Part shown: one piece after another, positions 1-64,000 of the stretch
Numbering within the stretch: position 1 is the stretch's first letter
Layout: each line of letters begins with the position of its first letter
Assembly (NCBI RefSeq): GCF_036345155.1
Contig: NZ_CP107773.1
Location: forward strand, 289,400 to 353,399
From: Streptomyces sp. NBC_00582
GTDB lineage: Bacteria > Actinomycetota > Actinomycetes > Streptomycetales > Streptomycetaceae
Direction of reading: 5' to 3'
DNA: 64,000 bases
The notes under the pieces: model-generated
Told to the model about the DNA's origin: nothing
Database searches by the model: none
The model's input: only the letters and a program-made list of their open reading frames with translations
Made by a program: the position numbers and the translations under genes

Positions 1-19
1 GATCATTTCCCGATAGTAG

Positions 20-48
20 TTGCATAATTGGAAATGATGCTGTAGAGT
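20..48 (+). promoter_or_regulatory. Regulon promoter, copy 1
   Basis: TTGCAT, a 17-bp spacer beginning AATTGGAAAT, then TAGAGT. It matches nine other sites in the window in both boxes and in the first half of the spacer. It drives the gamma-glutamylcyclotransferase gene with a leader of roughly 40 nt. Confidence 0.8.
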
Positions 49-94
49 TGAGTTATCAACGCCGGAGAAGGTCACCGGCGAGCAGTACAGAAGG

Positions 95-538
95 GTGGCG
101 AACGAGTTGTTCACCACTGAGCACAAGCCCGTCTTCGTCTATGGCACGCTCCGTGCCGGACAGGGCAACTACCTGGGCATCCTCCAGGGGACCACGGTTC
201 AGGAGCGCCCGGCGACTCTGAACGACTACACGCTCTTCGGTGCGGGCGTCCCTTTCGCCGTCAAGCGAGAGGGCCGCATCGTCGTCGGTGAGGTCATGGA
301 CGTGGACGCCGAGCTGTGGCCCACGGTGCTCCGTCGCCTGGACCGGCTCGAAGGCTACCGGGGTGAGGGACGCGAGAACATGTACGACCGCAAGGTTCGT
401 ACCGTCACTCTCGCCGATGGCAGCACGGTCGAGGCGTACGTCTACCTCGCGGGCGAGTCGTCCCGCCGCTGGTTCACCGACGCTGACGAGATCCCCGGCG
501 GGGACTTCGTCAAGGCGGAATCCCGGAACTCCCGGTAG
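95..538 (+). CDS. Gamma-glutamylcyclotransferase (AIG2/GGCT-like) protein
   Basis: A 147-residue protein with the family's N-terminal nucleotide-like motif VFVYGTLRAGQGN (residues 13-25), a central GEVMDVD strand and the YDR-VTL segment, followed by a C-terminal AYVYL strand. Members cleave gamma-glutamyl amide or isopeptide bonds, releasing 5-oxoproline. The length is normal for the family. The start is uncertain: GTG at 95 has AGAAGG directly against it, so TTG at 107 is a real alternative. The gene lies 150 nt ahead of a class II glutamine amidotransferase and faces three amidoligases. This combination suggests it trims or recycles gamma-glutamyl amide products. It has the first copy of the window-wide regulon promoter. 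Confidence 0.82.
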   Translation: MANELFTTEHKPVFVYGTLRAGQGNYLGILQGTTVQERPATLNDYTLFGAGVPFAVKREGRIVVGEVMDVDAELWPTVLRRLDRLEGYRGEGRENMYDRKVRTVTLADGSTVEAYVYLAGESSRRWFTDADEIPGGDFVKAESRNSR

Positions 539-602
539 TCCGCATCGCCACCGTACGAACCCCTGTCCGGGGCGGCGGATGGCACAACCCATCTTGAAAC
601 AC

Positions 603-633
603 CCGTCAGGCCGCGCGCGGCGCGGCCTGACGG
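603..633 (+). terminator. Hairpin between cyclotransferase and amidotransferase genes
   Basis: A perfect 13-bp stem (CCGTCAGGCCGCG paired with CGCGGCCTGACGG) around a 5-nt loop. There is no T run. It probably attenuates or separates the two rightward genes. Confidence 0.6.
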
Positions 634-689
634 CTTGAGCAGTACACCTCGGACCCTTCTGGGTGCCCGAGGCGAAGTAAGGAACAACC

Positions 690-1622
690 ATGTGCGGTCT
701 GTTCGGAGTTATCCGCAACCAGACCTGTGACCCCACTCGCGCGACCATCATGTGCGTTGCCCTGGGCCAGCTGGCCGAGGAGAGGGGTAAGGACTCGGCA
801 GGGCTGGCATTCGCCACCTCCGCGACCAAGAAGCTGGACCGGCGCCCGGTCACCAACCGTCGCGACGTGACGGCGGGCGGCTGGCGGATCATCAAGGGAG
901 CGGGCCGGTTCCGCGACGTGTGGAAGCCCGCCTACAACAGCGCGCTCGACGCGGCTCCGGTCGCTCTCGGACACACCCGCTGGGCGACCCAGGGCGGGAC
1001 GACCCTGGTCAATTCCAGCCCGTTGCAGGTGGGTCAGCTCATCGGCACGCACAACGGAGACGTGGACACCTGGCCGCTCCGGTCGGACTTCGGTCTCCCG
1101 CGTCCGACCGGGGGTACCGACACTGAGGTCCTGTACCAGGCTCTCGATCAGGCGGGCGGGGTCATCCTGCCCACCCTCGACGTCCTGGAGTCCACCGTGG
1201 GCCGGGCTGCGCTGGTGTGGACCGACCGGCGTTGGCCGCAGCTGGTCATGCTGGCGCGCACGGCGGTGAGCCCGCTCTCTGTCGCTGTCGACACGGACGG
1301 AAACCTCTATTGGGCGTCCAACCCCGGGTGGTTCGACAAGGCCGCCCGTGCGGCGGACGTCTCCATCACGGAAGTCCTGATGGTTCCGGAGGGAACGCTG
1401 ATGATGGTGGACTACTCCTCGGGGGCTCCGGTCCCGATCGACCAGCGGAAGTTCACCGCGACGGCCCGTGCCAAGGACGACCGTCTGGCGCACATCGTCG
1501 CCTACCGGGGCTTCAGCCTGGATGACCAGCTGGCCGACGAGGAGGTGTGTGGCCACCGGACGCTCCGGGAGCCCCAGCGGTCGCGGTCCGTGCCGCCGAC
1601 GCTCTGGCTCTCGCCCAAGTAA
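690..1622 (+). CDS. Class II glutamine amidotransferase
   Basis: The protein begins MCGLFGV, so Cys2 becomes the N-terminal nucleophile after Met removal, as in GlmS, PurF and asparagine synthetase. Other hallmark residues are visible: GHTRWAT (about residue 90), THNGD (about 118) and GGTDTE (about 137). These bind glutamine and form the oxyanion hole. At 310 residues it has the glutaminase domain only, with no synthetase or phosphoribosyl partner domain, so the ammonia or glutamyl group must go to another protein. AAGGAA sits 8 nt before the ATG. It converges on the amidoligase genes, and the pairing of GATase II, GGCT and amidoligase suggests one pathway making and editing amide-linked products. 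The last 30 residues are Arg/Pro-rich and look unlike the fold. Confidence 0.85.
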   Translation: MCGLFGVIRNQTCDPTRATIMCVALGQLAEERGKDSAGLAFATSATKKLDRRPVTNRRDVTAGGWRIIKGAGRFRDVWKPAYNSALDAAPVALGHTRWATQGGTTLVNSSPLQVGQLIGTHNGDVDTWPLRSDFGLPRPTGGTDTEVLYQALDQAGGVILPTLDVLESTVGRAALVWTDRRWPQLVMLARTAVSPLSVAVDTDGNLYWASNPGWFDKAARAADVSITEVLMVPEGTLMMVDYSSGAPVPIDQRKFTATARAKDDRLAHIVAYRGFSLDDQLADEEVCGHRTLREPQRSRSVPPTLWLSPK

Positions 1623-1631
1623 GTCCACCGG

Positions 1632-1675
1632 AAAGGGGCTGGGGCACCGCATGTTGCGGTGCCCCAGCCCCTTTT
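1632..1675. terminator. Bidirectional terminator between convergent genes
   Basis: A 20-bp stem (AAAGGGGCTGGGGCACCGCA and its complement) closed by a TGT loop. It is flanked by an A run on one side and a T run on the other, so it can stop both the rightward amidotransferase transcript and the leftward amidoligase operon. Confidence 0.85.
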
Positions 1676-1687
1676 CCCGTTGAGCAC

Positions 1688-3313
1688 TCAGTACTGGCCG
1701 TTGTGCCAGCGGGTGCCGGCGAACAGCGCGGTGACCTGCGCTCGGTTCTCCTCCCGGCTGAAGATCCGGTCCACCATGCTGCGGAACGACCGCGTGGTGT
1801 TGGACCACGCCTCGCCGGTCAGCCGCCCACGGTGGCCGGCCGCAGCCGCGGCCTGGCGGTGGTGCCCGACGCGTTGCCGCGGCGGCGGCGCCGTGGTCCC
1901 AGCCTCCCGCAGGGCGGCGTTCGTCAGGCCGAGCGACACGTTGACCTGCGCCTGGATGGTCCCCGGATCCAGCGATCCGTCCCACATCCGGAACTCGGCG
2001 TGGTCGCTCTCCCTCCCGTTGACGGACTGGAAGTTCAGTCCGATGTGGTGACTGTTGTTGTACCGCTGGACGGCCGAGACCGAGGTGTAGGGGCTCGACG
2101 GCTGGTTGTTGGGAGTGCACCACTCCAGGCCGCGGTGATTGTCGCTGGCCGGGTTCTGGGCGATCCGGTAGATGACGTCCTCGTACCCGGCCACGGTGTT
2201 AATCAGCTGGTTGTGATTGGCGACGGTGTGGTCGTAGTCGGGGACGGCGACGTGGACATGGCCGCCGGTGCGGGCGCTGGCGATGCCTCCGTTGCGCTGG
2301 ACGATCTCGCACACCTGGGCCAGGTTGTTCCACGTCTGCGGCTCGTCGTAGAGAATCGGCGAGACGATCTCGCCGGCGACGGTACCGTCTCTCTCCAGCC
2401 GCCAGGCGTTCGGGGCGTCGGTGTATCCCGCGTGCTGTGATGCGTGCCATCCATGCATGTGCGGGTCTGGCGCGATGCCGGCTGCGTGCAGTTCGCGGGC
2501 GATCCGCTGGTTGGCTTCCTGCCGCGCGGAGTGAGACATCGACGAGGGGTAGTCGAACTCGATCTCGACTCCGAAGGCACGCCCGCCTTCGCGCGCGCCC
2601 AGGCCGCCGGTGGCATTCTCCGTCAGGTACGGCACCAGCGCCTCGCCTGCCGCCCTGCGCTCGCGGGCCTGGTCATACGCCTCCTGGAAGGCGTCCATGT
2701 CTTCTGAGTAGGAGCGCACCGCGGGTTGGGCCGCCCGCTCGGCACGGGCCTGGTCCTGGGCGGCGATCGAGGCGGCATGTTCGGCCGCCACCTCGTCCAG
2801 GACCTCCTGAGCGGCGGCCCGGTCGATCGCCGAGCGGCCGCTCGCGCCGAATTGCTCCTGCACCAGGTTGGCCACCGCGGCCTGGTGGGAGCAGGTGCCG
2901 TCCTCGTCACCGGCGTGCATGTCGCCGCCAGTGCACCGCAGGCTCTCCGGGCTCACCTGGATCTGGCCGTCCGGGCCGCGGGTGACCCGAACGTCGCCCT
3001 CGATGAAGTGGCGCCCGTCCTCGTCGGAAACGCTGGCACCGAGGTTGACCAGGGCATCTTGCTCGTCGGTCACCTGTCCTTGGATGGTGTCCGGGTTGCG
3101 CGGCAAAAACAGCAGGTGGTCATCACCGCTGACCACGTAGTTCTGCAGAATCGGCTCGTCGACCCGACTGGTGTCGACGAAGCGCACCTCAGCGCGCTCC
3201 GGCCGCTCCTCAATGGTCAGCGGCGCAGCCTCAGCGACGAGCGTGTCCGTGCCCCGCGTCGGCGCGACACTGTGGTGCTGATGATCTATTCGGCTTCCCG
3301 ACCCCACGTTCAT
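1688..3313 (-). CDS. Amidoligase A (ATP-grasp-like COOH-NH2 ligase)
   Basis: The C-terminal half carries the amidoligase signature seen in all three paralogs here: FGVEIEF (about 247), GEIVSPILYDEPQTW (about 315), GGHVHV (about 349) and EFRMWDGSL (about 440). This family (Pfam 'putative amidoligase enzyme') is thought to ligate amino groups to carboxylates with ATP. The N-terminal half is different from the paralogs apart from the opening MNVGSGSRIDHQHH tag, and it adds a domain with a CTGGDMHAGDEDGTC segment. I chose the ATG at 3313: it overlaps the previous stop as ATGA and has GGGGGGA upstream. A longer reading frame to 3400 lies inside the preceding gene. This is the last gene of the leftward operon. 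The substrate is unknown. Confidence 0.82.
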   Translation of the reverse strand: MNVGSGSRIDHQHHSVAPTRGTDTLVAEAAPLTIEERPERAEVRFVDTSRVDEPILQNYVVSGDDHLLFLPRNPDTIQGQVTDEQDALVNLGASVSDEDGRHFIEGDVRVTRGPDGQIQVSPESLRCTGGDMHAGDEDGTCSHQAAVANLVQEQFGASGRSAIDRAAAQEVLDEVAAEHAASIAAQDQARAERAAQPAVRSYSEDMDAFQEAYDQARERRAAGEALVPYLTENATGGLGAREGGRAFGVEIEFDYPSSMSHSARQEANQRIARELHAAGIAPDPHMHGWHASQHAGYTDAPNAWRLERDGTVAGEIVSPILYDEPQTWNNLAQVCEIVQRNGGIASARTGGHVHVAVPDYDHTVANHNQLINTVAGYEDVIYRIAQNPASDNHRGLEWCTPNNQPSSPYTSVSAVQRYNNSHHIGLNFQSVNGRESDHAEFRMWDGSLDPGTIQAQVNVSLGLTNAALREAGTTAPPPRQRVGHHRQAAAAAGHRGRLTGEAWSNTTRSFRSMVDRIFSREENRAQVTALFAGTRWHNGQY

Positions 3314-3852
3314 TCCCCCCGCACGTTCGGCGGCAGCGCACCCTGCTCGGCCGCCAGGTGGATCACACCGGCCTGGTGGAGCGAAACCAGCAGGCTCCAC
3401 TCGTCATCGGGCTCGATCCAGATCAGCGCCTCATCCGGCCCCTCGGGACGAGGCAGCCGACCGGCCGGCTTGTAGAACGTGGTCACCAGGACCAGCGGGA
3501 CGGGGGCATCCCAGCGGCTGACCACCGGGGGCGTGTCCCGCGGGGCGAGAATCGCCTGCTGCTGCTCGGGGCTGCACTGCGCGAACTCTTCCGACGCCGC
3601 GAGCGCGGCCTGCAGCTGCACCTGGAGGCGCAGGGCCAGCCGGATGCGTGCGGCAGCCTTCTCCTTCGGGCTGATGAGTTCGGGGTATTCCGGGATCAGG
3701 CCTTCCATGAGCTCGGTCGGGGTGTCGGAGTAGCCGCGCCAGCTACCGCCGTCGTAGATCATCTCGAAGACGTAGTTGCTGCCGTTGTCCTTCTTCGGAG
3801 GGTCCAGCGGAGTGGCGGCGGAAGAGGCGTTGCGGGTGCGGATGAAGGTCAT
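3310..3852 (-). CDS. Uncharacterised protein of the amidoligase operon
   Basis: A 180-residue protein not assigned to a family. It starts MTFIRTRNASSAATPLDPPKK, has a helical Gln/Ala-rich middle (IRLALRLQVQLQAALAASEEF) and a C-terminal alpha/beta part with FYKPAGRLPRPEGPDEALIWIEPDDEW. There are no membrane segments and no Cys clusters. The ATG has GGAG 5 nt upstream, lies 17 nt after amidoligase B and overlaps amidoligase A by 4 nt. It is therefore co-translated with them and may be an accessory or substrate-binding subunit. Confidence 0.75.
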   Translation of the reverse strand: MTFIRTRNASSAATPLDPPKKDNGSNYVFEMIYDGGSWRGYSDTPTELMEGLIPEYPELISPKEKAAARIRLALRLQVQLQAALAASEEFAQCSPEQQQAILAPRDTPPVVSRWDAPVPLVLVTTFYKPAGRLPRPEGPDEALIWIEPDDEWSLLVSLHQAGVIHLAAEQGALPPNVRGE

Positions 3853-3868
3853 GGCATCTCCAGGGGGA

Positions 3869-5419
3869 TTAGTGCCGCTGCCAGCGGGTCTGTTGGAACA
3901 GAGCGGTTGCCTGCGCCTTATCCTCAGGGCGCTGGAAGAGCGAATCGACCATCCGCCGGAAGTCCGCGGTGGTCGTGCGCCAATCGTCACCGGACAGCCG
4001 CCTACGTTGTCCGACGCCGGCCTGGCGCCGCTGCTCGAGATGGCTGCCCAGCTGCATGCGCGTGCCCGGGACGGTGGTGTCGCCCCGAACGGCCGCGGCC
4101 GCCATGCCCAGGGAGAGCTTGACCTGCGTCTGGATCACAGAAGGGTTGAGCGATCCGTCCCACAGCCGGAACTCGCCGTGCGCGCTCTGCCCGCCGCGCC
4201 GCGCGCCGCTCAGGTTCACGGCCATGCCGTGGTACGACTCGATCTGCGAGATTGCCGTATACCCCTGCGACGGGACCGGGTTGGGACGGCACCAGCGTGT
4301 ACCGCGGTGTTGATTGCCCTCGGAAGCGGGGTTCTGGGCGAGCCGATACAGCACGTCCTCGTGGGCGGCGTACGTCTGCATGAGCCGGGTGTGGTTGGCA
4401 ACGTCGTGGTCGTAGTCGTGCATACCCACGTGGACATGGCCGCCTGTGCCGAACGAGGCTCGGCCGCCGTTTCGCTCGATGATCTCGCAAGCAGTCGCAA
4501 GGTTCTGCCAGGACTGGGGCTCGTCGTACAGGATCGGCGAGACCAACTCGCCGGCTACCGTGCAGTCCTGCTCCAGCCGCCATGCGTTCGGCTCGTCGGT
4601 GTAGCCCGCCTCCAACTGGGAGTGGTAGCCGTGCTGCCGTGCCGTGCGGGACAGGCCCGCATCGCGCAGTTCACGGCCGATGTTCTGGATGGCCTGTCGG
4701 CGGTCGACGCCGGGGTCGATGTCGAACTCGATCTCGACACCAAACCCACGTCCGCCCTCACGCGCCCCAAGTCCGCCGGTGGCGTTCTCCGTCATGTACG
4801 GAACGACCTGCTCCCCGCGCTCCGCTCGCTCCCGCGCGGCCTCGTAGTCTCGCTGGAAGGCATCGAAGTCGTCGGTGTAGCTGACAGATTCGTTGGCCGG
4901 CCATTGCTCGCGAGCCTGCTCCTGGAGCGCCGCGGCCGCCTGATGCTCGGCCGCGACCTCGTCCAGGACCTGCTGAGCGGCCGCCCGCTGGACCGCACGG
5001 TCATCGGGGGAGAGACCCGCATCGGGCGGAACTTCACGCTGAGCGGGGACTCCGTTGCTGAGCGCTGAACGGAGAGCGTCAATCGCTTCGGGGGTGGCCA
5101 GAGTCGAGTCGGAGCTGGCCTGACGTATTCCTCCCTCGTCGTCTTCGGGCTCGGCGTCCGTGATGAGCCCGTGCCCGTTCCACAGGTCGTACTCGCTGCG
5201 AAGCCGCTCGCGCAGACCCCAGTACTCCAAGGCCTCTTCCGAGGTGGCGGCTCCGTTGTTGGCCTCCCAATCGGCCTGGATCTGCAGGGCACGGTCGATC
5301 AGTTCGCGCTGTCCCTCGGGCATGAGGTCGACCCCAGTGGCAGGGGCCTCGACGGTGAGCCCTGCCGCGGTGGTGGCGACGAGGTGGTGCTGGTGGTCGA
5401 TTCTGCTGCCGGATCCCAT
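3869..5419 (-). CDS. Amidoligase B (ATP-grasp-like COOH-NH2 ligase)
   Basis: A 516-residue protein. The N-terminal tag MGSGSRIDHQHHLVATT is followed by a helical region nearly identical to that of amidoligase C (residues 30-85, with the WEANNG and EYWGLR segments). A linker then leads to the catalytic part: TGGLGAREGGRGFGVEIEF (about 215-231), GELVSPILYDEPQSW (about 288), GGHVHVG (about 325) and EFRLWDGSL (about 416). The conserved acidic and His residues fit a metal-ATP site. The RBS AGGAGG lies inside the end of the short tagged ORF just upstream. Tandem arrangement and near-identical N termini indicate recent duplication with amidoligase C. Confidence 0.83.
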   Translation of the reverse strand: MGSGSRIDHQHHLVATTAAGLTVEAPATGVDLMPEGQRELIDRALQIQADWEANNGAATSEEALEYWGLRERLRSEYDLWNGHGLITDAEPEDDEGGIRQASSDSTLATPEAIDALRSALSNGVPAQREVPPDAGLSPDDRAVQRAAAQQVLDEVAAEHQAAAALQEQAREQWPANESVSYTDDFDAFQRDYEAARERAERGEQVVPYMTENATGGLGAREGGRGFGVEIEFDIDPGVDRRQAIQNIGRELRDAGLSRTARQHGYHSQLEAGYTDEPNAWRLEQDCTVAGELVSPILYDEPQSWQNLATACEIIERNGGRASFGTGGHVHVGMHDYDHDVANHTRLMQTYAAHEDVLYRLAQNPASEGNQHRGTRWCRPNPVPSQGYTAISQIESYHGMAVNLSGARRGGQSAHGEFRLWDGSLNPSVIQTQVKLSLGMAAAAVRGDTTVPGTRMQLGSHLEQRRQAGVGQRRRLSGDDWRTTTADFRRMVDSLFQRPEDKAQATALFQQTRWQRH

Positions 5420-5422
5420 GTG

Positions 5423-5530
5423 TCAGGCCCTCCTCACGGTCCGTCGGGTGGTGAGCCGCACAGAGCGGCCGGGGTCGGCGGAGCTTCTGCCGAGGTGATG
5501 CTGGTGGTCGATCCTGCTGCCGGACGCCAT
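5423..5530 (-). CDS. 35-residue ORF carrying the amidoligase N-terminal tag
   Basis: It reads MASGSRIDHQHHLGRSS, then a basic tail ending TTRRTVRRA, stopping 3 nt before amidoligase B. AAGGGGG lies 9 nt before the ATG, and the GGGCCTNAC block before the start is shared with amidoligases B and C. It is either a remnant left by unequal crossing-over among the tandem amidoligase genes or a genuine short peptide, for example a tagged substrate. The Arg-rich, low-complexity tail favours a remnant; the intact RBS and stop keep the peptide possibility open. Confidence 0.45.
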   Translation of the reverse strand: MASGSRIDHQHHLGRSSADPGRSVRLTTRRTVRRA

Positions 5531-5614
5531 CGGTAAGGCCCCCTTTCGGGTCTTTGTTCGTCCGTCGTCCCCTTAGCGGGTCGGCGGTGTGGCTTGTGGC
5601 GACGAGTGCGAGCG

Positions 5615-7087
5615 CTACCAGCCCTGGGAGTCGGGCTGTTGCCAGCGGGTGACGGCGTAGAGCGCGGCTGCCTGAGCTCTCTCTTGCCTGCGGTGGAAGA
5701 TCTCGTCGGTGAATCGACGGAAGCTGAGGCTGTTGGCCTCCAGGTCTCCGACGGTGAGCCGCTGATCGGGCCCCCATTCCTGGCGGTGTCGGCCCAGCGA
5801 CATCGGCTCGCTCCGCCTGGATGCCTGTGGTCCCCCGCGGACTGCTGCGGCCACCATGCCGAGGGAGACGTTGACCTGCGTCTGGATGACGGCGGGATCG
5901 ACCGAGCCGTCCCAAAGCCGGAACTCGCCGTGGTCGCTCCGTTGGCCTCGCGCTGCCGTGAGGTTGACGGCCATGCCGTGCCGGGCACGGCTGTGGACGT
6001 CCGGCAGGGACCGGTAGCCGCCCGAAGGCACGTGGTTGGGCTCGCACCAATCGGTTCCGCGGTGTGCGGAGTCGGGGGCGTTCCGGTTCGCCGCGAGCCG
6101 AAACAGGACGTCCTCGTAGTCGCCGTACATCTGCATCAGACGGTGGTGGTTGGCGACCTCGTGGTCGTAGTCGTGGAGGCCGACATGGACGTGGCCGCCG
6201 GTGCGCTCGCTGGCGCCGCCGCCGTGCCGTCGGACGATCTCGCAGACGGTGGCGAGGTTCTGCCAGGTCTGCGGCTCGTCGTACATGATCGGCGATACGA
6301 TCTCGCCCGCGACGGTGCAGTCGTCCTCCAGGCGCCACGCGTTGGGGGCGTCGGTGTATCCGGCGTACTGCTGGGAGTGGTAACTGTGCATGCGCCTGTC
6401 CCGGGCCAGGCCGGCCTCGTGCAGGTCACGGCCGATGGCACGCAGCGCCTCGTGCTGATCGTCCCAGTCGCCGTCGGTGTCGAACTCGATCTCCACGCCG
6501 AAGCCGCGCCCGCCCTCGCGGGCCCCCAGTCCTCCGGTCGCGTCTTCCAGGAGGTAGGGCACCGCTTGCTCACCCTGGATCTCCCGGTTCCACGCCGCAT
6601 CGTGGATCTCGCGGAAGGCCTCGAAGTCCTCCACGAAGCCGGCCTCAGGCTCAGTCGGCCATCGGTCACGGGCCTGCACGGCGAGCGCGGCCGATGCCTG
6701 GTGTTCCTCCAGTACTTCATCCAGGACCTGCTGAGCCGCGGTGCGCTGCAGGGGGATGCCCGCTGGCGGTTCACTGGCCCGGGGCGGGAAGCTGGGGCTC
6801 TCTTCCTCGGCCTCTTCGCGCTCGGCATCCTCAATGAGGCCGTGGCCGTTCCACAGGTCGTGCTCATGTCGGAGCCGATCACGCAGGCCCCAGTACTCCA
6901 TGGACTCCTCGAGCGTGGCCTGCCCGTTGTTCGCCTCCCAGCTGGCCTGGATCTGCAGGGCCTGGTCGATGAGCTCACGCTGCGCCTCGGGCATGAGGTC
7001 GACCTCGTTGGCTGGGGCCTCGATGGTCAGCCCCGCCGTGGTGGCGACGAGGTGGTGCTGGTGATCGATCCGGCTGCCCGAGCCCAT
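5615..7087 (-). CDS. Amidoligase C (ATP-grasp-like COOH-NH2 ligase)
   Basis: A 490-residue paralog of amidoligase B: the same MGSGSRIDHQHHLVATT start, helical region with WEANNG and EYWGLR, then FGVEIEF (about 194), GEIVSPIMYDEPQTW (about 258), GGHVHVG (about 296) and EFRLWDGSV (about 388). It starts 2 nt after the stop of the Cys-rich gene, so it shares that gene's transcript, which by spacing descends from the conjugation promoter near 13.67 kb. Three diverged copies in one operon argue for three substrates or successive ligation steps rather than simple gene dosage (inference). Confidence 0.83.
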   Translation of the reverse strand: MGSGSRIDHQHHLVATTAGLTIEAPANEVDLMPEAQRELIDQALQIQASWEANNGQATLEESMEYWGLRDRLRHEHDLWNGHGLIEDAEREEAEEESPSFPPRASEPPAGIPLQRTAAQQVLDEVLEEHQASAALAVQARDRWPTEPEAGFVEDFEAFREIHDAAWNREIQGEQAVPYLLEDATGGLGAREGGRGFGVEIEFDTDGDWDDQHEALRAIGRDLHEAGLARDRRMHSYHSQQYAGYTDAPNAWRLEDDCTVAGEIVSPIMYDEPQTWQNLATVCEIVRRHGGGASERTGGHVHVGLHDYDHEVANHHRLMQMYGDYEDVLFRLAANRNAPDSAHRGTDWCEPNHVPSGGYRSLPDVHSRARHGMAVNLTAARGQRSDHGEFRLWDGSVDPAVIQTQVNVSLGMVAAAVRGGPQASRRSEPMSLGRHRQEWGPDQRLTVGDLEANSLSFRRFTDEIFHRRQERAQAAALYAVTRWQQPDSQGW

Positions 7088-7089
7088 TG

Positions 7090-8223
7090 TTAGGCCCCGT
7101 TCCGTGCGGTGATCGTGCCGTCGGCGAGACCGGCGTAGAAGCGGACGTTGGCGGTGAACAGGTCCTCGGTGCGCGCCTGGGTGTCGACGCGGCCCTCCTC
7201 CGTCATGACCGCGCCGTGACGGGCGTACTGCAGCGGGTTCTGGCTGATCAGGTACAGCCGTCCGGGGAACAGCGCCTTGAGAGTGGCAATGCGGTCAGCG
7301 CGGCTCGCCCCGGTGAGGACCATGGGCAGGTCGGGCGGAAGCGTGGCGGCCAGGTAGGTCAGCCCGGGCACCGCCATTTCCTCCCAGTCGGCCTGGGTGC
7401 GGAAGGTCTGCAGGTTCATGGCGAGGGCGGGCGGGAGGGTGGGGGACTCGTCGAGCCAGTCCAGGTAGCGGTCGAGGTCCTCCAGCCGCAGCCAGTAGAT
7501 GTTGGGGACTGCGGTGACCCCTGCGGAGGAGAGCTCGGCGGCGAGCATCAGGTTGCGCCGCATGTTGATCAGGTTCTCGGCGCGGGGCTGATTGAAGTAC
7601 ATCGACGCGTTCGGGGTGAGGACGAGGTCCCACTCCTGGGCGGCGAGCATGTCGGCGAAGCCGTCGGCCTTGCGCCGCGTCCAGTAGGCCTCCACGAGCG
7701 GGTCCTCCGCGTAACCGCTGAGGATCGCCTTCTGATCGGGGCGCAGGTCCAGGAACTGGTGGGCGGTCTTGCCCTCCCACCGCGGGAACAACTTGTGCGT
7801 CTTGGGGCTGATGACACGGCGCAGCCCGAGAGCGTAGGCGGGCCACTTCAGCTGGGCGTCGAGCGTACGTACGTCGTGCCCGTCGACCTGCGGGGTGAAC
7901 AGGGGCAGGTCGGGAAGGGCTCCCGGTACGCGGAGCCCGGTGAAGTGCATGGTGCCGCCGATGTCCTTCATCCAGGCTTCGCGATCGGGGCGGGTGCCGC
8001 AGCGGATGGGGCAGCGGGTGCAGGCCAGGCCCGGCTCGCTCCCGGGGGCCGGGTCTTCGGCACGGGCACAGCCGCAGTACTCGCAGCTGGAGGTGCAACC
8101 CGAGCAGACGGGCTCGACCGCACGGGGGTTGTCCATGAAGAAGGGGCAGTTGTTGCAGTCGCAGCCGGACGCGGGGGCCGGAACCGGCTGCCCGATTCCG
8201 GGCATGGGCAGGGAGACAGTCAT
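7090..8223 (-). CDS. Cys-rich protein, DUF4417-like
   Basis: A 377-residue protein. The first 85 residues hold about a dozen cysteines in CDCNNCPFF, CSGCTSSCEYCGC and CTRCPIRCG clusters, suggesting two or three zinc or iron-sulfur sites. The rest resembles DUF4417-type proteins: an ASMYFNQPRAENLINMRRN segment then TAVPNIYW (about 215-250), a TIM-barrel-like pattern. The function of that family is unknown to me. The start overlaps the ParB-like stop as ATGA, so the two are translationally coupled, and amidoligase C follows after 2 nt. It could be a redox or metal enzyme of the amidoligase pathway or a plasmid-maintenance factor. Confidence 0.7.
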   Translation of the reverse strand: MTVSLPMPGIGQPVPAPASGCDCNNCPFFMDNPRAVEPVCSGCTSSCEYCGCARAEDPAPGSEPGLACTRCPIRCGTRPDREAWMKDIGGTMHFTGLRVPGALPDLPLFTPQVDGHDVRTLDAQLKWPAYALGLRRVISPKTHKLFPRWEGKTAHQFLDLRPDQKAILSGYAEDPLVEAYWTRRKADGFADMLAAQEWDLVLTPNASMYFNQPRAENLINMRRNLMLAAELSSAGVTAVPNIYWLRLEDLDRYLDWLDESPTLPPALAMNLQTFRTQADWEEMAVPGLTYLAATLPPDLPMVLTGASRADRIATLKALFPGRLYLISQNPLQYARHGAVMTEEGRVDTQARTEDLFTANVRFYAGLADGTITARNGA

Positions 8224-9554
8224 GCGACAGTCCTTTCAGCGCCGGCGCTGGTGTGGCGCTGGAGGTCGGTCAGGAGCATGCGGAGTGAGCCCGCGTCGAA
8301 TCGGTGCAGGGTGCGGCCCTCGGCCAGCTGAGAGTTGAGGGCCCGCAGCCCTTCGAGGGCGGAGGCGAGGACGGGCGGGTCGACGGGGTCGGCCGTGTCT
8401 TCCGGCTCATCGCCGACCGGCGCCTCTTTGCCCAGCTCCGTTCCGGCCGCCTGCGCGGAGGGATCCTGCTGGCCGGGCTGCCCGGGTGAGTCGGCAGGGT
8501 CCAAGGCCTCGCGCGTACCGTTCCGTTCGGACGGGATCCACTGACCGGCTTCCTCGATCGCCGCGGAATTGATCTCGCCCTCACCGTTCTCGGGCGTCGG
8601 CCGGGTCAGCGCTGCGGCCCGCTCGGCGTTGGCCTGTTCGTACGAGGTGACCGCAGCAGTGGCAGCGGCCTCGGCTGGCATCTCCGGATTCGTGGCCTGA
8701 GTCCGGGTGGCGGCGGACAGCAGGTCGGTGCGGCCCAGACGCTTGACGGCTTGCCACAACTCGTTGGCGGCTTCGCGGCGGCCGCGGCTGAGTCGGGCCA
8801 GGTTCGTGCGCGCGGCGAGCGCGACCTGGTGCTGGTCCATGTCCGCGGACAGCTCCCGCGGCAGAGTCCGGAAGGCGGCCACGACCTCGCGTGCGCGCCG
8901 CGGGGTGATCTGCAGGCCGAGCCGGCGCAGCACGAGGTTCCACGGAGCGGCGAGGTTGGCGTCGCTGCCGCGCAACTTTTCCAAGGCTTCGAAACGGGCC
9001 ACCGGGTCTTCCAGCCGCTGGATCTCCTCGCTCACCTCGATGCCGGCGTTGTCGAGCTGGGTGCGCAGGATCGCGCTGCGTTCGAGCAGCAGGGCGCCGG
9101 CGAGTTCGCCGGGCTGAAGGTCCTCGCGCGCGAGGTTTTCCACCAGTTGCCAGGTACGGCGGTCCTCATCGCTGATGGGACCCGGGCAGATGACAGCGGG
9201 CAGTTTCTCGAAATGCGGGTTGTCCGGCTGGTTCACAGCGCCCCAGCGGCAGGCGCGGTAGCGGCGCTCGCCGATCACCAGGCGCCGCTGGACACGGTCG
9301 TCGGGGCCGGGCAGCTCCTCCACCAGGACGGGATGGAGAACGCCGACGGCTGAGATCGAGGTGATCAGGTCGGCGAGCCCCTCGGGGCTGGTGCTCGGGC
9401 CGGGGCCACGCCCCTGCACGTCGGTGTAGACGGAGCCACGCATCGGCAGCATCTCGAAGCGACGCTGGCGCAGTTGATCCGAGCTGTCCAGCGCCTCGGC
9501 CAGGCCCAGAACGGCGGGCGTGGGGGCCGACATTTCCTCAACGGCGGTGCTCAT
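8220..9554 (-). CDS. ParB/Spo0J-like DNA-binding protein
   Basis: A 444-residue protein. Its N-terminal ParB-nuclease-like domain has the GERRYRACRW motif (about 95-104) and NLAREDLQPGELAGALLLE (about 140), the ParB box and the start of the helix-turn-helix region. The C-terminal 200 residues are low complexity and acidic. No ParA gene is present in the window, so it may work with a host or distant ParA, or act as a transfer or regulatory factor. It follows the relaxase-like gene after a 71-nt gap and overlaps the Cys-rich gene. GGAGG lies just before its ATG. Confidence 0.85.
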   Translation of the reverse strand: MSTAVEEMSAPTPAVLGLAEALDSSDQLRQRRFEMLPMRGSVYTDVQGRGPGPSTSPEGLADLITSISAVGVLHPVLVEELPGPDDRVQRRLVIGERRYRACRWGAVNQPDNPHFEKLPAVICPGPISDEDRRTWQLVENLAREDLQPGELAGALLLERSAILRTQLDNAGIEVSEEIQRLEDPVARFEALEKLRGSDANLAAPWNLVLRRLGLQITPRRAREVVAAFRTLPRELSADMDQHQVALAARTNLARLSRGRREAANELWQAVKRLGRTDLLSAATRTQATNPEMPAEAAATAAVTSYEQANAERAAALTRPTPENGEGEINSAAIEEAGQWIPSERNGTREALDPADSPGQPGQQDPSAQAAGTELGKEAPVGDEPEDTADPVDPPVLASALEGLRALNSQLAEGRTLHRFDAGSLRMLLTDLQRHTSAGAERTVA

Positions 9555-9625
9555 CGGCGGAGCCTCCTTTCACAGCTAGTCGTCAGGCGGGGTGCGCCTG
9601 GCCCCGAGGGATGGCGAGTGACAGA

Positions 9626-10666
9626 TCAGCGCGGTTGAGGCCGGGCCGGCGGAGGTCGAGCGGGCCCCGCGGCGCCCGGATGACGCAGGAGCATGTCGGT
9701 CGAGGGGTGCCGCTCCTCGGGCGTGCCACGCAGCAGCGGGGTGAAGATCCGGCCGAAGGGGCCCTGCTCACGCAGCTGCTGGAGGGTGGTGACCCCGACC
9801 GAAAGATGCCGGGCGAGCCGCGCCAGGCGCGGGTCCACGCGCGTGAGCGTGTACAGGTCCTCGGTGCGGTCGGCGAGCCGTTTGGCCAGGGTGGGGCTGG
9901 CCGCGCCGTCGAGGATGATCAGCAGGCGCGGGAACGCCGGATAGGTGTGCTGCCACGCCGGCCGGGTCGACGCCGCGGAGCGCCGCGCACGGTCGGGGTG
10001 CTGAGGTACGAACTCATAGAGCCGTCCGTACGCGGACACCTTCTTGGCGAGGTCGGCCGTGGTCATGGTGGCCCGGTCGAGCTCGATGAACAGGTTGAGC
10101 ATCGTGCGCGCCCCGCGGTGGATGTGCACGTAGTGCAGGACCGAGTCGGAGATGACGTGGTCGTCTTCGAACCGCCGCATCCCGTCACGGATGCGGTGGG
10201 CGACCTCCGGAGTCCAGGACAAGGGCGTGCAGTCATGGCCGAGCCGGCGGGCATGCGTGACGAACGCGATCCCCACCTCGTTGACCGCCAGGGTGTGGGC
10301 CTGGCGTGTGCTGGCCGCCGAATCGGGCGTGACCCGGTAGCGGCGGGAGAACACTTCCGCGGCCTGTTCCACGGCGTCGGCGCCCTCTTCGGTCAAGAAC
10401 CAGACGTACGGCTGGTTGAGACGGTTGCTGCCGCTGGACTCGCCCTGGGCACGCAGGCGTTGGACCAGGCCGGCTTCTTCGAGAGTCGCGAGCTGCCGAC
10501 GCAGGTAGGACGAGCCACGGGCGCCCGGAGTGAGCAGCCGGTGCAGCTGGTCCGTGGTCATGAGGCGGTGCTGGTAGAGAAGCTCCAGAGCCGACTTGGC
10601 GAGCGCCTGGAAGGACTGGACGCGCTGCGGCTGAGACAGGGGTTCATGATCGGTCAGCGTGCTCAT
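9626..10666 (-). CDS. Replication-relaxation family protein (relaxase-like)
   Basis: A 346-residue protein. The N-terminal winged-helix part (ALELLYQHRLMTTDQLHRLL...YLRRQLATLEEAGLV, residues 25-75) is followed by a nuclease-like core with HTLAVNEVGIAF (about 125), a pattern typical of the actinobacterial replication-relaxation family. These proteins accompany coupling ATPases on conjugative elements and probably process the transfer origin. The start overlaps the coupling-protein stop as ATGA. The last 40 residues are Pro/Arg-rich. Confidence 0.8.
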   Translation of the reverse strand: MSTLTDHEPLSQPQRVQSFQALAKSALELLYQHRLMTTDQLHRLLTPGARGSSYLRRQLATLEEAGLVQRLRAQGESSGSNRLNQPYVWFLTEEGADAVEQAAEVFSRRYRVTPDSAASTRQAHTLAVNEVGIAFVTHARRLGHDCTPLSWTPEVAHRIRDGMRRFEDDHVISDSVLHYVHIHRGARTMLNLFIELDRATMTTADLAKKVSAYGRLYEFVPQHPDRARRSAASTRPAWQHTYPAFPRLLIILDGAASPTLAKRLADRTEDLYTLTRVDPRLARLARHLSVGVTTLQQLREQGPFGRIFTPLLRGTPEERHPSTDMLLRHPGAAGPARPPPARPQPR

Positions 10667-13032
10667 CCCACTCGTGATCCCTTGTTCTTGACGAGGAAGG
10701 TGACGTTGTCGGGAACCGGCGCCTCCTGGGGCGGCGGGCCCGGGTCGTCGTCCGGCGGCTCCGGGCCGTCGTTGACCGGCGGCTCATCAGGCCCCTGGTC
10801 GTCGTCCGGCGGCGGGGGCGGCAGCGTGGCCAGGAACAGGCGCAGGCGGGTATCGAGCTTGCCGAGGTCGTCGAGGATGTCCCTCACCCGGCGACGACGC
10901 AGGTTCGCGTCGACCGCGGTGTCCAGGCGGTGCACGTCGTCCTCGCGCAGGTAGTCGCCGTACAGCTCCTCGACGCTCGCGCCACGCACCTGGAAGGGAT
11001 CGGACTGCCCGCCGTCGAGCGTGACGGACATGACGTAGTGGTAGCGCTGCAACTGCGAGATCGTGTCCGGCGCGACCTTCTTGCCCCACCTGCGCGTGAC
11101 CAGCTGCGCCTCGTCGATGTCGCTGGCCGTCGTCGACAGGATCGACAGGTTCTGCAAGAGACCCTGTCGGGTCGTCGGCGAAAGGCGCTGCGACATCTGG
11201 GTCATCGCGAGGAGCTTGACCTTGTACTTACGGAGCTGTTCGGCGATCGCGGCGAGGGTGCCCTTGCTGGCGCCGTCCACCGCGGTGAGCTCGTCGATGA
11301 ACGCGTAGAAGTCCTTGCGGTCGGCAACGGGCATGGTGCGCCGAGACAGGCCGGCCCGGAACAGGTCGTAGATCAGCAGGCACGAGACAATGCGGTCGGT
11401 GTCGCCGGTGCCCGACGGGCACACGAACACAATCCGCCCGGTGTCCATGGCATGCCGGATGTCGTACGTGCTCAGCGACGAACCGAGGAAGCCCTTCAAG
11501 CTGTTGGAGCTGTCGAGTCGCTCGATGATGTTTGTGACGACAGGGGTGGCCTCGTTCGAGTATTTCGGGTAGGTATGCACCCAGAAGTCGCGCAGCGTCT
11601 TGGGCAGGTACGGCACGATCGCGTCGCGCCACACCTCGTCATTGAGCAGGGTGCGGATCTGGAAGATCGTCGGTGCCAGATCGGGCCGGCCGGCCTGCGA
11701 GAGGATCCACGACAGACGGGCGAGCGTCTCGACCGAACGCGTGAGGATCGTCTTGGCGCGGCCCGCGCTGTCGGACCAGTTCAGCGCACTCGCGAAGCCA
11801 GTGACGATCGCATTGACGATGTCGGGGATCTCCGACTCCCCGCGGTTCTCCATGGACAGCGGATTCCACGAACCGACCATCGCGTCGAGGTCCGGCGAGG
11901 TCAGGTCGATCTCCCACAGCCGCGGGGCGATCTGCGGATGCGCAAGGTACGGACGTGCGCGTTGCCAGCCGTCGCCGTGCGGGTCCAGGAACAGGATTCC
12001 GTGGCCGTTGTGGGCGAGCGCGATCGCCTGCACCAAGCTCATCTCGGTCTTGCCGTAACCGGCCTTTCCGAGGAAGAGCCCGAACAGGAGGTAGATCAAG
12101 GGCAGACCGGCCAGCCGTTCGCCGCCACCCGGCTTGGCCACCCATCCCAGCGGCAACAGGTCCGGCTGCCCAGTCCAGGTCGGCAGACTCGGGGGCGGCG
12201 GGGGGACCACGCCACCGGATCGGGCAACATTCGCCGCCATGTTGTGCTTCGTGGCGGGCTTGAGCAGGCCGGCGAGCTCCGCGCCCGTCACCCAGCTGGC
12301 TCGCCGCGGGGCGAACTCGCCCGTGGCGAAACGGCGGTCGAAACTGCGCCGGTACAGCCGCGAGTCCGCGCGGAGCCGCGTGACGAGCAGGTTCAGCCCG
12401 ACCGGGCGCAGGTGGTTGTCGCCGGCCCAACCTTCGAGCGTCGCCATGATCTGTTCGAGCAGCATGCGCGGTCGCGTCGGGTCGGAGGAGCAGGTCCGGA
12501 TCAGCAGCTGCAGAGCGAACACCGGATCGGCGCCGGGTCCGAACTTGCCCATGGCCGCCTTGACGTCGGAGATGCTGGGCATGCGCTGCCTCTGCGCCGG
12601 CCGTTGGCCGCCGCGACCCTGCTGGCCGCGCATCTCCGCGGCGATCTCGTTGCCCAGGAAGGCCAGGCCGCCGAAGTTGGGGCCGCCCGTGGCCTGCCTC
12701 GGAAGACCGGGGATCGCCGGCATGCTGCTCGGGTTGCGACGCGCCTGCGCCAGCAGGCGGCTGCGCCGGCGACTGACCTTGGACGGTGGTATCGGCACCA
12801 GATCCAGCACGATGTCCGCCCGCTCGCCCAGGTCCTCGCGCACGTCGGCGACGGCGGCCGCGAGCGCCTCCAACGGGTCGGGCTTGAGCGGCACCTCTCG
12901 CAAAGACAGGTAGTCGGGCAGGGCCAGAGCCAGTTCGGCGCGGGCGACGTGCTGCGTCGGCTTGTCCTTGCGGGGCTTGGGCCTGCTCGGGCCGCGCCGC
13001 TTCGCGCCGGGGGACATCGAGTTCTTGCTCAC
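10663..13032 (-). CDS. VirD4/TraG-like conjugative coupling ATPase
   Basis: A 789-residue protein. Walker A is GKAGYGKTE (about residue 320) with FLDPHGDGW just after; Walker B is FYAFIDELT (about 573); TMTQMSQRLS-like and QLVTRRWG segments follow, as in T4SS coupling proteins. It should bring the nicked plasmid strand and relaxase to the secretion channel. I chose the GTG at 13032, which has AAAGGAGG 5 nt upstream; a GTG at 13056 overlaps the previous stop but has no RBS. The N terminus is Lys/Arg-rich and the C-terminal 60 residues are Pro/Asp-rich. It lies between a membrane protein and the relaxase-like gene. Confidence 0.85.
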   Translation of the reverse strand: MSKNSMSPGAKRRGPSRPKPRKDKPTQHVARAELALALPDYLSLREVPLKPDPLEALAAAVADVREDLGERADIVLDLVPIPPSKVSRRRSRLLAQARRNPSSMPAIPGLPRQATGGPNFGGLAFLGNEIAAEMRGQQGRGGQRPAQRQRMPSISDVKAAMGKFGPGADPVFALQLLIRTCSSDPTRPRMLLEQIMATLEGWAGDNHLRPVGLNLLVTRLRADSRLYRRSFDRRFATGEFAPRRASWVTGAELAGLLKPATKHNMAANVARSGGVVPPPPPSLPTWTGQPDLLPLGWVAKPGGGERLAGLPLIYLLFGLFLGKAGYGKTEMSLVQAIALAHNGHGILFLDPHGDGWQRARPYLAHPQIAPRLWEIDLTSPDLDAMVGSWNPLSMENRGESEIPDIVNAIVTGFASALNWSDSAGRAKTILTRSVETLARLSWILSQAGRPDLAPTIFQIRTLLNDEVWRDAIVPYLPKTLRDFWVHTYPKYSNEATPVVTNIIERLDSSNSLKGFLGSSLSTYDIRHAMDTGRIVFVCPSGTGDTDRIVSCLLIYDLFRAGLSRRTMPVADRKDFYAFIDELTAVDGASKGTLAAIAEQLRKYKVKLLAMTQMSQRLSPTTRQGLLQNLSILSTTASDIDEAQLVTRRWGKKVAPDTISQLQRYHYVMSVTLDGGQSDPFQVRGASVEELYGDYLREDDVHRLDTAVDANLRRRRVRDILDDLGKLDTRLRLFLATLPPPPPDDDQGPDEPPVNDGPEPPDDDPGPPPQEAPVPDNVTFLVKNKGSRVG

Positions 13033-13052
13033 CACTGCCTCCTTTCGTTTCG

Positions 13053-13580
13053 TCACGCCGCGAGCGCGGTGTGGGAGTTGCTGTCGAGGTCGGCGCCGAG
13101 CCGGATCTCAGGACGGTCGGCGTCTATCGCGGCGGCGCCGACCGCGCGCATCTCGCACTGGCTGTAGCCCTGGTGGCGCAGGATCGCCGCCGCCCGAGCC
13201 GGACCCTCGACGCGCATCGTCAGAAGCCCGCCTTGGGACAGCAGCCGTACGCGCACCGCGGTCCCGCGCACCGGGGTAAAGGCCCAGCGCGACACGCTTC
13301 GCTGCGCCTGAGCCAGTTGCTTGGCGAAGCGCAGAACGTCCTCGAGTACGGGGTCGAAGCCGGTGGTCGGCAGGACCTCGAAGGCCTGCCGGTCCTTCAG
13401 TCGGCGCCGGCCGAAGCGCCGGCGTGCCACGGACACGGCCAGAACGAGGGGGGCGACCGCCACGGGTACGACGGCCAGCAGCCACACGTTGTCGGCCACC
13501 CAGGCGTAGACGGCCTCGCCGTACGCCGGCAGGTTCTGTCCGACGTCGATCAGACGGTCGATGACATCGTTCGTGGTCAT
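13053..13580 (-). CDS. Single-pass membrane protein of the transfer operon
   Basis: A 175-residue protein with one transmembrane helix (about residues 31-52), a basic stop-transfer RRRFGRRRLKDR, and a soluble part rich in beta strands (AVRVRLLSQGGLLTMRVEG). I do not recognise the family. It is the first gene after the 31-bp conserved promoter element and is followed directly by the coupling ATPase, so it may anchor that ATPase at the membrane. The ATG has GGAG 9 nt upstream; the frame extends to 13670 but without a better start. Confidence 0.75.
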   Translation of the reverse strand: MTTNDVIDRLIDVGQNLPAYGEAVYAWVADNVWLLAVVPVAVAPLVLAVSVARRRFGRRRLKDRQAFEVLPTTGFDPVLEDVLRFAKQLAQAQRSVSRWAFTPVRGTAVRVRLLSQGGLLTMRVEGPARAAAILRHQGYSQCEMRAVGAAAIDADRPEIRLGADLDSNSHTALAA

Positions 13581-13669
13581 CGGGTGGCTCCGGGGGGCGA
13601 AGCGGCGGGGAACAAGGTGAGGGAAGGCATGTCGGAACTCCGGGGGGCGAGGGGGAGTGCGGATGCCCA

Positions 13670-13700
13670 TAGAGGTGTCGAAAGCGGTGACCGTGTGACA
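13670..13700 (-). promoter_or_regulatory. 31-bp transfer-operon element, copy 1
   Basis: TGTCACACGG, 12 variable bases, then ACACCTCTA, read leftwards. Two other copies have identical boxes and an identical 12-bp gap. It ends 89 nt before the membrane-protein ATG and is the only promoter-like sequence I see for the operon running to 1.69 kb. Confidence 0.7.
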
Positions 13701-13982
13701 TGGCTGGGCGGACTTTTTGATCGCGGAGCGGGAGCCGCTGACCTCCGATGTGCGCGGAAACGCAACTCAGCCCGCGTGCGTCCTGGCCATCCAGCCCAGT
13801 CTCCGCAGGTCAGCGCACCTAAGGCCCGACGCGCGGCCGCTGCCGGCCCTGGAACGTTGCCCAGCGGCGAACGGCGGTCGTTCCGCTCCATGGCGGCCGG
13901 GATGTCTCACCGGCGTTGCGCTTCCTACAGCGCCTCGGCCTGCCAGAACGGGGTGCGGGCCCCTGAACGGTAGACATGGAGT
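13701..13982. other. Divergent intergenic region
   Basis: It separates the leftward transfer operon from the rightward gene at 13983. TAGACA at 13971-13976 is a -10-like box 7 nt before the GTG, which would give a leaderless mRNA for that gene. I see no further gene here. Confidence 0.5.
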
Positions 13983-14408
13983 GTGAGCGGAATCGACGGG
14001 GAGGGCGAGGCCGAGGCCCTGCCGGAGCTGTGCGACCTGTGCGGTGTCACAGTCGACGACGACAGCGAGTGGTACGCGTCGGTCCGAGACTCGTCGGTGG
14101 TCCACGCTTTCGACCCGAAAGGCGACGGCAGGCGCCTGCTGGTGGGATGCACCAGCGAGCACCTCGAGCAGCTGATCGAGCAGTACAAACGTCGGCCGTT
14201 CATCGACGCTGAGTTGTGGGCAGGCCAGATCGGCCGGGCGATCGGGCATCATCCCCAGGGGATCAGCGCCGACGAGCTGGCGGAGGAGACTGGTCTGAAC
14301 CCGGCCCAAATCGAACTCGGTGTGCTGTGGCAGAACTTCGGCGCCCTGCGCTGGCATCAACAGTTCGGAACTGGTGAAGGACCGGCCCCCGACGCGACCG
14401 ACGAATGA
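13983..14408 (+). CDS. Uncharacterised small protein with a CxxC motif
   Basis: A 141-residue, acidic protein. An N-terminal LCDLCGV knuckle and a second Cys (VGCTSEHL) could form a treble-clef zinc site. The C-terminal half has a helix-turn-helix-like stretch (GISADELAEETGLNPAQIELGVLWQ). It is the only rightward gene within the leftward transfer region. GTG at 13983 fits a leaderless start 7 nt after a TAGACA -10 box. It may be a regulator, but the family is not recognised. Confidence 0.65.
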   Translation: MSGIDGEGEAEALPELCDLCGVTVDDDSEWYASVRDSSVVHAFDPKGDGRRLLVGCTSEHLEQLIEQYKRRPFIDAELWAGQIGRAIGHHPQGISADELAEETGLNPAQIELGVLWQNFGALRWHQQFGTGEGPAPDATDE

Positions 14409-14507
14409 GCGAACCGGGGCTATCCCACCGGCCTTGCGCTGTCGGGCAACATGAGCCCAAGGCCAGCGGGCGTCGCGAAGCGCAACGAGGAACGACAAAG
14501 ACGCAGG

Positions 14508-15551
14508 TCAGCCAACACGCTTCATGACCAGAATCTGGGGCTTCCAGTACGAGAGCGGCTTCAGGCGCACCTTGAGGCCGGTCCTGGGGGCTTCGATGAC
14601 CTGGCCGTTGCCCACGAACATGCCGACATGCTCGGGGCGAGAGGCGCTGCCGCGGGCGAAGAGCAGATCGCCAGGCTGGAGATCGTCAGTGGATCGCACC
14701 ACGGTCCCTTGATTCACCTGGTCATACGTGGTCCGCGGCAGGTTCACACCTACGCTGGCCCACGCCATTTTCACGAGGCTTGAGCAGTCACAGCCGTTCC
14801 CCCCGGTGTACGGCGCGCGGCAGTCCCCACCGAACACGTAGGCGGTGTCCAGCGCCTTCTGCGCCGCGGCGACGGCTTGTCCGGTCCGCCCGCTACCCGC
14901 AGGCACCGGGCCGCTCTGGGTCAGGGCGTCGGTCCACTTCTTGGCGAGGCTACGGATGATCTTGACGTAGTTCTGGGTCTCCGGATACGGGGGGATCCCC
15001 CCGTACTTCTTCACCGCGTACGGCCCGGCGTTGTAGGCGGCCAACATGTTGTCTGCCTTGTCACCGGGGACACTGCGGACGTCCTTGGCGATGTCGCAGT
15101 CGTAGTCGACGGCGGCCGGCACCGCGTCGGCAGGGTCGAAGACGTCCTTGTCGCCGTCACCATCGCCGTCCTTGCCGTGCGTCGTCCATGTCCCGGGGAT
15201 GAACTGCGCGATGCCACTGGCGACCGGCACCTTGACCTTCTTCCCGTCCTTCTCGACGGTCTTGAACGACTGGATCTTCGGGTCGAATCCGCTCTCCTGA
15301 TACAGCTGAGCCGCCAGCAGGGCGGGTGTGACCTCGGGACACCCGTACTGGTTGATGGCCTTGTCGATCAGCGTCCGCAGCCAATCCGGAACGTCAGCGC
15401 CTTGGGATATCCCACCGCCGAAGCCGGCGTTCTCGATGCCGTTGCCCATGTTGTCGCTTCCGATCTTCGTTGCGACAGCCATCACGGTGGCGACGAGGAG
15501 GGCGCAGCAGCACAACCAGGTGATGCCGAGGCCGATGAGGATCTTCTTCAC
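14508..15551 (-). CDS. Lytic transglycosylase-NlpC/P60 cell-wall hydrolase
   Basis: A 347-residue protein with an N-terminal membrane anchor (residues 5-28). A soluble lytic transglycosylase domain follows (catalytic Glu86 in LYQESGF; AAYNAGP at 171-177). The C-terminal NlpC/P60 peptidase has Cys256 in DCSSLV and His308 in EHVGMFV. It should open peptidoglycan for assembly of the T4SS-like channel, the role of VirB1 and TcpG-like proteins. It is the last gene of the leftward T4SS operon. Confidence 0.88.
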   Translation of the reverse strand: MKKILIGLGITWLCCCALLVATVMAVATKIGSDNMGNGIENAGFGGGISQGADVPDWLRTLIDKAINQYGCPEVTPALLAAQLYQESGFDPKIQSFKTVEKDGKKVKVPVASGIAQFIPGTWTTHGKDGDGDGDKDVFDPADAVPAAVDYDCDIAKDVRSVPGDKADNMLAAYNAGPYAVKKYGGIPPYPETQNYVKIIRSLAKKWTDALTQSGPVPAGSGRTGQAVAAAQKALDTAYVFGGDCRAPYTGGNGCDCSSLVKMAWASVGVNLPRTTYDQVNQGTVVRSTDDLQPGDLLFARGSASRPEHVGMFVGNGQVIEAPRTGLKVRLKPLSYWKPQILVMKRVG

Positions 15552-15561
15552 CGTGGTCTCC

Positions 15562-16221
15562 TCACGCGTTCACGAGCGCGCCGACTCGCCACGCGTCTGC
15601 GGAAGCGAGGTGCACCTCGAGCGCGAGCTGATCGGGGGAGTGGGTGGGCTGGTGGCCGGCTGAGTAGGTCGTGCAGGTGTAGAGGACTCGTACGAAGGCG
15701 CGGGTCATGGTCGGCGCCGGCGCTCCGTCGGGTGCGGCTACGCGGTCGATGGCGCAGGTGACGCGGGTCTTGTCGGCAACCCACTGCTGCCACAGCCGCG
15801 TGGATCGGTCGCCCGGCTCCCGCAGTTGAGTAGCGAGGTCCGCGGTGGCGTAGGCCGCGGCACGTCGCCCGGCGTCGCTGAAGGAGGTGTCGTGTCCCGG
15901 GCTCGCATCGTGCGAGGCCCAGGCGATGGCGAACTGGCGAGCCGTCTCCGCAGCCTTCGGCGGCACGGACGCCGGGGCGGGCGCCTCGTCCGGCGCTGTG
16001 GTGCCCTGTATGGAGAGAGCCGCAGAGCCGGCCGGCTCGGGCTGAGTCGGCTGCGCTTCGGAGGTGTGTGTCGAAGAGGCCGCCGGCGCGGGCGAAGCCG
16101 CGCGCGAGGCCGGACGGCCGCGGTCGACGACGAGAAGCAGGATCCCGCTGATCGCCAGGAGGGCGGCCGCGGCGAAGAGCGCGACAACCTTCACGGTGCT
16201 GGTGTTCACGGGCTCGGGCAT
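15562..16221 (-). CDS. Membrane-anchored conjugation accessory protein
   Basis: A 219-residue protein: an N-terminal transmembrane helix (about 10-32), an Ala/Pro/Ser-rich linker to about residue 85, then an extracytoplasmic alpha/beta domain with two cysteines (VTCAIDR and LYTCTTY) that could pair. The topology is that of a TcpC/VirB8-like or lytic-complex component, but I see no diagnostic motif. GGAGGTGCCCC precedes the ATG. It lies 10 nt before the transglycosylase gene. Confidence 0.72.
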   Translation of the reverse strand: MPEPVNTSTVKVVALFAAAALLAISGILLLVVDRGRPASRAASPAPAASSTHTSEAQPTQPEPAGSAALSIQGTTAPDEAPAPASVPPKAAETARQFAIAWASHDASPGHDTSFSDAGRRAAAYATADLATQLREPGDRSTRLWQQWVADKTRVTCAIDRVAAPDGAPAPTMTRAFVRVLYTCTTYSAGHQPTHSPDQLALEVHLASADAWRVGALVNA

Positions 16222-16306
16222 GGGGCACCTCCTGCGGGCATGGCCGGTAAGACGGGTCAGGGATGCGCGGGGGTGAGCAGCAGGTGTCGCTCACCCCCGC
16301 GGCCAG

Positions 16307-18931
16307 TCAGGGGCGCCGGGGCGGGCCCGCCGGCCGCGTCGCCCGGCGGATGGGCCGGGGAGGCGGTGGTGATGCAGGCGGGGCGCCGCCGCTGGGCGAA
16401 GGCACGGGCAGCACCGGTGCGGGGATGGAGGCCGGTCCCGCCGCCGAGCGGCCGGACGGAGCGGTAGCCCCCGAGGACGGCGCAGGCCCGGGCACAGGCG
16501 GCGAGCTGGCGGCCGCGCGCACACCAGGAGGACTCGACGGGCGCGTTGGTCCGGAGATCGGTTGGGCCATGCCGAGCTGGGCGTTGGCCGCGTGACGTCC
16601 CACGAACCGCCCTGCGGTCTGCATGTTGCGCCGGTACTCGTTGCCGAAGGCGCGGGCGCCGTCGACCTTTGCCGTGACCCGCGCGCCGGCCCGGTTCTTC
16701 GCTGCTGTCAGCTGCCCCTTGACGGCGTTGGCCCGGGCGGCTGCGGCCGTCCCGCCCCGCTTGGCAGCTGCGATGCCTCGGGGGACGCCTACCGGGGCAC
16801 CCACTGTCGCGAGGGTGGCGAACTTCGTGGCCTTCCAGCCGAACCGCGCTGTCGCGGCGGCGCCCTTGCCGGCCGCCAGGGTGGCCCGGCCTCCGCGGGA
16901 CTGCGCCATCTTGTTCGAAGCGGCAGTGGCGAGTCGGCGGCGCAGTGCCTGCTTGGCGGCTCCTTGCGCGGCGACCTTCGCGGCTGTCGCGGCGCCACCG
17001 GTGCCCACGGCGGCCGCGGCGTTGGTGGCGAGGCGTGCGGCCGAGCGCAGGCGGCCACCGCGTTTGCCGCGCTGGGGCGTTCCCATCCACATCTGCTTGG
17101 CCGTGCGCCCAGCCTTGCCGATCGGCCTGCTGACCTTGCGGGCTTCACCGCGGGCCTCGCCGAACAGCTGCTTGATGCCCGGGGCGGTCTCGGCGTATCG
17201 GCCGAAGGAGTTGAAGACGCTCTGACGGCTGCCGCCGACGCGGGCGTTGGCCAGGCGCCGGTTCAAGTTGACGCTGACCTGCCGCGCGGTCTCCTTGATC
17301 TTCTTCTGGCCGACGATTCCCGCGACGGCAGCGAGGTCCAGGCAGATGAACTTGACGGCGAGGATCTCACCGGTGTCCGCGTCGATCAGCGCGACGATGA
17401 TCACGATGAAGACCGCGAGGAACAAGATCGCGAGGATGACGCCGAGGACGGCCTTGATGATGGCCGAGACCCAGCGCCACAGAACTCCGCGGCCGCCGCC
17501 GGGCAGGATGCCCGCGGCCAGGGCCCAGTGCCCCTTGATGCCTTCGAAGGCGAGCCAGCCCTGCGCGACCAGGAAGGTGCCGGTGACCAGGACCATGAGC
17601 ACGGAGACGATGATCGCCGCGAGCGCGACGAAGGCCGCCGAGAACGTCATGTCGGCCGACGCCTTCTTTGCGTCGCCCTCCTTGACCTTGCACACCTTGG
17701 TGAAATGCTCGCCCGCGTTGGTGAGTTGTGCCGCGTAGGTGGCCTCACCGGTGGGGTTGATCCTGTTGGCCTCGAAGAAGTCGATGCCCATTTGCTCGAA
17801 GTTGTACTTGACCAGCGACGCCTCGGCGAAAGCCTTTGAGCACGCAGGGTCCTTGAACGTCTTGCCGTAGAGCATCAACTGGGTCGGCTTCACGATGAAC
17901 GCGTCGACCAGAGCGTCGGTGATCGGCTTGGAGACGTTCTCCGGCTTGGCGTCACCCTCCGGGTTCTGGGACAGGACGACCGCACTGACCTCCAACGAGA
18001 GGTCCTTTGCCTTCCCGATCAGGCCGTCGTCGCTCAGCAGCATCGTCGAACCGCCCGGTGAGGGCTGGTCGTGTGTGCCCAGCAGCACCTGCGCCGGTGA
18101 GAGCAGAACCGTGGTGGCGATGGCGGCGACGACCAGGGACGTGCCGGCTTCGGCGAAGCCCTTGCTGCGGTTCTTGAAGAGGATCTGCCAAGCCGCGTAC
18201 AGGCCTGCGAACAGAAGGAACAGCCCGGGCAGCCCGAGGCGGTTGATGACTTGATCGCGCAAACTGGTGGCGATGTTGTCGGCGGGCTTGACCAGGATCT
18301 TCGCGAGCCCGAAGTTGAGCGCCCAGTCGATCAGCCAGCACGCGAACCCCACGAACCACTTCGCGATCCCGAAGAAGAACTGCGCCAGCAGATTCCAAAT
18401 TGTCAAGTCGATGTCGGTCCAGCCGCCCGTGTCTGAGTCGACGCTGTACGCCGAGATCGGGACGCCGTCCTTGTCCTTGACGTTGAACGGCTGCAGCAGG
18501 CCGTTGGAGCCGTCCTTGGGCGATTTGCTCAGGTCCTCGACCGGCTTGTCCTCGTCACCCGGCTGAGGCGCAGGCGGTGTTACCCCGGGGCGGGGCTCCA
18601 TCGGGTTGTAGGTATCTTCCGGCTTGGGCTTCGTCGTCGGCTTGTCGTCCTTGCCGTCGGCACCCCCGCCACTGCCGCCCTCCTTGCAGTACTTGTACTG
18701 AGCACTGTCGTGGGGCAGTTGGTCACACGGGTCGGGCGTGTCCTTGTCGCCGCCCGGCTTCGGAGTGGGCTTGGCGTCCGGAGCGGTGGGGGCCGGCCCG
18801 GGGCTCGGGGTGGGGACCGTGTCCGCGAAGGCGACCGCGGCGCTCAGACCCAGCAGCAGTGCCAGGGGCACGGCGATGAGCCAGATACGCAGGGCTCGCC
18901 GGCGGGGCGCGGCACGGGATGCGGATTTCAT
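16307..18931 (-). CDS. VirB6/TrbL-like polytopic membrane protein
   Basis: An 874-residue protein. A signal sequence (about 14-36) leads into a Pro/Lys/Asp-rich stretch. Hydrophobic clusters lie near 177-213, 230-250, 260-283, 428-460 and 490-517, and a 300-residue Ala/Arg/Gly-rich basic tail (about 540-800) ends in Pro/Ser repeats. This is the usual architecture of the large inner-membrane channel subunit in actinobacterial and Gram-positive T4SS. Its start overlaps the VirB4-like stop as ATGA. Confidence 0.8.
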   Translation of the reverse strand: MKSASRAAPRRRALRIWLIAVPLALLLGLSAAVAFADTVPTPSPGPAPTAPDAKPTPKPGGDKDTPDPCDQLPHDSAQYKYCKEGGSGGGADGKDDKPTTKPKPEDTYNPMEPRPGVTPPAPQPGDEDKPVEDLSKSPKDGSNGLLQPFNVKDKDGVPISAYSVDSDTGGWTDIDLTIWNLLAQFFFGIAKWFVGFACWLIDWALNFGLAKILVKPADNIATSLRDQVINRLGLPGLFLLFAGLYAAWQILFKNRSKGFAEAGTSLVVAAIATTVLLSPAQVLLGTHDQPSPGGSTMLLSDDGLIGKAKDLSLEVSAVVLSQNPEGDAKPENVSKPITDALVDAFIVKPTQLMLYGKTFKDPACSKAFAEASLVKYNFEQMGIDFFEANRINPTGEATYAAQLTNAGEHFTKVCKVKEGDAKKASADMTFSAAFVALAAIIVSVLMVLVTGTFLVAQGWLAFEGIKGHWALAAGILPGGGRGVLWRWVSAIIKAVLGVILAILFLAVFIVIIVALIDADTGEILAVKFICLDLAAVAGIVGQKKIKETARQVSVNLNRRLANARVGGSRQSVFNSFGRYAETAPGIKQLFGEARGEARKVSRPIGKAGRTAKQMWMGTPQRGKRGGRLRSAARLATNAAAAVGTGGAATAAKVAAQGAAKQALRRRLATAASNKMAQSRGGRATLAAGKGAAATARFGWKATKFATLATVGAPVGVPRGIAAAKRGGTAAAARANAVKGQLTAAKNRAGARVTAKVDGARAFGNEYRRNMQTAGRFVGRHAANAQLGMAQPISGPTRPSSPPGVRAAASSPPVPGPAPSSGATAPSGRSAAGPASIPAPVLPVPSPSGGAPPASPPPPRPIRRATRPAGPPRRP

Positions 18932-21525
18932 GCCAGAGCCCCTTCGAGGGGCACCGCGACGGCCGGCTCGTCCTCACCCATCTGGCCCGGCGTCGTGTGA
19001 ATGGCGTCCGCAGCACCGTCGTCGGCCGGAATGAGGACCTTCATTCCCGCGATCCGCTTGCGCAGGTCCCGGTAGAGGCATTCGCCGGCGCGCAGGCCGC
19101 GCTCGGCGTCGGAGACGTTGAGCGGGCTCAGGTTCTCCGTGATCAGCTTGATCATTTCCTCGTCGTGGGGATCAAGGTCGATGAACTCGAGGCACCGGGC
19201 GGCGAGGGTCTTGGAACGGTGGCGGAAAACGAAGATGTGGGAGAGCAGCGCCCTGATCTTGTCGCCAAGCTCGTTCTTAGGCCCGATGTCGTACGGGTCG
19301 TGGCTGCCCGCGAAGGCACCCGCACCGTGTTTGCGCCCGTCGGCGATGATCTCGAGCAGCAAGTTGGAACCCTCGGCGGACGAGGTCAGCCACCAGCACT
19401 CGTCCAGGAAAACGCCGGTGAACTCCGAGGAGTTGGCGAACGCGACCTCCCGGCACAGCGCGGTGATGAGGTACATCAGGCGCCAGCCGAACCTCTTCTC
19501 AACCTCCAGGCTGCGCAGGCGGTGCTCGCTGAGCTCCTCCTTGGTCGGCAGGCCGAGCCGGTCGACGGCGAAGACGATGGAGTCGGCGTTCGTGATGCGG
19601 ACGACCGGCAGGGTCGGGTCGAAAATCGTGCGGCCGAGGTCCTTCTTCGACAAGGCCCGCATCTTGCGGACGAGCTCGGAGGCCGCAGCGCGCACGGCAG
19701 CGTCGTTCGGCTCCTCCGCGTCCGGCGTCTTCGCGCGTGCAGCGAGGTTGGCGATGAGCGCGGTCATGGACGGGGCCGGGCCACGCCGGGTGGCCTCGAT
19801 GCTCTCGGCGAGCGTGACGCCCTCGATCGACATGCTGGCGATGTCCAGCAGGGGCGTGAGGAACGACTCGCAGTACCGCGCCGCGCGAGGTCCGCGGAAG
19901 ATCCGCAGCGGGTCGAGTGAAACGCCGGCGGTCTCATCGACCCGGATGATCTGCGTCTCGCCCGGGCAGGCCAGGGCGAACCTGGTCCATTCCTGCTGCG
20001 GCGTACGGTCAATGACCAGGGCGCGGCCGCGGCTGCGGGACTCACCGTAGCGGTGGCCGGTGGACAGAATTGAGTACATCGCCGTCTTGAGTGCGACGCT
20101 CTTGCCGGAGCCGAGCTCCCCCACGAAGGCCGCGCTCGCCGAGGCGTTGACGCGGGGCCCGTGACTGAAGTCGATCAGGACGGGACGGACACCGCCGCCG
20201 GACAACTGCAGGCCGTACAGGGAGCCGGTGTCGTCTCCGAGACTGGCGCCGCTGAACGGCATCGCCATGGCGAAGTCGCGGGCGAGCAGGTACTGGTTGA
20301 AGTCGAGAAGGGGCCGCGGGGTCTTGGTGCCGGGCAGCATGGCGTGGAAGAGGGGGACCTGGTCGCCGACCGGCCTCACCAGGGTGTAGTCGTTGCCGCC
20401 GAAGTGGTGCTTGAGGGAGTTGGCCCGCTCGTTGGCCTCTTCCGAGGTGGCGCCCCACACGCAGGTGACGACGGATGCGCGGATCTCTACCTCGGTGGAT
20501 GAGGAGGTCAGCCGGTCCCGGTATTCGTCCAGTGAGAACGATGCCTTGTCCAGGGAGGCCGGAACGCCGGCGGTCTCTCCGTCGTACTCACCGCGCTGGT
20601 GCGCGAGCTCGCGCTGCTGCCTGCGGGACTTGGGCTCGGCCTTCGAGCCGGCCTCGATGTTCAGCCGGACCGCCCAGTCGACCGGGAAGCCGAAGTCATC
20701 CAGAGCGGCCAAGTACTCCGAGCCGGGGAAGCGGAAGGAGTCGGGCATTTCCGCCAGCACGCTGAAGGCCTGGTAGCTGCTGCCGAACTCGGTGGTCACC
20801 TTGGCGAAGCGGCGGCCGAACGGGTTCGAGGGCCCCTTACGGCTCTGCCCTGCGCGGCCGCCCTCGTCCAGGACGACCTGGGTGTGAGCGGCGACGGTGC
20901 GCCCGCGGCCACGCAGGCCGCGCGGTGCACCCTCTTCCGGGAGCAGCGGCTCGTCGAGACCTCGGCGCGCGGCGTGTCCGTAGATCCACAGGATTTCCGC
21001 TTCGGTGGCGGCCTTGAGCTGGATGCCGGCCGGCCAGGATGCGGCGATCCGGTTCGCCTGGAGAAGCCGCTCGGCCTCCTCATCTGCGGTGATGGGCGGC
21101 ACCGGCAGCCCGAGCGCGGACATCAACTCGGCCTGCGCCGAGGAGGCGACGGCCCTGGCGGTCTGCTTGAGGTCCAGGTGCGGCAGGGGTATTGCCAGGA
21201 AGTCGACGCGGCCGGTCAGTTCGAGACCTTCCAGCTGGTCGAGGACCCTCAGCGACAGGTCGACGTATTCGGGACTCTTGTCCCAGTCCACCCCGGCAGT
21301 CATCCGCTGGACCACAGAGGCGGCGTCGACCTGCGGGCACAGGCTCAGCAACAGGACCTCACCGCGAAGGCTCTTGAACAGCGCCTCCAGGGCGTCGAGC
21401 CTCTCCCTCTTCGTTGCCTTGGACGCATGGGTGTAGTTCTCGGTGTCGACCTTCCATACGCCCCACGTGGCGGCGTTGGTCGTCCAGATGAGGTTGCCGC
21501 TGATGTGCCGGACGGGGAGACGCAT
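18928..21525 (-). CDS. VirB4-like T4SS ATPase
   Basis: An 865-residue protein of the SCO6880/VirB4-like type. Walker A is FVGELGSGKSVAL (about 467), with the LVIDRTPQQEW strand after it; Walker B is VFLDECWWLT (about 702). The N-terminal third is the variable VirB4 domain with WGVWKVDTENY. It energises pilus or channel assembly and is the defining subunit of a T4SS. Length and motif order are complete, so it should be functional. Neighbours on both sides are membrane components. Confidence 0.88.
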   Translation of the reverse strand: MRLPVRHISGNLIWTTNAATWGVWKVDTENYTHASKATKRERLDALEALFKSLRGEVLLLSLCPQVDAASVVQRMTAGVDWDKSPEYVDLSLRVLDQLEGLELTGRVDFLAIPLPHLDLKQTARAVASSAQAELMSALGLPVPPITADEEAERLLQANRIAASWPAGIQLKAATEAEILWIYGHAARRGLDEPLLPEEGAPRGLRGRGRTVAAHTQVVLDEGGRAGQSRKGPSNPFGRRFAKVTTEFGSSYQAFSVLAEMPDSFRFPGSEYLAALDDFGFPVDWAVRLNIEAGSKAEPKSRRQQRELAHQRGEYDGETAGVPASLDKASFSLDEYRDRLTSSSTEVEIRASVVTCVWGATSEEANERANSLKHHFGGNDYTLVRPVGDQVPLFHAMLPGTKTPRPLLDFNQYLLARDFAMAMPFSGASLGDDTGSLYGLQLSGGGVRPVLIDFSHGPRVNASASAAFVGELGSGKSVALKTAMYSILSTGHRYGESRSRGRALVIDRTPQQEWTRFALACPGETQIIRVDETAGVSLDPLRIFRGPRAARYCESFLTPLLDIASMSIEGVTLAESIEATRRGPAPSMTALIANLAARAKTPDAEEPNDAAVRAAASELVRKMRALSKKDLGRTIFDPTLPVVRITNADSIVFAVDRLGLPTKEELSEHRLRSLEVEKRFGWRLMYLITALCREVAFANSSEFTGVFLDECWWLTSSAEGSNLLLEIIADGRKHGAGAFAGSHDPYDIGPKNELGDKIRALLSHIFVFRHRSKTLAARCLEFIDLDPHDEEMIKLITENLSPLNVSDAERGLRAGECLYRDLRKRIAGMKVLIPADDGAADAIHTTPGQMGEDEPAVAVPLEGALA

Positions 21526-21561
21526 GGCTGAAGTCCTTCGTGGATGAGGCGCAGGGCGCCG

Positions 21562-22179
21562 CTACGAGCGGGGGTGCTGGTCCTCGAGCGAGGCGAGGAG
21601 GCTCTGCAACTGGCTCCGGCCGCTCGGGCGGGGCGGCGTCGCCTGAGCCGGATCGGCGGGGCCGGCCGGCCGGGCCGAGGAGACGGCGGCCGAAGCCGGG
21701 CGGCGTGCCGGGCGGGATTGGGGCACCGCAGCCACCTGCCGCCGTTGCGGCGCCGGGGCGAGCCCGTCGGAGTCAGGGCCCCCGACGGTCCGGACGGTTG
21801 CGGTCGTCCGCGACAGCTGGGGGCGCGGGTGCCGCTGGGGGCGGCCGGCAAGCCGGCCGCCTGCGGGCGCCGAGGCGTAGATGAGCAGGGAGCGCAGCGC
21901 GCGTGCCGGATCCCGGCCGTCAACCCGCGCGTAGCGCAGCACCCAGGCCAGTCCCCAGGGGAGCGCGACCATGATGAGGATGTTCGCGAGGCCGAAATGC
22001 GCCCAGAGGGCCTGTGTGATGGCCAGAAGGCCAAAGACGACGACCATGGTGACGATCTGGGTGATCGTGTACGGGCCTCCCGGGAGCCGTCCGGCTCCCG
22101 GGAGTTTGCCGATGACGAGCGGATGCTTCCGGGCCCGGGTGTAGGAGTGCCCGACGAGGTCTTCCTCGGACGCACTCAC
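21562..22179 (-). CDS. PrgI/VirB3-like membrane protein
   Basis: A 205-residue protein. Two adjacent transmembrane helices (about 38-58 and 62-81) follow the LPGAGRLPGGPYT motif, a pattern seen in PrgI, TcpE and VirB3-type subunits encoded just before the VirB4 ATPase, as here. The remainder is a Pro/Arg/Ala-rich tail. The GTG start overlaps the upstream stop as GTGA; a longer frame to 22299 lies inside the upstream gene. Confidence 0.75.
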   Translation of the reverse strand: MSASEEDLVGHSYTRARKHPLVIGKLPGAGRLPGGPYTITQIVTMVVVFGLLAITQALWAHFGLANILIMVALPWGLAWVLRYARVDGRDPARALRSLLIYASAPAGGRLAGRPQRHPRPQLSRTTATVRTVGGPDSDGLAPAPQRRQVAAVPQSRPARRPASAAVSSARPAGPADPAQATPPRPSGRSQLQSLLASLEDQHPRS

Positions 22180-22502
22180 AGCAGCGCCTTGGAGTTGCCG
22201 GAGTCCGGCCCGGGCACCTGTGGGGCAACGCTGGAGGCCTGGTCGTCGATCTCCGAGCCGACCTTCGACTGCAGGGACGGCAGGTTGGCAATGCCCCACA
22301 GGACGAGCGCGCCCAGGAGGAACGCGACGAGGGTGGCGACCCAGGACTTGGTCCTCCAGTACGCCATCGCGACGGCGGCCAGGACCATGACGCCGACGAC
22401 CAGCTTGATGAGGGTGCCGATCTGGTTGGTCTTGAGCGTGGCCCAGTCGAGCAGGTCGCCGGCGAGGACGACGGTGTTCGGATCTGCGGTCAGCGTGTGC
22501 AT
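22176..22502 (-). CDS. Small two-helix membrane protein of the T4SS
   Basis: A 108-residue protein with transmembrane helices at about 29-48 and 53-72 separated by YWRTKSW. It could be a VirB2/TrbC-like channel or pilin subunit judging from size and position ahead of the VirB3- and VirB4-like genes. It has no signal peptidase site, so the assignment is inference. Confidence 0.72.
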   Translation of the reverse strand: MHTLTADPNTVVLAGDLLDWATLKTNQIGTLIKLVVGVMVLAAVAMAYWRTKSWVATLVAFLLGALVLWGIANLPSLQSKVGSEIDDQASSVAPQVPGPDSGNSKALL

Positions 22503-22536
22503 GAACGTTTCCTCTTCGGTGGTGGGCGGACGGTGG

Positions 22537-23628
22537 TCAGCTGCCGGACGGTGATGCGGCGCCGCTGGGTGTGGCCGGGGCCTGGGCGTTCGGGGCGCTG
22601 GACGGCTTGCTCTGGGCAGCGGTGGCCGGGGCGTCGTCGAGGGTGGAGATCTCCCACCGCCCGGCGCGGGCGGTCAGGCCGAGCGCGTACGTGAGCGGGA
22701 AGGTGTTGCCGTCCGCGTCGGTGGCGTCGACCGAGACCAGCAGGCGCCTGCGGACGCCGTCGCTGGGGACCTTGTTGTCGGCGCTGTCGGGGGAGTCGTC
22801 CTGAACGGCGGTGAGCTTGATGGAGGAGTAGGGGGTCGGCGTCACGGGAGAGATGTGGACGCCGGGGGCGGTGTAGCGGTCCAACTCGCCCTGGCCGGCC
22901 ACGTACGCCTTCAGAAATGAGGCGGCGGTATCCGATGCGGGGTCGGCGGTCCCGCTGCCGCGAGAGGTCGGGTAGCCGAGGTCACCGGGCTTGAGTGAGC
23001 GCGGCGCGGCGACCTGCGCGGGCAGGGAGACGGCCGTGTATCCGGAGGTGGCGTCGGCGGTGGAGCCGGTCGACTGCACGGCGACGCGGAAGTACTGGAC
23101 TCCGGCGTCGGTGTAGCCGCCCTTCTTGGACTTCGCCGCGACGTTGACCGCGACGGTGACGGACCAGTAGCCGGAGGAGACCTCGCGGGCGTCCATCACC
23201 TGCGTGCGCAGGGCGCTGCGGGTGCCGGCAGGGTGCGTGAGCGCGATGCTGCCCGAGTAGTACGGCGCCAGGTTCTTCTCGGTGCCCTCTCCGGCTTCCA
23301 GGTAGGAGCCGACAAAGAGCTGTGCGAAGCCCGCCGGCCCGGTGGCGGCGGTCGACTTGACCGCGGCCTGCGGCTTGGGCGCGCTTTGGGCCGGTGCGGA
23401 GGAGCTGAGCAGAGCAAGGACTCCGATGACCGGGCCGGAGGCGATCAGCGTCCATGCCCCGAGGCGGGCCAGGCGCGCGAGTCCGGTCAGGCCGGCCGTG
23501 CTCGTCTTCCAGCCGGCGGTCTCCTCCGTCTCGTCCTGTTCGGCCGGCCCCCGTTCGACGGTCTCGACAGCCGCGTCCTCGGGCCACGCCTCGTTCTCCC
23601 GGCGAGCCTTTCGGCGTGAGCGCTTCAC
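22537..23628 (-). CDS. TcpC/VirB8-like conjugal transfer protein
   Basis: A 363-residue protein: a charged cytoplasmic N terminus, one transmembrane helix (about 53-75), then two NTF2-like repeats (FAQLFVGSYLEAGEG near 100 and AASFLKAYVAGQGELDRY near 240), the layout of the TcpC family. It should sit under the channel and connect the ATPases with the wall-spanning parts. The tail is Ala/Pro/Ser-rich. It is coupled by ATGA to the preceding small gene. Confidence 0.82.
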   Translation of the reverse strand: MKRSRRKARRENEAWPEDAAVETVERGPAEQDETEETAGWKTSTAGLTGLARLARLGAWTLIASGPVIGVLALLSSSAPAQSAPKPQAAVKSTAATGPAGFAQLFVGSYLEAGEGTEKNLAPYYSGSIALTHPAGTRSALRTQVMDAREVSSGYWSVTVAVNVAAKSKKGGYTDAGVQYFRVAVQSTGSTADATSGYTAVSLPAQVAAPRSLKPGDLGYPTSRGSGTADPASDTAASFLKAYVAGQGELDRYTAPGVHISPVTPTPYSSIKLTAVQDDSPDSADNKVPSDGVRRRLLVSVDATDADGNTFPLTYALGLTARAGRWEISTLDDAPATAAQSKPSSAPNAQAPATPSGAASPSGS

Positions 23629-23909
23629 GACGCGCTCCGCTGGGCCTGCGCCGTCAGGAGTGCGGCGATGCGGGACTTCAGCTGCTCGGGGGTACGGGAC
23701 TTCAGCGTCTCCCAGGACATGAGGGCGGGCTCGGAGTCGTGGTCGAGGAAGTGGCGCATCTCCTCGTGCACGGTGCGGTCGAGCGGGTCGCGCACCAGGG
23801 CGGTGCCCAGGCGGGTGGCGGTGATGCGGGCGGTGGCCACGCGGGTCTCGTCCTCGTCGGCGAGCGGGCCTGCAGCGCGAGTGGGGCCGGAGGTGTGGGC
23901 GGCAGTCAT
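23625..23909 (-). CDS. Small soluble protein leading the T4SS operon
   Basis: A 94-residue, largely helical protein without membrane segments or cysteines. I do not recognise it. It is the first gene after copy 2 of the 31-bp element and overlaps the TcpC-like gene, so it may be an operon regulator or chaperone. Confidence 0.65.
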   Translation of the reverse strand: MTAAHTSGPTRAAGPLADEDETRVATARITATRLGTALVRDPLDRTVHEEMRHFLDHDSEPALMSWETLKSRTPEQLKSRIAALLTAQAQRSAS

Positions 23910-23970
23910 GAAGGTGCTCCCGTGAAGTCGATGGTCAGAGCGGGGAAGGGGGCCGTGCGCGGATCACCCG

Positions 23971-24001
23971 TAGAGGTGTGGTTTTGGTCCGCCGTGTGAC
24001 A
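23971..24001 (-). promoter_or_regulatory. 31-bp transfer-operon element, copy 2
   Basis: TGTCACACGG-N12-ACACCTCTA read leftwards, with the same boxes and gap as the copies at 13670 and 38798. It lies 61 nt ahead of the first T4SS gene, and the nine genes downstream are spaced as one operon ending at 14508. Confidence 0.7.
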
Positions 24002-24018
24002 GCCGGAGGGCAAAAAGT

Positions 24019-24942
24019 TCAGGCGGCGGTGCGGACTGCCTGGCGCAGCGGCCGGACCGCCCGGCTGGCGCGCTGGCGCAGGCGCGCGCCTTCATTGCCC
24101 ATCGACCGGCGGGTGCGCGGGGCGCGGCCGGGGACGGTGGAGGCTTCCAGGTAGTAGCTTGCGATCCGCTGGGCGTCGGAGATCGTGAGCGCCTGGATGT
24201 CGACGGCCCACATCACGAGGGAGAGAAGTTCGGCGCGGGGGTCATCGGCGCAGAGCTCGGGTTCGTCGCTGCTGACGATCTCGAGTTCGACGGCCCGCAC
24301 GAGGCAGTCGGCCAGCTGCACCTGCGTCGCCGGGTCGGGGTCGCCGGCCGGCAACAGTGCGGCGGACCGGTCGCCGACGAGCGGCAGCAGCGAGTCTCCT
24401 ATGTCCCGCAGGGCCGAGCGGTCGTCGTAGTCGGCCGCCATGGTCTTCTGCGCGAGGACGAGGGTGTCCATCGAGATGTTCGCGAAGACGCCCCGGGGGC
24501 GGCGCTCCAGCGGGTAGGTGCCCACGACCTCGAACAGCGCGCTGAACATCGCCGAGACGATGTCGTCCCAGCGGATTCCCTCGCGCTGCTGCGACTTGGC
24601 CATCGAGACGGTCTTCGGCAGCATGACGCGAGCCGCCGTCCGCCAGGCCAGATCCTGATCGGCGCCGGTGCCCTTGGCGCGCCGCAGCAGGATGGACATC
24701 GCCTGGTCGTGGTCCTCCCAGGCGCCGCGGCGGAACAGGGCGCTGATCTTGTCGACCACACCCTGCGGGTTCTGGGCGCCGGCGAACAGCGGGTGCTCGG
24801 CGGCCCAGTCGGCGACCAGGTCGCAGGCGCGGTGGTCGTTGGAGAGTGCCGCCCAGTCGCGGTTCAGGCTCCGAAGGGTGCTGGAGCCCTCGTCGGTGGC
24901 CGAGGCGGAAGAGGTGCTGAGGGGGCTTGTGCGGTGCGACAT
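24019..24942 (-). CDS. Sigma-factor-like protein
   Basis: A 307-residue protein. AARVMLPKTVSMAKSQQREGIRWDDIVSAMFSALFEVVGTYPLERRP (about 105-155) resembles sigma region 2 by its helical pattern and the DDIVS segment. ISDAQRIASYYLEAST...RRSMGNEGARLRQRASRAVRPL (about 250-300) resembles a region 4 helix-turn-helix. The similarity is by eye only. It lies directly ahead of the 31-bp element that drives the T4SS operon, so it could be the factor that reads it. AAGGACGG precedes the ATG. Confidence 0.6.
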   Translation of the reverse strand: MSHRTSPLSTSSASATDEGSSTLRSLNRDWAALSNDHRACDLVADWAAEHPLFAGAQNPQGVVDKISALFRRGAWEDHDQAMSILLRRAKGTGADQDLAWRTAARVMLPKTVSMAKSQQREGIRWDDIVSAMFSALFEVVGTYPLERRPRGVFANISMDTLVLAQKTMAADYDDRSALRDIGDSLLPLVGDRSAALLPAGDPDPATQVQLADCLVRAVELEIVSSDEPELCADDPRAELLSLVMWAVDIQALTISDAQRIASYYLEASTVPGRAPRTRRSMGNEGARLRQRASRAVRPLRQAVRTAA

Positions 24943-25640
24943 CCGAGACCGTCCTTAGTCATCCGGTGGGGATGCCGCTGACGATCTTTTGACCCCCCTA
25001 GTCCGCGGTCTGACCGCTCAGGCCGAGGCAGGCGGCCAAGGAAGAACGCGCTTCGCATTGCGGTGGCGCGCGCACCGGACAAGGGGTGCGGTGGACGTGC
25101 GCGCACCGGTGCGCGAGGTGGACAAGGGGTGCGCGCACGGTGCGCATCGCGCGCGCGGGCCGGCGCACCAGCGCGGATTTGGTGCGGTGCGCGGTGCGCG
25201 CGGCCGGGCGCACCGGTGCGCGCCTTCGCTGGCAGGTCCGCAACGCGCGGCGCGCCATCGGGACCTTCGCCGGGCGCACCGTGCGCACCTCGCCCGGCGA
25301 CAGTGCCACCTGCCGAACGGAAGGCCGGCGCGCGCGGCGCGCCAGTTCCCTGCCTCCCGCCCCGCGGCAGCGGTGCGTCCACCGCCTTCTGCTGACGCAG
25401 CGTGATGCACGCGAAGGGCGGGCCCCGTGAGCGATGTTTCCCCTGAGACCCGCTGCGGTCGGGCCGCGTCCTACCCGGACCAGGGCGACAGCTGGCCGGT
25501 AGCGAACCTGGTCAAGGAATGACGCGCCAGGCCGCAGCGGTGGACAAGGGGCGGAAGGAAGGCTTCCGCAAGCTGGACAAGGGGCGACCGCCGCGTGGTC
25601 ATCAACCTGGACAAGGGGTAATCCGCCACGGGTGCATCGG
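24943..25640. other. Candidate replication origin with iterons
   Basis: No convincing gene. It holds five copies of GGACAAGGGG at 25077, 25120, 25542, 25575 and 25609. The last three are spaced 33 and 34 bp, about three helical turns. Read on the other strand they are CCCCTTGTCCA, overlapping the streptomycete DnaA-box consensus TTGTCCACA. The 25060-25290 part is packed with GCGCACC/GGTGCGC palindromes. The initiator-like gene follows on the left-reading strand. Confidence 0.6.
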
Positions 25641-25960
25641 AATTGGGGAGTACATCCGCATCACTGACGACTACAGCACGTCACAAGCGGGACAGCTCCG
25701 TGAAGCCCCTTCGAGCCGCGTCCGATCAGTTGACCGACCGGTGCGCTCGGCACCGCGCGCGGGAGCCCGGTCGCCGCCGACCGGCTTGGCGGCGCGCCGC
25801 GTGGGTCGACCGCGTACGCGCCGCGCGCCTGCCACAAGCGCACGTCGGTGGGCACCGCGCGCGCCGCGCGCGACGACGTCACCCGGCGGCGCACCGAGGA
25901 GGCAGGCCCGCACTCCAACGCGCGCTTCGGCGCGCGCACGAGTGCGGACGAGGCGGCTGG

Positions 25961-27685
25961 TCATCGTCCGGCCACCTCGGCGAGAAGTTCCTTCGCCCGG
26001 TGCCGCGCGCACACCGGCCGGGTCGGCAACGCCAACCGCTCACAGGTCTCCCCGGGCCACCCAACGCACCGCTCCGAGGCGCGCTGGCGCTCCGGCGACG
26101 TGGAGGCGGCCGGCGCACGCAGTTGCTCCCGGCACGGCTTGCAGAGCTGATCACCGAGCGCGGGGCCGAGCAGGTTGATCCGGCAGCCACAGTCCCGGCA
26201 GACCGAGCGGCGCGGAGCCGGGAGCACGTGTTCAGGAGCCGGACGGGACGCCACCGACGGAACGCACTGCGTGCATGGTGTCCCCGGTCCGCCGAGGCCG
26301 TGGTCGGGGCACTGGCCGAGCTCGATCCGGTGGAGCCGTAGGCGTTCCCAGCGCCGTGTAGTCGCGACGTCGGAGCATGCCGCGCAGGCCTCGCCGCTCG
26401 GCCACATCACACCGGACTCACAGGCCTGGTGGCCACAGCCCCACCGTGGCAGCGCGACCCCCATCAGCCATCGGGCGGGGTCCTTGATGTCCGACATCAG
26501 CACGCTCGCGAATCGCGCCGTCAGCCGTTGGCGGAGCCGGAGGACGTCGCAGCCGTGATCGAGTTGGCGCCCGACCTCGCGGGCAATTCGCCGCTGCATG
26601 AACGTGTTCGCCTGCCGGTACAGCGGCTGCACGGGCTCAAGGACTTCGACGATCCGCGGGTGCAGCGTCAGCGCAGGGCCGTCGTAGCTGGCCCGAGTGG
26701 CTTGGCCATCCTGGGACAGCGCTCGTTTGGCACCCGCGCGGAGCGCGAGTTCTCCCTCGGTCCCACCATCTCGCGCAGGGCATGAGCCGGAGTTATCCAC
26801 AGGTGAAGCGCCCTTTACCACCTGTACTTCGCCTACGGCGGGTGAGTCAGGGCGGCGCTCGTCATCAGGTCGGTCAGTTCTCTGGTCTTCCCTAGTCGCG
26901 AGCGAACCTTCACCGGGCGCCACACCCGATCCCTCATCAGGTTGCGAAGACGCCGAGTCGGCTTCCGCCGCCGTCGAGGGCGGCGATGTCTGCGGCGCGG
27001 GGGGGACGTCGTGCGCGATGAACTGGTGCCGGCCCCGTACCCCGGCCCGCCGCAGCACCGTGATCCACCCGGTTGCTTCGAGCGCGTCAACGACCTTTCC
27101 CGCGGCCGCCGCCGACAGCGCTGTGCCCGCGCGCGCACCGGAGTGGTGGTACAGGTGGCCGGCCAACTCGCCCTCGGTGAGCGGGATGCGCTGGACCTGG
27201 GCGAAGCAGAGCACCGCGAACGCACGAAGCTCCCGCGGACTGAGGTCTTCGCAGGCGGCGACGGGCAGCCAGATGAAGCGCTCGTCCCGCCGCATCGGAC
27301 GCACGCGACGCCGGGCCGTGGTGCCGGATCCTCCCGGCAGAGACCGGCGCTGGTTGAGCGGTAGTTCGATGACCCCATCCGGACCCGGCCTGCGCAGCTG
27401 GGCGATGCCGCGTTCGACGGACGAGCGCGACAGCCCGAGGTAGGAGGCGAGAACCGTCATCCCTGCGGTGCAGCCCTCCGGACGCTGGCCGAGCGCCTTG
27501 ATCTTCATGTAGACGGTCAGGGCGACGTCGGCGTAGTGCGCAGACTCCACCAGGCGCATCGGCACCTTGACGCGCTGGCGCCGTACGGGTCCCTGGTTAC
27601 GGGACACGCGGGAAGAGCCCGACGCCTGCTGTGGCAGGACCGGAATGGGCGGGTCGATGGTAGCGAGGAGTACAGAACTGGACAC
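25961..27685 (-). CDS. Replication-initiator-like helix-turn-helix protein
   Basis: A 574-residue protein. The N-terminal winged-helix motif is MTVLASYLGLSRSSVERGIAQL (about 75-95), with a second wing-like region up to about 230. A disordered linker follows, then a C-terminal half with four Cys/His clusters (GCGHQACES, CAACS, CRDCGC...CKPC, CVGWPGETC) likely to bind zinc. Proteins of this layout are common beside origins of Streptomyces plasmids; the adjacent iteron array supports a replication role. A perfect DnaA box (TTATCCACA) lies within the gene at 26793. GTG start with GGGAGAA upstream. A large transcription regulator is the alternative. Confidence 0.65.
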   Translation of the reverse strand: MSSSVLLATIDPPIPVLPQQASGSSRVSRNQGPVRRQRVKVPMRLVESAHYADVALTVYMKIKALGQRPEGCTAGMTVLASYLGLSRSSVERGIAQLRRPGPDGVIELPLNQRRSLPGGSGTTARRRVRPMRRDERFIWLPVAACEDLSPRELRAFAVLCFAQVQRIPLTEGELAGHLYHHSGARAGTALSAAAAGKVVDALEATGWITVLRRAGVRGRHQFIAHDVPPAPQTSPPSTAAEADSASSQPDEGSGVAPGEGSLATREDQRTDRPDDERRPDSPAVGEVQVVKGASPVDNSGSCPARDGGTEGELALRAGAKRALSQDGQATRASYDGPALTLHPRIVEVLEPVQPLYRQANTFMQRRIAREVGRQLDHGCDVLRLRQRLTARFASVLMSDIKDPARWLMGVALPRWGCGHQACESGVMWPSGEACAACSDVATTRRWERLRLHRIELGQCPDHGLGGPGTPCTQCVPSVASRPAPEHVLPAPRRSVCRDCGCRINLLGPALGDQLCKPCREQLRAPAASTSPERQRASERCVGWPGETCERLALPTRPVCARHRAKELLAEVAGR

Positions 27686-28212
27686 ACTTCTCCCGCACGC
27701 CGTCGGCGGGGTGACGAACCGTCGACGAGGTGCTCGAGTCGCCGTCCTCCCGGCTGTGCGGAGAAGACGGCCTTGCAGATATGGGACCAGGCGCCCGGCT
27801 GCGGTCAGAGGGTGTCAACCCTGCGGCTGCATCCGTGCACAGTGATGTGCCGGACGCTCGCCTGCTGACGCACGGCATGCCGTGCAGCTGGGCGCGGAAA
27901 GCCCATGGCCAAGGTGTGGAGCGAGGGGCGAAGCCCCTTGTCCGGACCCCTTGGCCGCGGGGGCGGGTTCAGCGCGCGGTGCCTGGTGGACATGGCGCGG
28001 AAGGCGCCGCCAGCAGGTCGCGTGAGCAGGCCGCCCCGGGGCCGCGCACAGAAGTGGATGACACTCCTGAAGCGGGCACACGGGGAGAAATCGCCATCAC
28101 GTCATGTGACCTTGACGTGACAGTTGAGGGACGAATGGCTGAGAAGGCTGGTCCCGGACGGCTGCTGAGCTGACAAAGGCCATGGTGGTGCTGCAAGATG
28201 TACTCCGGTTCC
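27686..28212. other. Intergenic region without a convincing gene
   Basis: Open frames here have no RBS, shifting composition and no recognisable domain. I see only scattered short dyads, for example around CGTCATGTGACCTTGACGTGA at 28098-28118. Confidence 0.4.
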
Positions 28213-28404
28213 TCCCTGGTGCTATCCAGGGACGACTGAGGCCCCTCGGGGCCAATGCTGCTGGGAGGCAGTGATCATCCAGACCTAGCGGTCTGGCTCT
28301 TCGCTCGACGGAGCTGGTAACTCCGTAGGAGCGGTGACGGCCGGAAGAGGAGCTGCTAACTCCGATCCGGCGCGGAAGGGCGAGGAGCGTTCCCTGCTAG
28401 GGGA
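28213..28404 (+). ncRNA. Candidate structured RNA (hairpin cluster)
   Basis: Within 190 nt I see consecutive stems: TCCCTGG/CCAGGGA (28213-28232), GGCCC/GGGCC (28240-28253), CCAGACC-TAGC-GGTCTGG (28279-28296), ACGGAG/CTCCGT (28308-28326), GGAG/CTCC (28349-28363) and CCC/GGG (28392-28402). The phrase GGAGCTG(G/C)TAACTCC occurs twice, 39 nt apart. There is no matching ORF. The strand is arbitrary and no known family is recognised. Confidence 0.35.
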
Positions 28405-28478
28405 CGCCCGCCCGGCATCTCTACGACATCCCGCCCTCCTCGGTCAGGGCGATGAGCGATGAGCGGTGTCCGCACAGC

Positions 28479-28527
28479 AAAAAGCCCCGGTCCGTCGGCG
28501 TCTTGGACGCAGCGACGAGGCCGGGCT
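28479..28527 (-). terminator. Leftward terminator downstream of the GntR gene
   Basis: Read leftwards: CCCGG and CGTCG-CTGCGTC paired with their complements around a short loop, followed by TTTTT. It fits as the end of the repressor transcript, although about 220 nt past its stop. Confidence 0.6.
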
Positions 28528-28750
28528 GACTGTGCATTTGTGTGTGGGTGCGGGTACGCTCCACCACGAGACACCGCCTTATTCGGTTTCTCGAACTCGA
28601 TACACGCCCTCGGACTTGCTCAAGGTCCGGGGGCATCGTGTTGTCAGGGCTAGCAGTAGATCAATCGAGGGTCACCCTATCCCCAACGACAACAGAAGTG
28701 CACAGCCTGTTGATGGACCGGTACACGCCGCGCGTCGCGCTGATCAGGGA

Positions 28751-29494
28751 TCATTTCGCGTCAGGTTCACCATAGTTAGGCACATTTCCAGACCAATCAG
28801 TCAAGCTGACTCTATCGGCCCGGATGATCATAAACTCACAACTCCGCGCCTGCTCCCCGCTGTAGCTCACGCGCTGCACTGAAAGCGCCACGGCGGTCCG
28901 TGACTTGAGTAGCGCCGTCTCCTGGTCCGTCGCCAGCCGCGCCGAGATGGTGTGCAGGTGCCCGGTCTCCTTCAGGCCGGCCGCGTCCAGGATTCCGGCC
29001 TCGTCGACGAGATCTGGATCCAGGAGCCGGGGGGCGGCGTCGGCGATGCCCCGCGGCACGTACATCTCTCGCACTGCCCAGGGGGCGCCGGTTCGGCCGA
29101 GGACGCTCTGGCGCAGGACGACGCTCATCTCCGGCGGTCCGCCCAGCGCGTCGGCGACAACGTCGGACGCCTTGCAGAACGCCGTGGTGACCGGCTCGGC
29201 CGTGTCGCCGGCCTGCGCGAGGGCGGGCCGGACGTGGCCGTGTTCGTCGACGCGTGCCTCGAAGGCGGCAGCAGGCGAAAGGATCATGTAGCCGACCTTG
29301 GGAACTGCCCTGATCAAGCCCTCCTGCTCAAGGATTTGCATGGCCGCGATCAGCGTCTTGCGTGCACATCCGAGATGCTCGGCGAGCTGACGCCCGGACA
29401 CGATAGTGCCGGGCGCACGGTCGGGTTCGCCGTTGAGGATCTCAGTACGCAGTTGGTCGGCGAGGCTGCGCCTGCTGGTCGGGGTCGTGGCCAT
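28751..29494 (-). CDS. GntR-family repressor with UTRA domain
   Basis: About 247 residues from the ATG at 29494. The winged helix is SLADQLRTEILNG...GRQLAEHLGCARKTLIAAMQILEQEGLI (about 10-60). The UTRA effector domain includes VVLRQSVLGRTGAPWAVREMYVP and ends CEFMIIRADRVSLTDW. In Streptomyces plasmids KorSA/KorA-like members of this family repress transfer genes, and this one is divergent from the spread/TraB operon. The frame runs on to 29635, but that part encodes the inverted repeat, so I used the inner Met; ATG at 29503 is also possible. TGCGGCA-N5-TGCCGCA overlaps the start and could be its own operator. Confidence 0.85.
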   Translation of the reverse strand: MATTPTSRRSLADQLRTEILNGEPDRAPGTIVSGRQLAEHLGCARKTLIAAMQILEQEGLIRAVPKVGYMILSPAAAFEARVDEHGHVRPALAQAGDTAEPVTTAFCKASDVVADALGGPPEMSVVLRQSVLGRTGAPWAVREMYVPRGIADAAPRLLDPDLVDEAGILDAAGLKETGHLHTISARLATDQETALLKSRTAVALSVQRVSYSGEQARSCEFMIIRADRVSLTDWSGNVPNYGEPDAK

Positions 29495-29512
29495 GCGGCA
29501 CATACTGCCGCA
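29494..29512 (-). promoter_or_regulatory. Dyad over the GntR gene start
   Basis: TGCGGCA, 5 bases, TGCCGCA: a perfect 7-bp inverted repeat covering the start codon, well placed for autoregulation. Confidence 0.5.
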
Positions 29513-29583
29513 CGCGCAAGGGCCGGGGTGTGCAGGGCCGCTGTCGCCGTAAGTGCTCTTGACGAGATCGGCAAACCGTTGCA

Positions 29584-29623
29584 CCATCTGGACTACCTGG
29601 AGTACCCCAGGTAGTCCAGATGG
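29584..29623. promoter_or_regulatory. Perfect 17-bp inverted repeat between repressor and Wbl genes
   Basis: CCATCTGGACTACCTGG, 6-nt loop, then the exact complement, followed by TTTT on the plus strand. No rightward gene precedes it, so an operator for the GntR repressor is more likely than a terminator, though the latter cannot be excluded. Confidence 0.6.
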
Positions 29624-29641
29624 TTTTGTGCTCACGCAAAT

Positions 29642-29672
29642 GGCCTCCGAGGGATTGGAGCCCTCGGAGGCC
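29642..29672. terminator. 12-bp hairpin in the Wbl leader
   Basis: GGCCTCCGAGGG pairs perfectly with CCCTCGGAGGCC around a 7-nt loop, 47 nt before the Wbl start. There is no T run; it could be an attenuator or a leftward end point. Confidence 0.45.
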
Positions 29673-29719
29673 GTGGTGAGGCAAGCCGCCCCCTCCCGTC
29701 ACGAAGGACAGACGACGCA

Positions 29720-30346
29720 ATGACCAGCATGACAGCCGACTTCCCCCCACAGGACGCCACCGAGATCGGCAGCGCCCTCGCCGAGACCTACTCGGTAGCC
29801 GCTCTGGCCAACGGCGGCTACCTGGCCGGCCCCGACGGGCAGACCGTCGCCAGCCAGATGCGCGAGCCCCAGCTGCGCGAGGCCCTCCTGCTGGGACGCT
29901 GCGGCGGCACGAACGACGTCAATGCCTTCTACCAGCGCGACGAAGAGCCGGCCGAAGAGTGGATGACGCGTCGCGAGTGCACCATCGCCCAGTACTGCGC
30001 ACCGTGCCCGGTGGCCGCCGCCTGCCTCGAACTCGCCCTGCGCTACCCCGAGCACCCCCGCGACCTGGCGGTGCGCGGCGGCACCACCGAGGAGATGCAG
30101 TTGACCCTCGGTAAAGCCGACCACGAGCGACTGGCCAAGGCCTGCGCCCTCGACGCCAGGCCGGCCGAACAGCGCGTCGAGCGGCTGCGCGCGGCCCGCG
30201 AGGTGAAAAGGCTGACCCAGTCCCACATCGGCCTCTCGGTCAAGCCGGACGTCCGGAAGACGAACCACACCGAGCTCAAGGCCGCGGTCGCCCACCACGA
30301 GCGGCTCCAGGGCGAGTACCGGCGCGTGACGGGGTGGGCCGCATGA
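29720..30346 (+). CDS. WhiB-like (Wbl) iron-sulfur regulator
   Basis: A 208-residue protein. The Wbl cysteine set is visible: Cys61 (GRCGGTND), Cys93-x2-Cys96-x5-Cys102 (QYCAPCPVAAAC), with an extra Cys87. The usual G-[VI]-W-G-G turn is AVRGGTTEEM here, so the key Trp is replaced by Arg. It has long extra N- and C-terminal segments; most family members are 80-130 residues. Wbl proteins bind a 4Fe-4S cluster and partner with the primary sigma factor. It heads the spread/TraB operon and is a candidate activator of plasmid promoters. Confidence 0.85.
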   Translation: MTSMTADFPPQDATEIGSALAETYSVAALANGGYLAGPDGQTVASQMREPQLREALLLGRCGGTNDVNAFYQRDEEPAEEWMTRRECTIAQYCAPCPVAAACLELALRYPEHPRDLAVRGGTTEEMQLTLGKADHERLAKACALDARPAEQRVERLRAAREVKRLTQSHIGLSVKPDVRKTNHTELKAAVAHHERLQGEYRRVTGWAA

Positions 30347-30729
30347 CAGACCACACGACGCCGGCCCGCGACTCCTCCTCCGAGATGAGCAAGCTCCGCG
30401 CCCTCAACCACCGTCTTGTGCAGGCCCTGCAGGCGAAGGCCGAGACACCGGTCACCCTCCTGCCTCTGCCGCAGGACGGCACCGAACCGCAGCCGACCGC
30501 CCTCGTCGGTGTCCTCCTGATCCTGTGGCACCGGGCCCGCCTGGAGGCCGACGCCTACCGAGCGTGGATCGAGCAGCCGGCGCCCCCGACGGACGCCGTC
30601 GTCCACGCTGCCGCCGAATCGGCGCGCGCGCACCTTGACCACCAGGCGCCGTCCCAACAGCCCGGGTCCCGCAGGGAGGAGGACGACCTCGATGAACACA
30701 GTCGGCCCCGCTCGTGCGGCAACTGCTGA
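30343..30729 (+). CDS. Uncharacterised protein of the Wbl operon
   Basis: 128 residues from the ATG at 30343, which overlaps the Wbl stop as ATGA. A helical N terminus (EMSKLRALNHRLVQALQAK) and a central PTALVGVLLILWHRARLEADAYRAWI stretch suggest a small coiled-coil or dimerising protein. Not recognised. Confidence 0.65.
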   Translation: MTDHTTPARDSSSEMSKLRALNHRLVQALQAKAETPVTLLPLPQDGTEPQPTALVGVLLILWHRARLEADAYRAWIEQPAPPTDAVVHAAAESARAHLDHQAPSQQPGSRREEDDLDEHSRPRSCGNC

Positions 30730-30871
30730 CGACCTGCAAGCCGGGAGCCAGGGCCCGCAGCGAAGGACATTCACCGTGCTCCTGCAGATCATTCCCGGCT
30801 ACGAGCAGCAGCCCTTGTACTACTGCGCGTCGTGTGCCGGGTACTACCCGTTCCAGCACTTCTGCGAGTAA
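30692..30871 (+). CDS. 59-residue protein with Cys-rich C terminus
   Basis: It starts MNTVGPARAATADDL and ends YYCASCAGYYPFQHFCE, a CxxC knuckle with a later Cys and a His, probably a single zinc site. GGAGGA lies 10 nt upstream of the ATG and the gene overlaps the previous one out of frame. Not recognised. Confidence 0.6.
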   Translation: MNTVGPARAATADDLQAGSQGPQRRTFTVLLQIIPGYEQQPLYYCASCAGYYPFQHFCE

Positions 30872-30875
30872 CGAC

Positions 30876-31073
30876 ATGACACTCACGAAGAACGAGAAAC
30901 GCCAGGGCAAGCGGGGCGTCCACAGCGGCCGGCTACGCCGCCCGGCCACCTGTCAGCTCGCGATCGCCGCCAGTGTGCTGGCCCGCTACGGATTCAAGGA
31001 CCAGGCCGACGCCCACAACAACGGGATGTGCGCTCGCCTTTACGCCCTCGGGCGCCGGACGGCCAACTCATGA
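30876..31073 (+). CDS. 65-residue basic protein
   Basis: Starts MTLTKNEKRQGKRGVHSGRL and has a helical LAIAASVLARYGF segment. It is 4 nt after the previous stop and overlaps the next gene as ATGA. Family unknown. Confidence 0.55.
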   Translation: MTLTKNEKRQGKRGVHSGRLRRPATCQLAIAASVLARYGFKDQADAHNNGMCARLYALGRRTANS

Positions 31074-31189
31074 GCCGCGTGACATACCCGCCGCTGGACG
31101 GTCCGACCGCCAACGAGGCCGACCTGGACCGCGCGCTGTTCGGTCCGTACGAAGCCGAGGACGCGCAGGGCGCGGGCGAGCCGGAGTAG
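31070..31189 (+). CDS. 39-residue acidic protein
   Basis: MSRVTYPPLDGPTANEADL, then an acidic tail ending GAGEPE. The ATGA overlap with the previous stop is the main evidence; there is no clear RBS. Function unknown. Confidence 0.45.
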   Translation: MSRVTYPPLDGPTANEADLDRALFGPYEAEDAQGAGEPE

Positions 31190-31332
31190 GCCGCGGCACA
31201 GCCGCGGGAAGGCCAGCCCGCCCGGCGCCGAAGATGACCGCCGCGTTGCCGACCTCGCCCCCCAACTACCCCCCCGACGCTGCGCCCGCCAGATCAGGCC
31301 GAAGGCGCACGCCACGAAGAAGGAGCACGACG

Positions 31333-33558
31333 GTGAGCAGCAAGGCCCGTCGCCGACGTCGCCAGCCCCCCAGGGCCTCGTCGCAGCCACAGAGTCCGCA
31401 GCCTGCGGACAACCCCAGCCAGGTGCTGGATGCCGTCGAGGGCCTGGCCTTCCTCGCCGACGCCCGCGACCGGTCGGCCGACATCCTCGACCTGACGAAG
31501 GAGGAGTGCGAGGCCTTCAGGACCGAGACGACGATGCAGGCCGAAGCCAGTCTCGCCGCGGCCCGGGCCCAGGCCACTCGTGTGTGCGAGGAGGCGGAAC
31601 GCCGGGCCCGGGAGCTGCAGGAGCGAGCTCGGGAAGCGGGTTCGGCCGTCGCGGCCGGTGCCGCTGAGCAGGCCGCCGCGACCAAGGAAGCCGCCGACCG
31701 TGAAGCATCCCAGGTCCTCACCGCCGCGGAAGCGGAAGGACAGCGCCTCATCGACGAGGCCACCACCCGGGCACTCGCTACCCACGAGACAGCGCAGGTG
31801 CACGCCGAGCAGGTGCTCGCCGACGCCCAGATCCAGGCCGACCAGCTCCGGCGTGCGGCCCGGCGCGACGCCGATGAGGCCAACAGCCGTCTGCGTAACG
31901 CCGAGGCCGAGGCCAAACGCATCCGCCAGGAAGCGGCCGACGCTGACACCGAGCGGCGCCGCCAGTCTGCACTGGACATCAAGGCAGACCGGGAACGGGC
32001 CGCCCGCGACGCCGAGGAACTGCGCAGCGCCGCGGCCGCGACGGTCGCGTCCGCCGAGAAACGGGCCGCTGACCTGCTGGAGCAGGCCAACAACCGCCAG
32101 ACCGCGGCGACGGAGAAGGACGAGGAGGCCGACCGGCTGCTCGCCGAGGCCAAGAAGACGTGGGAGCGCGCGCGTTCGCGCCCCGCGCGCCGGCAGGAAC
32201 GAAAGCGGGTGCGACAGCAGGGCCGTCACCAGCGGTCGACGGCTCGGCGTGAGCACAAGCAGGCCAAGGGGCGCCCCACGCTCACCTACCGGCTCGGACA
32301 GATCCGCAGTTGGGTGCGTGAGCTCGTGCGCAACCAGGCCCGCCGTGTCCTGGTCACCGGCCCGATCCTGGCCCCGATGGCGGTGGCCTGGTGGTCCCAG
32401 ACCGAATACGCCAAGGACGCGTTCGGCTGGTGGACCGTCTTCGCGCTCGGATTTGCCGCCGCGTGGGAGCTCACGACAGCTTTCACCGGCTGGATGTACC
32501 ACCAGGCCCGGCAGCAGGGCGACTCCGGAACCATCTACCGGATCATGACGTGGGTGTTCGCGTCCGGAGCGGCCGCGATGAACTACGCCCACCACTGTGG
32601 TCCCGGCGGGCGGCCGACGCAGGCCTCCGTCGCGTTTGCGACCATGAGTGTCGTCGGCATGGTGCTGTGGGAGCTGTACGCCTCCCTGGTCCACCGCCAG
32701 TACCTGCGCGAGCAGGGGCTGGTCTCCCGGGCACGACCGAAGATCGGCCTGATCCGCTGGATCCGCTTCCCGGTCCGGTCCTGGACGGCTTGGTCGCTGA
32801 CGATCGAAAACGCTTCTCTCTCCACCCTGGAACGAGCCTGGAACGCGGCGAGCATCGAGCTGGCGGACCGGAACGCGCTCCGTTCCGGAACGGCCTTGCA
32901 CCGCATCGTGATCCCCCACGTTCCACTCGCCGGTCTCTACGACGGCGCCGGTCCGGCGACGGTCCCCCTGTTCCGCCAGATCGGGAACGCACCGAACGGA
33001 ACAGGCAGCGGCGCGTGGGCGCACTGGAATGGAACGCCCCGGACACCGCTCCCGCCGGCCGGCACGCACACCGGCGGAACGGACCGGAACGACAACCTCG
33101 TTCCGCTCGGCCGTCCCTCAGCTGACCAGGACTCTTCCAGCGTCCCGTTCCGTTCCGCCCCACTGGCCGGCGCCCCGGACGGTGCGAGCGGCACGGGAGC
33201 GGAACGCGCACCGGGCGCGGCGACGCCGGAGGGCCGCACCGCGGAACGGGGCGGAACGGAGCCAGCGGCGAAACGGCACGCGCCGGGCGGAACGGAGAAC
33301 GCGGAACGGAACGACCGGAACGGACGCGAGCGCACCAGCGGTGCGGAACGAGAGGGGGAGGAAATGGTGCTCGAGGACAAGGAACGCGCCGCGGTGGAAC
33401 GCCTCGTCGCCAGGAACCAGCCGCTGAGCAAGCGCAGCATCTCGGAGGAGGTGCGATCAAACGGAGACACGATCGCCGACGAGCGCGCACTGAAGATCGC
33501 CAACTACCTCAACGCCATGGCGAAGAGCCAGCTCGGCCAGCACCTCGCAGGCGTCTGA
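31333..33558 (+). CDS. Spread-type membrane protein with DUF2637-like domain and coiled coil
   Basis: 741 residues from the GTG at 31333, which has AAGGAG 7 nt upstream. Residues about 30-320 form a long Ala/Glu/Arg coiled coil with regular heptads. Residues about 337-460 contain four transmembrane helices resembling DUF2637 (FGWWTVFALGFAAAWELTTAFTGWMYHQAR). The C-terminal 270 residues are low complexity, then a helix-rich end (LEDKERAAVERLVARNQPLSKRSISEEVRSNG) that looks like a DNA-binding winged helix, as in plasmid Spd proteins. It probably helps TraB move plasmid DNA between mycelial compartments. Confidence 0.72.
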   Translation: MSSKARRRRRQPPRASSQPQSPQPADNPSQVLDAVEGLAFLADARDRSADILDLTKEECEAFRTETTMQAEASLAAARAQATRVCEEAERRARELQERAREAGSAVAAGAAEQAAATKEAADREASQVLTAAEAEGQRLIDEATTRALATHETAQVHAEQVLADAQIQADQLRRAARRDADEANSRLRNAEAEAKRIRQEAADADTERRRQSALDIKADRERAARDAEELRSAAAATVASAEKRAADLLEQANNRQTAATEKDEEADRLLAEAKKTWERARSRPARRQERKRVRQQGRHQRSTARREHKQAKGRPTLTYRLGQIRSWVRELVRNQARRVLVTGPILAPMAVAWWSQTEYAKDAFGWWTVFALGFAAAWELTTAFTGWMYHQARQQGDSGTIYRIMTWVFASGAAAMNYAHHCGPGGRPTQASVAFATMSVVGMVLWELYASLVHRQYLREQGLVSRARPKIGLIRWIRFPVRSWTAWSLTIENASLSTLERAWNAASIELADRNALRSGTALHRIVIPHVPLAGLYDGAGPATVPLFRQIGNAPNGTGSGAWAHWNGTPRTPLPPAGTHTGGTDRNDNLVPLGRPSADQDSSSVPFRSAPLAGAPDGASGTGAERAPGAATPEGRTAERGGTEPAAKRHAPGGTENAERNDRNGRERTSGAEREGEEMVLEDKERAAVERLVARNQPLSKRSISEEVRSNGDTIADERALKIANYLNAMAKSQLGQHLAGV

Positions 33559-33597
33559 CATCCGCTCTGGCCGACTGCCGGCTCGAGCGCCAAAACC

Positions 33598-33639
33598 GGG
33601 AGACCCGGCCCGCTTTCCTAGGGCCCGGCCGGGTCTCCC
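33598..33639 (+). terminator. Hairpin after the spread gene
   Basis: GGGAGACCCGGCC pairs with GGCCGGGTCTCCC around an 16-nt interior, about 40 nt past the stop. No T run. Confidence 0.6.
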
Positions 33640-33667
33640 CACTCCATGAATCGGGAGCCCGCACATC

Positions 33668-34339
33668 ATGACCCACGACCCCGGCCAGGGACGGCCGTTC
33701 CGTCGCCGACGGCCGATCAGCCTGCAGTGGCTGCTCGTCGGCGACGACCACCGGCTTGCCCGGGCCCGCTACGGAGCCGGGGAGTCCGCCACCGAGCGCG
33801 CCGACCGCCTGGAGGCGGCCGGAGACCGGGCACGCCGCGCACGACGTCAGGAGCAGGTCCGCCGCGCCGCCCGTAAAGGCCAGCAGTGGGAGGACTCGAT
33901 CTACACATCCTCCCCTTCGGCGGACCAACGTGCTGCTCGCAGCCGCTATCGGGCCTGGGCACGCCGCCTGCTCCGGGCCGGCGCCCCCGCGCAGCCGGCC
34001 GAAGCGCTCCTCGCGGCCAGCACGGTAAACGACGCCCGCTGGCCGCACAGCAGCTGCCTGCCCGCGCTGCCCCCGGGCTTCGCTCCGGCCACCGAGGACG
34101 CGACCCCGTCCCCGCAGGCGCATGCGAGTGAGCGATCGGACTGGGCCGTCGTGCCCGAAGGCGCACCGACCGGACGACCGGAGCTCGCGGTGAGCATCGT
34201 CGGCACGCCGTACGGCGGATTCCGCAGGCGGGGGCTGTACCTGGTTGGCGGCACCTCGACGGTGCCGAGGACGGCCACGCCCCGTCACGCCGCCGCGGGC
34301 CCCGCGCCCACGGCAGCCAAGGCGGGAGGCCACCGATGA
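33668..34339 (+). CDS. Uncharacterised plasmid transfer-region protein
   Basis: A 223-residue, Arg/Ala-rich soluble protein; a charged coiled-coil-like N terminus (ATERADRLEAAGDRARRARRQEQVRR) is the only visible feature. GGGAG precedes the ATG and the stop overlaps the next start as ATGA. Its place between spread genes suggests a transfer or spread role. Confidence 0.62.
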   Translation: MTHDPGQGRPFRRRRPISLQWLLVGDDHRLARARYGAGESATERADRLEAAGDRARRARRQEQVRRAARKGQQWEDSIYTSSPSADQRAARSRYRAWARRLLRAGAPAQPAEALLAASTVNDARWPHSSCLPALPPGFAPATEDATPSPQAHASERSDWAVVPEGAPTGRPELAVSIVGTPYGGFRRRGLYLVGGTSTVPRTATPRHAAAGPAPTAAKAGGHR

Positions 34340-35043
34340 CCTCACCGCACATCAACGTGTCGAAGGAGCAGGGAGAGCCGGTCCCCGCCGCCGCCCCGAA
34401 GGGCTGCTGCCCGGGCTGTCCGCTCAGCGACACCTGCACTCTGGCCGACCCCGGGCTGACCCGCTGCGCCGTCACCGGGACCGCCCCTCCGCCCGAGCCC
34501 CCGGACCACACCCCTACCGCGGCCGCAGACTCCGGCCTCGACATCACGGAGGTGGTCAGCCGCGGCGTCGAAAAGGCCGTCGGCGCCGCGTTCGGGCTGG
34601 GCTGGACAGACCTGCTCGCTGCTGTCATCGAACGCACGCACAGCACCGATTCCGAGGGCAACGAGGTTGACTGGAGCCGACTGCAGCTCGGCCGCAACCT
34701 CCTGTGCCTGGCGGTCGCCAACGTCGTGCCCATCCACGGGGCCCCCGCAGCGCGATGGGTGGCCGACGCCTTCATGGCTCACGGCCCCGCGGCACCACTC
34801 GTCTCCGCCGGCGCCGTCCTGGGCTTCGCGGGCGCGGTCGGCATCGGAACCATCGTCGGCGGCGCTATCGGGCTGCTGTGCCGTGCCGCTCTGACCGCGG
34901 CCAAGTCCGCAGGGCGACTGACCTGGCGCTTGGTGCGCTCCCGCCTGGGCTGGATCATCACCCGCCCCGTGATCTGGGCCGGCGTCTCGGGCCTGGCGAT
35001 TCTCACCTGGCGTGCCCTCGTACACCTTCTTGCCGGAGCCTGA
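34336..35043 (+). CDS. Spread-type membrane protein with N-terminal Cys motif
   Basis: A 235-residue protein. CCPGCPLSDTCTL near residue 23 is a compact Cys cluster. The C-terminal half has at least three hydrophobic helices (PLVSAGAVLGFAGAVGIGTIVGGAIGLL, PVIWAGVSGLAILTW). It resembles SpdB-like membrane proteins by layout. It is coupled by ATGA to the preceding gene. Confidence 0.65.
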   Translation: MTSPHINVSKEQGEPVPAAAPKGCCPGCPLSDTCTLADPGLTRCAVTGTAPPPEPPDHTPTAAADSGLDITEVVSRGVEKAVGAAFGLGWTDLLAAVIERTHSTDSEGNEVDWSRLQLGRNLLCLAVANVVPIHGAPAARWVADAFMAHGPAAPLVSAGAVLGFAGAVGIGTIVGGAIGLLCRAALTAAKSAGRLTWRLVRSRLGWIITRPVIWAGVSGLAILTWRALVHLLAGA

Positions 35044-35045
35044 TC

Positions 35046-35564
35046 ATGTATTTCGCCATTGACCTCTTCAACAATTCGACCGCCAACGCCTCCTTCGGGG
35101 CCCTGCTGTTCGGCGCGATGGCCACTACGGCCGTCGTCGCCGGCTTCAAGTACAAGGTGCTCAGGAAATGGAAGACGTTCGTCCTTGTCTTCTTCTTCGT
35201 CCTGCTGGTCACGGTGAACTCCGGCGGCCTCTTCGGCGAGATCGCCGGAGCTCTACGACAGGTCATGAACGTGGCAGGTGAGACGGCGGTGGAGAAGGCC
35301 GCCGGTGCCACCGCCAACGCGAACCCGCCCCGCTCCGCAGTAACCCCTGTGTCCGCGGGCGGCGCCGCGATCGGACTGTGCGGCCTGGTCTGGTATGGCG
35401 TCCGGCTGTACGCGGCGAAGGGGAAGCCCGCGGACTGGAAGGAGATGGCCGGAGGGGCCGTCGTGGCCATCTGCTACGGCACCTCGCTCGGCTTCATGGG
35501 TGTGATCGTCAGCGCCACCACCCTGACCGGCAACAACGTCGGGCTCTGGATCTTCGGCGGCTGA
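35046..35564 (+). CDS. Small polytopic membrane protein (spread-type)
   Basis: 172 residues with four predicted helices (about 16-34, 44-62, 100-122, 137-160). ATG at 35046 with GGAG 9 nt upstream and 2 nt after the preceding stop. The longer in-frame extension lies inside the preceding gene. Probably a Spd component acting with TraB. Confidence 0.7.
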   Translation: MYFAIDLFNNSTANASFGALLFGAMATTAVVAGFKYKVLRKWKTFVLVFFFVLLVTVNSGGLFGEIAGALRQVMNVAGETAVEKAAGATANANPPRSAVTPVSAGGAAIGLCGLVWYGVRLYAAKGKPADWKEMAGGAVVAICYGTSLGFMGVIVSATTLTGNNVGLWIFGG

Positions 35565-35655
35565 CCGGCCGCAGACGGTCGTCCACGCATTGCCCGGTGC
35601 GTGAACGGCCGCCCGCGCCCGGCCCGTCACCAGCGCCCCAAGGAGCCCTGCACCC

Positions 35656-37968
35656 ATGCACCACCGCCCCCACGACCCGCCGGACAGCACGGAACTTGCC
35701 CCGTACGGCGAACTCGTGTTCGCCGAACTCGTCGATGATGACGACTCCGACCCCCAACAGGAGTCGCAGGCACAGCCGGCCGACCCTGGCACTCGCAGGC
35801 GGCCCTGGGTCACGGCCCGGCGCGTAGCCCACTGTGCGCGCACTGCCGCGGGCGCGATCGCCGGACAGATCCTCCCCGGCCTGCGCCATGCCCTGACCGC
35901 GGCACGGTACTGGCTGCGCGCCGGCTACATGTCCGACGACGAGATCCGCCGCCGGATCATCAACAAGCCGCTGGAAGCCGACCTGGCCCGCCGGGAAGAG
36001 GCCCGCAGCGCGGTCCGCCGAGCCGAGAAGAAGCTCAAGCGCCTACTCGAAGACGCCGCGGCGTACGGCCTCGAGGCCTCCGAGAAGCAGAGGATCCGTG
36101 ACCTGAGCCTGGAGATCCGCCGCCGCCGCAACGGTCTCACCGCACTCCAGTCGGTCCCCTTCGCCGCCGAGCAGCCCACGGAGGAGCAGATCCGCAGGGC
36201 CCGCTCCCTGATGGCACTGGGCCGCTTCAGTGCCCTCGTTCCCGCCCTCGGCGCCGCGGGCACCGCAGCCGCCGGCGTCCCCGCGAGCCTGCTCGCCGTT
36301 GCCCCGATGCTCGTCGCAGGCGGATGGTGGCTGACCCACCACCCCGTTGAACTCGTCGAACGGCCCATCCCCGAGGACCTGCTGCTGCCCGAACTGGCCC
36401 CTCCTGTGCAGGAGGACGCCGCGGGGGCCGGCGCACCCAGCGGCGACGGCCTGGAGGAGGACCGCACCCCCTTCCCGATCGCCCAGGCATCCACCACCGA
36501 AGAGGCTGGCGAAGCCCTGCTCCGAGCCCTGTTGCACGAAGGTCAGGACGTCGATCACGTCACCGACGTCACTGGGGAGCCCTGGGGATGGTCTGCTCGT
36601 GTCACGTTCAACACCGGCACCCCCGACGACCTCAACAAGGACGACACCTACAAGGGCCTGATCACCTTGCTCAAGCTACGCCGCAACGGCCTGCTCATCG
36701 AAGGTGATCCTGACGCGGGAGACGCCTGCACCATCCGCATGATGCAGCACTCTCCCTTCAGTCCGGAACTCGTCGGCGACGTCCCGTACCGCGCCCCGCT
36801 GTCCATGTCGATCACCGAGCCGGCCGACTACGGCGTCTCCATGGACGCCCGGCAGCTCACCTTCGCCCTCGCAGGACTGATGCTGCTGATGGTCGCCGAC
36901 TCCGGCGCTGGCAAGAGCGGCGTCATGCTGGCGCTGGCCGAAGTGGTCACCGCCTGCCGCGACGCCGTCGCCTTCAACCTCGATCCGGTCGGAACCGGCG
37001 TCGGGGACCTCGGCGAGGCGATCACCCTCGACGCCTGCATGGATGACGACAAGATCGTCGCCACCCTGCAGTTCCTGCTCGCACTGTGCTCCGCCCGAGC
37101 CCGGCTGCGTGCCCGCTACGGCTGGGGCAACAAGTGGCGCGTCTCGCCCGAGCACCCCGCCATCGTCGTTTTCGTCGACGAGTGGGCCCAGCTCTCCGCC
37201 CAGGCGAAGAGCCTGCTCATCCGGCTGCTCCTGGTCGGCCGCAAGGAAGCGATCTGGGTGGTCGGCGGAAGCCAGTTCGGCACCAAGGACTGGCTCGGTG
37301 AGGCGGTCGGCCCGAAACTGTCCGGCAAGCTCCTCGGTTCCTGCCGCCGCGTCGACGTCACCGAACTCCTGGGCGGCGGCGCAATCGCCGAGGGCTACCG
37401 CGCCGACCTCCTGCGCGCGGCCACTCACACTCAGGTCAACGATGCGGGCCAGATCTACGCGCAGGGCCTGCCCGGCATGCCCGACCGCCCGGTGCGCTAC
37501 AAGGTCCGCGAGGTCACTGCGGAGTACGCGGCCAAGGTCGGCGTCGAGCGCGCTGCCGCAGGCCGGCCCGACCTCACCTTCACCCTGTCTGAGGCCGGTC
37601 TCGGCGCCGAATGGCGCGCACTCCTGGACCTCCTTGCCGCCGACACACCCGCCGCACACCACGACAGGCCCGAGGAACTGCCGGCGATCGTCCAGGTCCT
37701 GCGCGGAGCCTTCATGCTCGAGAAGGACCCGGCCTATCTCACCTACGACCAGCTCCACCCGCACCTGCGGGCCCTCGACGCCGAGCGCTGGGGGCGGTGG
37801 GACGAGAAGAGCGACATCTACCGTCTCCGGGAGCTCGGCAAGGCCGTACGGCGCGAACTGGACGCCGCGCAGGTTGAACTGACCTCCGAGCGGATCAGGG
37901 AAATCGACGGCGCGCCCCGCGGCTTCTACCTGGCCGCGCTGGAGGAGGCCATCGAGTCCCTGCGGTGA
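35656..37968 (+). CDS. traB: TraB/FtsK-like plasmid DNA translocase
   Basis: A 770-residue protein. A helical N terminus with a short hydrophobic segment (about 190-220) leads to the RecA-like motor: Walker A ADSGAGKSGV (about 414), Walker B AIVVFVDEWAQL (about 502) and a GSQFGTKDW sensor segment. The C-terminal winged-helix-like region (LRALDAERWGRWDEKSDIYRLRELGKAVRREL) would recognise clt repeats on the plasmid. Such proteins move double-stranded plasmid DNA between Streptomyces hyphae without a relaxase. It is separate from the T4SS-like operon at 14.5-23.9 kb. Confidence 0.85.
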   Translation: MHHRPHDPPDSTELAPYGELVFAELVDDDDSDPQQESQAQPADPGTRRRPWVTARRVAHCARTAAGAIAGQILPGLRHALTAARYWLRAGYMSDDEIRRRIINKPLEADLARREEARSAVRRAEKKLKRLLEDAAAYGLEASEKQRIRDLSLEIRRRRNGLTALQSVPFAAEQPTEEQIRRARSLMALGRFSALVPALGAAGTAAAGVPASLLAVAPMLVAGGWWLTHHPVELVERPIPEDLLLPELAPPVQEDAAGAGAPSGDGLEEDRTPFPIAQASTTEEAGEALLRALLHEGQDVDHVTDVTGEPWGWSARVTFNTGTPDDLNKDDTYKGLITLLKLRRNGLLIEGDPDAGDACTIRMMQHSPFSPELVGDVPYRAPLSMSITEPADYGVSMDARQLTFALAGLMLLMVADSGAGKSGVMLALAEVVTACRDAVAFNLDPVGTGVGDLGEAITLDACMDDDKIVATLQFLLALCSARARLRARYGWGNKWRVSPEHPAIVVFVDEWAQLSAQAKSLLIRLLLVGRKEAIWVVGGSQFGTKDWLGEAVGPKLSGKLLGSCRRVDVTELLGGGAIAEGYRADLLRAATHTQVNDAGQIYAQGLPGMPDRPVRYKVREVTAEYAAKVGVERAAAGRPDLTFTLSEAGLGAEWRALLDLLAADTPAAHHDRPEELPAIVQVLRGAFMLEKDPAYLTYDQLHPHLRALDAERWGRWDEKSDIYRLRELGKAVRRELDAAQVELTSERIREIDGAPRGFYLAALEEAIESLR

Positions 37969-38315
37969 ATGGCCGGCTGATCGGCGCCCATCGGATCCTG
38001 ATTGGCCGTGATCAGCGGCCCCAGCCGAACAAGGCCAATGCCCGGCGTGATCAAGGACCGATGGTGGCCTGCGAGAACCGATCCAGCCGTTCAAGATCCA
38101 CCACCCCGGCCTGCGAGCCTTTTCAGCGTTTCGCCGGCGAAGCGTGCTCCCGGGCCCGGGCGCCGGGAGGGGGAGGAGCGGCATCAACCTCGTGCGTGTG
38201 TTGCTTAATTGGAAATATCGCTGTACTCTTTGAATATCGCAGGGCGTTGCTACCTCCGCCGCCCCACCCCCGCCGTCACCGACGGGCTCTCAACGCCGAA
38301 GAACAGGAATCATCC
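37969..38315 (+). other. Intergenic region with regulon promoter
   Basis: No gene seen. A GGCCG/CGGCC hairpin lies near 38003-38020 after traB; the regulon promoter follows at 38201. Confidence 0.5.
38201..38229 (+). promoter_or_regulatory. Regulon promoter, copy 2
   Basis: TTGCTT, 17-bp spacer beginning AATTGGAAAT, TACTCT. It precedes the SsgA-like gene with a leader of about 80 nt. Confidence 0.78.
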
Positions 38316-38729
38316 ATGGGCTTTCCCGGTTTGGAACAGAAGATCCGCATGACGCTCGTGACCGAGCACGACGTGCGAGTCCCCGTGCCCGTGAGGCTCT
38401 ACTACCTGAGCGCCGACCCCTACGCCGTCCAGCTCTCCTTCGACATCTCGCCCGACGAGGTGGTCCGGTGGACGTTCGCCCGCGAACTGCTGGCGCAAGG
38501 CATGACGGCGCCCGCCGGCATCGGGGACGTGAAGATCACCCCCATCGGGACCACCCAGAACCCCAGCTTCAGCATCGAGCTGGAGACCTCCGAGGGATTC
38601 GCGCGCCTCGAAGGCATGGCGACCCCCGTCAAGTCCTGGCTCGACAAGACCTACGAGGCGGTCCCCGCAGGAAGCGAGTCCGACGCGCTCGACATCGACA
38701 GCATCCTCGAAGAACTCCTGGCCCACTGA
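38316..38729 (+). CDS. SsgA-like sporulation/cell-division regulator
   Basis: A 137-residue protein matching the SsgA-like fold: VPVPVRLYYLSADPYAVQLSFDI (about 24-46), VRWTFARELLAQGMTAPAGIGDVKITP (about 50-76) and a C-terminal helix. The family is confined to sporulating actinomycetes and directs septum placement. AGGAA lies before the ATG. Carriage on a transfer element, under the same promoter design as the orphan island, suggests the element alters or exploits septation during transfer or sporulation (inference). Confidence 0.85.
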   Translation: MGFPGLEQKIRMTLVTEHDVRVPVPVRLYYLSADPYAVQLSFDISPDEVVRWTFARELLAQGMTAPAGIGDVKITPIGTTQNPSFSIELETSEGFARLEGMATPVKSWLDKTYEAVPAGSESDALDIDSILEELLAH

Positions 38730-38797
38730 CCGCGCGGGAACACGGGGCCGATGCCACGGGGTGACGGCCCCTCCACCCCAGAAACTTCACGCCGCGA

Positions 38798-38828
38798 TGT
38801 CACACGGACGCCGCGAAGCACACCTCTA
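38798..38828 (+). promoter_or_regulatory. 31-bp transfer-operon element, copy 3
   Basis: TGTCACACGG-N12-ACACCTCTA, identical in boxes and gap to the two T4SS-operon copies but rightward, ending 37 nt before the von Willebrand A gene. Confidence 0.7.
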
Positions 38829-38865
38829 GTAGTGACCAACCACCGTTCCCAGCCAGGAGTTCGCC

Positions 38866-39588
38866 ATGCCCACTACCCACTCCCTTGAGAAGACGTCGGC
38901 CATCAGCCTCGACGAGGTCGCCGGAACCGCGCCCGACCTCATCGACATGTACAAGGACGCTGAGACCAGTCTCCGAGACCGCGACCTCATCGGCAGGCGC
39001 GCCGCCGTCTACCTGGTGATCGACCGCTCCCTCTCGATGAAGCCGTACTTCGGCAATGGAACCGTCCAGCGACTGAGCGACCAGATCCTCAGCCTCTCCG
39101 CGCACCTCGACGACGACGGCACGGTCCCGGTCGGATTCTTCTCCGACGAGATGCACACACTCGCACGGAGCCGTCTGCTCCGGCGCCCGCAGGCTTTCGA
39201 GGAAGTGGCCCTGGGCGCCCACCAAGGCCGCATCGCCCAACTCCACAACTCCCTGGGCCGCATGGGCGGCACCCACTACCGCCCGGCCATGGAGGCGGTC
39301 CTCGACCACTACCGTGGATCCAAGGCATTCAAAGCATCGATCCCCGCCTTCGTCGTGTTCCAGACCGACGGAGGACCGCAGGACGAATCAGCCACCCGCG
39401 ACTTCCTCCATGCCACCGCCCACGAGAACGTGCGCTGGCAGTTCGTCCCGTTCGGCGCGGAGCGTCAGTTCGACCTCCTCGGGCGACTCCCCGGAAACAC
39501 CGGCATCAGCGCCGTCGGCGCCAACCCGCTGGCCCTGTCCAACGCCGAGCTCTACAACCGCCTGGTCACTGGGCTTCCCCGCATCTGA
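38866..39588 (+). CDS. von Willebrand factor A domain protein
   Basis: A 240-residue protein. The MIDAS metal site is visible as DRSLSM (about 53-58), a Thr near GGTHYRP (about 133) and TDGG (about 167). It is cytoplasmic with no signal peptide. Such TerY-like VWA proteins act as metal-dependent protein-interaction modules. It shares its promoter element with the T4SS operons, so it is probably produced with the transfer machinery. Confidence 0.83.
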   Translation: MPTTHSLEKTSAISLDEVAGTAPDLIDMYKDAETSLRDRDLIGRRAAVYLVIDRSLSMKPYFGNGTVQRLSDQILSLSAHLDDDGTVPVGFFSDEMHTLARSRLLRRPQAFEEVALGAHQGRIAQLHNSLGRMGGTHYRPAMEAVLDHYRGSKAFKASIPAFVVFQTDGGPQDESATRDFLHATAHENVRWQFVPFGAERQFDLLGRLPGNTGISAVGANPLALSNAELYNRLVTGLPRI

Positions 39589-39667
39589 GACACGCAGGGC
39601 GGCCGCGCATCACCGCACGGCCGCCCACCGGCCTGACCACAACAGCCACAGACCTCAAGGACCTACG

Positions 39668-40204
39668 TTGCACCGCACCACCTTGCGCCCGATGACCGCG
39701 GCAGGAGCACTTTCCGTGGCCCTGATCCTCACCGGATGCGGCGCCACCGACCTGGACCACGGAAAGGTCGTCGAAAAGCGCGCTCGGCCCGCCACAGGCC
39801 CGATCTACGAGAACGTCGAACGGCCGGCCGCGTGCCGCTCCGCGCGCACGCAGACCCTCCGCACCAGCCTCTCCCGGCCGAAGCCTCCGCCGCGTACCGA
39901 CACCTCCGACGACCAGCCCGATGTGCAGAAGCCGCCGCGCACCGCCACCTCGAAGCCGAAGTCGAACCCGCCCCGCAGCGACGCCTCCAAACAGAAGCCG
40001 ACCCACTCCGCCCCGAGCCCGAGCCCGAGCGCACCGGGGAAGAGCAACCCCTCCGCGCCCTGCGGGACGACCTCGGTCCCCGTCTTCAAGGGGTACCGGA
40101 CCCCCCCGAAGTGGGAGCTGAAGCTGCGGGACGGCAACGAGACCGACTGGGAGACCGTCACTCGCGACGAATACGACAGCGTCGAAGTCGGCGACCACTT
40201 CTGA
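39668..40204 (+). CDS. Small lipoprotein
   Basis: 178 residues from TTG at 39668, with AAGGAC 8 nt upstream. The signal peptide runs to the lipobox LTGCG, with Cys about residue 20. A long Pro/Lys/Ser-rich stalk follows, then a short conserved-looking end with VPVFKGYRTPPKWELKLRDG. It would be anchored outside the membrane and reach into the wall. ATG at 39692 is an alternative start but gives a very short n-region. Confidence 0.72.
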   Translation: MHRTTLRPMTAAGALSVALILTGCGATDLDHGKVVEKRARPATGPIYENVERPAACRSARTQTLRTSLSRPKPPPRTDTSDDQPDVQKPPRTATSKPKSNPPRSDASKQKPTHSAPSPSPSAPGKSNPSAPCGTTSVPVFKGYRTPPKWELKLRDGNETDWETVTRDEYDSVEVGDHF

Positions 40205-40212
40205 ACCTTGAC

Positions 40213-40247
40213 CGGCGAAGGGCCCGGCACTGCCGGGCCCTTCGCCG
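40213..40247 (+). terminator. Terminator hairpin after the lipoprotein gene
   Basis: A perfect 16-bp stem (CGGCGAAGGGCCCGGC and complement) with an ACT loop, 9 nt past the stop. Confidence 0.75.
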
Positions 40248-40279
40248 ATCCACGGCCCCCGCCAGATACCGGAGGTCAG

Positions 40280-40630
40280 ATGGCCAGCCCGCGGACACCG
40301 ACCGATCCCAGCCCCGCCGAGATCCTCGTGCACCTGGCGCGCGCGGACAGCGCCACCACACAGGGCAGGCCCGTCGTCCTGGTCCTCGGCCGCAGGGACA
40401 TCCGCCAACTCGCCGCACGCAGCGCCGACGACTTCGCCCACAGCACCTGCGGCCTCTGCCGGCGCCCGCACGCGGACCACCGAAGCCTCGAACTCGAGCT
40501 GTCCTACGACGATCAGGGGCGGCTCGACGGCATCACCACAACCACCTGCACCACGATCACGCCCGTGCACCACTCCCTCCGACCGAACAGGAACGACACC
40601 TGTGGCCACCTCGTCGACACATCTGCCTGA
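40280..40630 (+). CDS. Uncharacterised protein with possible zinc site
   Basis: 116 residues; GGAGG just upstream of the ATG. FAHSTCGLCRRPHADHRSLELEL has a CxxC plus nearby His residues, and a later DTCGH could complete the site. Its end overlaps the next gene by 29 nt. Not recognised. Confidence 0.65.
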   Translation: MASPRTPTDPSPAEILVHLARADSATTQGRPVVLVLGRRDIRQLAARSADDFAHSTCGLCRRPHADHRSLELELSYDDQGRLDGITTTTCTTITPVHHSLRPNRNDTCGHLVDTSA

Positions 40631-41591
40631 ACACGCCATCGCCGCCTACGCCCAGGAACGCGCCTCCGTCCAGCGCATGATCCTCGAAGCCCGCTGGGCC
40701 AACCTGCAGCGCGACGACACCTACGAACACCCCGACACCTACCGCGACGACCAGCTCCACCGGATCAGGCGAGCCCACCTCGTGCACCTCGGCGCCCTCT
40801 ACGACGTCCTCGCCCTGCGAGGAGCACGCGACACCGAAGTCCACGACACCGCCCGCGGACTGGGGACCGAACTCCTCGCCCACGACGGCTTCCACCTGCC
40901 GACCACCCGCCGCTCCGGCATCAACCATCTGCGCACCGCCTACGCCGACCTGCACCACCACGCCGGCCCCCGTCCCCGAGCCGCCCTCCCGCCTCCCGCC
41001 GCGGACCAGCAGGCCGAGCCCGCCGCCCTGCCTGGGCGCTACCCGACCGAGTCCCGGCTCGTGAGCGACGTGCTCCGGTCGTACGCCGTGGCCAAGGCGT
41101 GCCAGAACGACGGTCTGACCACGGACGCGTACGCCCAGATGCGCCGACACCACATGGCACGCGGGCTCCTGCTCTGGAAAGCGTCGGCACTCGCACCCGC
41201 CGACCGCGCCGCAGCGCAGGCAGCAGCTCAGGCTGGCCACCACGTACGAAAACTCGACGGGCACCCCCGCACGACCGAGGAGAACGCCCGCCAGTACCTG
41301 CTGGAGGCGTATCTCGAAGTACTCGGCGAGAAGGACGAGGACGACCAACTGCACGAGCCGGACTGCCCCGGCGGCTGCGGCGGAGACGGCATCGTCATGG
41401 CCACCCTCACCTGGGACGACCAGGGCGACGGCATTTTCGTGCCCGTCTGGGCCGAACCGATCGACTGCACGGCCGGTGTCCGGCAGGAACACGACCCGGA
41501 CTGCCCGGAGTGCCACGGCCACGGCTACACGTACAGCCGTGGCGAACGGCACCTCTGCTGCTGTCTGCAGCCGGTCGACCTCACCGCATAA
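40602..41591 (+). CDS. Uncharacterised protein with DnaJ-type Cys repeats
   Basis: A 329-residue protein. The N-terminal 250 residues are helical with no family recognised. Near the C terminus CPGGCGGDG and CPECHGHGY resemble the zinc repeats of DnaJ central domains, with a final CCC. GTG start with AGGA 9 nt upstream. Confidence 0.65.
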   Translation: MATSSTHLPEHAIAAYAQERASVQRMILEARWANLQRDDTYEHPDTYRDDQLHRIRRAHLVHLGALYDVLALRGARDTEVHDTARGLGTELLAHDGFHLPTTRRSGINHLRTAYADLHHHAGPRPRAALPPPAADQQAEPAALPGRYPTESRLVSDVLRSYAVAKACQNDGLTTDAYAQMRRHHMARGLLLWKASALAPADRAAAQAAAQAGHHVRKLDGHPRTTEENARQYLLEAYLEVLGEKDEDDQLHEPDCPGGCGGDGIVMATLTWDDQGDGIFVPVWAEPIDCTAGVRQEHDPDCPECHGHGYTYSRGERHLCCCLQPVDLTA

Positions 41592-41639
41592 TCCGCATCC
41601 TCGGAGCACCGCCCTTGGGGCCGCCACGGTCGTGCGCCA

Positions 41640-41883
41640 GGGAGGAATCACCCCCCGGACCGTGGAGCCACCAACAGGACGCCGGAGGTGATTTCGCCTC
41701 CTCTAGGAGGGGCGAATTCACCCTCCAACGTCGGAGCATGGCAGGGAGGAGAGATCACCCCGGCAGGACGGACCGTCCTTGGTGACGAGGGAGGCGGAAT
41801 CGCCCCGGTGGCCGCACTACGGCAGCGGGGCGATCTCACCCTCACCTCCTGCGCCCAGTTATCAGGGAGGCAAATTCACCGTC
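41640..41883. repeat. Seven inverted-repeat units (GGGAGGCGAWTTCRCC type)
   Basis: Units start at 41640, 41684, 41707, 41744, 41789, 41825 and 41864. The core is GGxGAxTTCxCC flanked by GGG and CCC, able to form hairpins. Five further units lie at 42551, 42801, 42926, 43937 and 44728, mostly just past stop codons. Confidence 0.65.
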
Positions 41884-41998
41884 TGGCGGGCGGAACACCG
41901 CGCACCTCGGGTGAACCGGGCCTCCGGCCCGCCCGAGACAAGCAGCCGGCGCCGGGCGCCAACGGCGGTGGATCGTCCGTATGCGGTGGGCCGGACGA

Positions 41999-42078
41999 GG
42001 TCGCGCCTCTGGTCGCGCCTCTGGTCGCACCTCTCGTCGCGCTCCTGGTCGCGCCTCTGGTCGCGCCTCTGGTCGCGC
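41999..42078. repeat. 12-bp tandem repeat
   Basis: About six and a half units of GGTCGCGCCTCT, with units three and four slightly diverged. Confidence 0.8.
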
Positions 42079-42479
42079 CGGGACCAACCTCTGAAGGTGG
42101 CAAAAGACCAGGTCAAGCCCTGTATTCGGAGGACCGCGGAACGCCGACTACTTCCCTACAGGGCTAGTTGGCCAGGAACAGCATGCGAGAACGGGTGGGC
42201 GATGCCGGCGAGTTGAGGAGGAGGAACAAGAGGAGCAGAGGAGCAGAGCAGAGGAGCAGAGCAGAGCAGAGCGACGGAGGAATGGAACTGGACACAGATA
42301 CGAGAGAGGACGGATGGCACGCGATCGTGGAGAGGGTGAGGCAGTGGGTTGGGTTCGGGGTGGCGGTTGAAGGCTCTGGCTGACGTCTCGACGGAGGCCG
42401 GGGCAGTTCGGTGGGGCTCGGCGGATGCCGGGGAGTCCGGCCGACCGGGGTGCGGGCGGCGGCCCGCAGAGGGGCGCGA

Positions 42480-42496
42480 TTGCATAATTGGAAATA
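42480..42496 (+). promoter_or_regulatory. Truncated regulon promoter, copy 3
   Basis: TTGCATAATTGGAAATA is intact, but the -10 half is replaced by the arm of a 14-bp hairpin. It is probably a decayed promoter now abutting a terminator. Confidence 0.6.
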
Positions 42497-42528
42497 CCTA
42501 TGGCCGCTCACTTCTGAGCGGCCATAGG
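42497..42528 (-). terminator. Leftward terminator
   Basis: A perfect 14-bp stem (CCTATGGCCGCTCA and complement) with a 4-nt loop, 30 nt past the stop of the leftward membrane gene. Confidence 0.75.
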
Positions 42529-42558
42529 GAGGGGCGGAGCGCGGGAAGGGGGGAGGAA

Positions 42559-42780
42559 TCACCCCTCCCCGCGATCGCTGCTGCGCCGGGGCATGGTGAG
42601 TACGAAAGCGAAGAGTGCCCCGACGGCCGCGACGATCACGGAGGCGGTGCCCACGGCGGAACTCACTCCCACTGCCAGCGCGAGCCCGACGACGCCCAGT
42701 GCGACGGCGGCGCACGGTCCACCCCGGAGGAGGGCCCAGCGGGGCCACGGGGTGGTTGGGATGGCGCCGAACCTCTTCAT
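42559..42780 (-). CDS. 73-residue two-helix membrane protein
   Basis: MKRFGAIPTTPWPRWALLRG, then two hydrophobic helices (about 22-42 and 44-63) and a basic C terminus. GGAGG lies 8 nt before the ATG. Not recognised; it is the leftmost gene of the orphan island. Confidence 0.68.
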   Translation of the reverse strand: MKRFGAIPTTPWPRWALLRGGPCAAVALGVVGLALAVGVSSAVGTASVIVAAVGALFAFVLTMPRRSSDRGEG

Positions 42781-42953
42781 GCTGCGTACCTCCGTAGTCG
42801 GGGGAGGCGATTTCGCCGCCCCGCACAGAATGCCCGCTGGAGAAGTTCTCAGGGGGCGGTCGCACCTCCCGGTCGTGGGCCGGGCGTCGATCCTGTACAT
42901 GTGCGGCGCACAGGGGCCTACGGCAGGGGGAGGCGATTTCGCCGCCCTGGAGA

Positions 42954-43020
42954 GGGTCTCAGGTGATCCGTGCGACGTGGGTGAAGATCGAAGATCACTG
43001 TTCCGGCGGCGTCGCCGTCG
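42954..43020 (-). pseudogene. Remnant of the 3' end of the gene at 44766
   Basis: It aligns base by base with 44761-44820, coding there for the end GDASGTVVFAHVERIA. Here GDAAGTVIF is followed by a 7-bp GAAGATC duplication that breaks the frame before THVARIT and a stop. The flanking inverted repeat is shared too, so this is one arm of a segmental duplication. Confidence 0.65.
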
Positions 43021-43051
43021 CTCGACCTGGGTGCGGCGTTGTTGCGGGCCT

Positions 43052-43327
43052 CTAGTGGTGGGCTGTGCGGTCGGCGTCTCGCGCGTCGAGGTGATCCACG
43101 ATGTGCGGAGCGAAGAAGGAAGCGAGTCCAAAGAGGGCGAGAAAGGTGACGAGTCCAGCGACTATGCGTGCGTCGCTCGCGTCTCCGGGGAGCACGATGG
43201 AGGCCAGGATCCCGAGAGAGATGGGTGCGGGGATGTAGACGCCGACGGCCTGGCAGCGTCGGGAGTATCGCTCGGTGTTGCCGTAGGCGAACTTGGCGGG
43301 AACAGCGGGGAGCTCGTTGCTATTCAT
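43052..43327 (-). CDS. 91-residue membrane protein
   Basis: MNSNELPAVPAKFAYGNTERYSRR leads to two hydrophobic helices (about 35-52 and 60-80) and a His/Asp-rich tail. The ATG is 8 nt after the -10 box, so the message is nearly leaderless, although GAGGAA sits 1 nt before the ATG. Family unknown. Confidence 0.7.
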   Translation of the reverse strand: MNSNELPAVPAKFAYGNTERYSRRCQAVGVYIPAPISLGILASIVLPGDASDARIVAGLVTFLALFGLASFFAPHIVDHLDARDADRTAHH

Positions 43328-43334
43328 GTTCCTC

Positions 43335-43363
43335 AGCCTACAGCAATAAAGGCAATTAAGCAA
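43335..43363 (-). promoter_or_regulatory. Regulon promoter, copy 4
   Basis: TTGCTT, 17-bp spacer beginning AATTGCCTTTAT, TAGGCT, reading left. The start codon lies 8 nt past the -10 box. Confidence 0.8.
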
Positions 43364-43464
43364 TTATCATGCCGCCTCTTTGGTCGCCGCCCAGCGCGTA
43401 CGCCGCTGTGTTTGGAGGACCGCACCGAAGACTTCAGCATGCAGGTCAGGCAACGGCCAGCGCG

Positions 43465-43773
43465 TCACCCGCCATCGAGCCCAAGCTGACGCACGGCGCC
43501 TTCCGGGTCGTCTCGGGCGGCGTCAGCCGCGATCTGCATTCCTGCCGTGTCTAGTGCGTGGTACAGGCCATACTCCCGGGTGATGAACGAGAAGTTGGTC
43601 AGGTGGTCGCGGGGCGCCAGCCGGTAGCCAGGAGGTAGGGGATCACCGTCGGCGGGCTGTTCGACCAGCCACAGCCGCCAAACGATGCCGTGCCGGTCCT
43701 CGGCCTCGTAGGTACCGCTGCCGTAGCCACCGACAATTTCCCATTGCGGCAGCGGGCCGTGTGTGTAGCTCAC
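43465..43773 (-). CDS. Uncharacterised orphan-island protein
   Basis: 102 residues from GTG at 43773, with AGGAGAGGA 8 nt upstream. SYTHGPLPQWEIVGGYGSGTYEAEDRHGIVWRLWLVEQ suggests a small beta-rich fold; an in-frame GTG 12 codons earlier is possible. No family recognised. Confidence 0.58.
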   Translation of the reverse strand: MSYTHGPLPQWEIVGGYGSGTYEAEDRHGIVWRLWLVEQPADGDPLPPGYRLAPRDHLTNFSFITREYGLYHALDTAGMQIAADAARDDPEGAVRQLGLDGG

Positions 43774-43976
43774 AAGGTGTTCCTCTCCTGTCCGCCTGTA
43801 CGTCACGGCGAGCGGACTGAACTCTTCGGTGCCGTCCGACAGTGTTCTCCAGGACCTGCGCGAGCGCAGGGGGCACCGGGCTGGCAACGGCCGGACCGCT
43901 CCCCGTGCGGACGTGGCGCGCAGGCCTCCTGTAACAGGGGAGGCGATTCCTCCGCGCCCGGTACACGCTGGCGGGG

Positions 43977-44507
43977 CTAGAAGCCGGGCTTCCTGCCGAG
44001 TGCCCGGTGAAGGAAGACCTCGGGGTCGAAGGCATCCGCGAACACGAAGCGCTCCTCTCGACGGACCTTCCGCGCGAACTCGGCGGCGGAAGGCGCGAGG
44101 AGCGGCAAGGGGTAACCGTCCTCCAACTTCCATGCCTGGAACAGGTCCAGTCCGTTGGGCTGCTCCGTCCGCGCGGTGACCACAGTCGTTGCCCCGGCCG
44201 CACGGGAAGCGATCGTCATGTAGAGAACGTGGTCCCGCTCGCCCCCGATATGCCCGTCGACGAGGTTCATCGTCGCCAACAGACGGTCCTGCTCGTGATT
44301 GAGGTGGATGCTCACGTAGTGCGCACCCTCGCCGAGACCGGCGACGATCCCACGGAGATACAGGTCGGGGAGGAGCCCGTAGCCGTTGAGGAACTCGTCG
44401 TGCGTCATGCCGTGGGCCGCCCCTTCGGCGTTGATCAGCTGCTTGCAAACGGCCTCGATGCGCTCGCGGCGCTGCGTGTGCGGATCTGCCGGATTGGTGT
44501 CGATCAT
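43977..44507 (-). CDS. Uncharacterised 176-residue protein
   Basis: Starts MIDTNPADPHTQRRERIEAVC with AGGAGG 6 nt upstream. Mixed alpha/beta with IASRAAGATTVVTAR and FADAFDPEVFLHRAL; no membrane helix or metal motif. It has its own regulon promoter and a 60-nt leader. Confidence 0.7.
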   Translation of the reverse strand: MIDTNPADPHTQRRERIEAVCKQLINAEGAAHGMTHDEFLNGYGLLPDLYLRGIVAGLGEGAHYVSIHLNHEQDRLLATMNLVDGHIGGERDHVLYMTIASRAAGATTVVTARTEQPNGLDLFQAWKLEDGYPLPLLAPSAAEFARKVRREERFVFADAFDPEVFLHRALGRKPGF

Positions 44508-44575
44508 GGCGTGCCTCCTGTGGCGGAACAGTGGATGTCCAGCTGGGTCGGGGAGCTCTCTGCGCTACTGCCTAA

Positions 44576-44604
44576 AGCGTACCGCAACAAAACCAATTAA
44601 GCAA
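44576..44604 (-). promoter_or_regulatory. Regulon promoter, copy 5
   Basis: TTGCTT, 17-bp spacer beginning AATTGGTTTTGT, TACGCT, reading left into the 176-residue gene. Confidence 0.8.
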
Positions 44605-44765
44605 TTAATCTCACGATCGCCAGCAGGGACGCCGCCGCGTTCGCCGGGCCCTGCGGGGGCGCAGGGGGTACCGGGCTGGTATCGGTCTACTGCTCCCCGT
44701 GCGCATGCGGCGCGCAGGAGCTAGAGCGGGGGAGGCGATTTCGCCGCCCCCTGTTGGGGAGGGTC

Positions 44766-45461
44766 TTAGGCGATCCGTTCGACGTGGGCGAAGACCACCG
44801 TTCCGGAGGCGTCGCCGTCGAAGGAGCGTTCCCCGGAGTGGTGGGTGAACTCGTACTCACCCGGCGTCACGTCCACGATGGTGTCGTTGTCATCAAGGTT
44901 GGCGGGGTCGCCACCTCGGGCCTTCCAGTGCTCGAAGTCCGCGATGGAGTAGGCCCACAGATCGGCGGTGATGTCCGCCAGGCATGTGTCCTCGGGCAGC
45001 GACGGGTTGTCGTCCTCGTCGAGGTCCGGATTGGCGATGATGTATCTGTCCGGCCCCGTGCGATACAGGCCTGCGCCGTGGAGGATCGGACCGAAGGCGC
45101 AGCCGAGTGCGGCCATGGCCTCCACGGCCTGGGCCTGCCCGAGGGTCGAGTTGTAGTCGGCGGCGACTGCGCGGCTGTCCCACCAGTAGACGGGGCGCAG
45201 AGTGTCGGTGACGATGAGCTTTCCGGACGGGACGCTGAGGGTGATCTTGGTGGTGATGCCGTTCGGGTAGGGGCAGGGGTCCAGCACCTCTACGACGTTT
45301 CCCGCGACCTGGAATCGCGGGTGTCGGTCGCAGACGGTGCAGGTGGCCATGGGGGCGGAGACCCAGGGTTCCATGTCGTCGAAGCGGTGTACCTCCGCCT
45401 CGTCGTATCGGGGGATGGTGTGTCCGTTGGTGTCCCGCAAGGGCAGTCTCTCGGTGATCAT
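44766..45461 (-). CDS. Uncharacterised 231-residue protein
   Basis: The start overlaps the upstream stop as ATGA. An N-terminal CTVCDRHP knuckle is followed by a beta-rich part and an acidic NPDLDEDDNPSLPEDTC segment. It ends FDGDASGTVVFAHVERIA, the part duplicated as a broken copy at 42954. Function unknown. Confidence 0.72.
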   Translation of the reverse strand: MITERLPLRDTNGHTIPRYDEAEVHRFDDMEPWVSAPMATCTVCDRHPRFQVAGNVVEVLDPCPYPNGITTKITLSVPSGKLIVTDTLRPVYWWDSRAVAADYNSTLGQAQAVEAMAALGCAFGPILHGAGLYRTGPDRYIIANPDLDEDDNPSLPEDTCLADITADLWAYSIADFEHWKARGGDPANLDDNDTIVDVTPGEYEFTHHSGERSFDGDASGTVVFAHVERIA

Positions 45462-45892
45462 CGGGTGCGCGGCCCCCTGTGGCGCGCGGCGCGTTCCTCG
45501 GCGCTGCGCCGGTCGCGGTCTGCTTGTACCTCCGCCTCGGACGCCCACACGAAGTTGCCGGGGCTCACGTACAGGCTGAGGAGCCTGCCACTGCGGATCG
45601 CCTCCAGCTCGGCGAGTTCGGCCGCGGCGAACTCGCGGATCTTCCACTGGTCGTCCGGAAGTCCGTTCGTCCCGCCTGTGTTCCCGTAGATGATGTCCCG
45701 GGCGTCAGCCGCTGCGACTTCCGCAGCCGGCCGGACCTGCTTGCCCAGGCAGGGAAGGCAGTACGCGCCCGAGCGCCAGACACCCCTGTCGGTGTGGTGT
45801 TCCAGGACGCGAGTGGCCGCGTTGAAGCACATTCCGGTACTGCACTGTCCCCCGGGGCCGATCCCCAGTCCGCACGGCATCTTGATCTGCAT
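45458..45892 (-). CDS. Cys-rich N-terminus protein
   Basis: 144 residues. MPCGLGIGPGGQCSTGMCFNAATRVLEHHT...GAYCLPCLGKQV contains five cysteines and a His pair that could bind zinc; the rest is helical and charged. GAAGGGAGA precedes the ATG. Coupled to the next gene; it probably shares the copy 6 transcript. Confidence 0.7.
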   Translation of the reverse strand: MQIKMPCGLGIGPGGQCSTGMCFNAATRVLEHHTDRGVWRSGAYCLPCLGKQVRPAAEVAAADARDIIYGNTGGTNGLPDDQWKIREFAAAELAELEAIRSGRLLSLYVSPGNFVWASEAEVQADRDRRSAEERAARHRGPRTR

Positions 45893-45999
45893 GGTCTTGT
45901 ATCTCCCTTCAGGCCGGGGCGCAACGGCGGTCCGTGCGCGCCCCGGTGAGGCGATCAGGTGGCGGGGCGTCGGGGGCCTGCCGCCGGTCGTGTGGTCGG

Positions 46000-46215
46000 T
46001 CAGCTGTTGCTGCCGGACAGACGGGCGGCCACGCGCTGCCCGAGCCTGCCGCCGATGAATGCAGCGACGAATCCGATGATGAATTGGGCGACGGGCCCGT
46101 CGAAGGGGAGCACGATCCTTGCGATGACGGCGAGTCCCATCGCCCCGGCGATGTCGGGGCCGTGGCTAGTGAGGGCGGCGGCGACCGAGCGGCGAACAGA
46201 TGTGGTGTGGTCCAT
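46000..46215 (-). CDS. 71-residue membrane protein
   Basis: MDHTTSVRRSVAAALTSHGPD, then two helices (about 22-40 and 42-60) rich in Gly, ending ARLSGSNS. The ATG is 8 nt past the -10 box, the same spacing as at 43327, so this message should also be leaderless. Confidence 0.72.
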   Translation of the reverse strand: MDHTTSVRRSVAAALTSHGPDIAGAMGLAVIARIVLPFDGPVAQFIIGFVAAFIGGRLGQRVAARLSGSNS

Positions 46216-46222
46216 ACGGAAA

Positions 46223-46251
46223 ACCCTACAGCCGTATTTCCAATTAAGCAA
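46223..46251 (-). promoter_or_regulatory. Regulon promoter, copy 6
   Basis: TTGCTT, 17-bp spacer beginning AATTGGAAATAC, TAGGGT, reading left. Confidence 0.82.
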
Positions 46252-46266
46252 TATGCGAGCGCGGGT

Positions 46267-46382
46267 GTTACAGGTCTCGCGCGTATCTCAAGCCGCCACT
46301 TTCGAGCGATTGTTACGAGTCTGGGAGCGCGCCGCATCTGGTGAGGGGCTAGTGTTACTGGTATGCCCTGTCTTCTTGTTAC
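46267..46382 (+). promoter_or_regulatory. Four GTTAC boxes ahead of the DnaB-like gene
   Basis: GTTAC at 46267, 46312, 46354 and 46378. Similar CGTTACA boxes occur ahead of the paralogous gene (57752, 57806) and around 63635-63655, suggesting a common regulator. Confidence 0.5.
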
Positions 46383-46442
46383 GGGTTGATGTGTCGTGGC
46401 GGCGTGCGCCGAGCGTCGGTGCCTCGTCTTCTGGAGTCCTCC

Positions 46443-48428
46443 ATGTCTGATCGTTCTGTTCTCTCTGATGCTGCGTCGGCCGACCGGAGGTCGGTGTGGG
46501 TGGGCGCTGGCCTGGACGGTGCCCCTGAGGTGTTGCAGGTGTCGGTGGCGCGGGGGCGGCTCTTCGAGCTTGTGACTCAGGCCCGGCCTCAGGGCGGTGA
46601 GCCGGGTGTGGTGACGGTCGTGACGAAGGGGAGGGGGAAGAAGGAGGCGCGGGCGGCCCTGGTCCCCTTGGGGTGCCTGGACGAGAGCGCACGGTCTCGG
46701 CTGCGTGGGTGGCCGTCGTGGGCCCAGACGGCAGCACGGCCCAAGCTGGGGGACTTGGTGGTCGCGGCGGCCGCGGGAGATCCGGAGCAGGGCGTGCCGG
46801 CGACACCGCAGGTGCTGCTGGACCGCACGACGCCGGCCGCGGTCCTAGTGAACGCCGCCCTGCTCCCGGACGACGGCGGGCCGGTGAAGGTGCCGGTGAC
46901 CGGGTGGCGTCATCTGACGCTGTCGGCGCGCGAAGTGGCCCGGGGCTGGGCGACGCTGCTGGGCGAGATGGCAGCTGGCGAAGTGTGGGTGGAGGTGTAC
47001 CGGTCGGAGGCGTCGACGTCGCCCCGCGCAGCGTTGGTCCCGGTGGTGGCGCTGAACGCCGAGCACGCAGGCCTGCCCGAGACATGGCCGGTCCGGGACG
47101 AAGCAGCGGTGCTCAGCGAACTCGACGCCCTGGTCGAGGAGGTGACCGGCAAGGCGACGGCGCAGGATGATGCGCACGGCGTCGTCGTAGTGCGCGAGGG
47201 GGCTCCGGTCGCGGTGCTGATGGACGCGGGTCAGGCGGCCCTGGCCACGGTCGGCCCGGCGGGCCGACCCAGCGTGGCACAGCCCGCGCGGGCGCGGCCC
47301 GTCCCCGGTGGGGTGCAGGGCCCGGCGGCGGGAGACGTCGAGTTGCGAGTCGCTTCGGTCGCTGCACCGGATGAGGCCCACGACGCTGCCGCGCCCGGTG
47401 AGCTGGCCACCGTGGATCCCGAGCCTGCGGGGGAGTCGGCGGAGTCCGTACGCGGGGTGGGTTTGGCCGAGGCGAGCCGCCGGTCCGTGTCGGTGTTGGG
47501 AGATGTGCTCCGGGACGTGCTGGCGCTCCAGGGCTCGGACGGCCCGCCGACGGAGGCGGCGCGGTTCGGGCTGCGTGCGCTGGATGAGGTCGTGGGCGGC
47601 CTGCTGCCGGGGAAGCTGACTCTGGTGGCGGGCGCCCCCGGCGCGGGCCCGTCACTGCTGGTGGCGGCGGTAGCTTCGGACACGGCGCTGCGCCGACGGC
47701 TGCCGGTGCTGTACGCGGCATCCGGGTTGACGCGGACGGACGTGGCGATGCGGGTCATCGCAGCGCAGGCCGCGGTGAACTACCGCGCTCTGCGCACAGG
47801 CCAGCTCACCGACGAGGAGCAGGAAAGGGCGGCCACTGTAGGCGCGCAGCTGTCGGGTCTGGCGGGTTCGGTGTGGCACATCGACGACGGGGCCGGGCTG
47901 ACGGCGTCGGACATCGCCGAGGTGGCGCGGGACATCGAAGGGTTGGCGCTGGTCGTCGTAGACCGGTTGCAGCGGGCTCACGATCCGGCCGTACCGCTGT
48001 CCGGCCGGGCCCTGCCCGCAGCGGTGCAGGCCCTGACTCACGTTGCGCGACTGCTGAAGGTGCCGGTCGTGGCCGCAGTGGACACCGACGAGGCGGAGCT
48101 TGTGGCGGCCTTGGACGCTGACGTCACCCTGACCGTGCGGCGGCGGGACGATCGGGCCGAAGTCGATTACTCAGAGCGGGACTTCGGGACGCTGGCGAGC
48201 GCCGTCCTCCGCGCGGATCTGCCGCGTGCCCGCTTCACCGATACGCCCGACTCCGTCGGCACCTCGAACCTGGTCCAGGCGCCGCAGGCCACCGAAACGA
48301 GTGGACCCAGCAGCGTGGCCGCCTCTCAGAATGCGCCGGCAGGCGACGTAACGGTCGAGGAGGGGGAGCCCGAGCTCATGGCCCGCCAATCGGATCCTGA
48401 ACAGGCGGGGCCGCAGCACGTCCATTGA
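46443..48428 (+). CDS. Phd-repeat/DnaB-like RecA-fold protein lacking the Walker A lysine
   Basis: 661 residues; GGAG before the ATG. The first 270 residues contain about four repeats ending in AALVPL, AAVLVNAAL, AALVPVVAL and VAVLMDAGQ, the pattern of Phd/YefM antitoxin domains. After a disordered linker, residues about 365-600 match the DnaB C-terminal RecA core: FGLRALDEVVGGLLPGKLTLVAG, LYAASGLTRTDVAMRVIAAQ, ALVVVDRLQ. The P-loop reads GAPGAGPS, so the essential Lys is Pro, and normal ATP hydrolysis is unlikely. A structural or regulatory role is inferred. It is paralogous to the giant protein at 57.9 kb. Confidence 0.72.
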   Translation: MSDRSVLSDAASADRRSVWVGAGLDGAPEVLQVSVARGRLFELVTQARPQGGEPGVVTVVTKGRGKKEARAALVPLGCLDESARSRLRGWPSWAQTAARPKLGDLVVAAAAGDPEQGVPATPQVLLDRTTPAAVLVNAALLPDDGGPVKVPVTGWRHLTLSAREVARGWATLLGEMAAGEVWVEVYRSEASTSPRAALVPVVALNAEHAGLPETWPVRDEAAVLSELDALVEEVTGKATAQDDAHGVVVVREGAPVAVLMDAGQAALATVGPAGRPSVAQPARARPVPGGVQGPAAGDVELRVASVAAPDEAHDAAAPGELATVDPEPAGESAESVRGVGLAEASRRSVSVLGDVLRDVLALQGSDGPPTEAARFGLRALDEVVGGLLPGKLTLVAGAPGAGPSLLVAAVASDTALRRRLPVLYAASGLTRTDVAMRVIAAQAAVNYRALRTGQLTDEEQERAATVGAQLSGLAGSVWHIDDGAGLTASDIAEVARDIEGLALVVVDRLQRAHDPAVPLSGRALPAAVQALTHVARLLKVPVVAAVDTDEAELVAALDADVTLTVRRRDDRAEVDYSERDFGTLASAVLRADLPRARFTDTPDSVGTSNLVQAPQATETSGPSSVAASQNAPAGDVTVEEGEPELMARQSDPEQAGPQHVH

Positions 48429-48602
48429 GATCCACCCCATCAACCAGGACTTCGTGGAGCAGACCGCACGTCGTCGGAACCTCATGGGAGAGCAGGCCAC
48501 TTCCTGCCCAACGTCCGCTGCATCTGGGACGCCGTCATCGCCGACCTGACAGCGACTGGGGACCATGCACGCACGTTGCCTACATCGGCCTCGGCGCCTG
48601 AG
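48427..48602 (+). pseudogene. Decayed 3' fragment of the gene at 62698
   Basis: Its start GAGATCCACCCCATCAACCA and its end TCGGCCTCGGCGCCTGA match 63098-63318 in order, with the middle shortened and out of frame. It sits right behind the DnaB-like gene just as the intact gene sits behind the giant paralog, so the whole locus is a truncated copy. Confidence 0.75.
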
Positions 48603-48653
48603 CAGTCCCGCGCTCGCGAGATGCAGGTTCGCCGGCCGAGCCCGAACGAGAAG

Positions 48654-48684
48654 GCGGGGCGGGAGGCTATGCCTCCCGCCCCGC
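48654..48684. terminator. Terminator hairpin
   Basis: A perfect 14-bp stem (GCGGGGCGGGAGGC and complement) with a TAT loop. It serves the leftward gene ending at 48703 and possibly rightward readthrough. Confidence 0.75.
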
Positions 48685-48702
48685 TTCAACTTCCTCCGGC
48701 GG

Positions 48703-49122
48703 TCAGTAGTCCCGTCGCTGTTCGGCGCAGCACGTGGAGCGCCAGCACACGCATCGGTGGCAGTCCTGGCAGTTCTGGGTTCGCGGGCAGCCGCATCGGC
48801 AGTCGTGCGGGCGGCACTGCGGGCGGTGTCCGGGCGTGGTGATGTGGCAGCGGACCGCTTCGAGATTCCGCGCGGCCTGCGCCCGCGTCTCCGCGTCCTC
48901 GCCGCACTCCACGGCATGGACCAGCTGCCAGGTGGAGATCGGCGCCGTCTCGGCTTCCGCGCTGGTGGGGAACGTGGCCTCGTCGACAAACCGGGAGATG
49001 TCGTAGTCGCGATAGTCAAAGTCCTGCACGCACACGACGCGAATCGTCCCGTCCGGCAGGAGGTATCGGCGGTAGTGGGGATCGCGGTTGTAGTTGCCGG
49101 GTGAGGTCAGGTCGAGCGGCAT
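48703..49122 (-). CDS. Protein with C-terminal Cys cluster
   Basis: 139 residues. The C-terminal 45 residues contain nine cysteines (CRPHDCRCGCPRTQNCQDCHRCVCWRSTCC is one run), probably a multinuclear zinc or iron-sulfur site. The N terminus is beta-rich with RYLLPDGTIRVVCVQDFDY. AAGGAA precedes the ATG. Confidence 0.68.
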   Translation of the reverse strand: MPLDLTSPGNYNRDPHYRRYLLPDGTIRVVCVQDFDYRDYDISRFVDEATFPTSAEAETAPISTWQLVHAVECGEDAETRAQAARNLEAVRCHITTPGHRPQCRPHDCRCGCPRTQNCQDCHRCVCWRSTCCAEQRRDY

Positions 49123-49371
49123 GTCTGTTCCTTGGATGTGCTGCGGCGCGTACCGAGTGTGTGCGGGCAGTGCCCGGCGCGAGGGGTAGCCGCCAGCGGG
49201 CCTAGCCGGACGGCTGCTGTGCCCGCCTGGAGGCAGGCTGGGGCGGCGCGTGCCGTGGCCATAAGCGGTCCCGGGGCAACTGGTCGCCAGTGCGGCGGCC
49301 CGGAGTTCGCAAAACGGGGAATGGACACCGGATCCTGGACACCTCTCCCAGGCTCTTGCGCCTGCTGCCAG

Positions 49372-49551
49372 TCAGCGTTCGATCACTCCGTCCTGTCCGA
49401 GGTAGTAGCGGGGACCGGTGGGACTATGGGTGGGGCAGGAGTTGGTCTCGACGTCTACGTAGTTCGGGCCCTCGTGCTCGGCGTCGATCTTCCGGGAGGG
49501 GCGGCGCGCCAGCGTCGATGCGAGCTGTCGGATGCGCTGCTGCATGTTCAT
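49372..49551 (-). CDS. 59-residue basic protein
   Basis: MNMQQRIRQLASTLARRPSR, then a polar C terminus with TNSCPTHSPTGPRYYLGQDG. GGGAG lies before the ATG and a regulon promoter 60 nt upstream. Function unknown. Confidence 0.65.
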   Translation of the reverse strand: MNMQQRIRQLASTLARRPSRKIDAEHEGPNYVDVETNSCPTHSPTGPRYYLGQDGVIER

Positions 49552-49610
49552 AAGGGGCTCCCGAGATGTGAGTGAGGGCCGGGCCCGGAGTGGCCGACCG
49601 GTAGGACCTA

Positions 49611-49639
49611 ACTCTACATCAGTAAATCCAATTATGCAA
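49611..49639 (-). promoter_or_regulatory. Regulon promoter, copy 7
   Basis: TTGCAT, 17-bp spacer beginning AATTGGATTTAC, TAGAGT, reading left. The upstream gene's final codons run through the -35 region. Confidence 0.82.
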
Positions 49640-49975
49640 TTTACCGTAAGGGTCGAGGATGCCGCCGCCGCACCTGAGGTAGCGGACGAGGTCGTGGCTG
49701 CCCTGTGCCGCGATGCCGCCCAGGCCCTGCCCGCGCAGGGCGTCGGTGCCGACGACGAAGTGAGGCCGGACGACCAGCTCGCCCACGACAAACTGGTGGG
49801 TGCGGGTACTGCCGTAGTGGAGCGGGTGGGCGGGGGTGCTGACTCGGCTGGAGCCGACGAAGGAGACTGTTCCGTCGCCTACCCGCTGTACGTACATCCA
49901 CGCGGGCACATGACGGGCGTGAGGGTCCAGGCGCAGGCCGGCCAGGGCGGCGTCGGTGGGGCGGAAGTCGTTCAT
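49619..49975 (-). CDS. Uncharacterised 118-residue protein
   Basis: Starts MNDFRPTDAALAGLRLDPHAR with AGGACACC upstream; beta-rich, with HQFVVGELVVRPHFVVGTD and a final KLHNWIY encoded by the promoter of the next transcript. Not recognised. Confidence 0.65.
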   Translation of the reverse strand: MNDFRPTDAALAGLRLDPHARHVPAWMYVQRVGDGTVSFVGSSRVSTPAHPLHYGSTRTHQFVVGELVVRPHFVVGTDALRGQGLGGIAAQGSHDLVRYLRCGGGILDPYGKLHNWIY

Positions 49976-50055
49976 GGTGTCCTGTCGATAAGTGGGGAAT
50001 GGCTGCGCCCGCCGGGCTGTAGGCCGCCGCGGACGCTAGTCGGCGGCGAACGCGG

Positions 50056-50691
50056 TCACGCGCGCCGGTACCGGTTGCACTCACGGTCATGGCGCCGCCC
50101 GTAGCGCTCCTGCGAGTAGCAGTCGCAGTGTCGCGAGACGGGAGCGCTGACGAAGTCGGCGATCACCGCCGCGACGGCGGCCGAGTCACCGGCGCAGTCC
50201 ACGAGCCCCCCGCCGCCTGCGATGTACAGCGGATCGCCAATCGGTTCGCCCTGGTCGTCGTGCACGAACACGGTCCATCCCGTGTGCGAGGCAGGCACAT
50301 GGTCCACGGAGGGATCCCGGTCACCCACCGACAGGTGGAAGCCGGAGCGAACGTTCCACGACGGAGTCTCGGGGTCGAAGGCGACGGCGTAGCTCATGCC
50401 GACGTCGTCGGAGTCGGCACGGATGCCGTACTCGGCGAGCGCGCCCAGCAGCAGCGCGCCTGCGGTGGGGCGCGGACTGCTGAACCACTCGTCGACGGCG
50501 CGTGCGCACTGCTCAGCCTCGGCCGCAAGGGCGCGCCGCACGGGTGTCGTGTAGACGGTGCCGAGCTGCTGGAAGCCCGGCCGCCCGTCGGGAATCCACG
50601 CGGTGGCCTCGAACCGCGCTCGGTCCTGGTGGGGACTGTCCGGGACGGCGTCGGCCGAGGCCGAGACGGGCGCTGCGGTGATGCTGGGCAT
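50056..50691 (-). CDS. Uncharacterised 211-residue protein
   Basis: ATG at 50691 with AAAGG 5 nt upstream is preferred; a GTG at 50742 overlaps the previous stop. A helical region (ALAAEAEQCARAVDEWF) is followed by alternating strands with WTVFVHDDQGEPIGDPLYIAGGG. It ends in a Cys/Arg/Tyr-rich tail (RHCDCYSQERYGRRHDREC). Family unknown. Confidence 0.68.
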   Translation of the reverse strand: MPSITAAPVSASADAVPDSPHQDRARFEATAWIPDGRPGFQQLGTVYTTPVRRALAAEAEQCARAVDEWFSSPRPTAGALLLGALAEYGIRADSDDVGMSYAVAFDPETPSWNVRSGFHLSVGDRDPSVDHVPASHTGWTVFVHDDQGEPIGDPLYIAGGGGLVDCAGDSAAVAAVIADFVSAPVSRHCDCYSQERYGRRHDRECNRYRRA

Positions 50692-50738
50692 GAGGGCCTT
50701 TCGAGGTGCTTCAAGGGGAGCGGACGGAGGTTCGTGGG

Positions 50739-51380
50739 TCACCCGCCCACCTCGTTCCCGGCGTTCAGGTCGATGGTGACGCGCTCACCCTGCTCGTCCT
50801 CGACCTCCAGCACGGGCGGCCACGCGTCCGTGGCGTAGCTCCGCAGCTGTTCGTACGCGAGCCGCGCCGCCTCCTGCGGGCTGGACGCCTCGAAGTCGTT
50901 GTGCCACGTGACGGAGTAGACGGACTCGGACTCCGGCGCCTTCTCGGCGGCGGCTTCAGCGCGCGCCACGACGGCGGCGCGGATGACGGCCACGGGCCGG
51001 TTGCGCAACACGAGGGTGCACGGCTCGCCGTCCTCAGCGGGGGCAAGGCAAATGAAGCGCAAGGCGACGTCGGCGACGCGGCCGGGCTCGGCGAGCGTCC
51101 AGGCGTCGAGGTCCTCGCACTCCTCGCACCCCTTACACGGGCAGTCGCGGACCGCGTGCGGATGGGCGGGGTACGGGGCGGGGACGTGCTCGGTCGGGCG
51201 GATGCCGGTTCCGTCGGAGAACTCGGCGACCAGTAGGTCACCGGCGCGTACCTCGTGGGCGCGGACGGCCACGGCGTCGTTCAGGGTGAGCCCATGGGGG
51301 AGGGGCAGGAAGTCGTCGTCGGTCGGCCGGTCGGGGAGGGAGAGTACGCCGGAGCCGTCGGGAAGGGTCAGAGTGTGCAT
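50739..51380 (-). CDS. Uncharacterised protein with CPCKGCEEC cluster
   Basis: 213 residues. The N-terminal half ends in RDCPCKGCEECEDL, a four-Cys site; a further Cys pair (FICLAPAEDGEPC) follows. The C-terminal domain is alpha/beta (VYSVTWHNDFEASSPQEAARLAYEQLRS) and resembles small domains in which a Gly/Trp strand precedes a long helix. Probably the first gene of a two-gene unit with 50056. Confidence 0.68.
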   Translation of the reverse strand: MHTLTLPDGSGVLSLPDRPTDDDFLPLPHGLTLNDAVAVRAHEVRAGDLLVAEFSDGTGIRPTEHVPAPYPAHPHAVRDCPCKGCEECEDLDAWTLAEPGRVADVALRFICLAPAEDGEPCTLVLRNRPVAVIRAAVVARAEAAAEKAPESESVYSVTWHNDFEASSPQEAARLAYEQLRSYATDAWPPVLEVEDEQGERVTIDLNAGNEVGG

Positions 51381-51477
51381 GGCCGGAGTCTTCTTACGGT
51401 GTCGTGGTGTTCATGTGGTGACGGGCTCGGGGCCCAGGGCGGGCCCTCACCGGAGCGCCCGCCCTGCTGCGCCGGGC

Positions 51478-51807
51478 CTAGCAGCGTGCCCATCCGAAGA
51501 ACAGCCATCCGCAGTGCTGCGGCGCTCCGCCTGTCGAGGGCGTCTTGTGCACCGGGATGGCTCCCGCCGGATCCGATGACTCCGGGTAGAGGCCGTCTTC
51601 CATCTGTTGGTAGGCGTACGTCTCGGCCCGGTCCTGCGACATGCTGGTGTCAGTGACGACCTTGTACTCGTCTTTCTCGGCGATGGTGCCGGTATACCCC
51701 CTGTTCGAGGGACTCCCGAACTCCTCTTCTGCCTCTTCGCGAGCTGTGCGGAACGCCTGTTCCACGTCCGTTCCGTCTTGGTATGTGGTGATGAACTCTC
51801 GGCCCAT
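51478..51807 (-). CDS. Uncharacterised 109-residue protein
   Basis: Starts MGREFITTYQDGTDVEQAFRTAREEAEEEFG and has GYTGTIAEKDEYKVV then a helix; it ends HCGWLFFGWARC. The layout (strand, helix, strand) suggests a compact soluble fold. The CGWxFFGWxxC end is unusual. Not recognised. Confidence 0.66.
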   Translation of the reverse strand: MGREFITTYQDGTDVEQAFRTAREEAEEEFGSPSNRGYTGTIAEKDEYKVVTDTSMSQDRAETYAYQQMEDGLYPESSDPAGAIPVHKTPSTGGAPQHCGWLFFGWARC

Positions 51808-51882
51808 GATCTCGGTCCTCTTCTCGGGTCGGTGCGGGGCGAGCCAGGGTCCAGCCGTGCGACTGAACCCCGTCGGCGGGGG

Positions 51883-52305
51883 TCAGCTGACCCGGCGGAA
51901 GGAGTCGGCGGCGGCCCGGGCGAAGTCGCGGTTGGCGTCGAGCCACAGATGACGGCGGGCGTCGGCAACGGGGTTTCCCATGCCGCCCCCCGGGCGCTCC
52001 GCTGCCAGCTCCGCCTTCGCCATCTGCTCGTGCCAGGTGGCCACGGCATCGCGGCTCGACTGGAGGGCGTCGAGGAGGTCCTGCCACAACCCGGTCTCGT
52101 ACTGGGCGCGCGTGATGGTCTCGAAGAATCCGTCCATGCGGACGTTCTCGGCTGTCAGCTCCGGCTCCCGCAGACGCTCCAACGAGGTGGTGCCCCGCCG
52201 CTGCGCGTTGGACCTACCCGCATGTGCAGCGGTCGCGAGCCTCCCCGCGTGCATCCGGCGGTCACGCTCGGCACGGGTAGCGTCGCTCGTGCGGGTGCTG
52301 CTCAT
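51883..52305 (-). CDS. Uncharacterised helical protein
   Basis: A 140-residue, highly charged helical protein (RYETGLWQDLLDALQ-like helices in the middle; AKAELAAERPGGGMGNPVADARRHLW near the end). AAGGAC precedes the ATG; a regulon promoter lies about 90 nt upstream. Not recognised. Confidence 0.65.
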   Translation of the reverse strand: MSSTRTSDATRAERDRRMHAGRLATAAHAGRSNAQRRGTTSLERLREPELTAENVRMDGFFETITRAQYETGLWQDLLDALQSSRDAVATWHEQMAKAELAAERPGGGMGNPVADARRHLWLDANRDFARAAADSFRRVS

Positions 52306-52392
52306 GGGGGAGTCCTTCCTATGGGCGGTCGGGAGGCTGCCGGGGCGCGCCCCGCCGGGGAGTTGGGCGGACTGGCCGCCCCAACAAGCCCA

Positions 52393-52421
52393 ACTCTACA
52401 TCGATAAATCCAATTAAGCAA
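52393..52421 (-). promoter_or_regulatory. Regulon promoter, copy 8
   Basis: TTGCTT, 17-bp spacer beginning AATTGGATTTAT, TAGAGT, reading left. Confidence 0.83.
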
Positions 52422-52690
52422 CTAACAATGAGAGGGGTTAAGGCGCGAAGATTCGCGGAACCGAGCCGCATCCGAAGGCGCCCCCGCAGGACTCGCCCGT
52501 GCCGGCCCAGACTTCCCACAGAGGCTGCCGAACTAGCGCGCCCACAGTCGGACAAAGCAAGCCAGGACTGCGTCGATCCGCCATGAACCCTGGAGATCCA
52601 CGGCGCGATGAGCCCGCCGGCACAGAGCCCGCCTGCACACCGTGGGGGAACGAACCCGCCGGGACTGCTCGCCCCAGCAACCGCAGGGCA
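52422..52690. other. Intergenic region
   Basis: I see no gene; only a loosely repeated GAGCCCGCC/GAACCCGCC phrase around 52615-52665. Confidence 0.4.
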
Positions 52691-53170
52691 TTAGGGCGTG
52701 ATGTAGCCGGCGCTCAGGAGCCAGTAGGGACCACCGTTCGGCCCGAATCGGCGGCCGATGTCCGCCGCTGTACTCGACGGCATGTCCGGCAGCGCCAGCA
52801 CGCCCACCGTGCCGCCCGCCGCCAGCGCGAACGCCACCCAGGCCCGGATGCTCACGCTGTCGGGGATCTCGAACCGCGCGCTGCCCTCCTCAGCGTGAAA
52901 GGAGAACACCACCCGCCCGTCGCACTCCACCGTCCACCGGGCCCGCGAGTCCTGCGCCCTGGCCGTCATCCCGCGCGGTACGAAGCGATGGCGCGTCGCA
53001 AAGGCGTCCAACTCGCCAGGGGCGGCTCCGGGCACGGGCACCAGGGCGACCACGGGGGTAAGGCCGTCGGCCAGAGGAAGCCCGATAGGCACCGCCTCCA
53101 CGGATGGCATCCCTTCCCCGCCACCCACTACCAACACCCTGCGCGAACCGCCGGATCCGCCCGGCATCAC
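52691..53170 (-). CDS. Uncharacterised 159-residue protein
   Basis: GTG at 53170 (or the adjacent ATG at 53167) overlaps the previous stop. Pro/Val-rich N terminus, a DAFATRHRFVPRGM segment, and a hydrophobic VSIRAWVAFALAAGGTVGVLAL stretch that may be one membrane helix. Not recognised. Confidence 0.62.
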   Translation of the reverse strand: MMPGGSGGSRRVLVVGGGEGMPSVEAVPIGLPLADGLTPVVALVPVPGAAPGELDAFATRHRFVPRGMTARAQDSRARWTVECDGRVVFSFHAEEGSARFEIPDSVSIRAWVAFALAAGGTVGVLALPDMPSSTAADIGRRFGPNGGPYWLLSAGYITP

Positions 53171-53526
53171 ACGTCACCGGCCTGGATCCGGCTCTCACAC
53201 TCGGTGGCGAGCGCAGCGATGGCGCGATCCATCTCCGGCATGGTGGGCCAGTAGTTGGACCTGCATACCGTCTGCGAGGGCAGCCCGGTCAGGTACTCCC
53301 GGTAGAAATCCTGTCCCGCTTCGGTGGCCCGTACGAAGCTGTCGTTCTCCGACTCCTCGCCATCGGCTAGCCAGGCCACCAGACCTGCACCTACCAGCGG
53401 TCGGACGTGCAGCCTGTAGCCGCCGAGGGTGTGGTTGTACTTCGAATCGTTGCCCTCGGCAGCGCCCCGCAACAGTCCGAGGGTGTGGGTCCAACTCACG
53501 TGGCTGAGCTTGGCCTTGCTGTCCAT
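53167..53526 (-). CDS. Winged-helix-like small protein
   Basis: 119 residues. HTLGLLRGAAEGNDSKYNHTLGG...LVGAGLVAWLADGEESENDSFVRATEAGQDFYREYL looks like a MarR/PadR-type winged helix by pattern, with the wing at DGEESENDSFVRAT. It could be a local regulator. GAGAGAG precedes the ATG. Confidence 0.62.
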   Translation of the reverse strand: MDSKAKLSHVSWTHTLGLLRGAAEGNDSKYNHTLGGYRLHVRPLVGAGLVAWLADGEESENDSFVRATEAGQDFYREYLTGLPSQTVCRSNYWPTMPEMDRAIAALATECESRIQAGDV

Positions 53527-53645
53527 GATGATCTCTCTCGGTGAAAGGAGCCGGGCGTTGTCCCCGGCGGCTGGCCGGTGTCTCGCCTGGGGCGATCGGC
53601 CTGCCGCCGGGGACGCTATTGCGAAGGTGTTCCGCTACCGGGGGG

Positions 53646-54422
53646 TCAACGCCGCTTGGCGCGGAGCTGAAGAGTGCGGTCGTAGTTCTGGTACCGGGCC
53701 TTGGCGATCACGGACCGATCCATGCTGCGCAGAACGATGCCCTCGGGACGACCGCCCGCACCCGCGTCCAGGGCCACGAGCGTGGTGGAGAGGTGATGCG
53801 CGAGGAAAGCGTGCATCGCCTCGATGCCGGTGGGCAGCTCACTCCCCTTGAGCGTGGCCAGGCGCGGCACCATGTCGATGCCCTCATCGACGGCGATCTC
53901 GGTGAGCTCCTGCTCGGTGTGGAAGTGCTGCCCGCCCTTGTCCCGCCAGAGCGCGATATCGGCAAGGGGCAGCCCCAGATAGGCGGGGTCGATCGCGGCG
54001 ACGTCGAAGAGGCGGTGACCCAGGGTCTGCGCACCGGTGTACTGGGCGCTTGCGCGGCTGATCTTGTTGCCGCCGTAGACCTCCAGGTAGTACACGCGAA
54101 TTCCCAGTTCGGGCGAGGTGATCCGTTCGGCCAGCGGCCGCAGAGCCTCAACGATGCCGAGCTTCTCGTTCCAGACCCTGTCACCCCGCGCATAGAAGAG
54201 CGTCTCGCGGCTGCCGAGGAAGTAGTCGCCCCCGGGGAGGGTGATGATCCGGGCGTTCGTGCCGTCCACTTTCTCGGTCAGCACGACGTCACCGCTGAAC
54301 TCAGTGACCTTCTCGGTCAGCCCGCCGTTGTTGCGCTGGTCAAGCTCGTGGTAGGTGAGGATCGAGGGGTACTTGGTCGCCGAGTTCAGGGCTGCAAGAT
54401 CGAGGTCCGCGACAGCGGGCAT
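53646..54422 (-). CDS. RNA ligase (Rnl2-type nucleotidyltransferase)
   Basis: A 258-residue protein with the covalent nucleotidyltransferase motifs in order: motif I EKVDGTN (nucleophile Lys51), SRETLF (about 71), motif III YYLEVYGGN (111-119), LFDV (138), motif IV EGIVLR (227-232) and motif V IAKARY (Lys241). These enzymes seal RNA nicks through an adenylylated lysine. All catalytic residues are intact and there is no extra C-terminal domain. GGAGCGCTC precedes the ATG, and it has its own regulon promoter. RNA repair on a mobile element often answers or accompanies RNA-cleaving toxins; no such toxin is recognised here. Confidence 0.85.
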   Translation of the reverse strand: MPAVADLDLAALNSATKYPSILTYHELDQRNNGGLTEKVTEFSGDVVLTEKVDGTNARIITLPGGDYFLGSRETLFYARGDRVWNEKLGIVEALRPLAERITSPELGIRVYYLEVYGGNKISRASAQYTGAQTLGHRLFDVAAIDPAYLGLPLADIALWRDKGGQHFHTEQELTEIAVDEGIDMVPRLATLKGSELPTGIEAMHAFLAHHLSTTLVALDAGAGGRPEGIVLRSMDRSVIAKARYQNYDRTLQLRAKRR

Positions 54423-54485
54423 GAGCGCTCCAGGCGTGCGTGGTTGGGAAGGGGGTTGAGGCGCTCCCGCGCTCCAACAGCTCTA

Positions 54486-54514
54486 ACTCTACTTAAATAA
54501 ATCCAATTAAGCAA
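54486..54514 (-). promoter_or_regulatory. Regulon promoter, copy 9
   Basis: TTGCTT, 17-bp spacer beginning AATTGGATTTAT, TAGAGT, reading left into the RNA ligase gene with a leader of about 57 nt. Confidence 0.85.
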
Positions 54515-54526
54515 TACCCATGATGG

Positions 54527-54814
54527 TCACCCCTGGCGAGGTTCCCGCGTCTCCCGGCGCGCAAGGGGCGGGAGACGGGTGCCGGCCACCACCGGCGGTA
54601 TAGCCGGATCGGCGGTGAACGTGACGGTCCACCAACCGAAGTCGTCTGCACTGATCGCCTGCCCATGCACGGCATAGGCTTCCTTGCTGGGGGGTGCGGA
54701 TGCCGCGCGCACGGCGCCGCTGGGATCGCAGATCAGACCGAACACGATGAACGCGCGGTGTGGCCTGGAACATCGCGCTTGCCCTGGGGATCGCGCCGTC
54801 CCGCGCTGCCGCAC
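54527..54814 (-). CDS. Possible small protein
   Basis: 95 residues from GTG at 54814. Residues from about 22 (FIVFGLICDPSGAVRAASAPPSKEAYAVHGQ...) look protein-like, with GWWTVTFTAD, but the first 20 do not and no RBS is visible; GTG at 54745 may be the true start. It ends just ahead of promoter copy 9. Confidence 0.45.
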   Translation of the reverse strand: MRQRGTARSPGQARCSRPHRAFIVFGLICDPSGAVRAASAPPSKEAYAVHGQAISADDFGWWTVTFTADPAIPPVVAGTRLPPLARRETREPRQG

Positions 54815-54831
54815 CCGTGGGTGGTGGGGCG

Positions 54832-55233
54832 TTACCCCGCTACGTCGTAGCGGCGAACGTCGCTCAGCGGATGAACCTCATGATGGAAGGTGAATCCGCG
54901 CTCGTTGCGGACGCTGATGAAGCAGGGAGCCTTGTATCCGTCCTGTGACGGGTGGAATGAGACAACCTCGCCTTCAATGCGATGTTCTTCGTCATCCTCA
55001 TCGACACCAGGAGGAGCAAAGCTGATCATGAAACCCTCTTGGACCTCATGAGCCTCAAGATCTGTGTACGCTCGGGCAGCTTTGGCCTTGAGAACCGTGA
55101 CCTTCGTCGCCAACCCGTTGATTTTCGTGACAAGCCCAGAGAGGCCTGCGAACTCCTCGGCATGTGCGATCAGGAGAGAATGTAGATCTTCAACCTCGCG
55201 GGCAGTAAGGCTGACGTTGGCCTTGAACTTCAT
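54832..55233 (-). CDS. Uncharacterised coiled-coil protein
   Basis: 133 residues from ATG at 55233 with GAGGA upstream. LTAREVEDLHSLLIAHAEEFAGLSGLVTKINGLATKVTVLKAKAARA forms a coiled coil; the C-terminal part is beta-rich with EGEVVSFHPSQDGYKAPCFISVRNE. Regulon promoter copy 10 lies 138 nt upstream. Confidence 0.68.
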   Translation of the reverse strand: MKFKANVSLTAREVEDLHSLLIAHAEEFAGLSGLVTKINGLATKVTVLKAKAARAYTDLEAHEVQEGFMISFAPPGVDEDDEEHRIEGEVVSFHPSQDGYKAPCFISVRNERGFTFHHEVHPLSDVRRYDVAG

Positions 55234-55370
55234 TAGAACTTCCTCGCGTTGAGATGAAGTGGCTTGACTTCGGGTCGTGCTCTGGATCCCGACCCGCCGC
55301 GCCCGCTGTTCGCATGCAGTCGCGAGAGGGTCGCCACCAGGCAGCCGGCGTCTCGCCCACGCCGCCTCTG

Positions 55371-55399
55371 ACTCTACCTGAATAAATCCAATTAAGGAA
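55371..55399 (-). promoter_or_regulatory. Regulon promoter, copy 10
   Basis: TTCCTT, 17-bp spacer beginning AATTGGATTTAT, TAGAGT, reading left. The -35 is the least perfect of the set. Confidence 0.78.
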
Positions 55400-55419
55400 T
55401 ATGCGCTCTCGCGCGTGCC

Positions 55420-56640
55420 CGTTCCCAACTGTCCGCCCGCGCCGTCCCGCTGCCTCGGCGTCCCGTGCTGTGCCGGTGGCCTGCGGCTTTGTGTACTGGT
55501 ACGCGGTTGTTCGGGGCTGTTCGGCGAACATCGGTGAACAGTCCTGCCCGCGCCGCGCGCGCCGTTCGCCTGGCCTGGCGTGCGCTGTTCCTCCGGCCCG
55601 GCGCCGCGTGCCTCAGCGCGGCCCGCCCCGGGCTCGCGCCCTGCGACCGTCGGGCCGCGCCCGCAGTCCGGCGTGCTCGTGCCGCTGTCGGCTGCCCGTC
55701 CCCGGTCCCCGGCCCGCCTGTCCCCGCGCCCTGCGCCGCGGCCCGTCCCGGGCGTTGTCCCCATGCTGCCGCGGTCGCTGCGCCGGTGGGGACGCGTCGC
55801 CGGGTATCCGGCCCGCCATGGTCCCGTGGCGCCGTGTCAGGGCAGCGCTGCTGTACGCCCCGCGCCGCACGGCTGGCCCGCGCCGCCCGTCCCCGGCCGT
55901 GTCCGGCCGCGGTTGTGTCGGGCGTCCCGTGCCGTGCCGCCCGCCGTCCCGCGCGCGTTGCCCGTTCCTCGCTCCCGGCCGTGTCGCCGGGCTCCCGCCC
56001 GCCGTCCCGCGCCGCGTGCGCGTCCGCCGCGACCCCGTTGTCCCGGCCCTGCGCCCGCCGGTCGCGTGCGCCCGCTGCCGGGGGGTGGGTTGTTCGGCAC
56101 TGTTCGGCGTTGTTCAGTGAACAACGCCGAACAGTGCCCGTCCCGGCCGTCCTCGTGGCGTCGCCGCCTGCCGTTCCCGTCCCTGCCGGGCCCGCGTCGC
56201 CCGCGCCCCCGGGTCTCTGTGCAGCCGGGCTCCCGCCCGCCGCGGTCCGGCTCCCGCCCGCCGCGGTATCCGCGGAAGCCTCCCGTTTCCCGCCGCCTGC
56301 GGCCCACGGCCGTCCCCGCCCGTCCGCCGCCGCCCCGGCCGCCGTCCGGCGCGCCGCGCCGTCCGCTGTCCGCCGGTCCGTTGTCCGGCCCCGCCGGGTC
56401 CGTCGAGTTCTCAGCCCGTCGGGTTCTCGCCCGTCGCCGTGCGGCTCCCCGCCGGCCGTCCCGGTCGGTGCCGTGGCTGCGCCCTGCGGTCGGTACCGAG
56501 GTCACTGGCCCTCTGCCGTGCCGCGTGTCGTCCGTTCCCGCCCTCGCCCGGGCGCTGGACGAGGAAAACGCTGAACACCTGGTGCCGCGCGCTGGCGCGT
56601 GGCACAGCAGGCGGAGGGACGGCGACAAACAGAACCCGTA
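55420..56640. other. A-poor noncoding GC-rich stretch
   Basis: Over about 1.2 kb the plus strand almost lacks A and is rich in C. All six frames are open for long distances and translate to Arg/Pro/Ala/Gly runs. I see no RBS, domain or codon-position pattern, so I treat it as noncoding. It contains TGTTCGG-based palindromes at 55505-55545 and 56096-56138. Confidence 0.55.
56096..56138. repeat. 43-bp perfect palindrome
   Basis: Arms GGCACTGTTCGGCGTTGTTC-A and its complement around a single G. A weaker relative with the same TGTTCGGC/GAACA elements lies at 55505-55545. Confidence 0.8.
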
Positions 56641-56708
56641 CCCGCCCCGCGGATGCAGTCGCCATCATGGGTACCGGCTTCGCCCTGCCCTCGTGTTGGA
56701 AGGATCCG

Positions 56709-57092
56709 ATGACCCGTCAGGCCGACAGTGACGCGTGGCGTGCCCTGCTGCACGAGACCTACGCCGTCGAACAGCTGGGCAACGACCTGACCAGGCAGGC
56801 GCTACGCGACGGTGCGGTCGACGGGCCGTCGCAGCGCCGCTATCTGCTGCGCCGCGCCGCTCTCGCCGACCGGGCCGATCCCCTCCAGCGGGAGACCGGT
56901 TTCGCCGCGGCCGGGGAGGTCGACGCCGATCTGGCCGCCCTCGGCCTGCTGGAGTGGGACCGCGGGCACGGCACCGGCCGCGGCCCCGTTGCGGCCGCCG
57001 ATGGGCGATGGGACGCCGATCCGCGCGGCTACCTCCATCAGGAACACGCGGTACTCGTCCTTGACGAGGACCAGGGGGAGCCTGGCGCCTGA
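56709..57092 (+). CDS. Uncharacterised 127-residue protein
   Basis: GGAAGGATCCG precedes the ATG. The N-terminal half is helical and charged (WRALLHETYAVEQLGNDLTRQALRDG...RRYLLRRAALADRAD). The second half has AAAGEVDADLAALGLLEWDRGHG and an acidic C terminus. It is not recognised, but composition and codon use look genuine. Confidence 0.65.
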   Translation: MTRQADSDAWRALLHETYAVEQLGNDLTRQALRDGAVDGPSQRRYLLRRAALADRADPLQRETGFAAAGEVDADLAALGLLEWDRGHGTGRGPVAAADGRWDADPRGYLHQEHAVLVLDEDQGEPGA

Positions 57093-57279
57093 CCTGCTGG
57101 TCCGTTGGTGAACTCCCTGCGCGGCGCCGGGGCCGCTGTCGAACGAGTTCCGGCTCGCGCGTGATCACGGCATGTCGCGGCGACAGCGGTGCGGGCTCCG
57201 GAACCCCTCTGGGTTACGAGCCCAGCGAGCTGCTCCACCCCGCGTCGATGCCCCGCCGGGAGACAGCCCGGCGAACTCG

Positions 57280-57579
57280 TCAGCGCCGTGTTCCGCTCTC
57301 GCCTGCCGGGCCGGCCCGCGCGGCGATCACGGCGAGTTCGGCGCGCAGGTCCCGCCCCGTCCCGGACGGGGGTCGCACCTGGTGCGATTCCTCGTGCTCG
57401 TCGTCGATGAGTCGTCGACCCAGACGGCTGTCCGCCGCTCCTCGGGCTCTTCCTCGTCGCGTTGATGCCGCTGGTACCAGTCGAGATCGTCCTCGTCCTT
57501 GATCCAGTGGCGCACGTCCGTGTCCTGCGTGCGCCGGGTCTCGGCCCGTTCGGCGATCTGCACGGGTATCCCGCCCGGG
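57280..57579 (-). pseudogene. Possible frameshifted small gene
   Basis: One frame reads IPVQIAERAETRRTQDTD, then VRHWIKDEDDLDWYQRHQ up to TAVWVDD. A neighbouring frame then continues DDEHEESHQVRPPSG and RDLRAELAVIAARAG to a stop at 57280. Joined, they look like one small acidic protein, so an indel near 57405 is likely. Evidence is limited to composition. Confidence 0.35.
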
Positions 57580-57787
57580 GCGGGGGCTGGGGTCCGGCCA
57601 GGATCCGTGCGCGGGCGGCGTCCACGGCCCCGGCCCGCCCGGCCCCCGGCACGAGCCACGGCTTCCCCTCCGCCTCACCCCCCGCCCTGCGTCCGGCCGT
57701 CGGCCTACCGCGGTCGCGTCACCACACCGCCCACCTCACCCACCCCCACGCGTTACACAAACCGTCCCCGGTTATGTACCGGAGCGC

Positions 57788-57793
57788 TAGACT
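57788..57793 (+). promoter_or_regulatory. -10 box for the giant gene
   Basis: TAGACT, with CGTTACA boxes at 57751 and 57805 on either side; the likely leader is about 130 nt. No good -35 is visible, consistent with an activated promoter. Confidence 0.45.
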
Positions 57794-57932
57794 CACCCTC
57801 AAGGCGTTACACCCCTGTGCGGCGTGTGGCCGACCGCTGCGCGCCTGTCCTCCGCCGGCCCTGGCCGCCCGCCCGCCCGCCCGCGACGCGGCGGCCCGCT
57901 CCGCCCCCGTTCTGCTTCTGCTGGAGTTGCCC

Positions 57933-60900
57933 GTGTCCTCCTCGCGTTCCGTCTCCGCCGCCAAGACCGGGGCAGCTACGGGCCTGCTGCTGCCGCCCGC
58001 CGACGACCCGGTGTGGGGGAGTGTGCCGCTCGCGCTGCGTCAGAACCTGTCCGTGCCCGCTCATGGTCTGGTGAACCCGGCGCGCGGGGGGCTGGCGGAG
58101 AAGTCCGGCCGCCCGCTGCGCCTGGCGCTGAGTGCCGCCGCGAAGATGCGTACGACCGGCGCTCACTGGCACGTGCTGCTCATTGCCCCCCGTGCCGCGT
58201 TCGGCGGTCCCACCAGCGACCGCGCCGGGCGGGCCTACGCGCTGCTGCAGCAGGTCGTCGTCGACTACCTGCGCCCCGCCCTGGCCGCGCGGGCCGGAGC
58301 GAGCGGGAAGGCCCCGGCCGAGCAGCCCCCCACAGCCCCGGCCCCCGCCTCCACCCCGGCTGCTCCCGCAGCCGTCCCGGCCGAGCCCACCGCCGCGCCG
58401 GAGTCCGCCGACGGCTTCCTTCCCGATCCCGCTGCCGCTCCCGACACGGTCTCGGCCGCCGGGCCCGAGGGCGGCGCCGTCGAGGAGGCACCCCACCCCC
58501 TTCCGGCCGCCGACGAACTGGCCGCCGACGAACTGGCCGGCGCCCTGCACGAGATCACCGAACACCGCACCGTCCTGGTCCTCACCACCCCCCACCCGGA
58601 CACCGCCCACACCGCCCTCGCCCAGCACCTGCCCGCAGGCCAGCCGGCTGTGTCCGTGGCCGGCGCAGACCGCGCCTCCCTGGCCCGCGCCCTCTACACG
58701 CAGCTGGGCCTCGGCCGCCGACAGCGACGGCCCCACGCCCTGAAAGACGCCGAGGACCTGATCGTCGCCGAACTCAAGCGAGCCCCCCGCCTCATCATCG
58801 CCACCGCCGCCCCCGGCCTGCGCTCCTCCGCCCTCCAACTGCTCTACAGCCTGTGGGCGCGCGAGAACTTCGCGCTGGTCCTGATCGGCGACACCAACCT
58901 CGCCACTCTCCTGTCGCGTTCGGACATGGCGAGCCTGAACTCCCGCGTGACCCTCCGGCACCACGTAGCGCCGACTTCCCCGGGCACCCCCGCGCCGAGC
59001 GGTACAACTCCGGCCGAGCAGCAGGACCCCCTCCCCTCACCGTCACAGCCGGCACCCGCCGAGCCCGCCACCACCCCGGCACCGGCCGACACCTCCCCGC
59101 CCGCCGGCCCGGCACCCGCCGACCCCGCGGCCGCCGACGACCCGCGGACCACCCTGGACCCTGCCGGCACCGCCCACGGCGAAGAACTGGCCGATCACGT
59201 ACGGGAGATCGCCCAGGCCCGCGCCATCCTGACCGTCACCGGCCCCGACGCCACCACCGTGCACACCGCCCTCACCCGCACTCCCAGCCCCCCGAACCTT
59301 CCAGCCGTGCACACGGGCGGCAAGGACCGTTCCTCACTGGTCCGCGACCTGTTCGTACAGCTCGATCTGGACCAGCGCATGCCACAGCCCGGCACGCTGC
59401 GGGCCACCGAGGACCTGATCGCCGCCGAACTGCGCCGCGCCTCCCGGCTGGTCATCGTGCCAAAGGCCCACGAACTGCCCACCGCCGCCCTGCGCATGCT
59501 GTACGACCTGTGGTCGGCCGACAACTTCCCGCTGGTCCTGGGCGGCGACGACCGCCTCGACGACGTCCTTCAACGTCCCGCCCTGGCGAGCCTGAGCTCG
59601 TGCGTGCTCCTGCACCACCACCTGGACCCGGCCGGCGAAGAAACCCCCACCCCCACCCCCACCCCCACCCCCACCCCCACCCCCACCCCCACCCCCACCT
59701 CCACCCCGGCTGACGGCCCGAACGCCCCCGCCCCGGCGCCGCTCGCTCCCGACCCCGGGGCGACTGCCTCACCGTCCGCAGCCGGCCCCGACGCCAACCC
59801 GGAACCTGCCACCGCGCGCCCCGCCCCGACCACACTCTCCGCCCCGGGCCAGGCCGCCGGACCGCCCACCCCCGGCGCCGCGAAGCCGACGGCGCCCGCC
59901 GCGCCGGCGCCCGCCGCCGACTCCGACCAGCCTGCAACCACCACATCCCAACCGGCCCCGCCGCCCGGCAAGACCAAGGCAGTCCCGGGCAAGACCCCCG
60001 CCACGCTCCACCAGGCCCGCGCCGCGCTGCCCGACCTGATCCGCGCCGCCGCCGACGGCACCCCCACCCCCCTCACCCGCGAGGACACCGACCACGCCCT
60101 TCTGACCACCCCCCACGCCGCCACCACCCTGGGCTGGGACCTCGAGCACGCTCCCGCCCACGGGATCGCCGACGCCCGCAAGAAACTCGGCGACCTCATC
60201 CACGAAGCCGCCCAGGGCCACCCCCAGGTCCTGCGCCGCCACACCACCCCCGTCGCCGTGCTGCTCCCGGCCACCCCCACCGGCACCCCCCACCCGCCGA
60301 CCACCCCCACCCCCGCCAACGCGGCGCCCCCGGCCACCGCTGCCGTCCCACCCACCGGGCCCACCCCCCTCGCGGAGCCCGCCGGTCCCGCCCCGACCGG
60401 CGCCGAACCAGCACCGTCGCCCCAGCCCACCCGTACGACCGCGGCCGACACCGCCCCGGCGTCGGCCGCACCGAACGACCCGACCCCGGCCGAACAGCGC
60501 CCCCACCCGGCCCCCGTCACCCCGGCCGCCGACCCGAAGACCGCGCCCGACACCACCGATGACACCCCCGCGGCCGCCGCCCTGCACCACGTACCCCCCA
60601 CCGACACCGCCCCCGCCCACACCGACGTCCCGGCCGCACCACGCCCCTCACGCCGCCTCGCCCCCCTCGGCGAGGCCTTCGACACCGTCCTGGCCCCCAC
60701 CACCCCAGACACCGACCCCACCGACACCGTCCCATCCCCGCGCGGCCTGCCCACCGGCATCCCCAGCCTCGACCACGCCCTCGGCGGCCTCCAGCCCGGC
60801 CGCTTCTACCTCGTCGCCGCCACCCCCGGCACCGGCGGCAGCCTCCTCACCACCACCGCAGCCCGCACCACCGCCCTCGACCACCACCAGCCCGTCCTCT

Positions 60901-62654
60901 ACGCCGCCTCCGGCCTCACCCGCGCCGACATCGCCGCCCGCATCGTCGCCGCCCACCTCCCCGTCGACTACCGCCGCCTGCGCGCCGGCCAGCTCACCGA
61001 CACCGAACAGGCCGACGTCGCCGCCCTCCACCACGACCTGGCAGCCGCCCCCCTCTACATCGACGACGGCACCGACCTCACCCCCGCCGCCATCGCCGAG
61101 ACCCTCACCGACCTCACCGGCACCGCCCTCCTCGTCGTCGACCGCCTCCAGGCCGCCGACGACCCCCACCTGCCCCTGTCCGGCCCCCGCCTCCGCGACG
61201 CCGCCCAGACCCTCGCCCACCTCGCCCGCACCCACCACCTCCCGGTCCTCGCCGCCCTCGACACCGACCACCCCGACCTGATCAACACCCTCGGCCTCGA
61301 CACCGTCCTGCACCTCACCCCCGACCCCGACCACCCCCACCACCGCGTCCAACTCGCCATCACCGAACGCGACCTCGGCCTCCAGACCACCCTCACCCTC
61401 TACGCCGACCGCGCCCACGCCCGCCTCACCGACCCCACCGACTTCGACCCCTACGCCCACGACCCCGAACCACCCGAGCACACCGCCACCGACCCCACCC
61501 CCCAGGCCCCCGCCGCGCCCGGAGCCTCCGCCTGGCCGCCCGTAGCCGTCCCCGGCCGCTCCACACCCCTCGCAACCAGCGAGCCGACCAGCACTCCGCA
61601 CACACCCGCACCACAGCCCACTCCAGCCCCCGCGACCACCACCAGCGACCCCGCGACGCACCACACCCAGCCGCCGCGCACCACCGCCAGCAGCGGCACC
61701 TACGCCGGCCGCGACTACTCCCACTACACCGGCCAGATCACCCGCGCGGTCGACCAGGCCCTCCAAGAGCACGGCGGCGACGTCGAAGCCGCCACCGCCG
61801 CCCTGGTGAAAAAGGCCGTGCCCGACGCCATGGCCCTATTCAAAGAAACCCGCGTCGGCTCGAATTACGACCACACCGTCTATCCAGAACTCCTCGAAAT
61901 CCTCCGCAAAAAGACCAAGGACGGCTCAGACGAAATCTGGGAAGGACGCCACAACTGGACCAACACCCACCTCACCGACCAACTCAACACCGGCGCCCTA
62001 GACCCCGTCACCGTCGACGCCCTCGACACCAACGCCTCCTTCATGGCCGCCTTCAAGACCCACCTGCCCATCGGCGCCCTCAGGCACAACCCCCACGGCG
62101 GCTTCGACCCCAAACTCTCCGGCGTCCACCTCCTCACCCAGCGCCCCACCTGGCACCACCCCCACCTCCCCGACCCCATCGGCAACCGCCGCGAGATGGG
62201 CCCCGTCGTCCTCACCGACGCCACCATCCGCCTCCTCATCCGCTGCGCCCGCTACGACCTGTGCGACCAGCCGGTGATCGCCGAGAGCTGGACCAGCGGC
62301 GCCAGCGAAGGCCTGCTGGAGAAATTCCGCCGCGTCCTCACCGAAGCCCGCCACACCTCCCTGGAACGCGAAGCCGCCGGATACGCCGACGGAACCGTGG
62401 CCGTCGAATACATCAAAGCCATGTACTCCAAATTCACCTCCACCCTCGGCGAATCCAACGCCAACCTCGAAATCCGCCGACCCGAGTGGATGCACATCAT
62501 CCGCTCCCAGGCATTCGCCAACCTCTGGTACAAAGCCCACCGCGCCCACAAAAGGGCCTCACCGTCGTCCGCGTCCGCGGCACGGACGAACTCCACGTCA
62601 CCGGCGGAGACTGGCGTAACGTATTCACCGAAGGCCGCAGCCCCGCCGAAATGA
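57933..62654 (+). CDS. Giant multidomain protein: degenerate AAA tandem, Phd-like and DnaB-like folds
   Basis: GTG at 57933 with GGAG upstream; 1573 residues as read. Two similar modules (about 190-350 and 415-575) resemble TniB/MuB AAA ATPases, each ending in ALQLLYSLWARENFALVLIGD or ALRMLYDLWSADNFPLVLGGD, but without a P-loop. A (TP)n linker follows. IADARKKLGDLIHEAAQGH...PVAVLLPA (about 745-775) is Phd/YefM-like. Residues about 945-1170 are DnaB-like with P-loop ATPGTGGS, lacking Lys, and LLVVDRLQ. A C-terminal domain (about 1260-1540) is unknown. A lost base in the A run near 62550 shifts the frame; the -1 frame continues KGLTVVRVRGTDELHV to 62698 and overlaps the next ATG, so that is probably the true end. 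Confidence 0.72.
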   Translation: MSSSRSVSAAKTGAATGLLLPPADDPVWGSVPLALRQNLSVPAHGLVNPARGGLAEKSGRPLRLALSAAAKMRTTGAHWHVLLIAPRAAFGGPTSDRAGRAYALLQQVVVDYLRPALAARAGASGKAPAEQPPTAPAPASTPAAPAAVPAEPTAAPESADGFLPDPAAAPDTVSAAGPEGGAVEEAPHPLPAADELAADELAGALHEITEHRTVLVLTTPHPDTAHTALAQHLPAGQPAVSVAGADRASLARALYTQLGLGRRQRRPHALKDAEDLIVAELKRAPRLIIATAAPGLRSSALQLLYSLWARENFALVLIGDTNLATLLSRSDMASLNSRVTLRHHVAPTSPGTPAPSGTTPAEQQDPLPSPSQPAPAEPATTPAPADTSPPAGPAPADPAAADDPRTTLDPAGTAHGEELADHVREIAQARAILTVTGPDATTVHTALTRTPSPPNLPAVHTGGKDRSSLVRDLFVQLDLDQRMPQPGTLRATEDLIAAELRRASRLVIVPKAHELPTAALRMLYDLWSADNFPLVLGGDDRLDDVLQRPALASLSSCVLLHHHLDPAGEETPTPTPTPTPTPTPTPTPTSTPADGPNAPAPAPLAPDPGATASPSAAGPDANPEPATARPAPTTLSAPGQAAGPPTPGAAKPTAPAAPAPAADSDQPATTTSQPAPPPGKTKAVPGKTPATLHQARAALPDLIRAAADGTPTPLTREDTDHALLTTPHAATTLGWDLEHAPAHGIADARKKLGDLIHEAAQGHPQVLRRHTTPVAVLLPATPTGTPHPPTTPTPANAAPPATAAVPPTGPTPLAEPAGPAPTGAEPAPSPQPTRTTAADTAPASAAPNDPTPAEQRPHPAPVTPAADPKTAPDTTDDTPAAAALHHVPPTDTAPAHTDVPAAPRPSRRLAPLGEAFDTVLAPTTPDTDPTDTVPSPRGLPTGIPSLDHALGGLQPGRFYLVAATPGTGGSLLTTTAARTTALDHHQPVLYAASGLTRADIAARIVAAHLPVDYRRLRAGQLTDTEQADVAALHHDLAAAPLYIDDGTDLTPAAIAETLTDLTGTALLVVDRLQAADDPHLPLSGPRLRDAAQTLAHLARTHHLPVLAALDTDHPDLINTLGLDTVLHLTPDPDHPHHRVQLAITERDLGLQTTLTLYADRAHARLTDPTDFDPYAHDPEPPEHTATDPTPQAPAAPGASAWPPVAVPGRSTPLATSEPTSTPHTPAPQPTPAPATTTSDPATHHTQPPRTTASSGTYAGRDYSHYTGQITRAVDQALQEHGGDVEAATAALVKKAVPDAMALFKETRVGSNYDHTVYPELLEILRKKTKDGSDEIWEGRHNWTNTHLTDQLNTGALDPVTVDALDTNASFMAAFKTHLPIGALRHNPHGGFDPKLSGVHLLTQRPTWHHPHLPDPIGNRREMGPVVLTDATIRLLIRCARYDLCDQPVIAESWTSGASEGLLEKFRRVLTEARHTSLEREAAGYADGTVAVEYIKAMYSKFTSTLGESNANLEIRRPEWMHIIRSQAFANLWYKAHRAHKRASPSSASAARTNSTSPAETGVTYSPKAAAPPK
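59643..59699 (+). repeat. (ACCCCC)n microsatellite inside the giant gene
   Basis: Nine units of 6 bp with an A exactly every sixth base, encoding alternating Thr-Pro. It is in frame, so copy-number change only alters linker length. Confidence 0.9.
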
Positions 62655-62697
62655 AACTCAAGAACCAGTACACCCTGCCGAGGAAGACCACCGCCTG

Positions 62698-63318
62698 ATG
62701 TCCACCGACGGATGGAAAAACTTCGGAACATACGGGGCCAACCGCGACCCCGGAAACATCCACGGCAAATACGCCCTCGGCCGCGCCCTCGAAGACGCCC
62801 TGGAACGCATGATCATCCACGGCGGCATCAGGTCCCCCGCCAGCACCCGCCGCGGCCTCATGGCCCGCATGAACTACCTCACCACCACCGGCGGCGGCGC
62901 CCAGGCCATGGCCGAAGCCGGCATCACCGCCACCCGCCCCACCATCCGCGCCTGGACCAGAGGCACCCAACACCCCCGCCCCGAGAACCAGGAAGCGATC
63001 GACACCGCCTACTGGAACCTGCGCGCCAACAACATCCTCAACAACCCCGGCGCCCTGAAACAGCACCTCAACCGCGGCGGCCACGGCACCGAAGTGGAGA
63101 TCCACCCCATCAACCAGGACGTCGTCGAGGCACCGCGGCGCCGCAGCAACCTGCGCGTACGCCGCTTCCAAGTCCGTTACATCTGGGACGACGCGGTCGA
63201 CGCCTTCGTCGCCGGCGACATCGCCGGGCTCGAAGAGATCTGGGACGACATCATCGGCGAGCTCGACTCCGACTGGGGCGCCTACACCTACGTCGCCCAC
63301 ATCGGCCTCGGCGCCTGA
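62698..63318 (+). CDS. Helix-turn-helix partner of the giant protein
   Basis: 206 residues; ATG overlaps the probable stop of the giant gene as TGATG. YALGRALEDALERMI is followed by a helix-turn-helix-like GGGAQAMAEAGITATRPTIRAWTRGTQHPRPENQEAI (about 72-108), then a beta-rich C terminus with EIHPINQD and VRYIWDDAVDAFVAGDIAGLEEIWDDIIGELDSDWG. Layout and pairing recall tap-tpg telomere operons of Streptomyces linear replicons, but the sequence does not look like a standard Tpg. A decayed copy lies at 48427. Confidence 0.7.
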   Translation: MSTDGWKNFGTYGANRDPGNIHGKYALGRALEDALERMIIHGGIRSPASTRRGLMARMNYLTTTGGGAQAMAEAGITATRPTIRAWTRGTQHPRPENQEAIDTAYWNLRANNILNNPGALKQHLNRGGHGTEVEIHPINQDVVEAPRRRSNLRVRRFQVRYIWDDAVDAFVAGDIAGLEEIWDDIIGELDSDWGAYTYVAHIGLGA

Positions 63319-63324
63319 CCGGCC

Positions 63325-63352
63325 GGGCCGGCCGCCTCCAACCGGCCGGCCC
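63325..63352 (+). terminator. Hairpin after the helix-turn-helix gene
   Basis: GGGCCGGCC pairs with GGCCGGCCC around a 10-nt loop, 6 nt past the stop. Confidence 0.7.
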
Positions 63353-63602
63353 GCAAATTCCCACCCCCGGCGCCCTCCTCACCCTCTGCCTTGCGCTGTA
63401 GAAAGACCTCACCACCGGAAAGCACGAAAGACAGACCTAGCAATTCGCCACGCTCCAGGATGAGAATTCAGACAGCAGAGAAGGCCGGTACATACATATT
63501 CACCCCGGCAACAGCGGTGATAACGTAACGCCTTTCCCAAACTCAGGTACATAATCAACGCGTATCGCCCCGCTAGCCCGCTGCTCCAATTGCTAGAATT
63601 GT
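63353..63602. other. Lower-GC intergenic region
   Basis: No gene seen. It contains GTACATA at 63488 and 63547 and CGTAACG at 63524-63530, words that recur at 57752-57780 and 63635-63700. Confidence 0.4.
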
Positions 63603-63622
63603 CTAGAGGTCTAGACCTCTAG
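63603..63622. promoter_or_regulatory. 20-bp perfect palindrome
   Basis: CTAGAGGTCTAGACCTCTAG, preceded by a half-site TCTAGAATTGTCTAGA-like run. It sits directly ahead of an RBS, as an operator would. Confidence 0.6.
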
Positions 63623-63640
63623 GAGAGAGGGGCTGTAACG

Positions 63641-63688
63641 ATGAGTCACCGTTACAGAACTTGCGCGGTACACAACCACGTGACATAA
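63641..63688 (+). CDS. 15-codon ORF, possible leader peptide
   Basis: MSHRYRTCAVHNHVT after GGAGAGAGGGG. Its ATG lies in the loop of a TGTAACG/CGTTACA stem (63634-63656), so translation or a regulator could control it. It may be a leader for the gene at 63727 or chance. Confidence 0.35.
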   Translation: MSHRYRTCAVHNHVT

Positions 63689-63726
63689 TTAGGTACACAA
63701 GACGCCGACACCGGGAGCCCGACACG

Positions 63727-63837
63727 ATGTGCAAGTGCGGATCCGACACCTACACGAGCCACGTGGAGCGCACCAGCAAGGGCTACCCGGCTCACGTCTA
63801 CACAGGCCACTACTGGGCCCCCAGGGATGGCCGGTAG
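63727..63837 (+). CDS. 36-residue protein with CxC motif
   Basis: MCKCGSDTYTSHVERTSKGY, then PAHVYTGHYWAPRDGR; GGGAG lies 9 nt before the ATG. The single Cys-x-Cys and three His suggest metal binding. Too small for family assignment. Confidence 0.5.
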   Translation: MCKCGSDTYTSHVERTSKGYPAHVYTGHYWAPRDGR

Positions 63838-63951
63838 GGCGAGCTCCGCAGTACGCGGGCCGGCACCGCGCACGCCGCTCAGCTCTCCCAAAAGATGTAA
63901 CGGCATCCCCCGGAGCGCCACCCCTCCACCTAGCCAGCGCTCTTGAGTCGC

Positions 63952-63987
63952 GGAGCGACGTTACAACTTTCCGTCGCGTAGTGACGG
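63952..63987. repeat. Pair of 3-nt-loop hairpins at the window end
   Basis: GTCGC-GGA-GCGAC followed by CCGTCGC-GTA-GTGACGG. Both loops are of the GNA type common in Streptomyces telomere fold-backs, but two hairpins alone are weak evidence. Confidence 0.3.
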
Positions 63988-64000
63988 CGCGTCATGTCTC

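Follow-up and report, generated by a model that had tools for sequence, protein, structure and literature searches.

What reads a promoter design that recurs along a plasmid with part of its spacer conserved? The window analysed here, a stretch of 64,000 nucleotides, is the right end of C2, a 353-kb linear plasmid. A first-pass annotation had described ten such promoter copies, all with a -35 TTGC(T/A)T and an AATTGG block at the start of the spacer, and had proposed that a dedicated regulator binds there. All ten sites were found, three on the + strand and seven on the - strand (Table 1). The -35 holds for nine of them, site 55371 reading TTCCTT, and the block likewise for nine, site 43335 reading AATTGC. 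An exact 17-bp spacer followed by TANNNT occurs in nine sites, the exception being 42480, as had been stated. Sites 20, 38201 and 54486 do precede the cyclotransferase, SsgA-like and RNA ligase genes, respectively, with gene names taken over from the annotated close relative NBC_01454.

Table 1 Promoter copies and genes discussed in the text (window numbering, or plasmid numbering where prefixed C2)
Feature	Position	Strand	Remark
Promoter copy TTGCAT-AATTGGAAAT..-TAGAGT	20..48	+	75 bp before gamma-glutamylcyclotransferase gene
Gamma-glutamylcyclotransferase family gene	95..538	+	First gene 3' of site 20
GntR/UTRA regulator	28751..29494	-	Conserved in family, single-copy
WhiB-like regulator	29720..30346	+	Conserved in family, single-copy
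Promoter copy	38201..38229	+	Before SsgA-like gene
SsgA family gene	38316..38729	+	Downstream of site 38201
-35/spacer block copy without -10	42480..42508	+	Runs into hairpin
Promoter copy, AATTGC variant	43335..43363	-	Coordinates and weight matrix
Promoter copy	44576..44604	-	Coordinates and weight matrix
Promoter copy	46223..46251	-	Coordinates and weight matrix
Promoter copy, top score of all sites (61.1 bits)	49611..49639	-	
Promoter copy	52393..52421	-	Coordinates and weight matrix
RNA ligase family gene	53646..54422	-	Downstream of site 54486
Promoter copy	54486..54514	-	Before RNA ligase gene
Promoter copy with -35 TTCCTT	55371..55399	-	Coordinates and weight matrix
BTAD-type protein gene, DNA-binding-like	C2:56202-57338		Named after NBC_01454 annotation
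Gene of 253-aa neighbour of 469-aa protein	C2:282370-283131		Shares repeats with 469-aa protein
469-aa protein gene, MerR/AlpA-like tandem winged helices predicted	C2:283169-284578	-	4.8 kb left of window

The window's ten sites are about one third of a set of 34 motif copies on C2. A degenerate exact motif matched 17 times in the whole genome, 17 of 17 on C2 and none on the 10.8-Mb chromosome; the reversed pattern gave no match. A weight matrix built from 33 plasmid sites found 34 matches on C2 (28-61 bits), nothing above 5 bits in 400 kb of chromosome (20 samples) and a maximum of 1.1 bits on five first-order Markov shuffles of C2; the 33 source sites score high by construction, and independent support comes from the genome-wide exact-pattern scan. 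The next called gene lies on the same strand for 33 of the 34 C2 sites, and 32 have TAnnnT at the fixed spacing. Three C2 block matches fall outside a strict TTG-and-TA test, one of them solely through its -35 TTCCTT. Site 42480, without a -10, gives the most evident hint of the motif occurring away from promoters and is almost alone in doing so; a comparable copy is present in five relatives. Over 12 datasets the spacer was 17 bp long 219 times, 16 bp twice and 18 bp once. Hence, the element-wide promoter family is borne out as a dedicated plasmid regulon, with the same element before many C2 transcription units and not on the chromosome; the equal frequency at host promoters that had been named as counter-evidence was not seen in this sequence comparison. 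The strict motif had no exact match in viral contigs, and eight-mer enrichment was uninformative. Leader hairpins, striking by eye, were rejected after folding the transcribed leaders against mononucleotide shuffles (mean z -0.5 on C2 and -0.4 on NBC_01454; z under -1 in 9/34 and 6/34 leaders, compared with 7/34 and 9/34 for the upstream control).

Related plasmids keep the frame TTGCnnA-N16-TAnnnT and swap the spacer block, and we could distinguish seven such blocks, or codes, plus a variant in pSCL3. Frame sites are present in all 18 further family plasmids scanned, and every lineage has TTGC and TAnnnT unchanged, in scans that partly required both. Nothing emerged for K. purpeofusca or Kitasatospora NBC_01519 from the end stretches or from a loose whole-record scan with the C2 code; an open-frame scan found a code of its own elsewhere in the K. 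purpeofusca record, conserved mainly around the -10 and less in the block. Within the C2 block, TAATTGGATTTA forms a simple dyad, which was dropped as, by eye, other codes do not share it. Orthologous genes that keep the promoter between codes are few, which is a point against the explanation preferred below: among 103 reciprocal best hits with NBC_01216, four are site-led in both plasmids and four in each alone (p=0.001), and among 97 with NBC_00280 two are site-led in both and four and five in one alone (p=0.06).

A plasmid-encoded DNA-binding protein is the simplest explanation for the conserved spacer, as had been suggested, and our candidate is a 469-aa protein encoded outside the window. 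Among 72,556 PLSDB records, this protein and its neighbour match an identical set of 30, which are without exception Streptomyces or Kitasatospora plasmids of 223-968 kb. Because repeats are common to both proteins, their matches are not independent. No phage record had the 469-aa family at E<=1e-3. Structure prediction for P0001, a 93% identical homologue, gave five repeats of a winged-helix-like pattern, and a search of 20 homologues against Pfam at E<=0.05 matched MerR in 14, HTH_17 in 7 and AlpA in 7. The best MerR match among the homologues has an E of 2.2e-07, the C2 protein scores 28 bits against a curated cut-off of 28.2, and P0001 is likewise slightly below its cut-off. The C2 protein is predicted to have five tandem MerR/AlpA-like winged helices. 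It resembles BldC, as described in the available text of PMC5859096, in its predicted MerR-like winged helix and in AT-rich sites, and BldC binds asymmetrically, head to tail, in Streptomyces; BldC is, however, a single 68-residue unit that oligomerises, whereas here several units (five predicted in the 469-aa chain, from the P0001 model) lie in one chain. A frame site lies at most 330 bp upstream of 25 of 27 tandem-protein genes (none for those of K. purpeofusca and S. nojiriensis), which suggests that these genes are autoregulated; the copy in front of the protein's gene frequently departs from the typical form.

The codes follow the tree of the tandem protein. For 27 proteins and seven codes, with code labels assigned by the analyst from the site lists, six changes suffice, the minimum possible, and none of 200 shuffles of the labels on the tree reached six. 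In a genus sample, 7 of 392 genomes encode the protein, and these include all four in which a C2- or pFRL-code site occurs (p=3.6e-8); without the discovery genome the figures are three among 6 of 391 (about 2e-6, by hand). The protein scan relied on a single pFRL4-type query at E<=1e-12, with four candidates scored in each genome, and may miss distant members. A prediction made ahead of inspecting genome G147, which was chosen solely for encoding the protein, held: on four contigs G147 carries 13 sites that by eye belong to one code, and it has 6 further scattered matches versus 4 for a reversed-pattern control.

Co-occurrence and tree agreement are also expected of any co-inherited backbone gene, and only two plasmids break this confounding. 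pSCL3, which according to PMC8743545 is carried by the S. clavuligerus type strain DSM 738 and absent from a Leon isolate, has two copies of the tandem protein. One of them shares 67% identity with the NBC_01216 protein and is flanked by the sole two NBC_01216-code sites of the ten examined (12.2 and 21.8 bits). For the other eight, the pFRL4 code gives the highest score in five (1.3-11.9 bits) and other codes do so in three (3.0-4.8 bits), so the main pSCL3 code is a variant. NBC_00445 also has two copies, nearest to those of ITFR-21 (67%) and pFRL4 (57%), and its 11 examined sites comprise five of the ITFR-21 code, five of the pFRL4 code and one that fits none. Both plasmids can be read as natural transplants, each with two proteins and two codes.

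Beyond the computed motif, plasmid restriction, fixed spacing, lineage codes and code-protein match, we infer direct binding and its sign, the start sites, the operon extents and the sigma factor. The reading that we prefer, and to which we give about an even chance, is that the tandem winged-helix protein marks a promoter set of the plasmid's own, most likely as an activator. A host sigma factor, presumably of the HrdB type, would provide basal recognition of TTGC and TAnnnT, and the tandem protein, with or fused to its neighbour, would read a stretch of 17-18 bp between roughly -36 and -19 and in this way set apart some 30 promoters, with about 70 genes, as belonging to the plasmid. Spacer block and protein would have diversified jointly into plasmid-specific codes. 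Activation is favoured because the 17-bp geometry is fixed, the -35 is weak and the footprint is like an AfsR box, geometry and analogy being the whole basis for this choice of sign. In the available text of PMC10936776, the AfsR box lies at -40 to -19, where it overlaps a poor -35 and the spacer of HrdB promoters at a fixed distance from the -10; the activator proposed here would similarly hold sigma region 4 over the poor -35, as in SARP activators. SARP dimers differ, according to the same text, in binding 11-bp direct repeats; we saw no such repeat common to the codes, and SARP-type DNA-binding and BTA domains had no Pfam or NCBIfam match in the tandem protein. 

Less probably, the same protein and sites would work with the opposite sign, as a plasmid-wide repressor for establishment or zygotic induction, with promoters silent in the resident host that fire briefly in a new, repressor-free cell, as in p576. 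Several site-led genes would suit establishment (DNA methylases, RNA ligases, LigA, HU and a tRNA), and a 17-bp spacing is the optimum for sigma70 without help. However, a repressor site would not need so strict a spacing, which is 17 bp in almost every one of about 220 matches, and the -10-less copy at 42480 is nearly alone as a sign of sites outside promoters. On the Bacillus plasmid p576, as far as the available text of PMC8708921 describes it, the ribbon-helix-helix repressor Reg-p576 acts at TTATCCC dual motifs beside four promoters and represses its own promoter less strictly, with which the often atypical promoter of the tandem protein agrees. Both systems have a plasmid regulator, a repeated sequence before operons and before the regulator's own gene (here 25 of 27) and relatives with a different sequence. 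They differ in the tandem winged helices, the block within the promoter, the roughly 30 copies and the several codes in one frame found here; the candidate and its homologues match MerR, HTH_17 and AlpA and no ribbon-helix-helix family. The stoperators of Cluster A mycobacteriophages, in the available text of PMC9283540 and PMC6550527, are similar in their many asymmetric sites and in a repressor with more than one DNA-binding domain, a motif and protein that co-diversify and a proposed autoregulatory site. They also act in elongation away from promoters, whereas 32 of 34 C2 sites have a -10 and the block matches outside the strict test number three.

A modular reading of the array, in which every winged-helix unit recognizes a few base pairs, seems rather unlikely to us: its constant N-terminal unit would recognize TTGCnTA and its variable units the block, gain, loss or exchange of units would rewrite the entire promoter set of a plasmid, and the codes would be regulatory incompatibility groups that allow related giant plasmids to coexist in one cell without cross-talk.

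We consider it improbable that the regulator is another plasmid gene, be it GntR, WhiB, the BTAD-type (SARP-like) protein or an unrecognised backbone gene. GntR and Wbl had been the annotation's own candidates, and they adjoin each other and are conserved in most family plasmids. Each occupies one locus per record (GntR in 38 of 38 records that have it, WhiB in 32 of 32), and both are disfavoured because they are single-copy in pSCL3 and were not found at E<=1e-5 in NBC_00445, two plasmids in each of which two codes coexist. The tandem winged-helix protein fits both plasmids. The 16 kb examined around the pSCL3 transplant contain the tandem protein and its neighbour, which is led by a site, whereas neither GntR nor WhiB matched there. 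Three additional genes in this stretch have homologues in NBC_01216, and two of the three also resemble C2 genes. The BTAD-type protein, which is found in NBC_01216 and NBC_00280, is conserved too, which counts against the preferred explanation, and SARPs in general bind such a promoter region. Its relatives are, however, spread over 187 records of many genera, which disfavours it, and among the matches listed (60 of 187) the one in NBC_00445 is a LysM protein. The C2 copy had no Pfam match. For a TetR gene (C2:29545), a similarity search gave no counterpart in NBC_01216.

Ordinary HrdB promoters spread by cassette duplication, their spacers alike through shared descent with no reader, would account for similar sites clustered in islands; this is very unlikely, since the four positions just 5' of the -10 vary in the C2 matrix while the block is kept, and relatives replace the block plasmid-wide with the frame unchanged. 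A plasmid-encoded alternative sigma factor reading the whole element, akin to the sigma-like protein suggested earlier, would explain the constant TTGC and TAnnnT (partly required by the scans) and is hardly credible, as a search limited to Sigma70 region 2 found 65 matches in the genome and none on C2, and sigma factors do not usually contact a variable block of about 10 bp within the spacer.

A literature search of titles and abstract beginnings, with subscription journals thinly covered, returned no description of the motif or the regulator, which is weak evidence of novelty. The element offers a means of defining which genes are private to giant Streptomyces plasmids, where many genes are annotated only as hypothetical. 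The related plasmids provide a set of protein-code pairs in which to study how a regulator and its 30 or so promoters shift specificity together and, if the codes are truly orthogonal, would supply non-interfering promoter-regulator pairs for an antibiotic-producing host.

The window is the right fifth of C2 (C2:289400-353399), a contig of 353,399 bp in an 11.1-Mb genome, which we take to be a linear plasmid because its first bases are found again, inverted, at the opposite end. We assign the genome to Streptomyces because two genomes of its genus agree exactly in site coordinates with S. zinciresistens and S. filamentosus. All ten promoter copies listed by the first-pass annotation are present at their positions, and a check of whether the motif is just as frequent in the host does not refute the proposed regulon: all 17 genome matches to the degenerate exact form TTGCWTAATTGGN{8,16}TANNNT lie on C2 and none on the 10.8-Mb chromosome, and the reversed pattern has no match in the whole genome. 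Allowing at most two mismatches, TTGCWTAATTGG matches C2 at 34 places. The weight matrix was built from 33 sites, leaving out 93835, where the continuation is not promoter-like, and recovered these 33 plus a weak site at 45448, giving 34 sites with the consensus aTTGCnTAATTGGATTTAynnnnGTAgrgTT. TAnnnT stands at the expected position in 32 of them (exceptions 25668 and 331879, the latter being window 42480), the next called gene is on the same strand for 33, and a same-strand gene start lies within 420 bp for 32. By a simple operon rule, 74 entries (71 different genes) follow the sites, using codon-usage calls made in this analysis rather than published annotation. One block copy in the window has a -35 and spacer block without a -10 and leads into a perfect hairpin (Table); copies of this kind, also lacking a -10, are present in NBC_01454, S. 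filamentosus, S. zinciresistens, S. anulatus and A012304.

The plasmid-specific spacer block, or code, of C2 is common to NBC_01454, S. filamentosus, S. zinciresistens, S. anulatus NRRL B-2873 and Streptomyces sp. A012304. The strict pattern matched 34 stretches in the contigs of 84,980 species, 32 of them in the last four of these relatives; the two single matches in Bacteroidota are probably due to chance. More distant plasmids of the same backbone retain TTGCnTA and TAnnnT around a different block, namely TTGCtTAcTTcTTTtT in NBC_00280 (26 sites; code also in S. althioticus and S. cellulosae) and TTGCTTAActCtAtGAgT in NBC_01216 (28 sites). The open frame TTGCNNA-N16-TANNNT occurs at 13–23 sites per record in 18 further records (reversed pattern, 0–5), with further codes distinguished by eye and matrix in YIM 121038/alboflavus, pFRL4-like plasmids, ITFR-21 and K. 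purpeofusca. From the block alone, leave-one-site-out assignment was correct for 227 of 233 sites in records with analysed DNA, an optimistic figure because near relatives contribute orthologous sites. Across 12 datasets, TTGC..A and TA...T are separated by 17 bp in 219 matches, which are not 219 independent events since near relatives are counted separately, by 16 bp in two and by 18 bp in one; other spacers within 11–24 bp give 0–3 matches per dataset. In S. filamentosus the sites fall at scaffold ends, within the final 275 kb of a 1.8-Mb scaffold and the final 70 kb of a 1.4-Mb one; either the plasmid is attached to chromosome arms there or the scaffolding is wrong.

Regulator candidates were sought by blastp of C2 genes against NBC_01216 and NBC_00280, retaining conserved ones. 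Two adjacent proteins (Table) resemble arrays of MerR/excisionase winged helices. Among 72,556 plasmid records, tblastn finds the two in an identical set of 30, every one from Streptomyces or Kitasatospora, and in many plasmids their counterparts are a single gene; the 469-aa tandem protein has no match in phage records. AlphaFold2 of its 93% identical homologue P0001 predicts, on our reading of the secondary-element list, five helix-helix-wing-helix repeats (approximately 10-62, 89-151, 183-245, 282-345 and 383-445), with a mean pLDDT of 78 and a pTM of 0.34, the latter as expected if the predicted repeats behave as beads on a string. A leader of ~175 nt precedes the gene of this candidate regulator and resembles that of near relatives. 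The promoter copy of the gene itself frequently departs from the usual block or -10, and the regulator is possibly under extra control.

Features with coordinates on C2, in the window or in local DNA stretches (L-numbers)
Feature	Coordinates	Remarks
Tandem protein, 469 aa	C2:283169-284578	conserved in NBC_01216, NBC_00280
Neighbour protein, 253 aa	C2:282370-283131	conserved in NBC_01216, NBC_00280
Regulator gene leader	L023:4579-4752	left of window
BTAD-type protein gene	L011:16202-17338 = C2:56202-57338	conserved in plasmid family
tRNA-Ile (anticodon TAT)	L020:13776-13850	~110 bp after site C2:233961
Tad-type pilus operon	L019/L020 (C2:211913-223742)	CpaF, TadE/TadG-related, type II secretion F
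Block copy without -10	window 42480-42530	
Large terminal gene and 206-aa gene	window 57933-63318	near right end

Among 392 genomes of the genus, seven encode the tandem protein, three carry C2-code sites and one carries pFRL-code sites. All four site-bearing genomes are among the seven (p=3.6e-8 for a draw; ~2e-6 by manual calculation when the discovery genome is left out). In two more of the seven, match coordinates are the same as in NBC_01216 and YIM 121038. For the seventh, G147, clustered frame sites were predicted beforehand with the code left unspecified; the open-frame scan returned 19 matches, of which 13 have, by eye, the NBC_01216 code, three imperfectly. These lie on four contigs, including that of the protein gene, and the remaining six are unrelated, compared with four matches to the reversed pattern.

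With labels that we assigned from site lists, the seven codes require six changes on the tree of 27 proteins; this is the minimum, and 0 of 200 shuffles reach it. The pFRL-like code takes two changes rather than forming one clean clade, and NBC_00445 copy b is placed with ITFR-21 proteins at low support. Plasmids with two copies are stronger evidence that code follows protein. In pSCL3, copy a (67% identity to the NBC_01216 protein) is adjoined by two NBC_01216-code sites, one before its gene and one before the next, whose product is likewise NBC_01216-like (65%); of eight other sites scored, five are best as pFRL-like and three fit every code poorly, roughly matching expectation from copy b. 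NBC_00445 has copies with 67% identity to ITFR-21 (a) and 57% to pFRL4 (b), and its 11 scored sites divide into five of each code and one left unassigned; this plasmid is perhaps a fusion of two.

Another conceivable reader is the SARP-like BTAD-type protein, itself conserved (Table). However, its relatives occur in 187 records and, among the best 60, span many genera, where the NBC_00445 match is a LysM protein; it is possibly a second transcription factor. The GntR and WhiB proteins first put forward are single or undetected in the two-code plasmids pSCL3 and NBC_00445, with no homologue of either detected in NBC_00445 despite its two regulator copies and two codes. The sigma-like protein, also named, is not supported: C2 has no sigma region-2 match, which leaves a host sigma factor as the simplest source.

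Genes led by sites include RNA ligases, DNA methylases, LigA, HU and a TetR protein (names from NBC_01454) and a tRNA, a list that suits an activator and a p576-like, plasmid-wide repressor alike. Two more tRNA genes lie in L011. The pilus operon is kept in NBC_01454, S. filamentosus, S. zinciresistens, NBC_00280 and NBC_01216. The large terminal and 206-aa genes seem to be present again at the left end as well as on related plasmids; in relatives the large one is labelled as a DnaB-like helicase or a PHD antitoxin.

Precedents exist for plasmid regulons and for co-diversifying phage repressors; a one-frame promoter family with several interchangeable plasmid-specific codes, linked to a tandem winged-helix protein, was not found in the literature searched. 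PMC6344877 describes HrdB promoters as conserved at -10 and little conserved at -35. The Streptomyces activator AfsR occupies -40 to -19, where it interacts with sigma region 4 (PMC10936776); the conserved stretch of the plasmid sites is similarly placed, at about -36 to -19 relative to the inferred start site. This position, the rigid spacing and the poor -35 lead us to favour an activator over a repressor. The tandem protein is a likely reader of the code and, if it is, would somewhat more probably activate than repress: a host sigma factor would read the promoters, and the tandem protein, bound over -36 to -19, would activate them.
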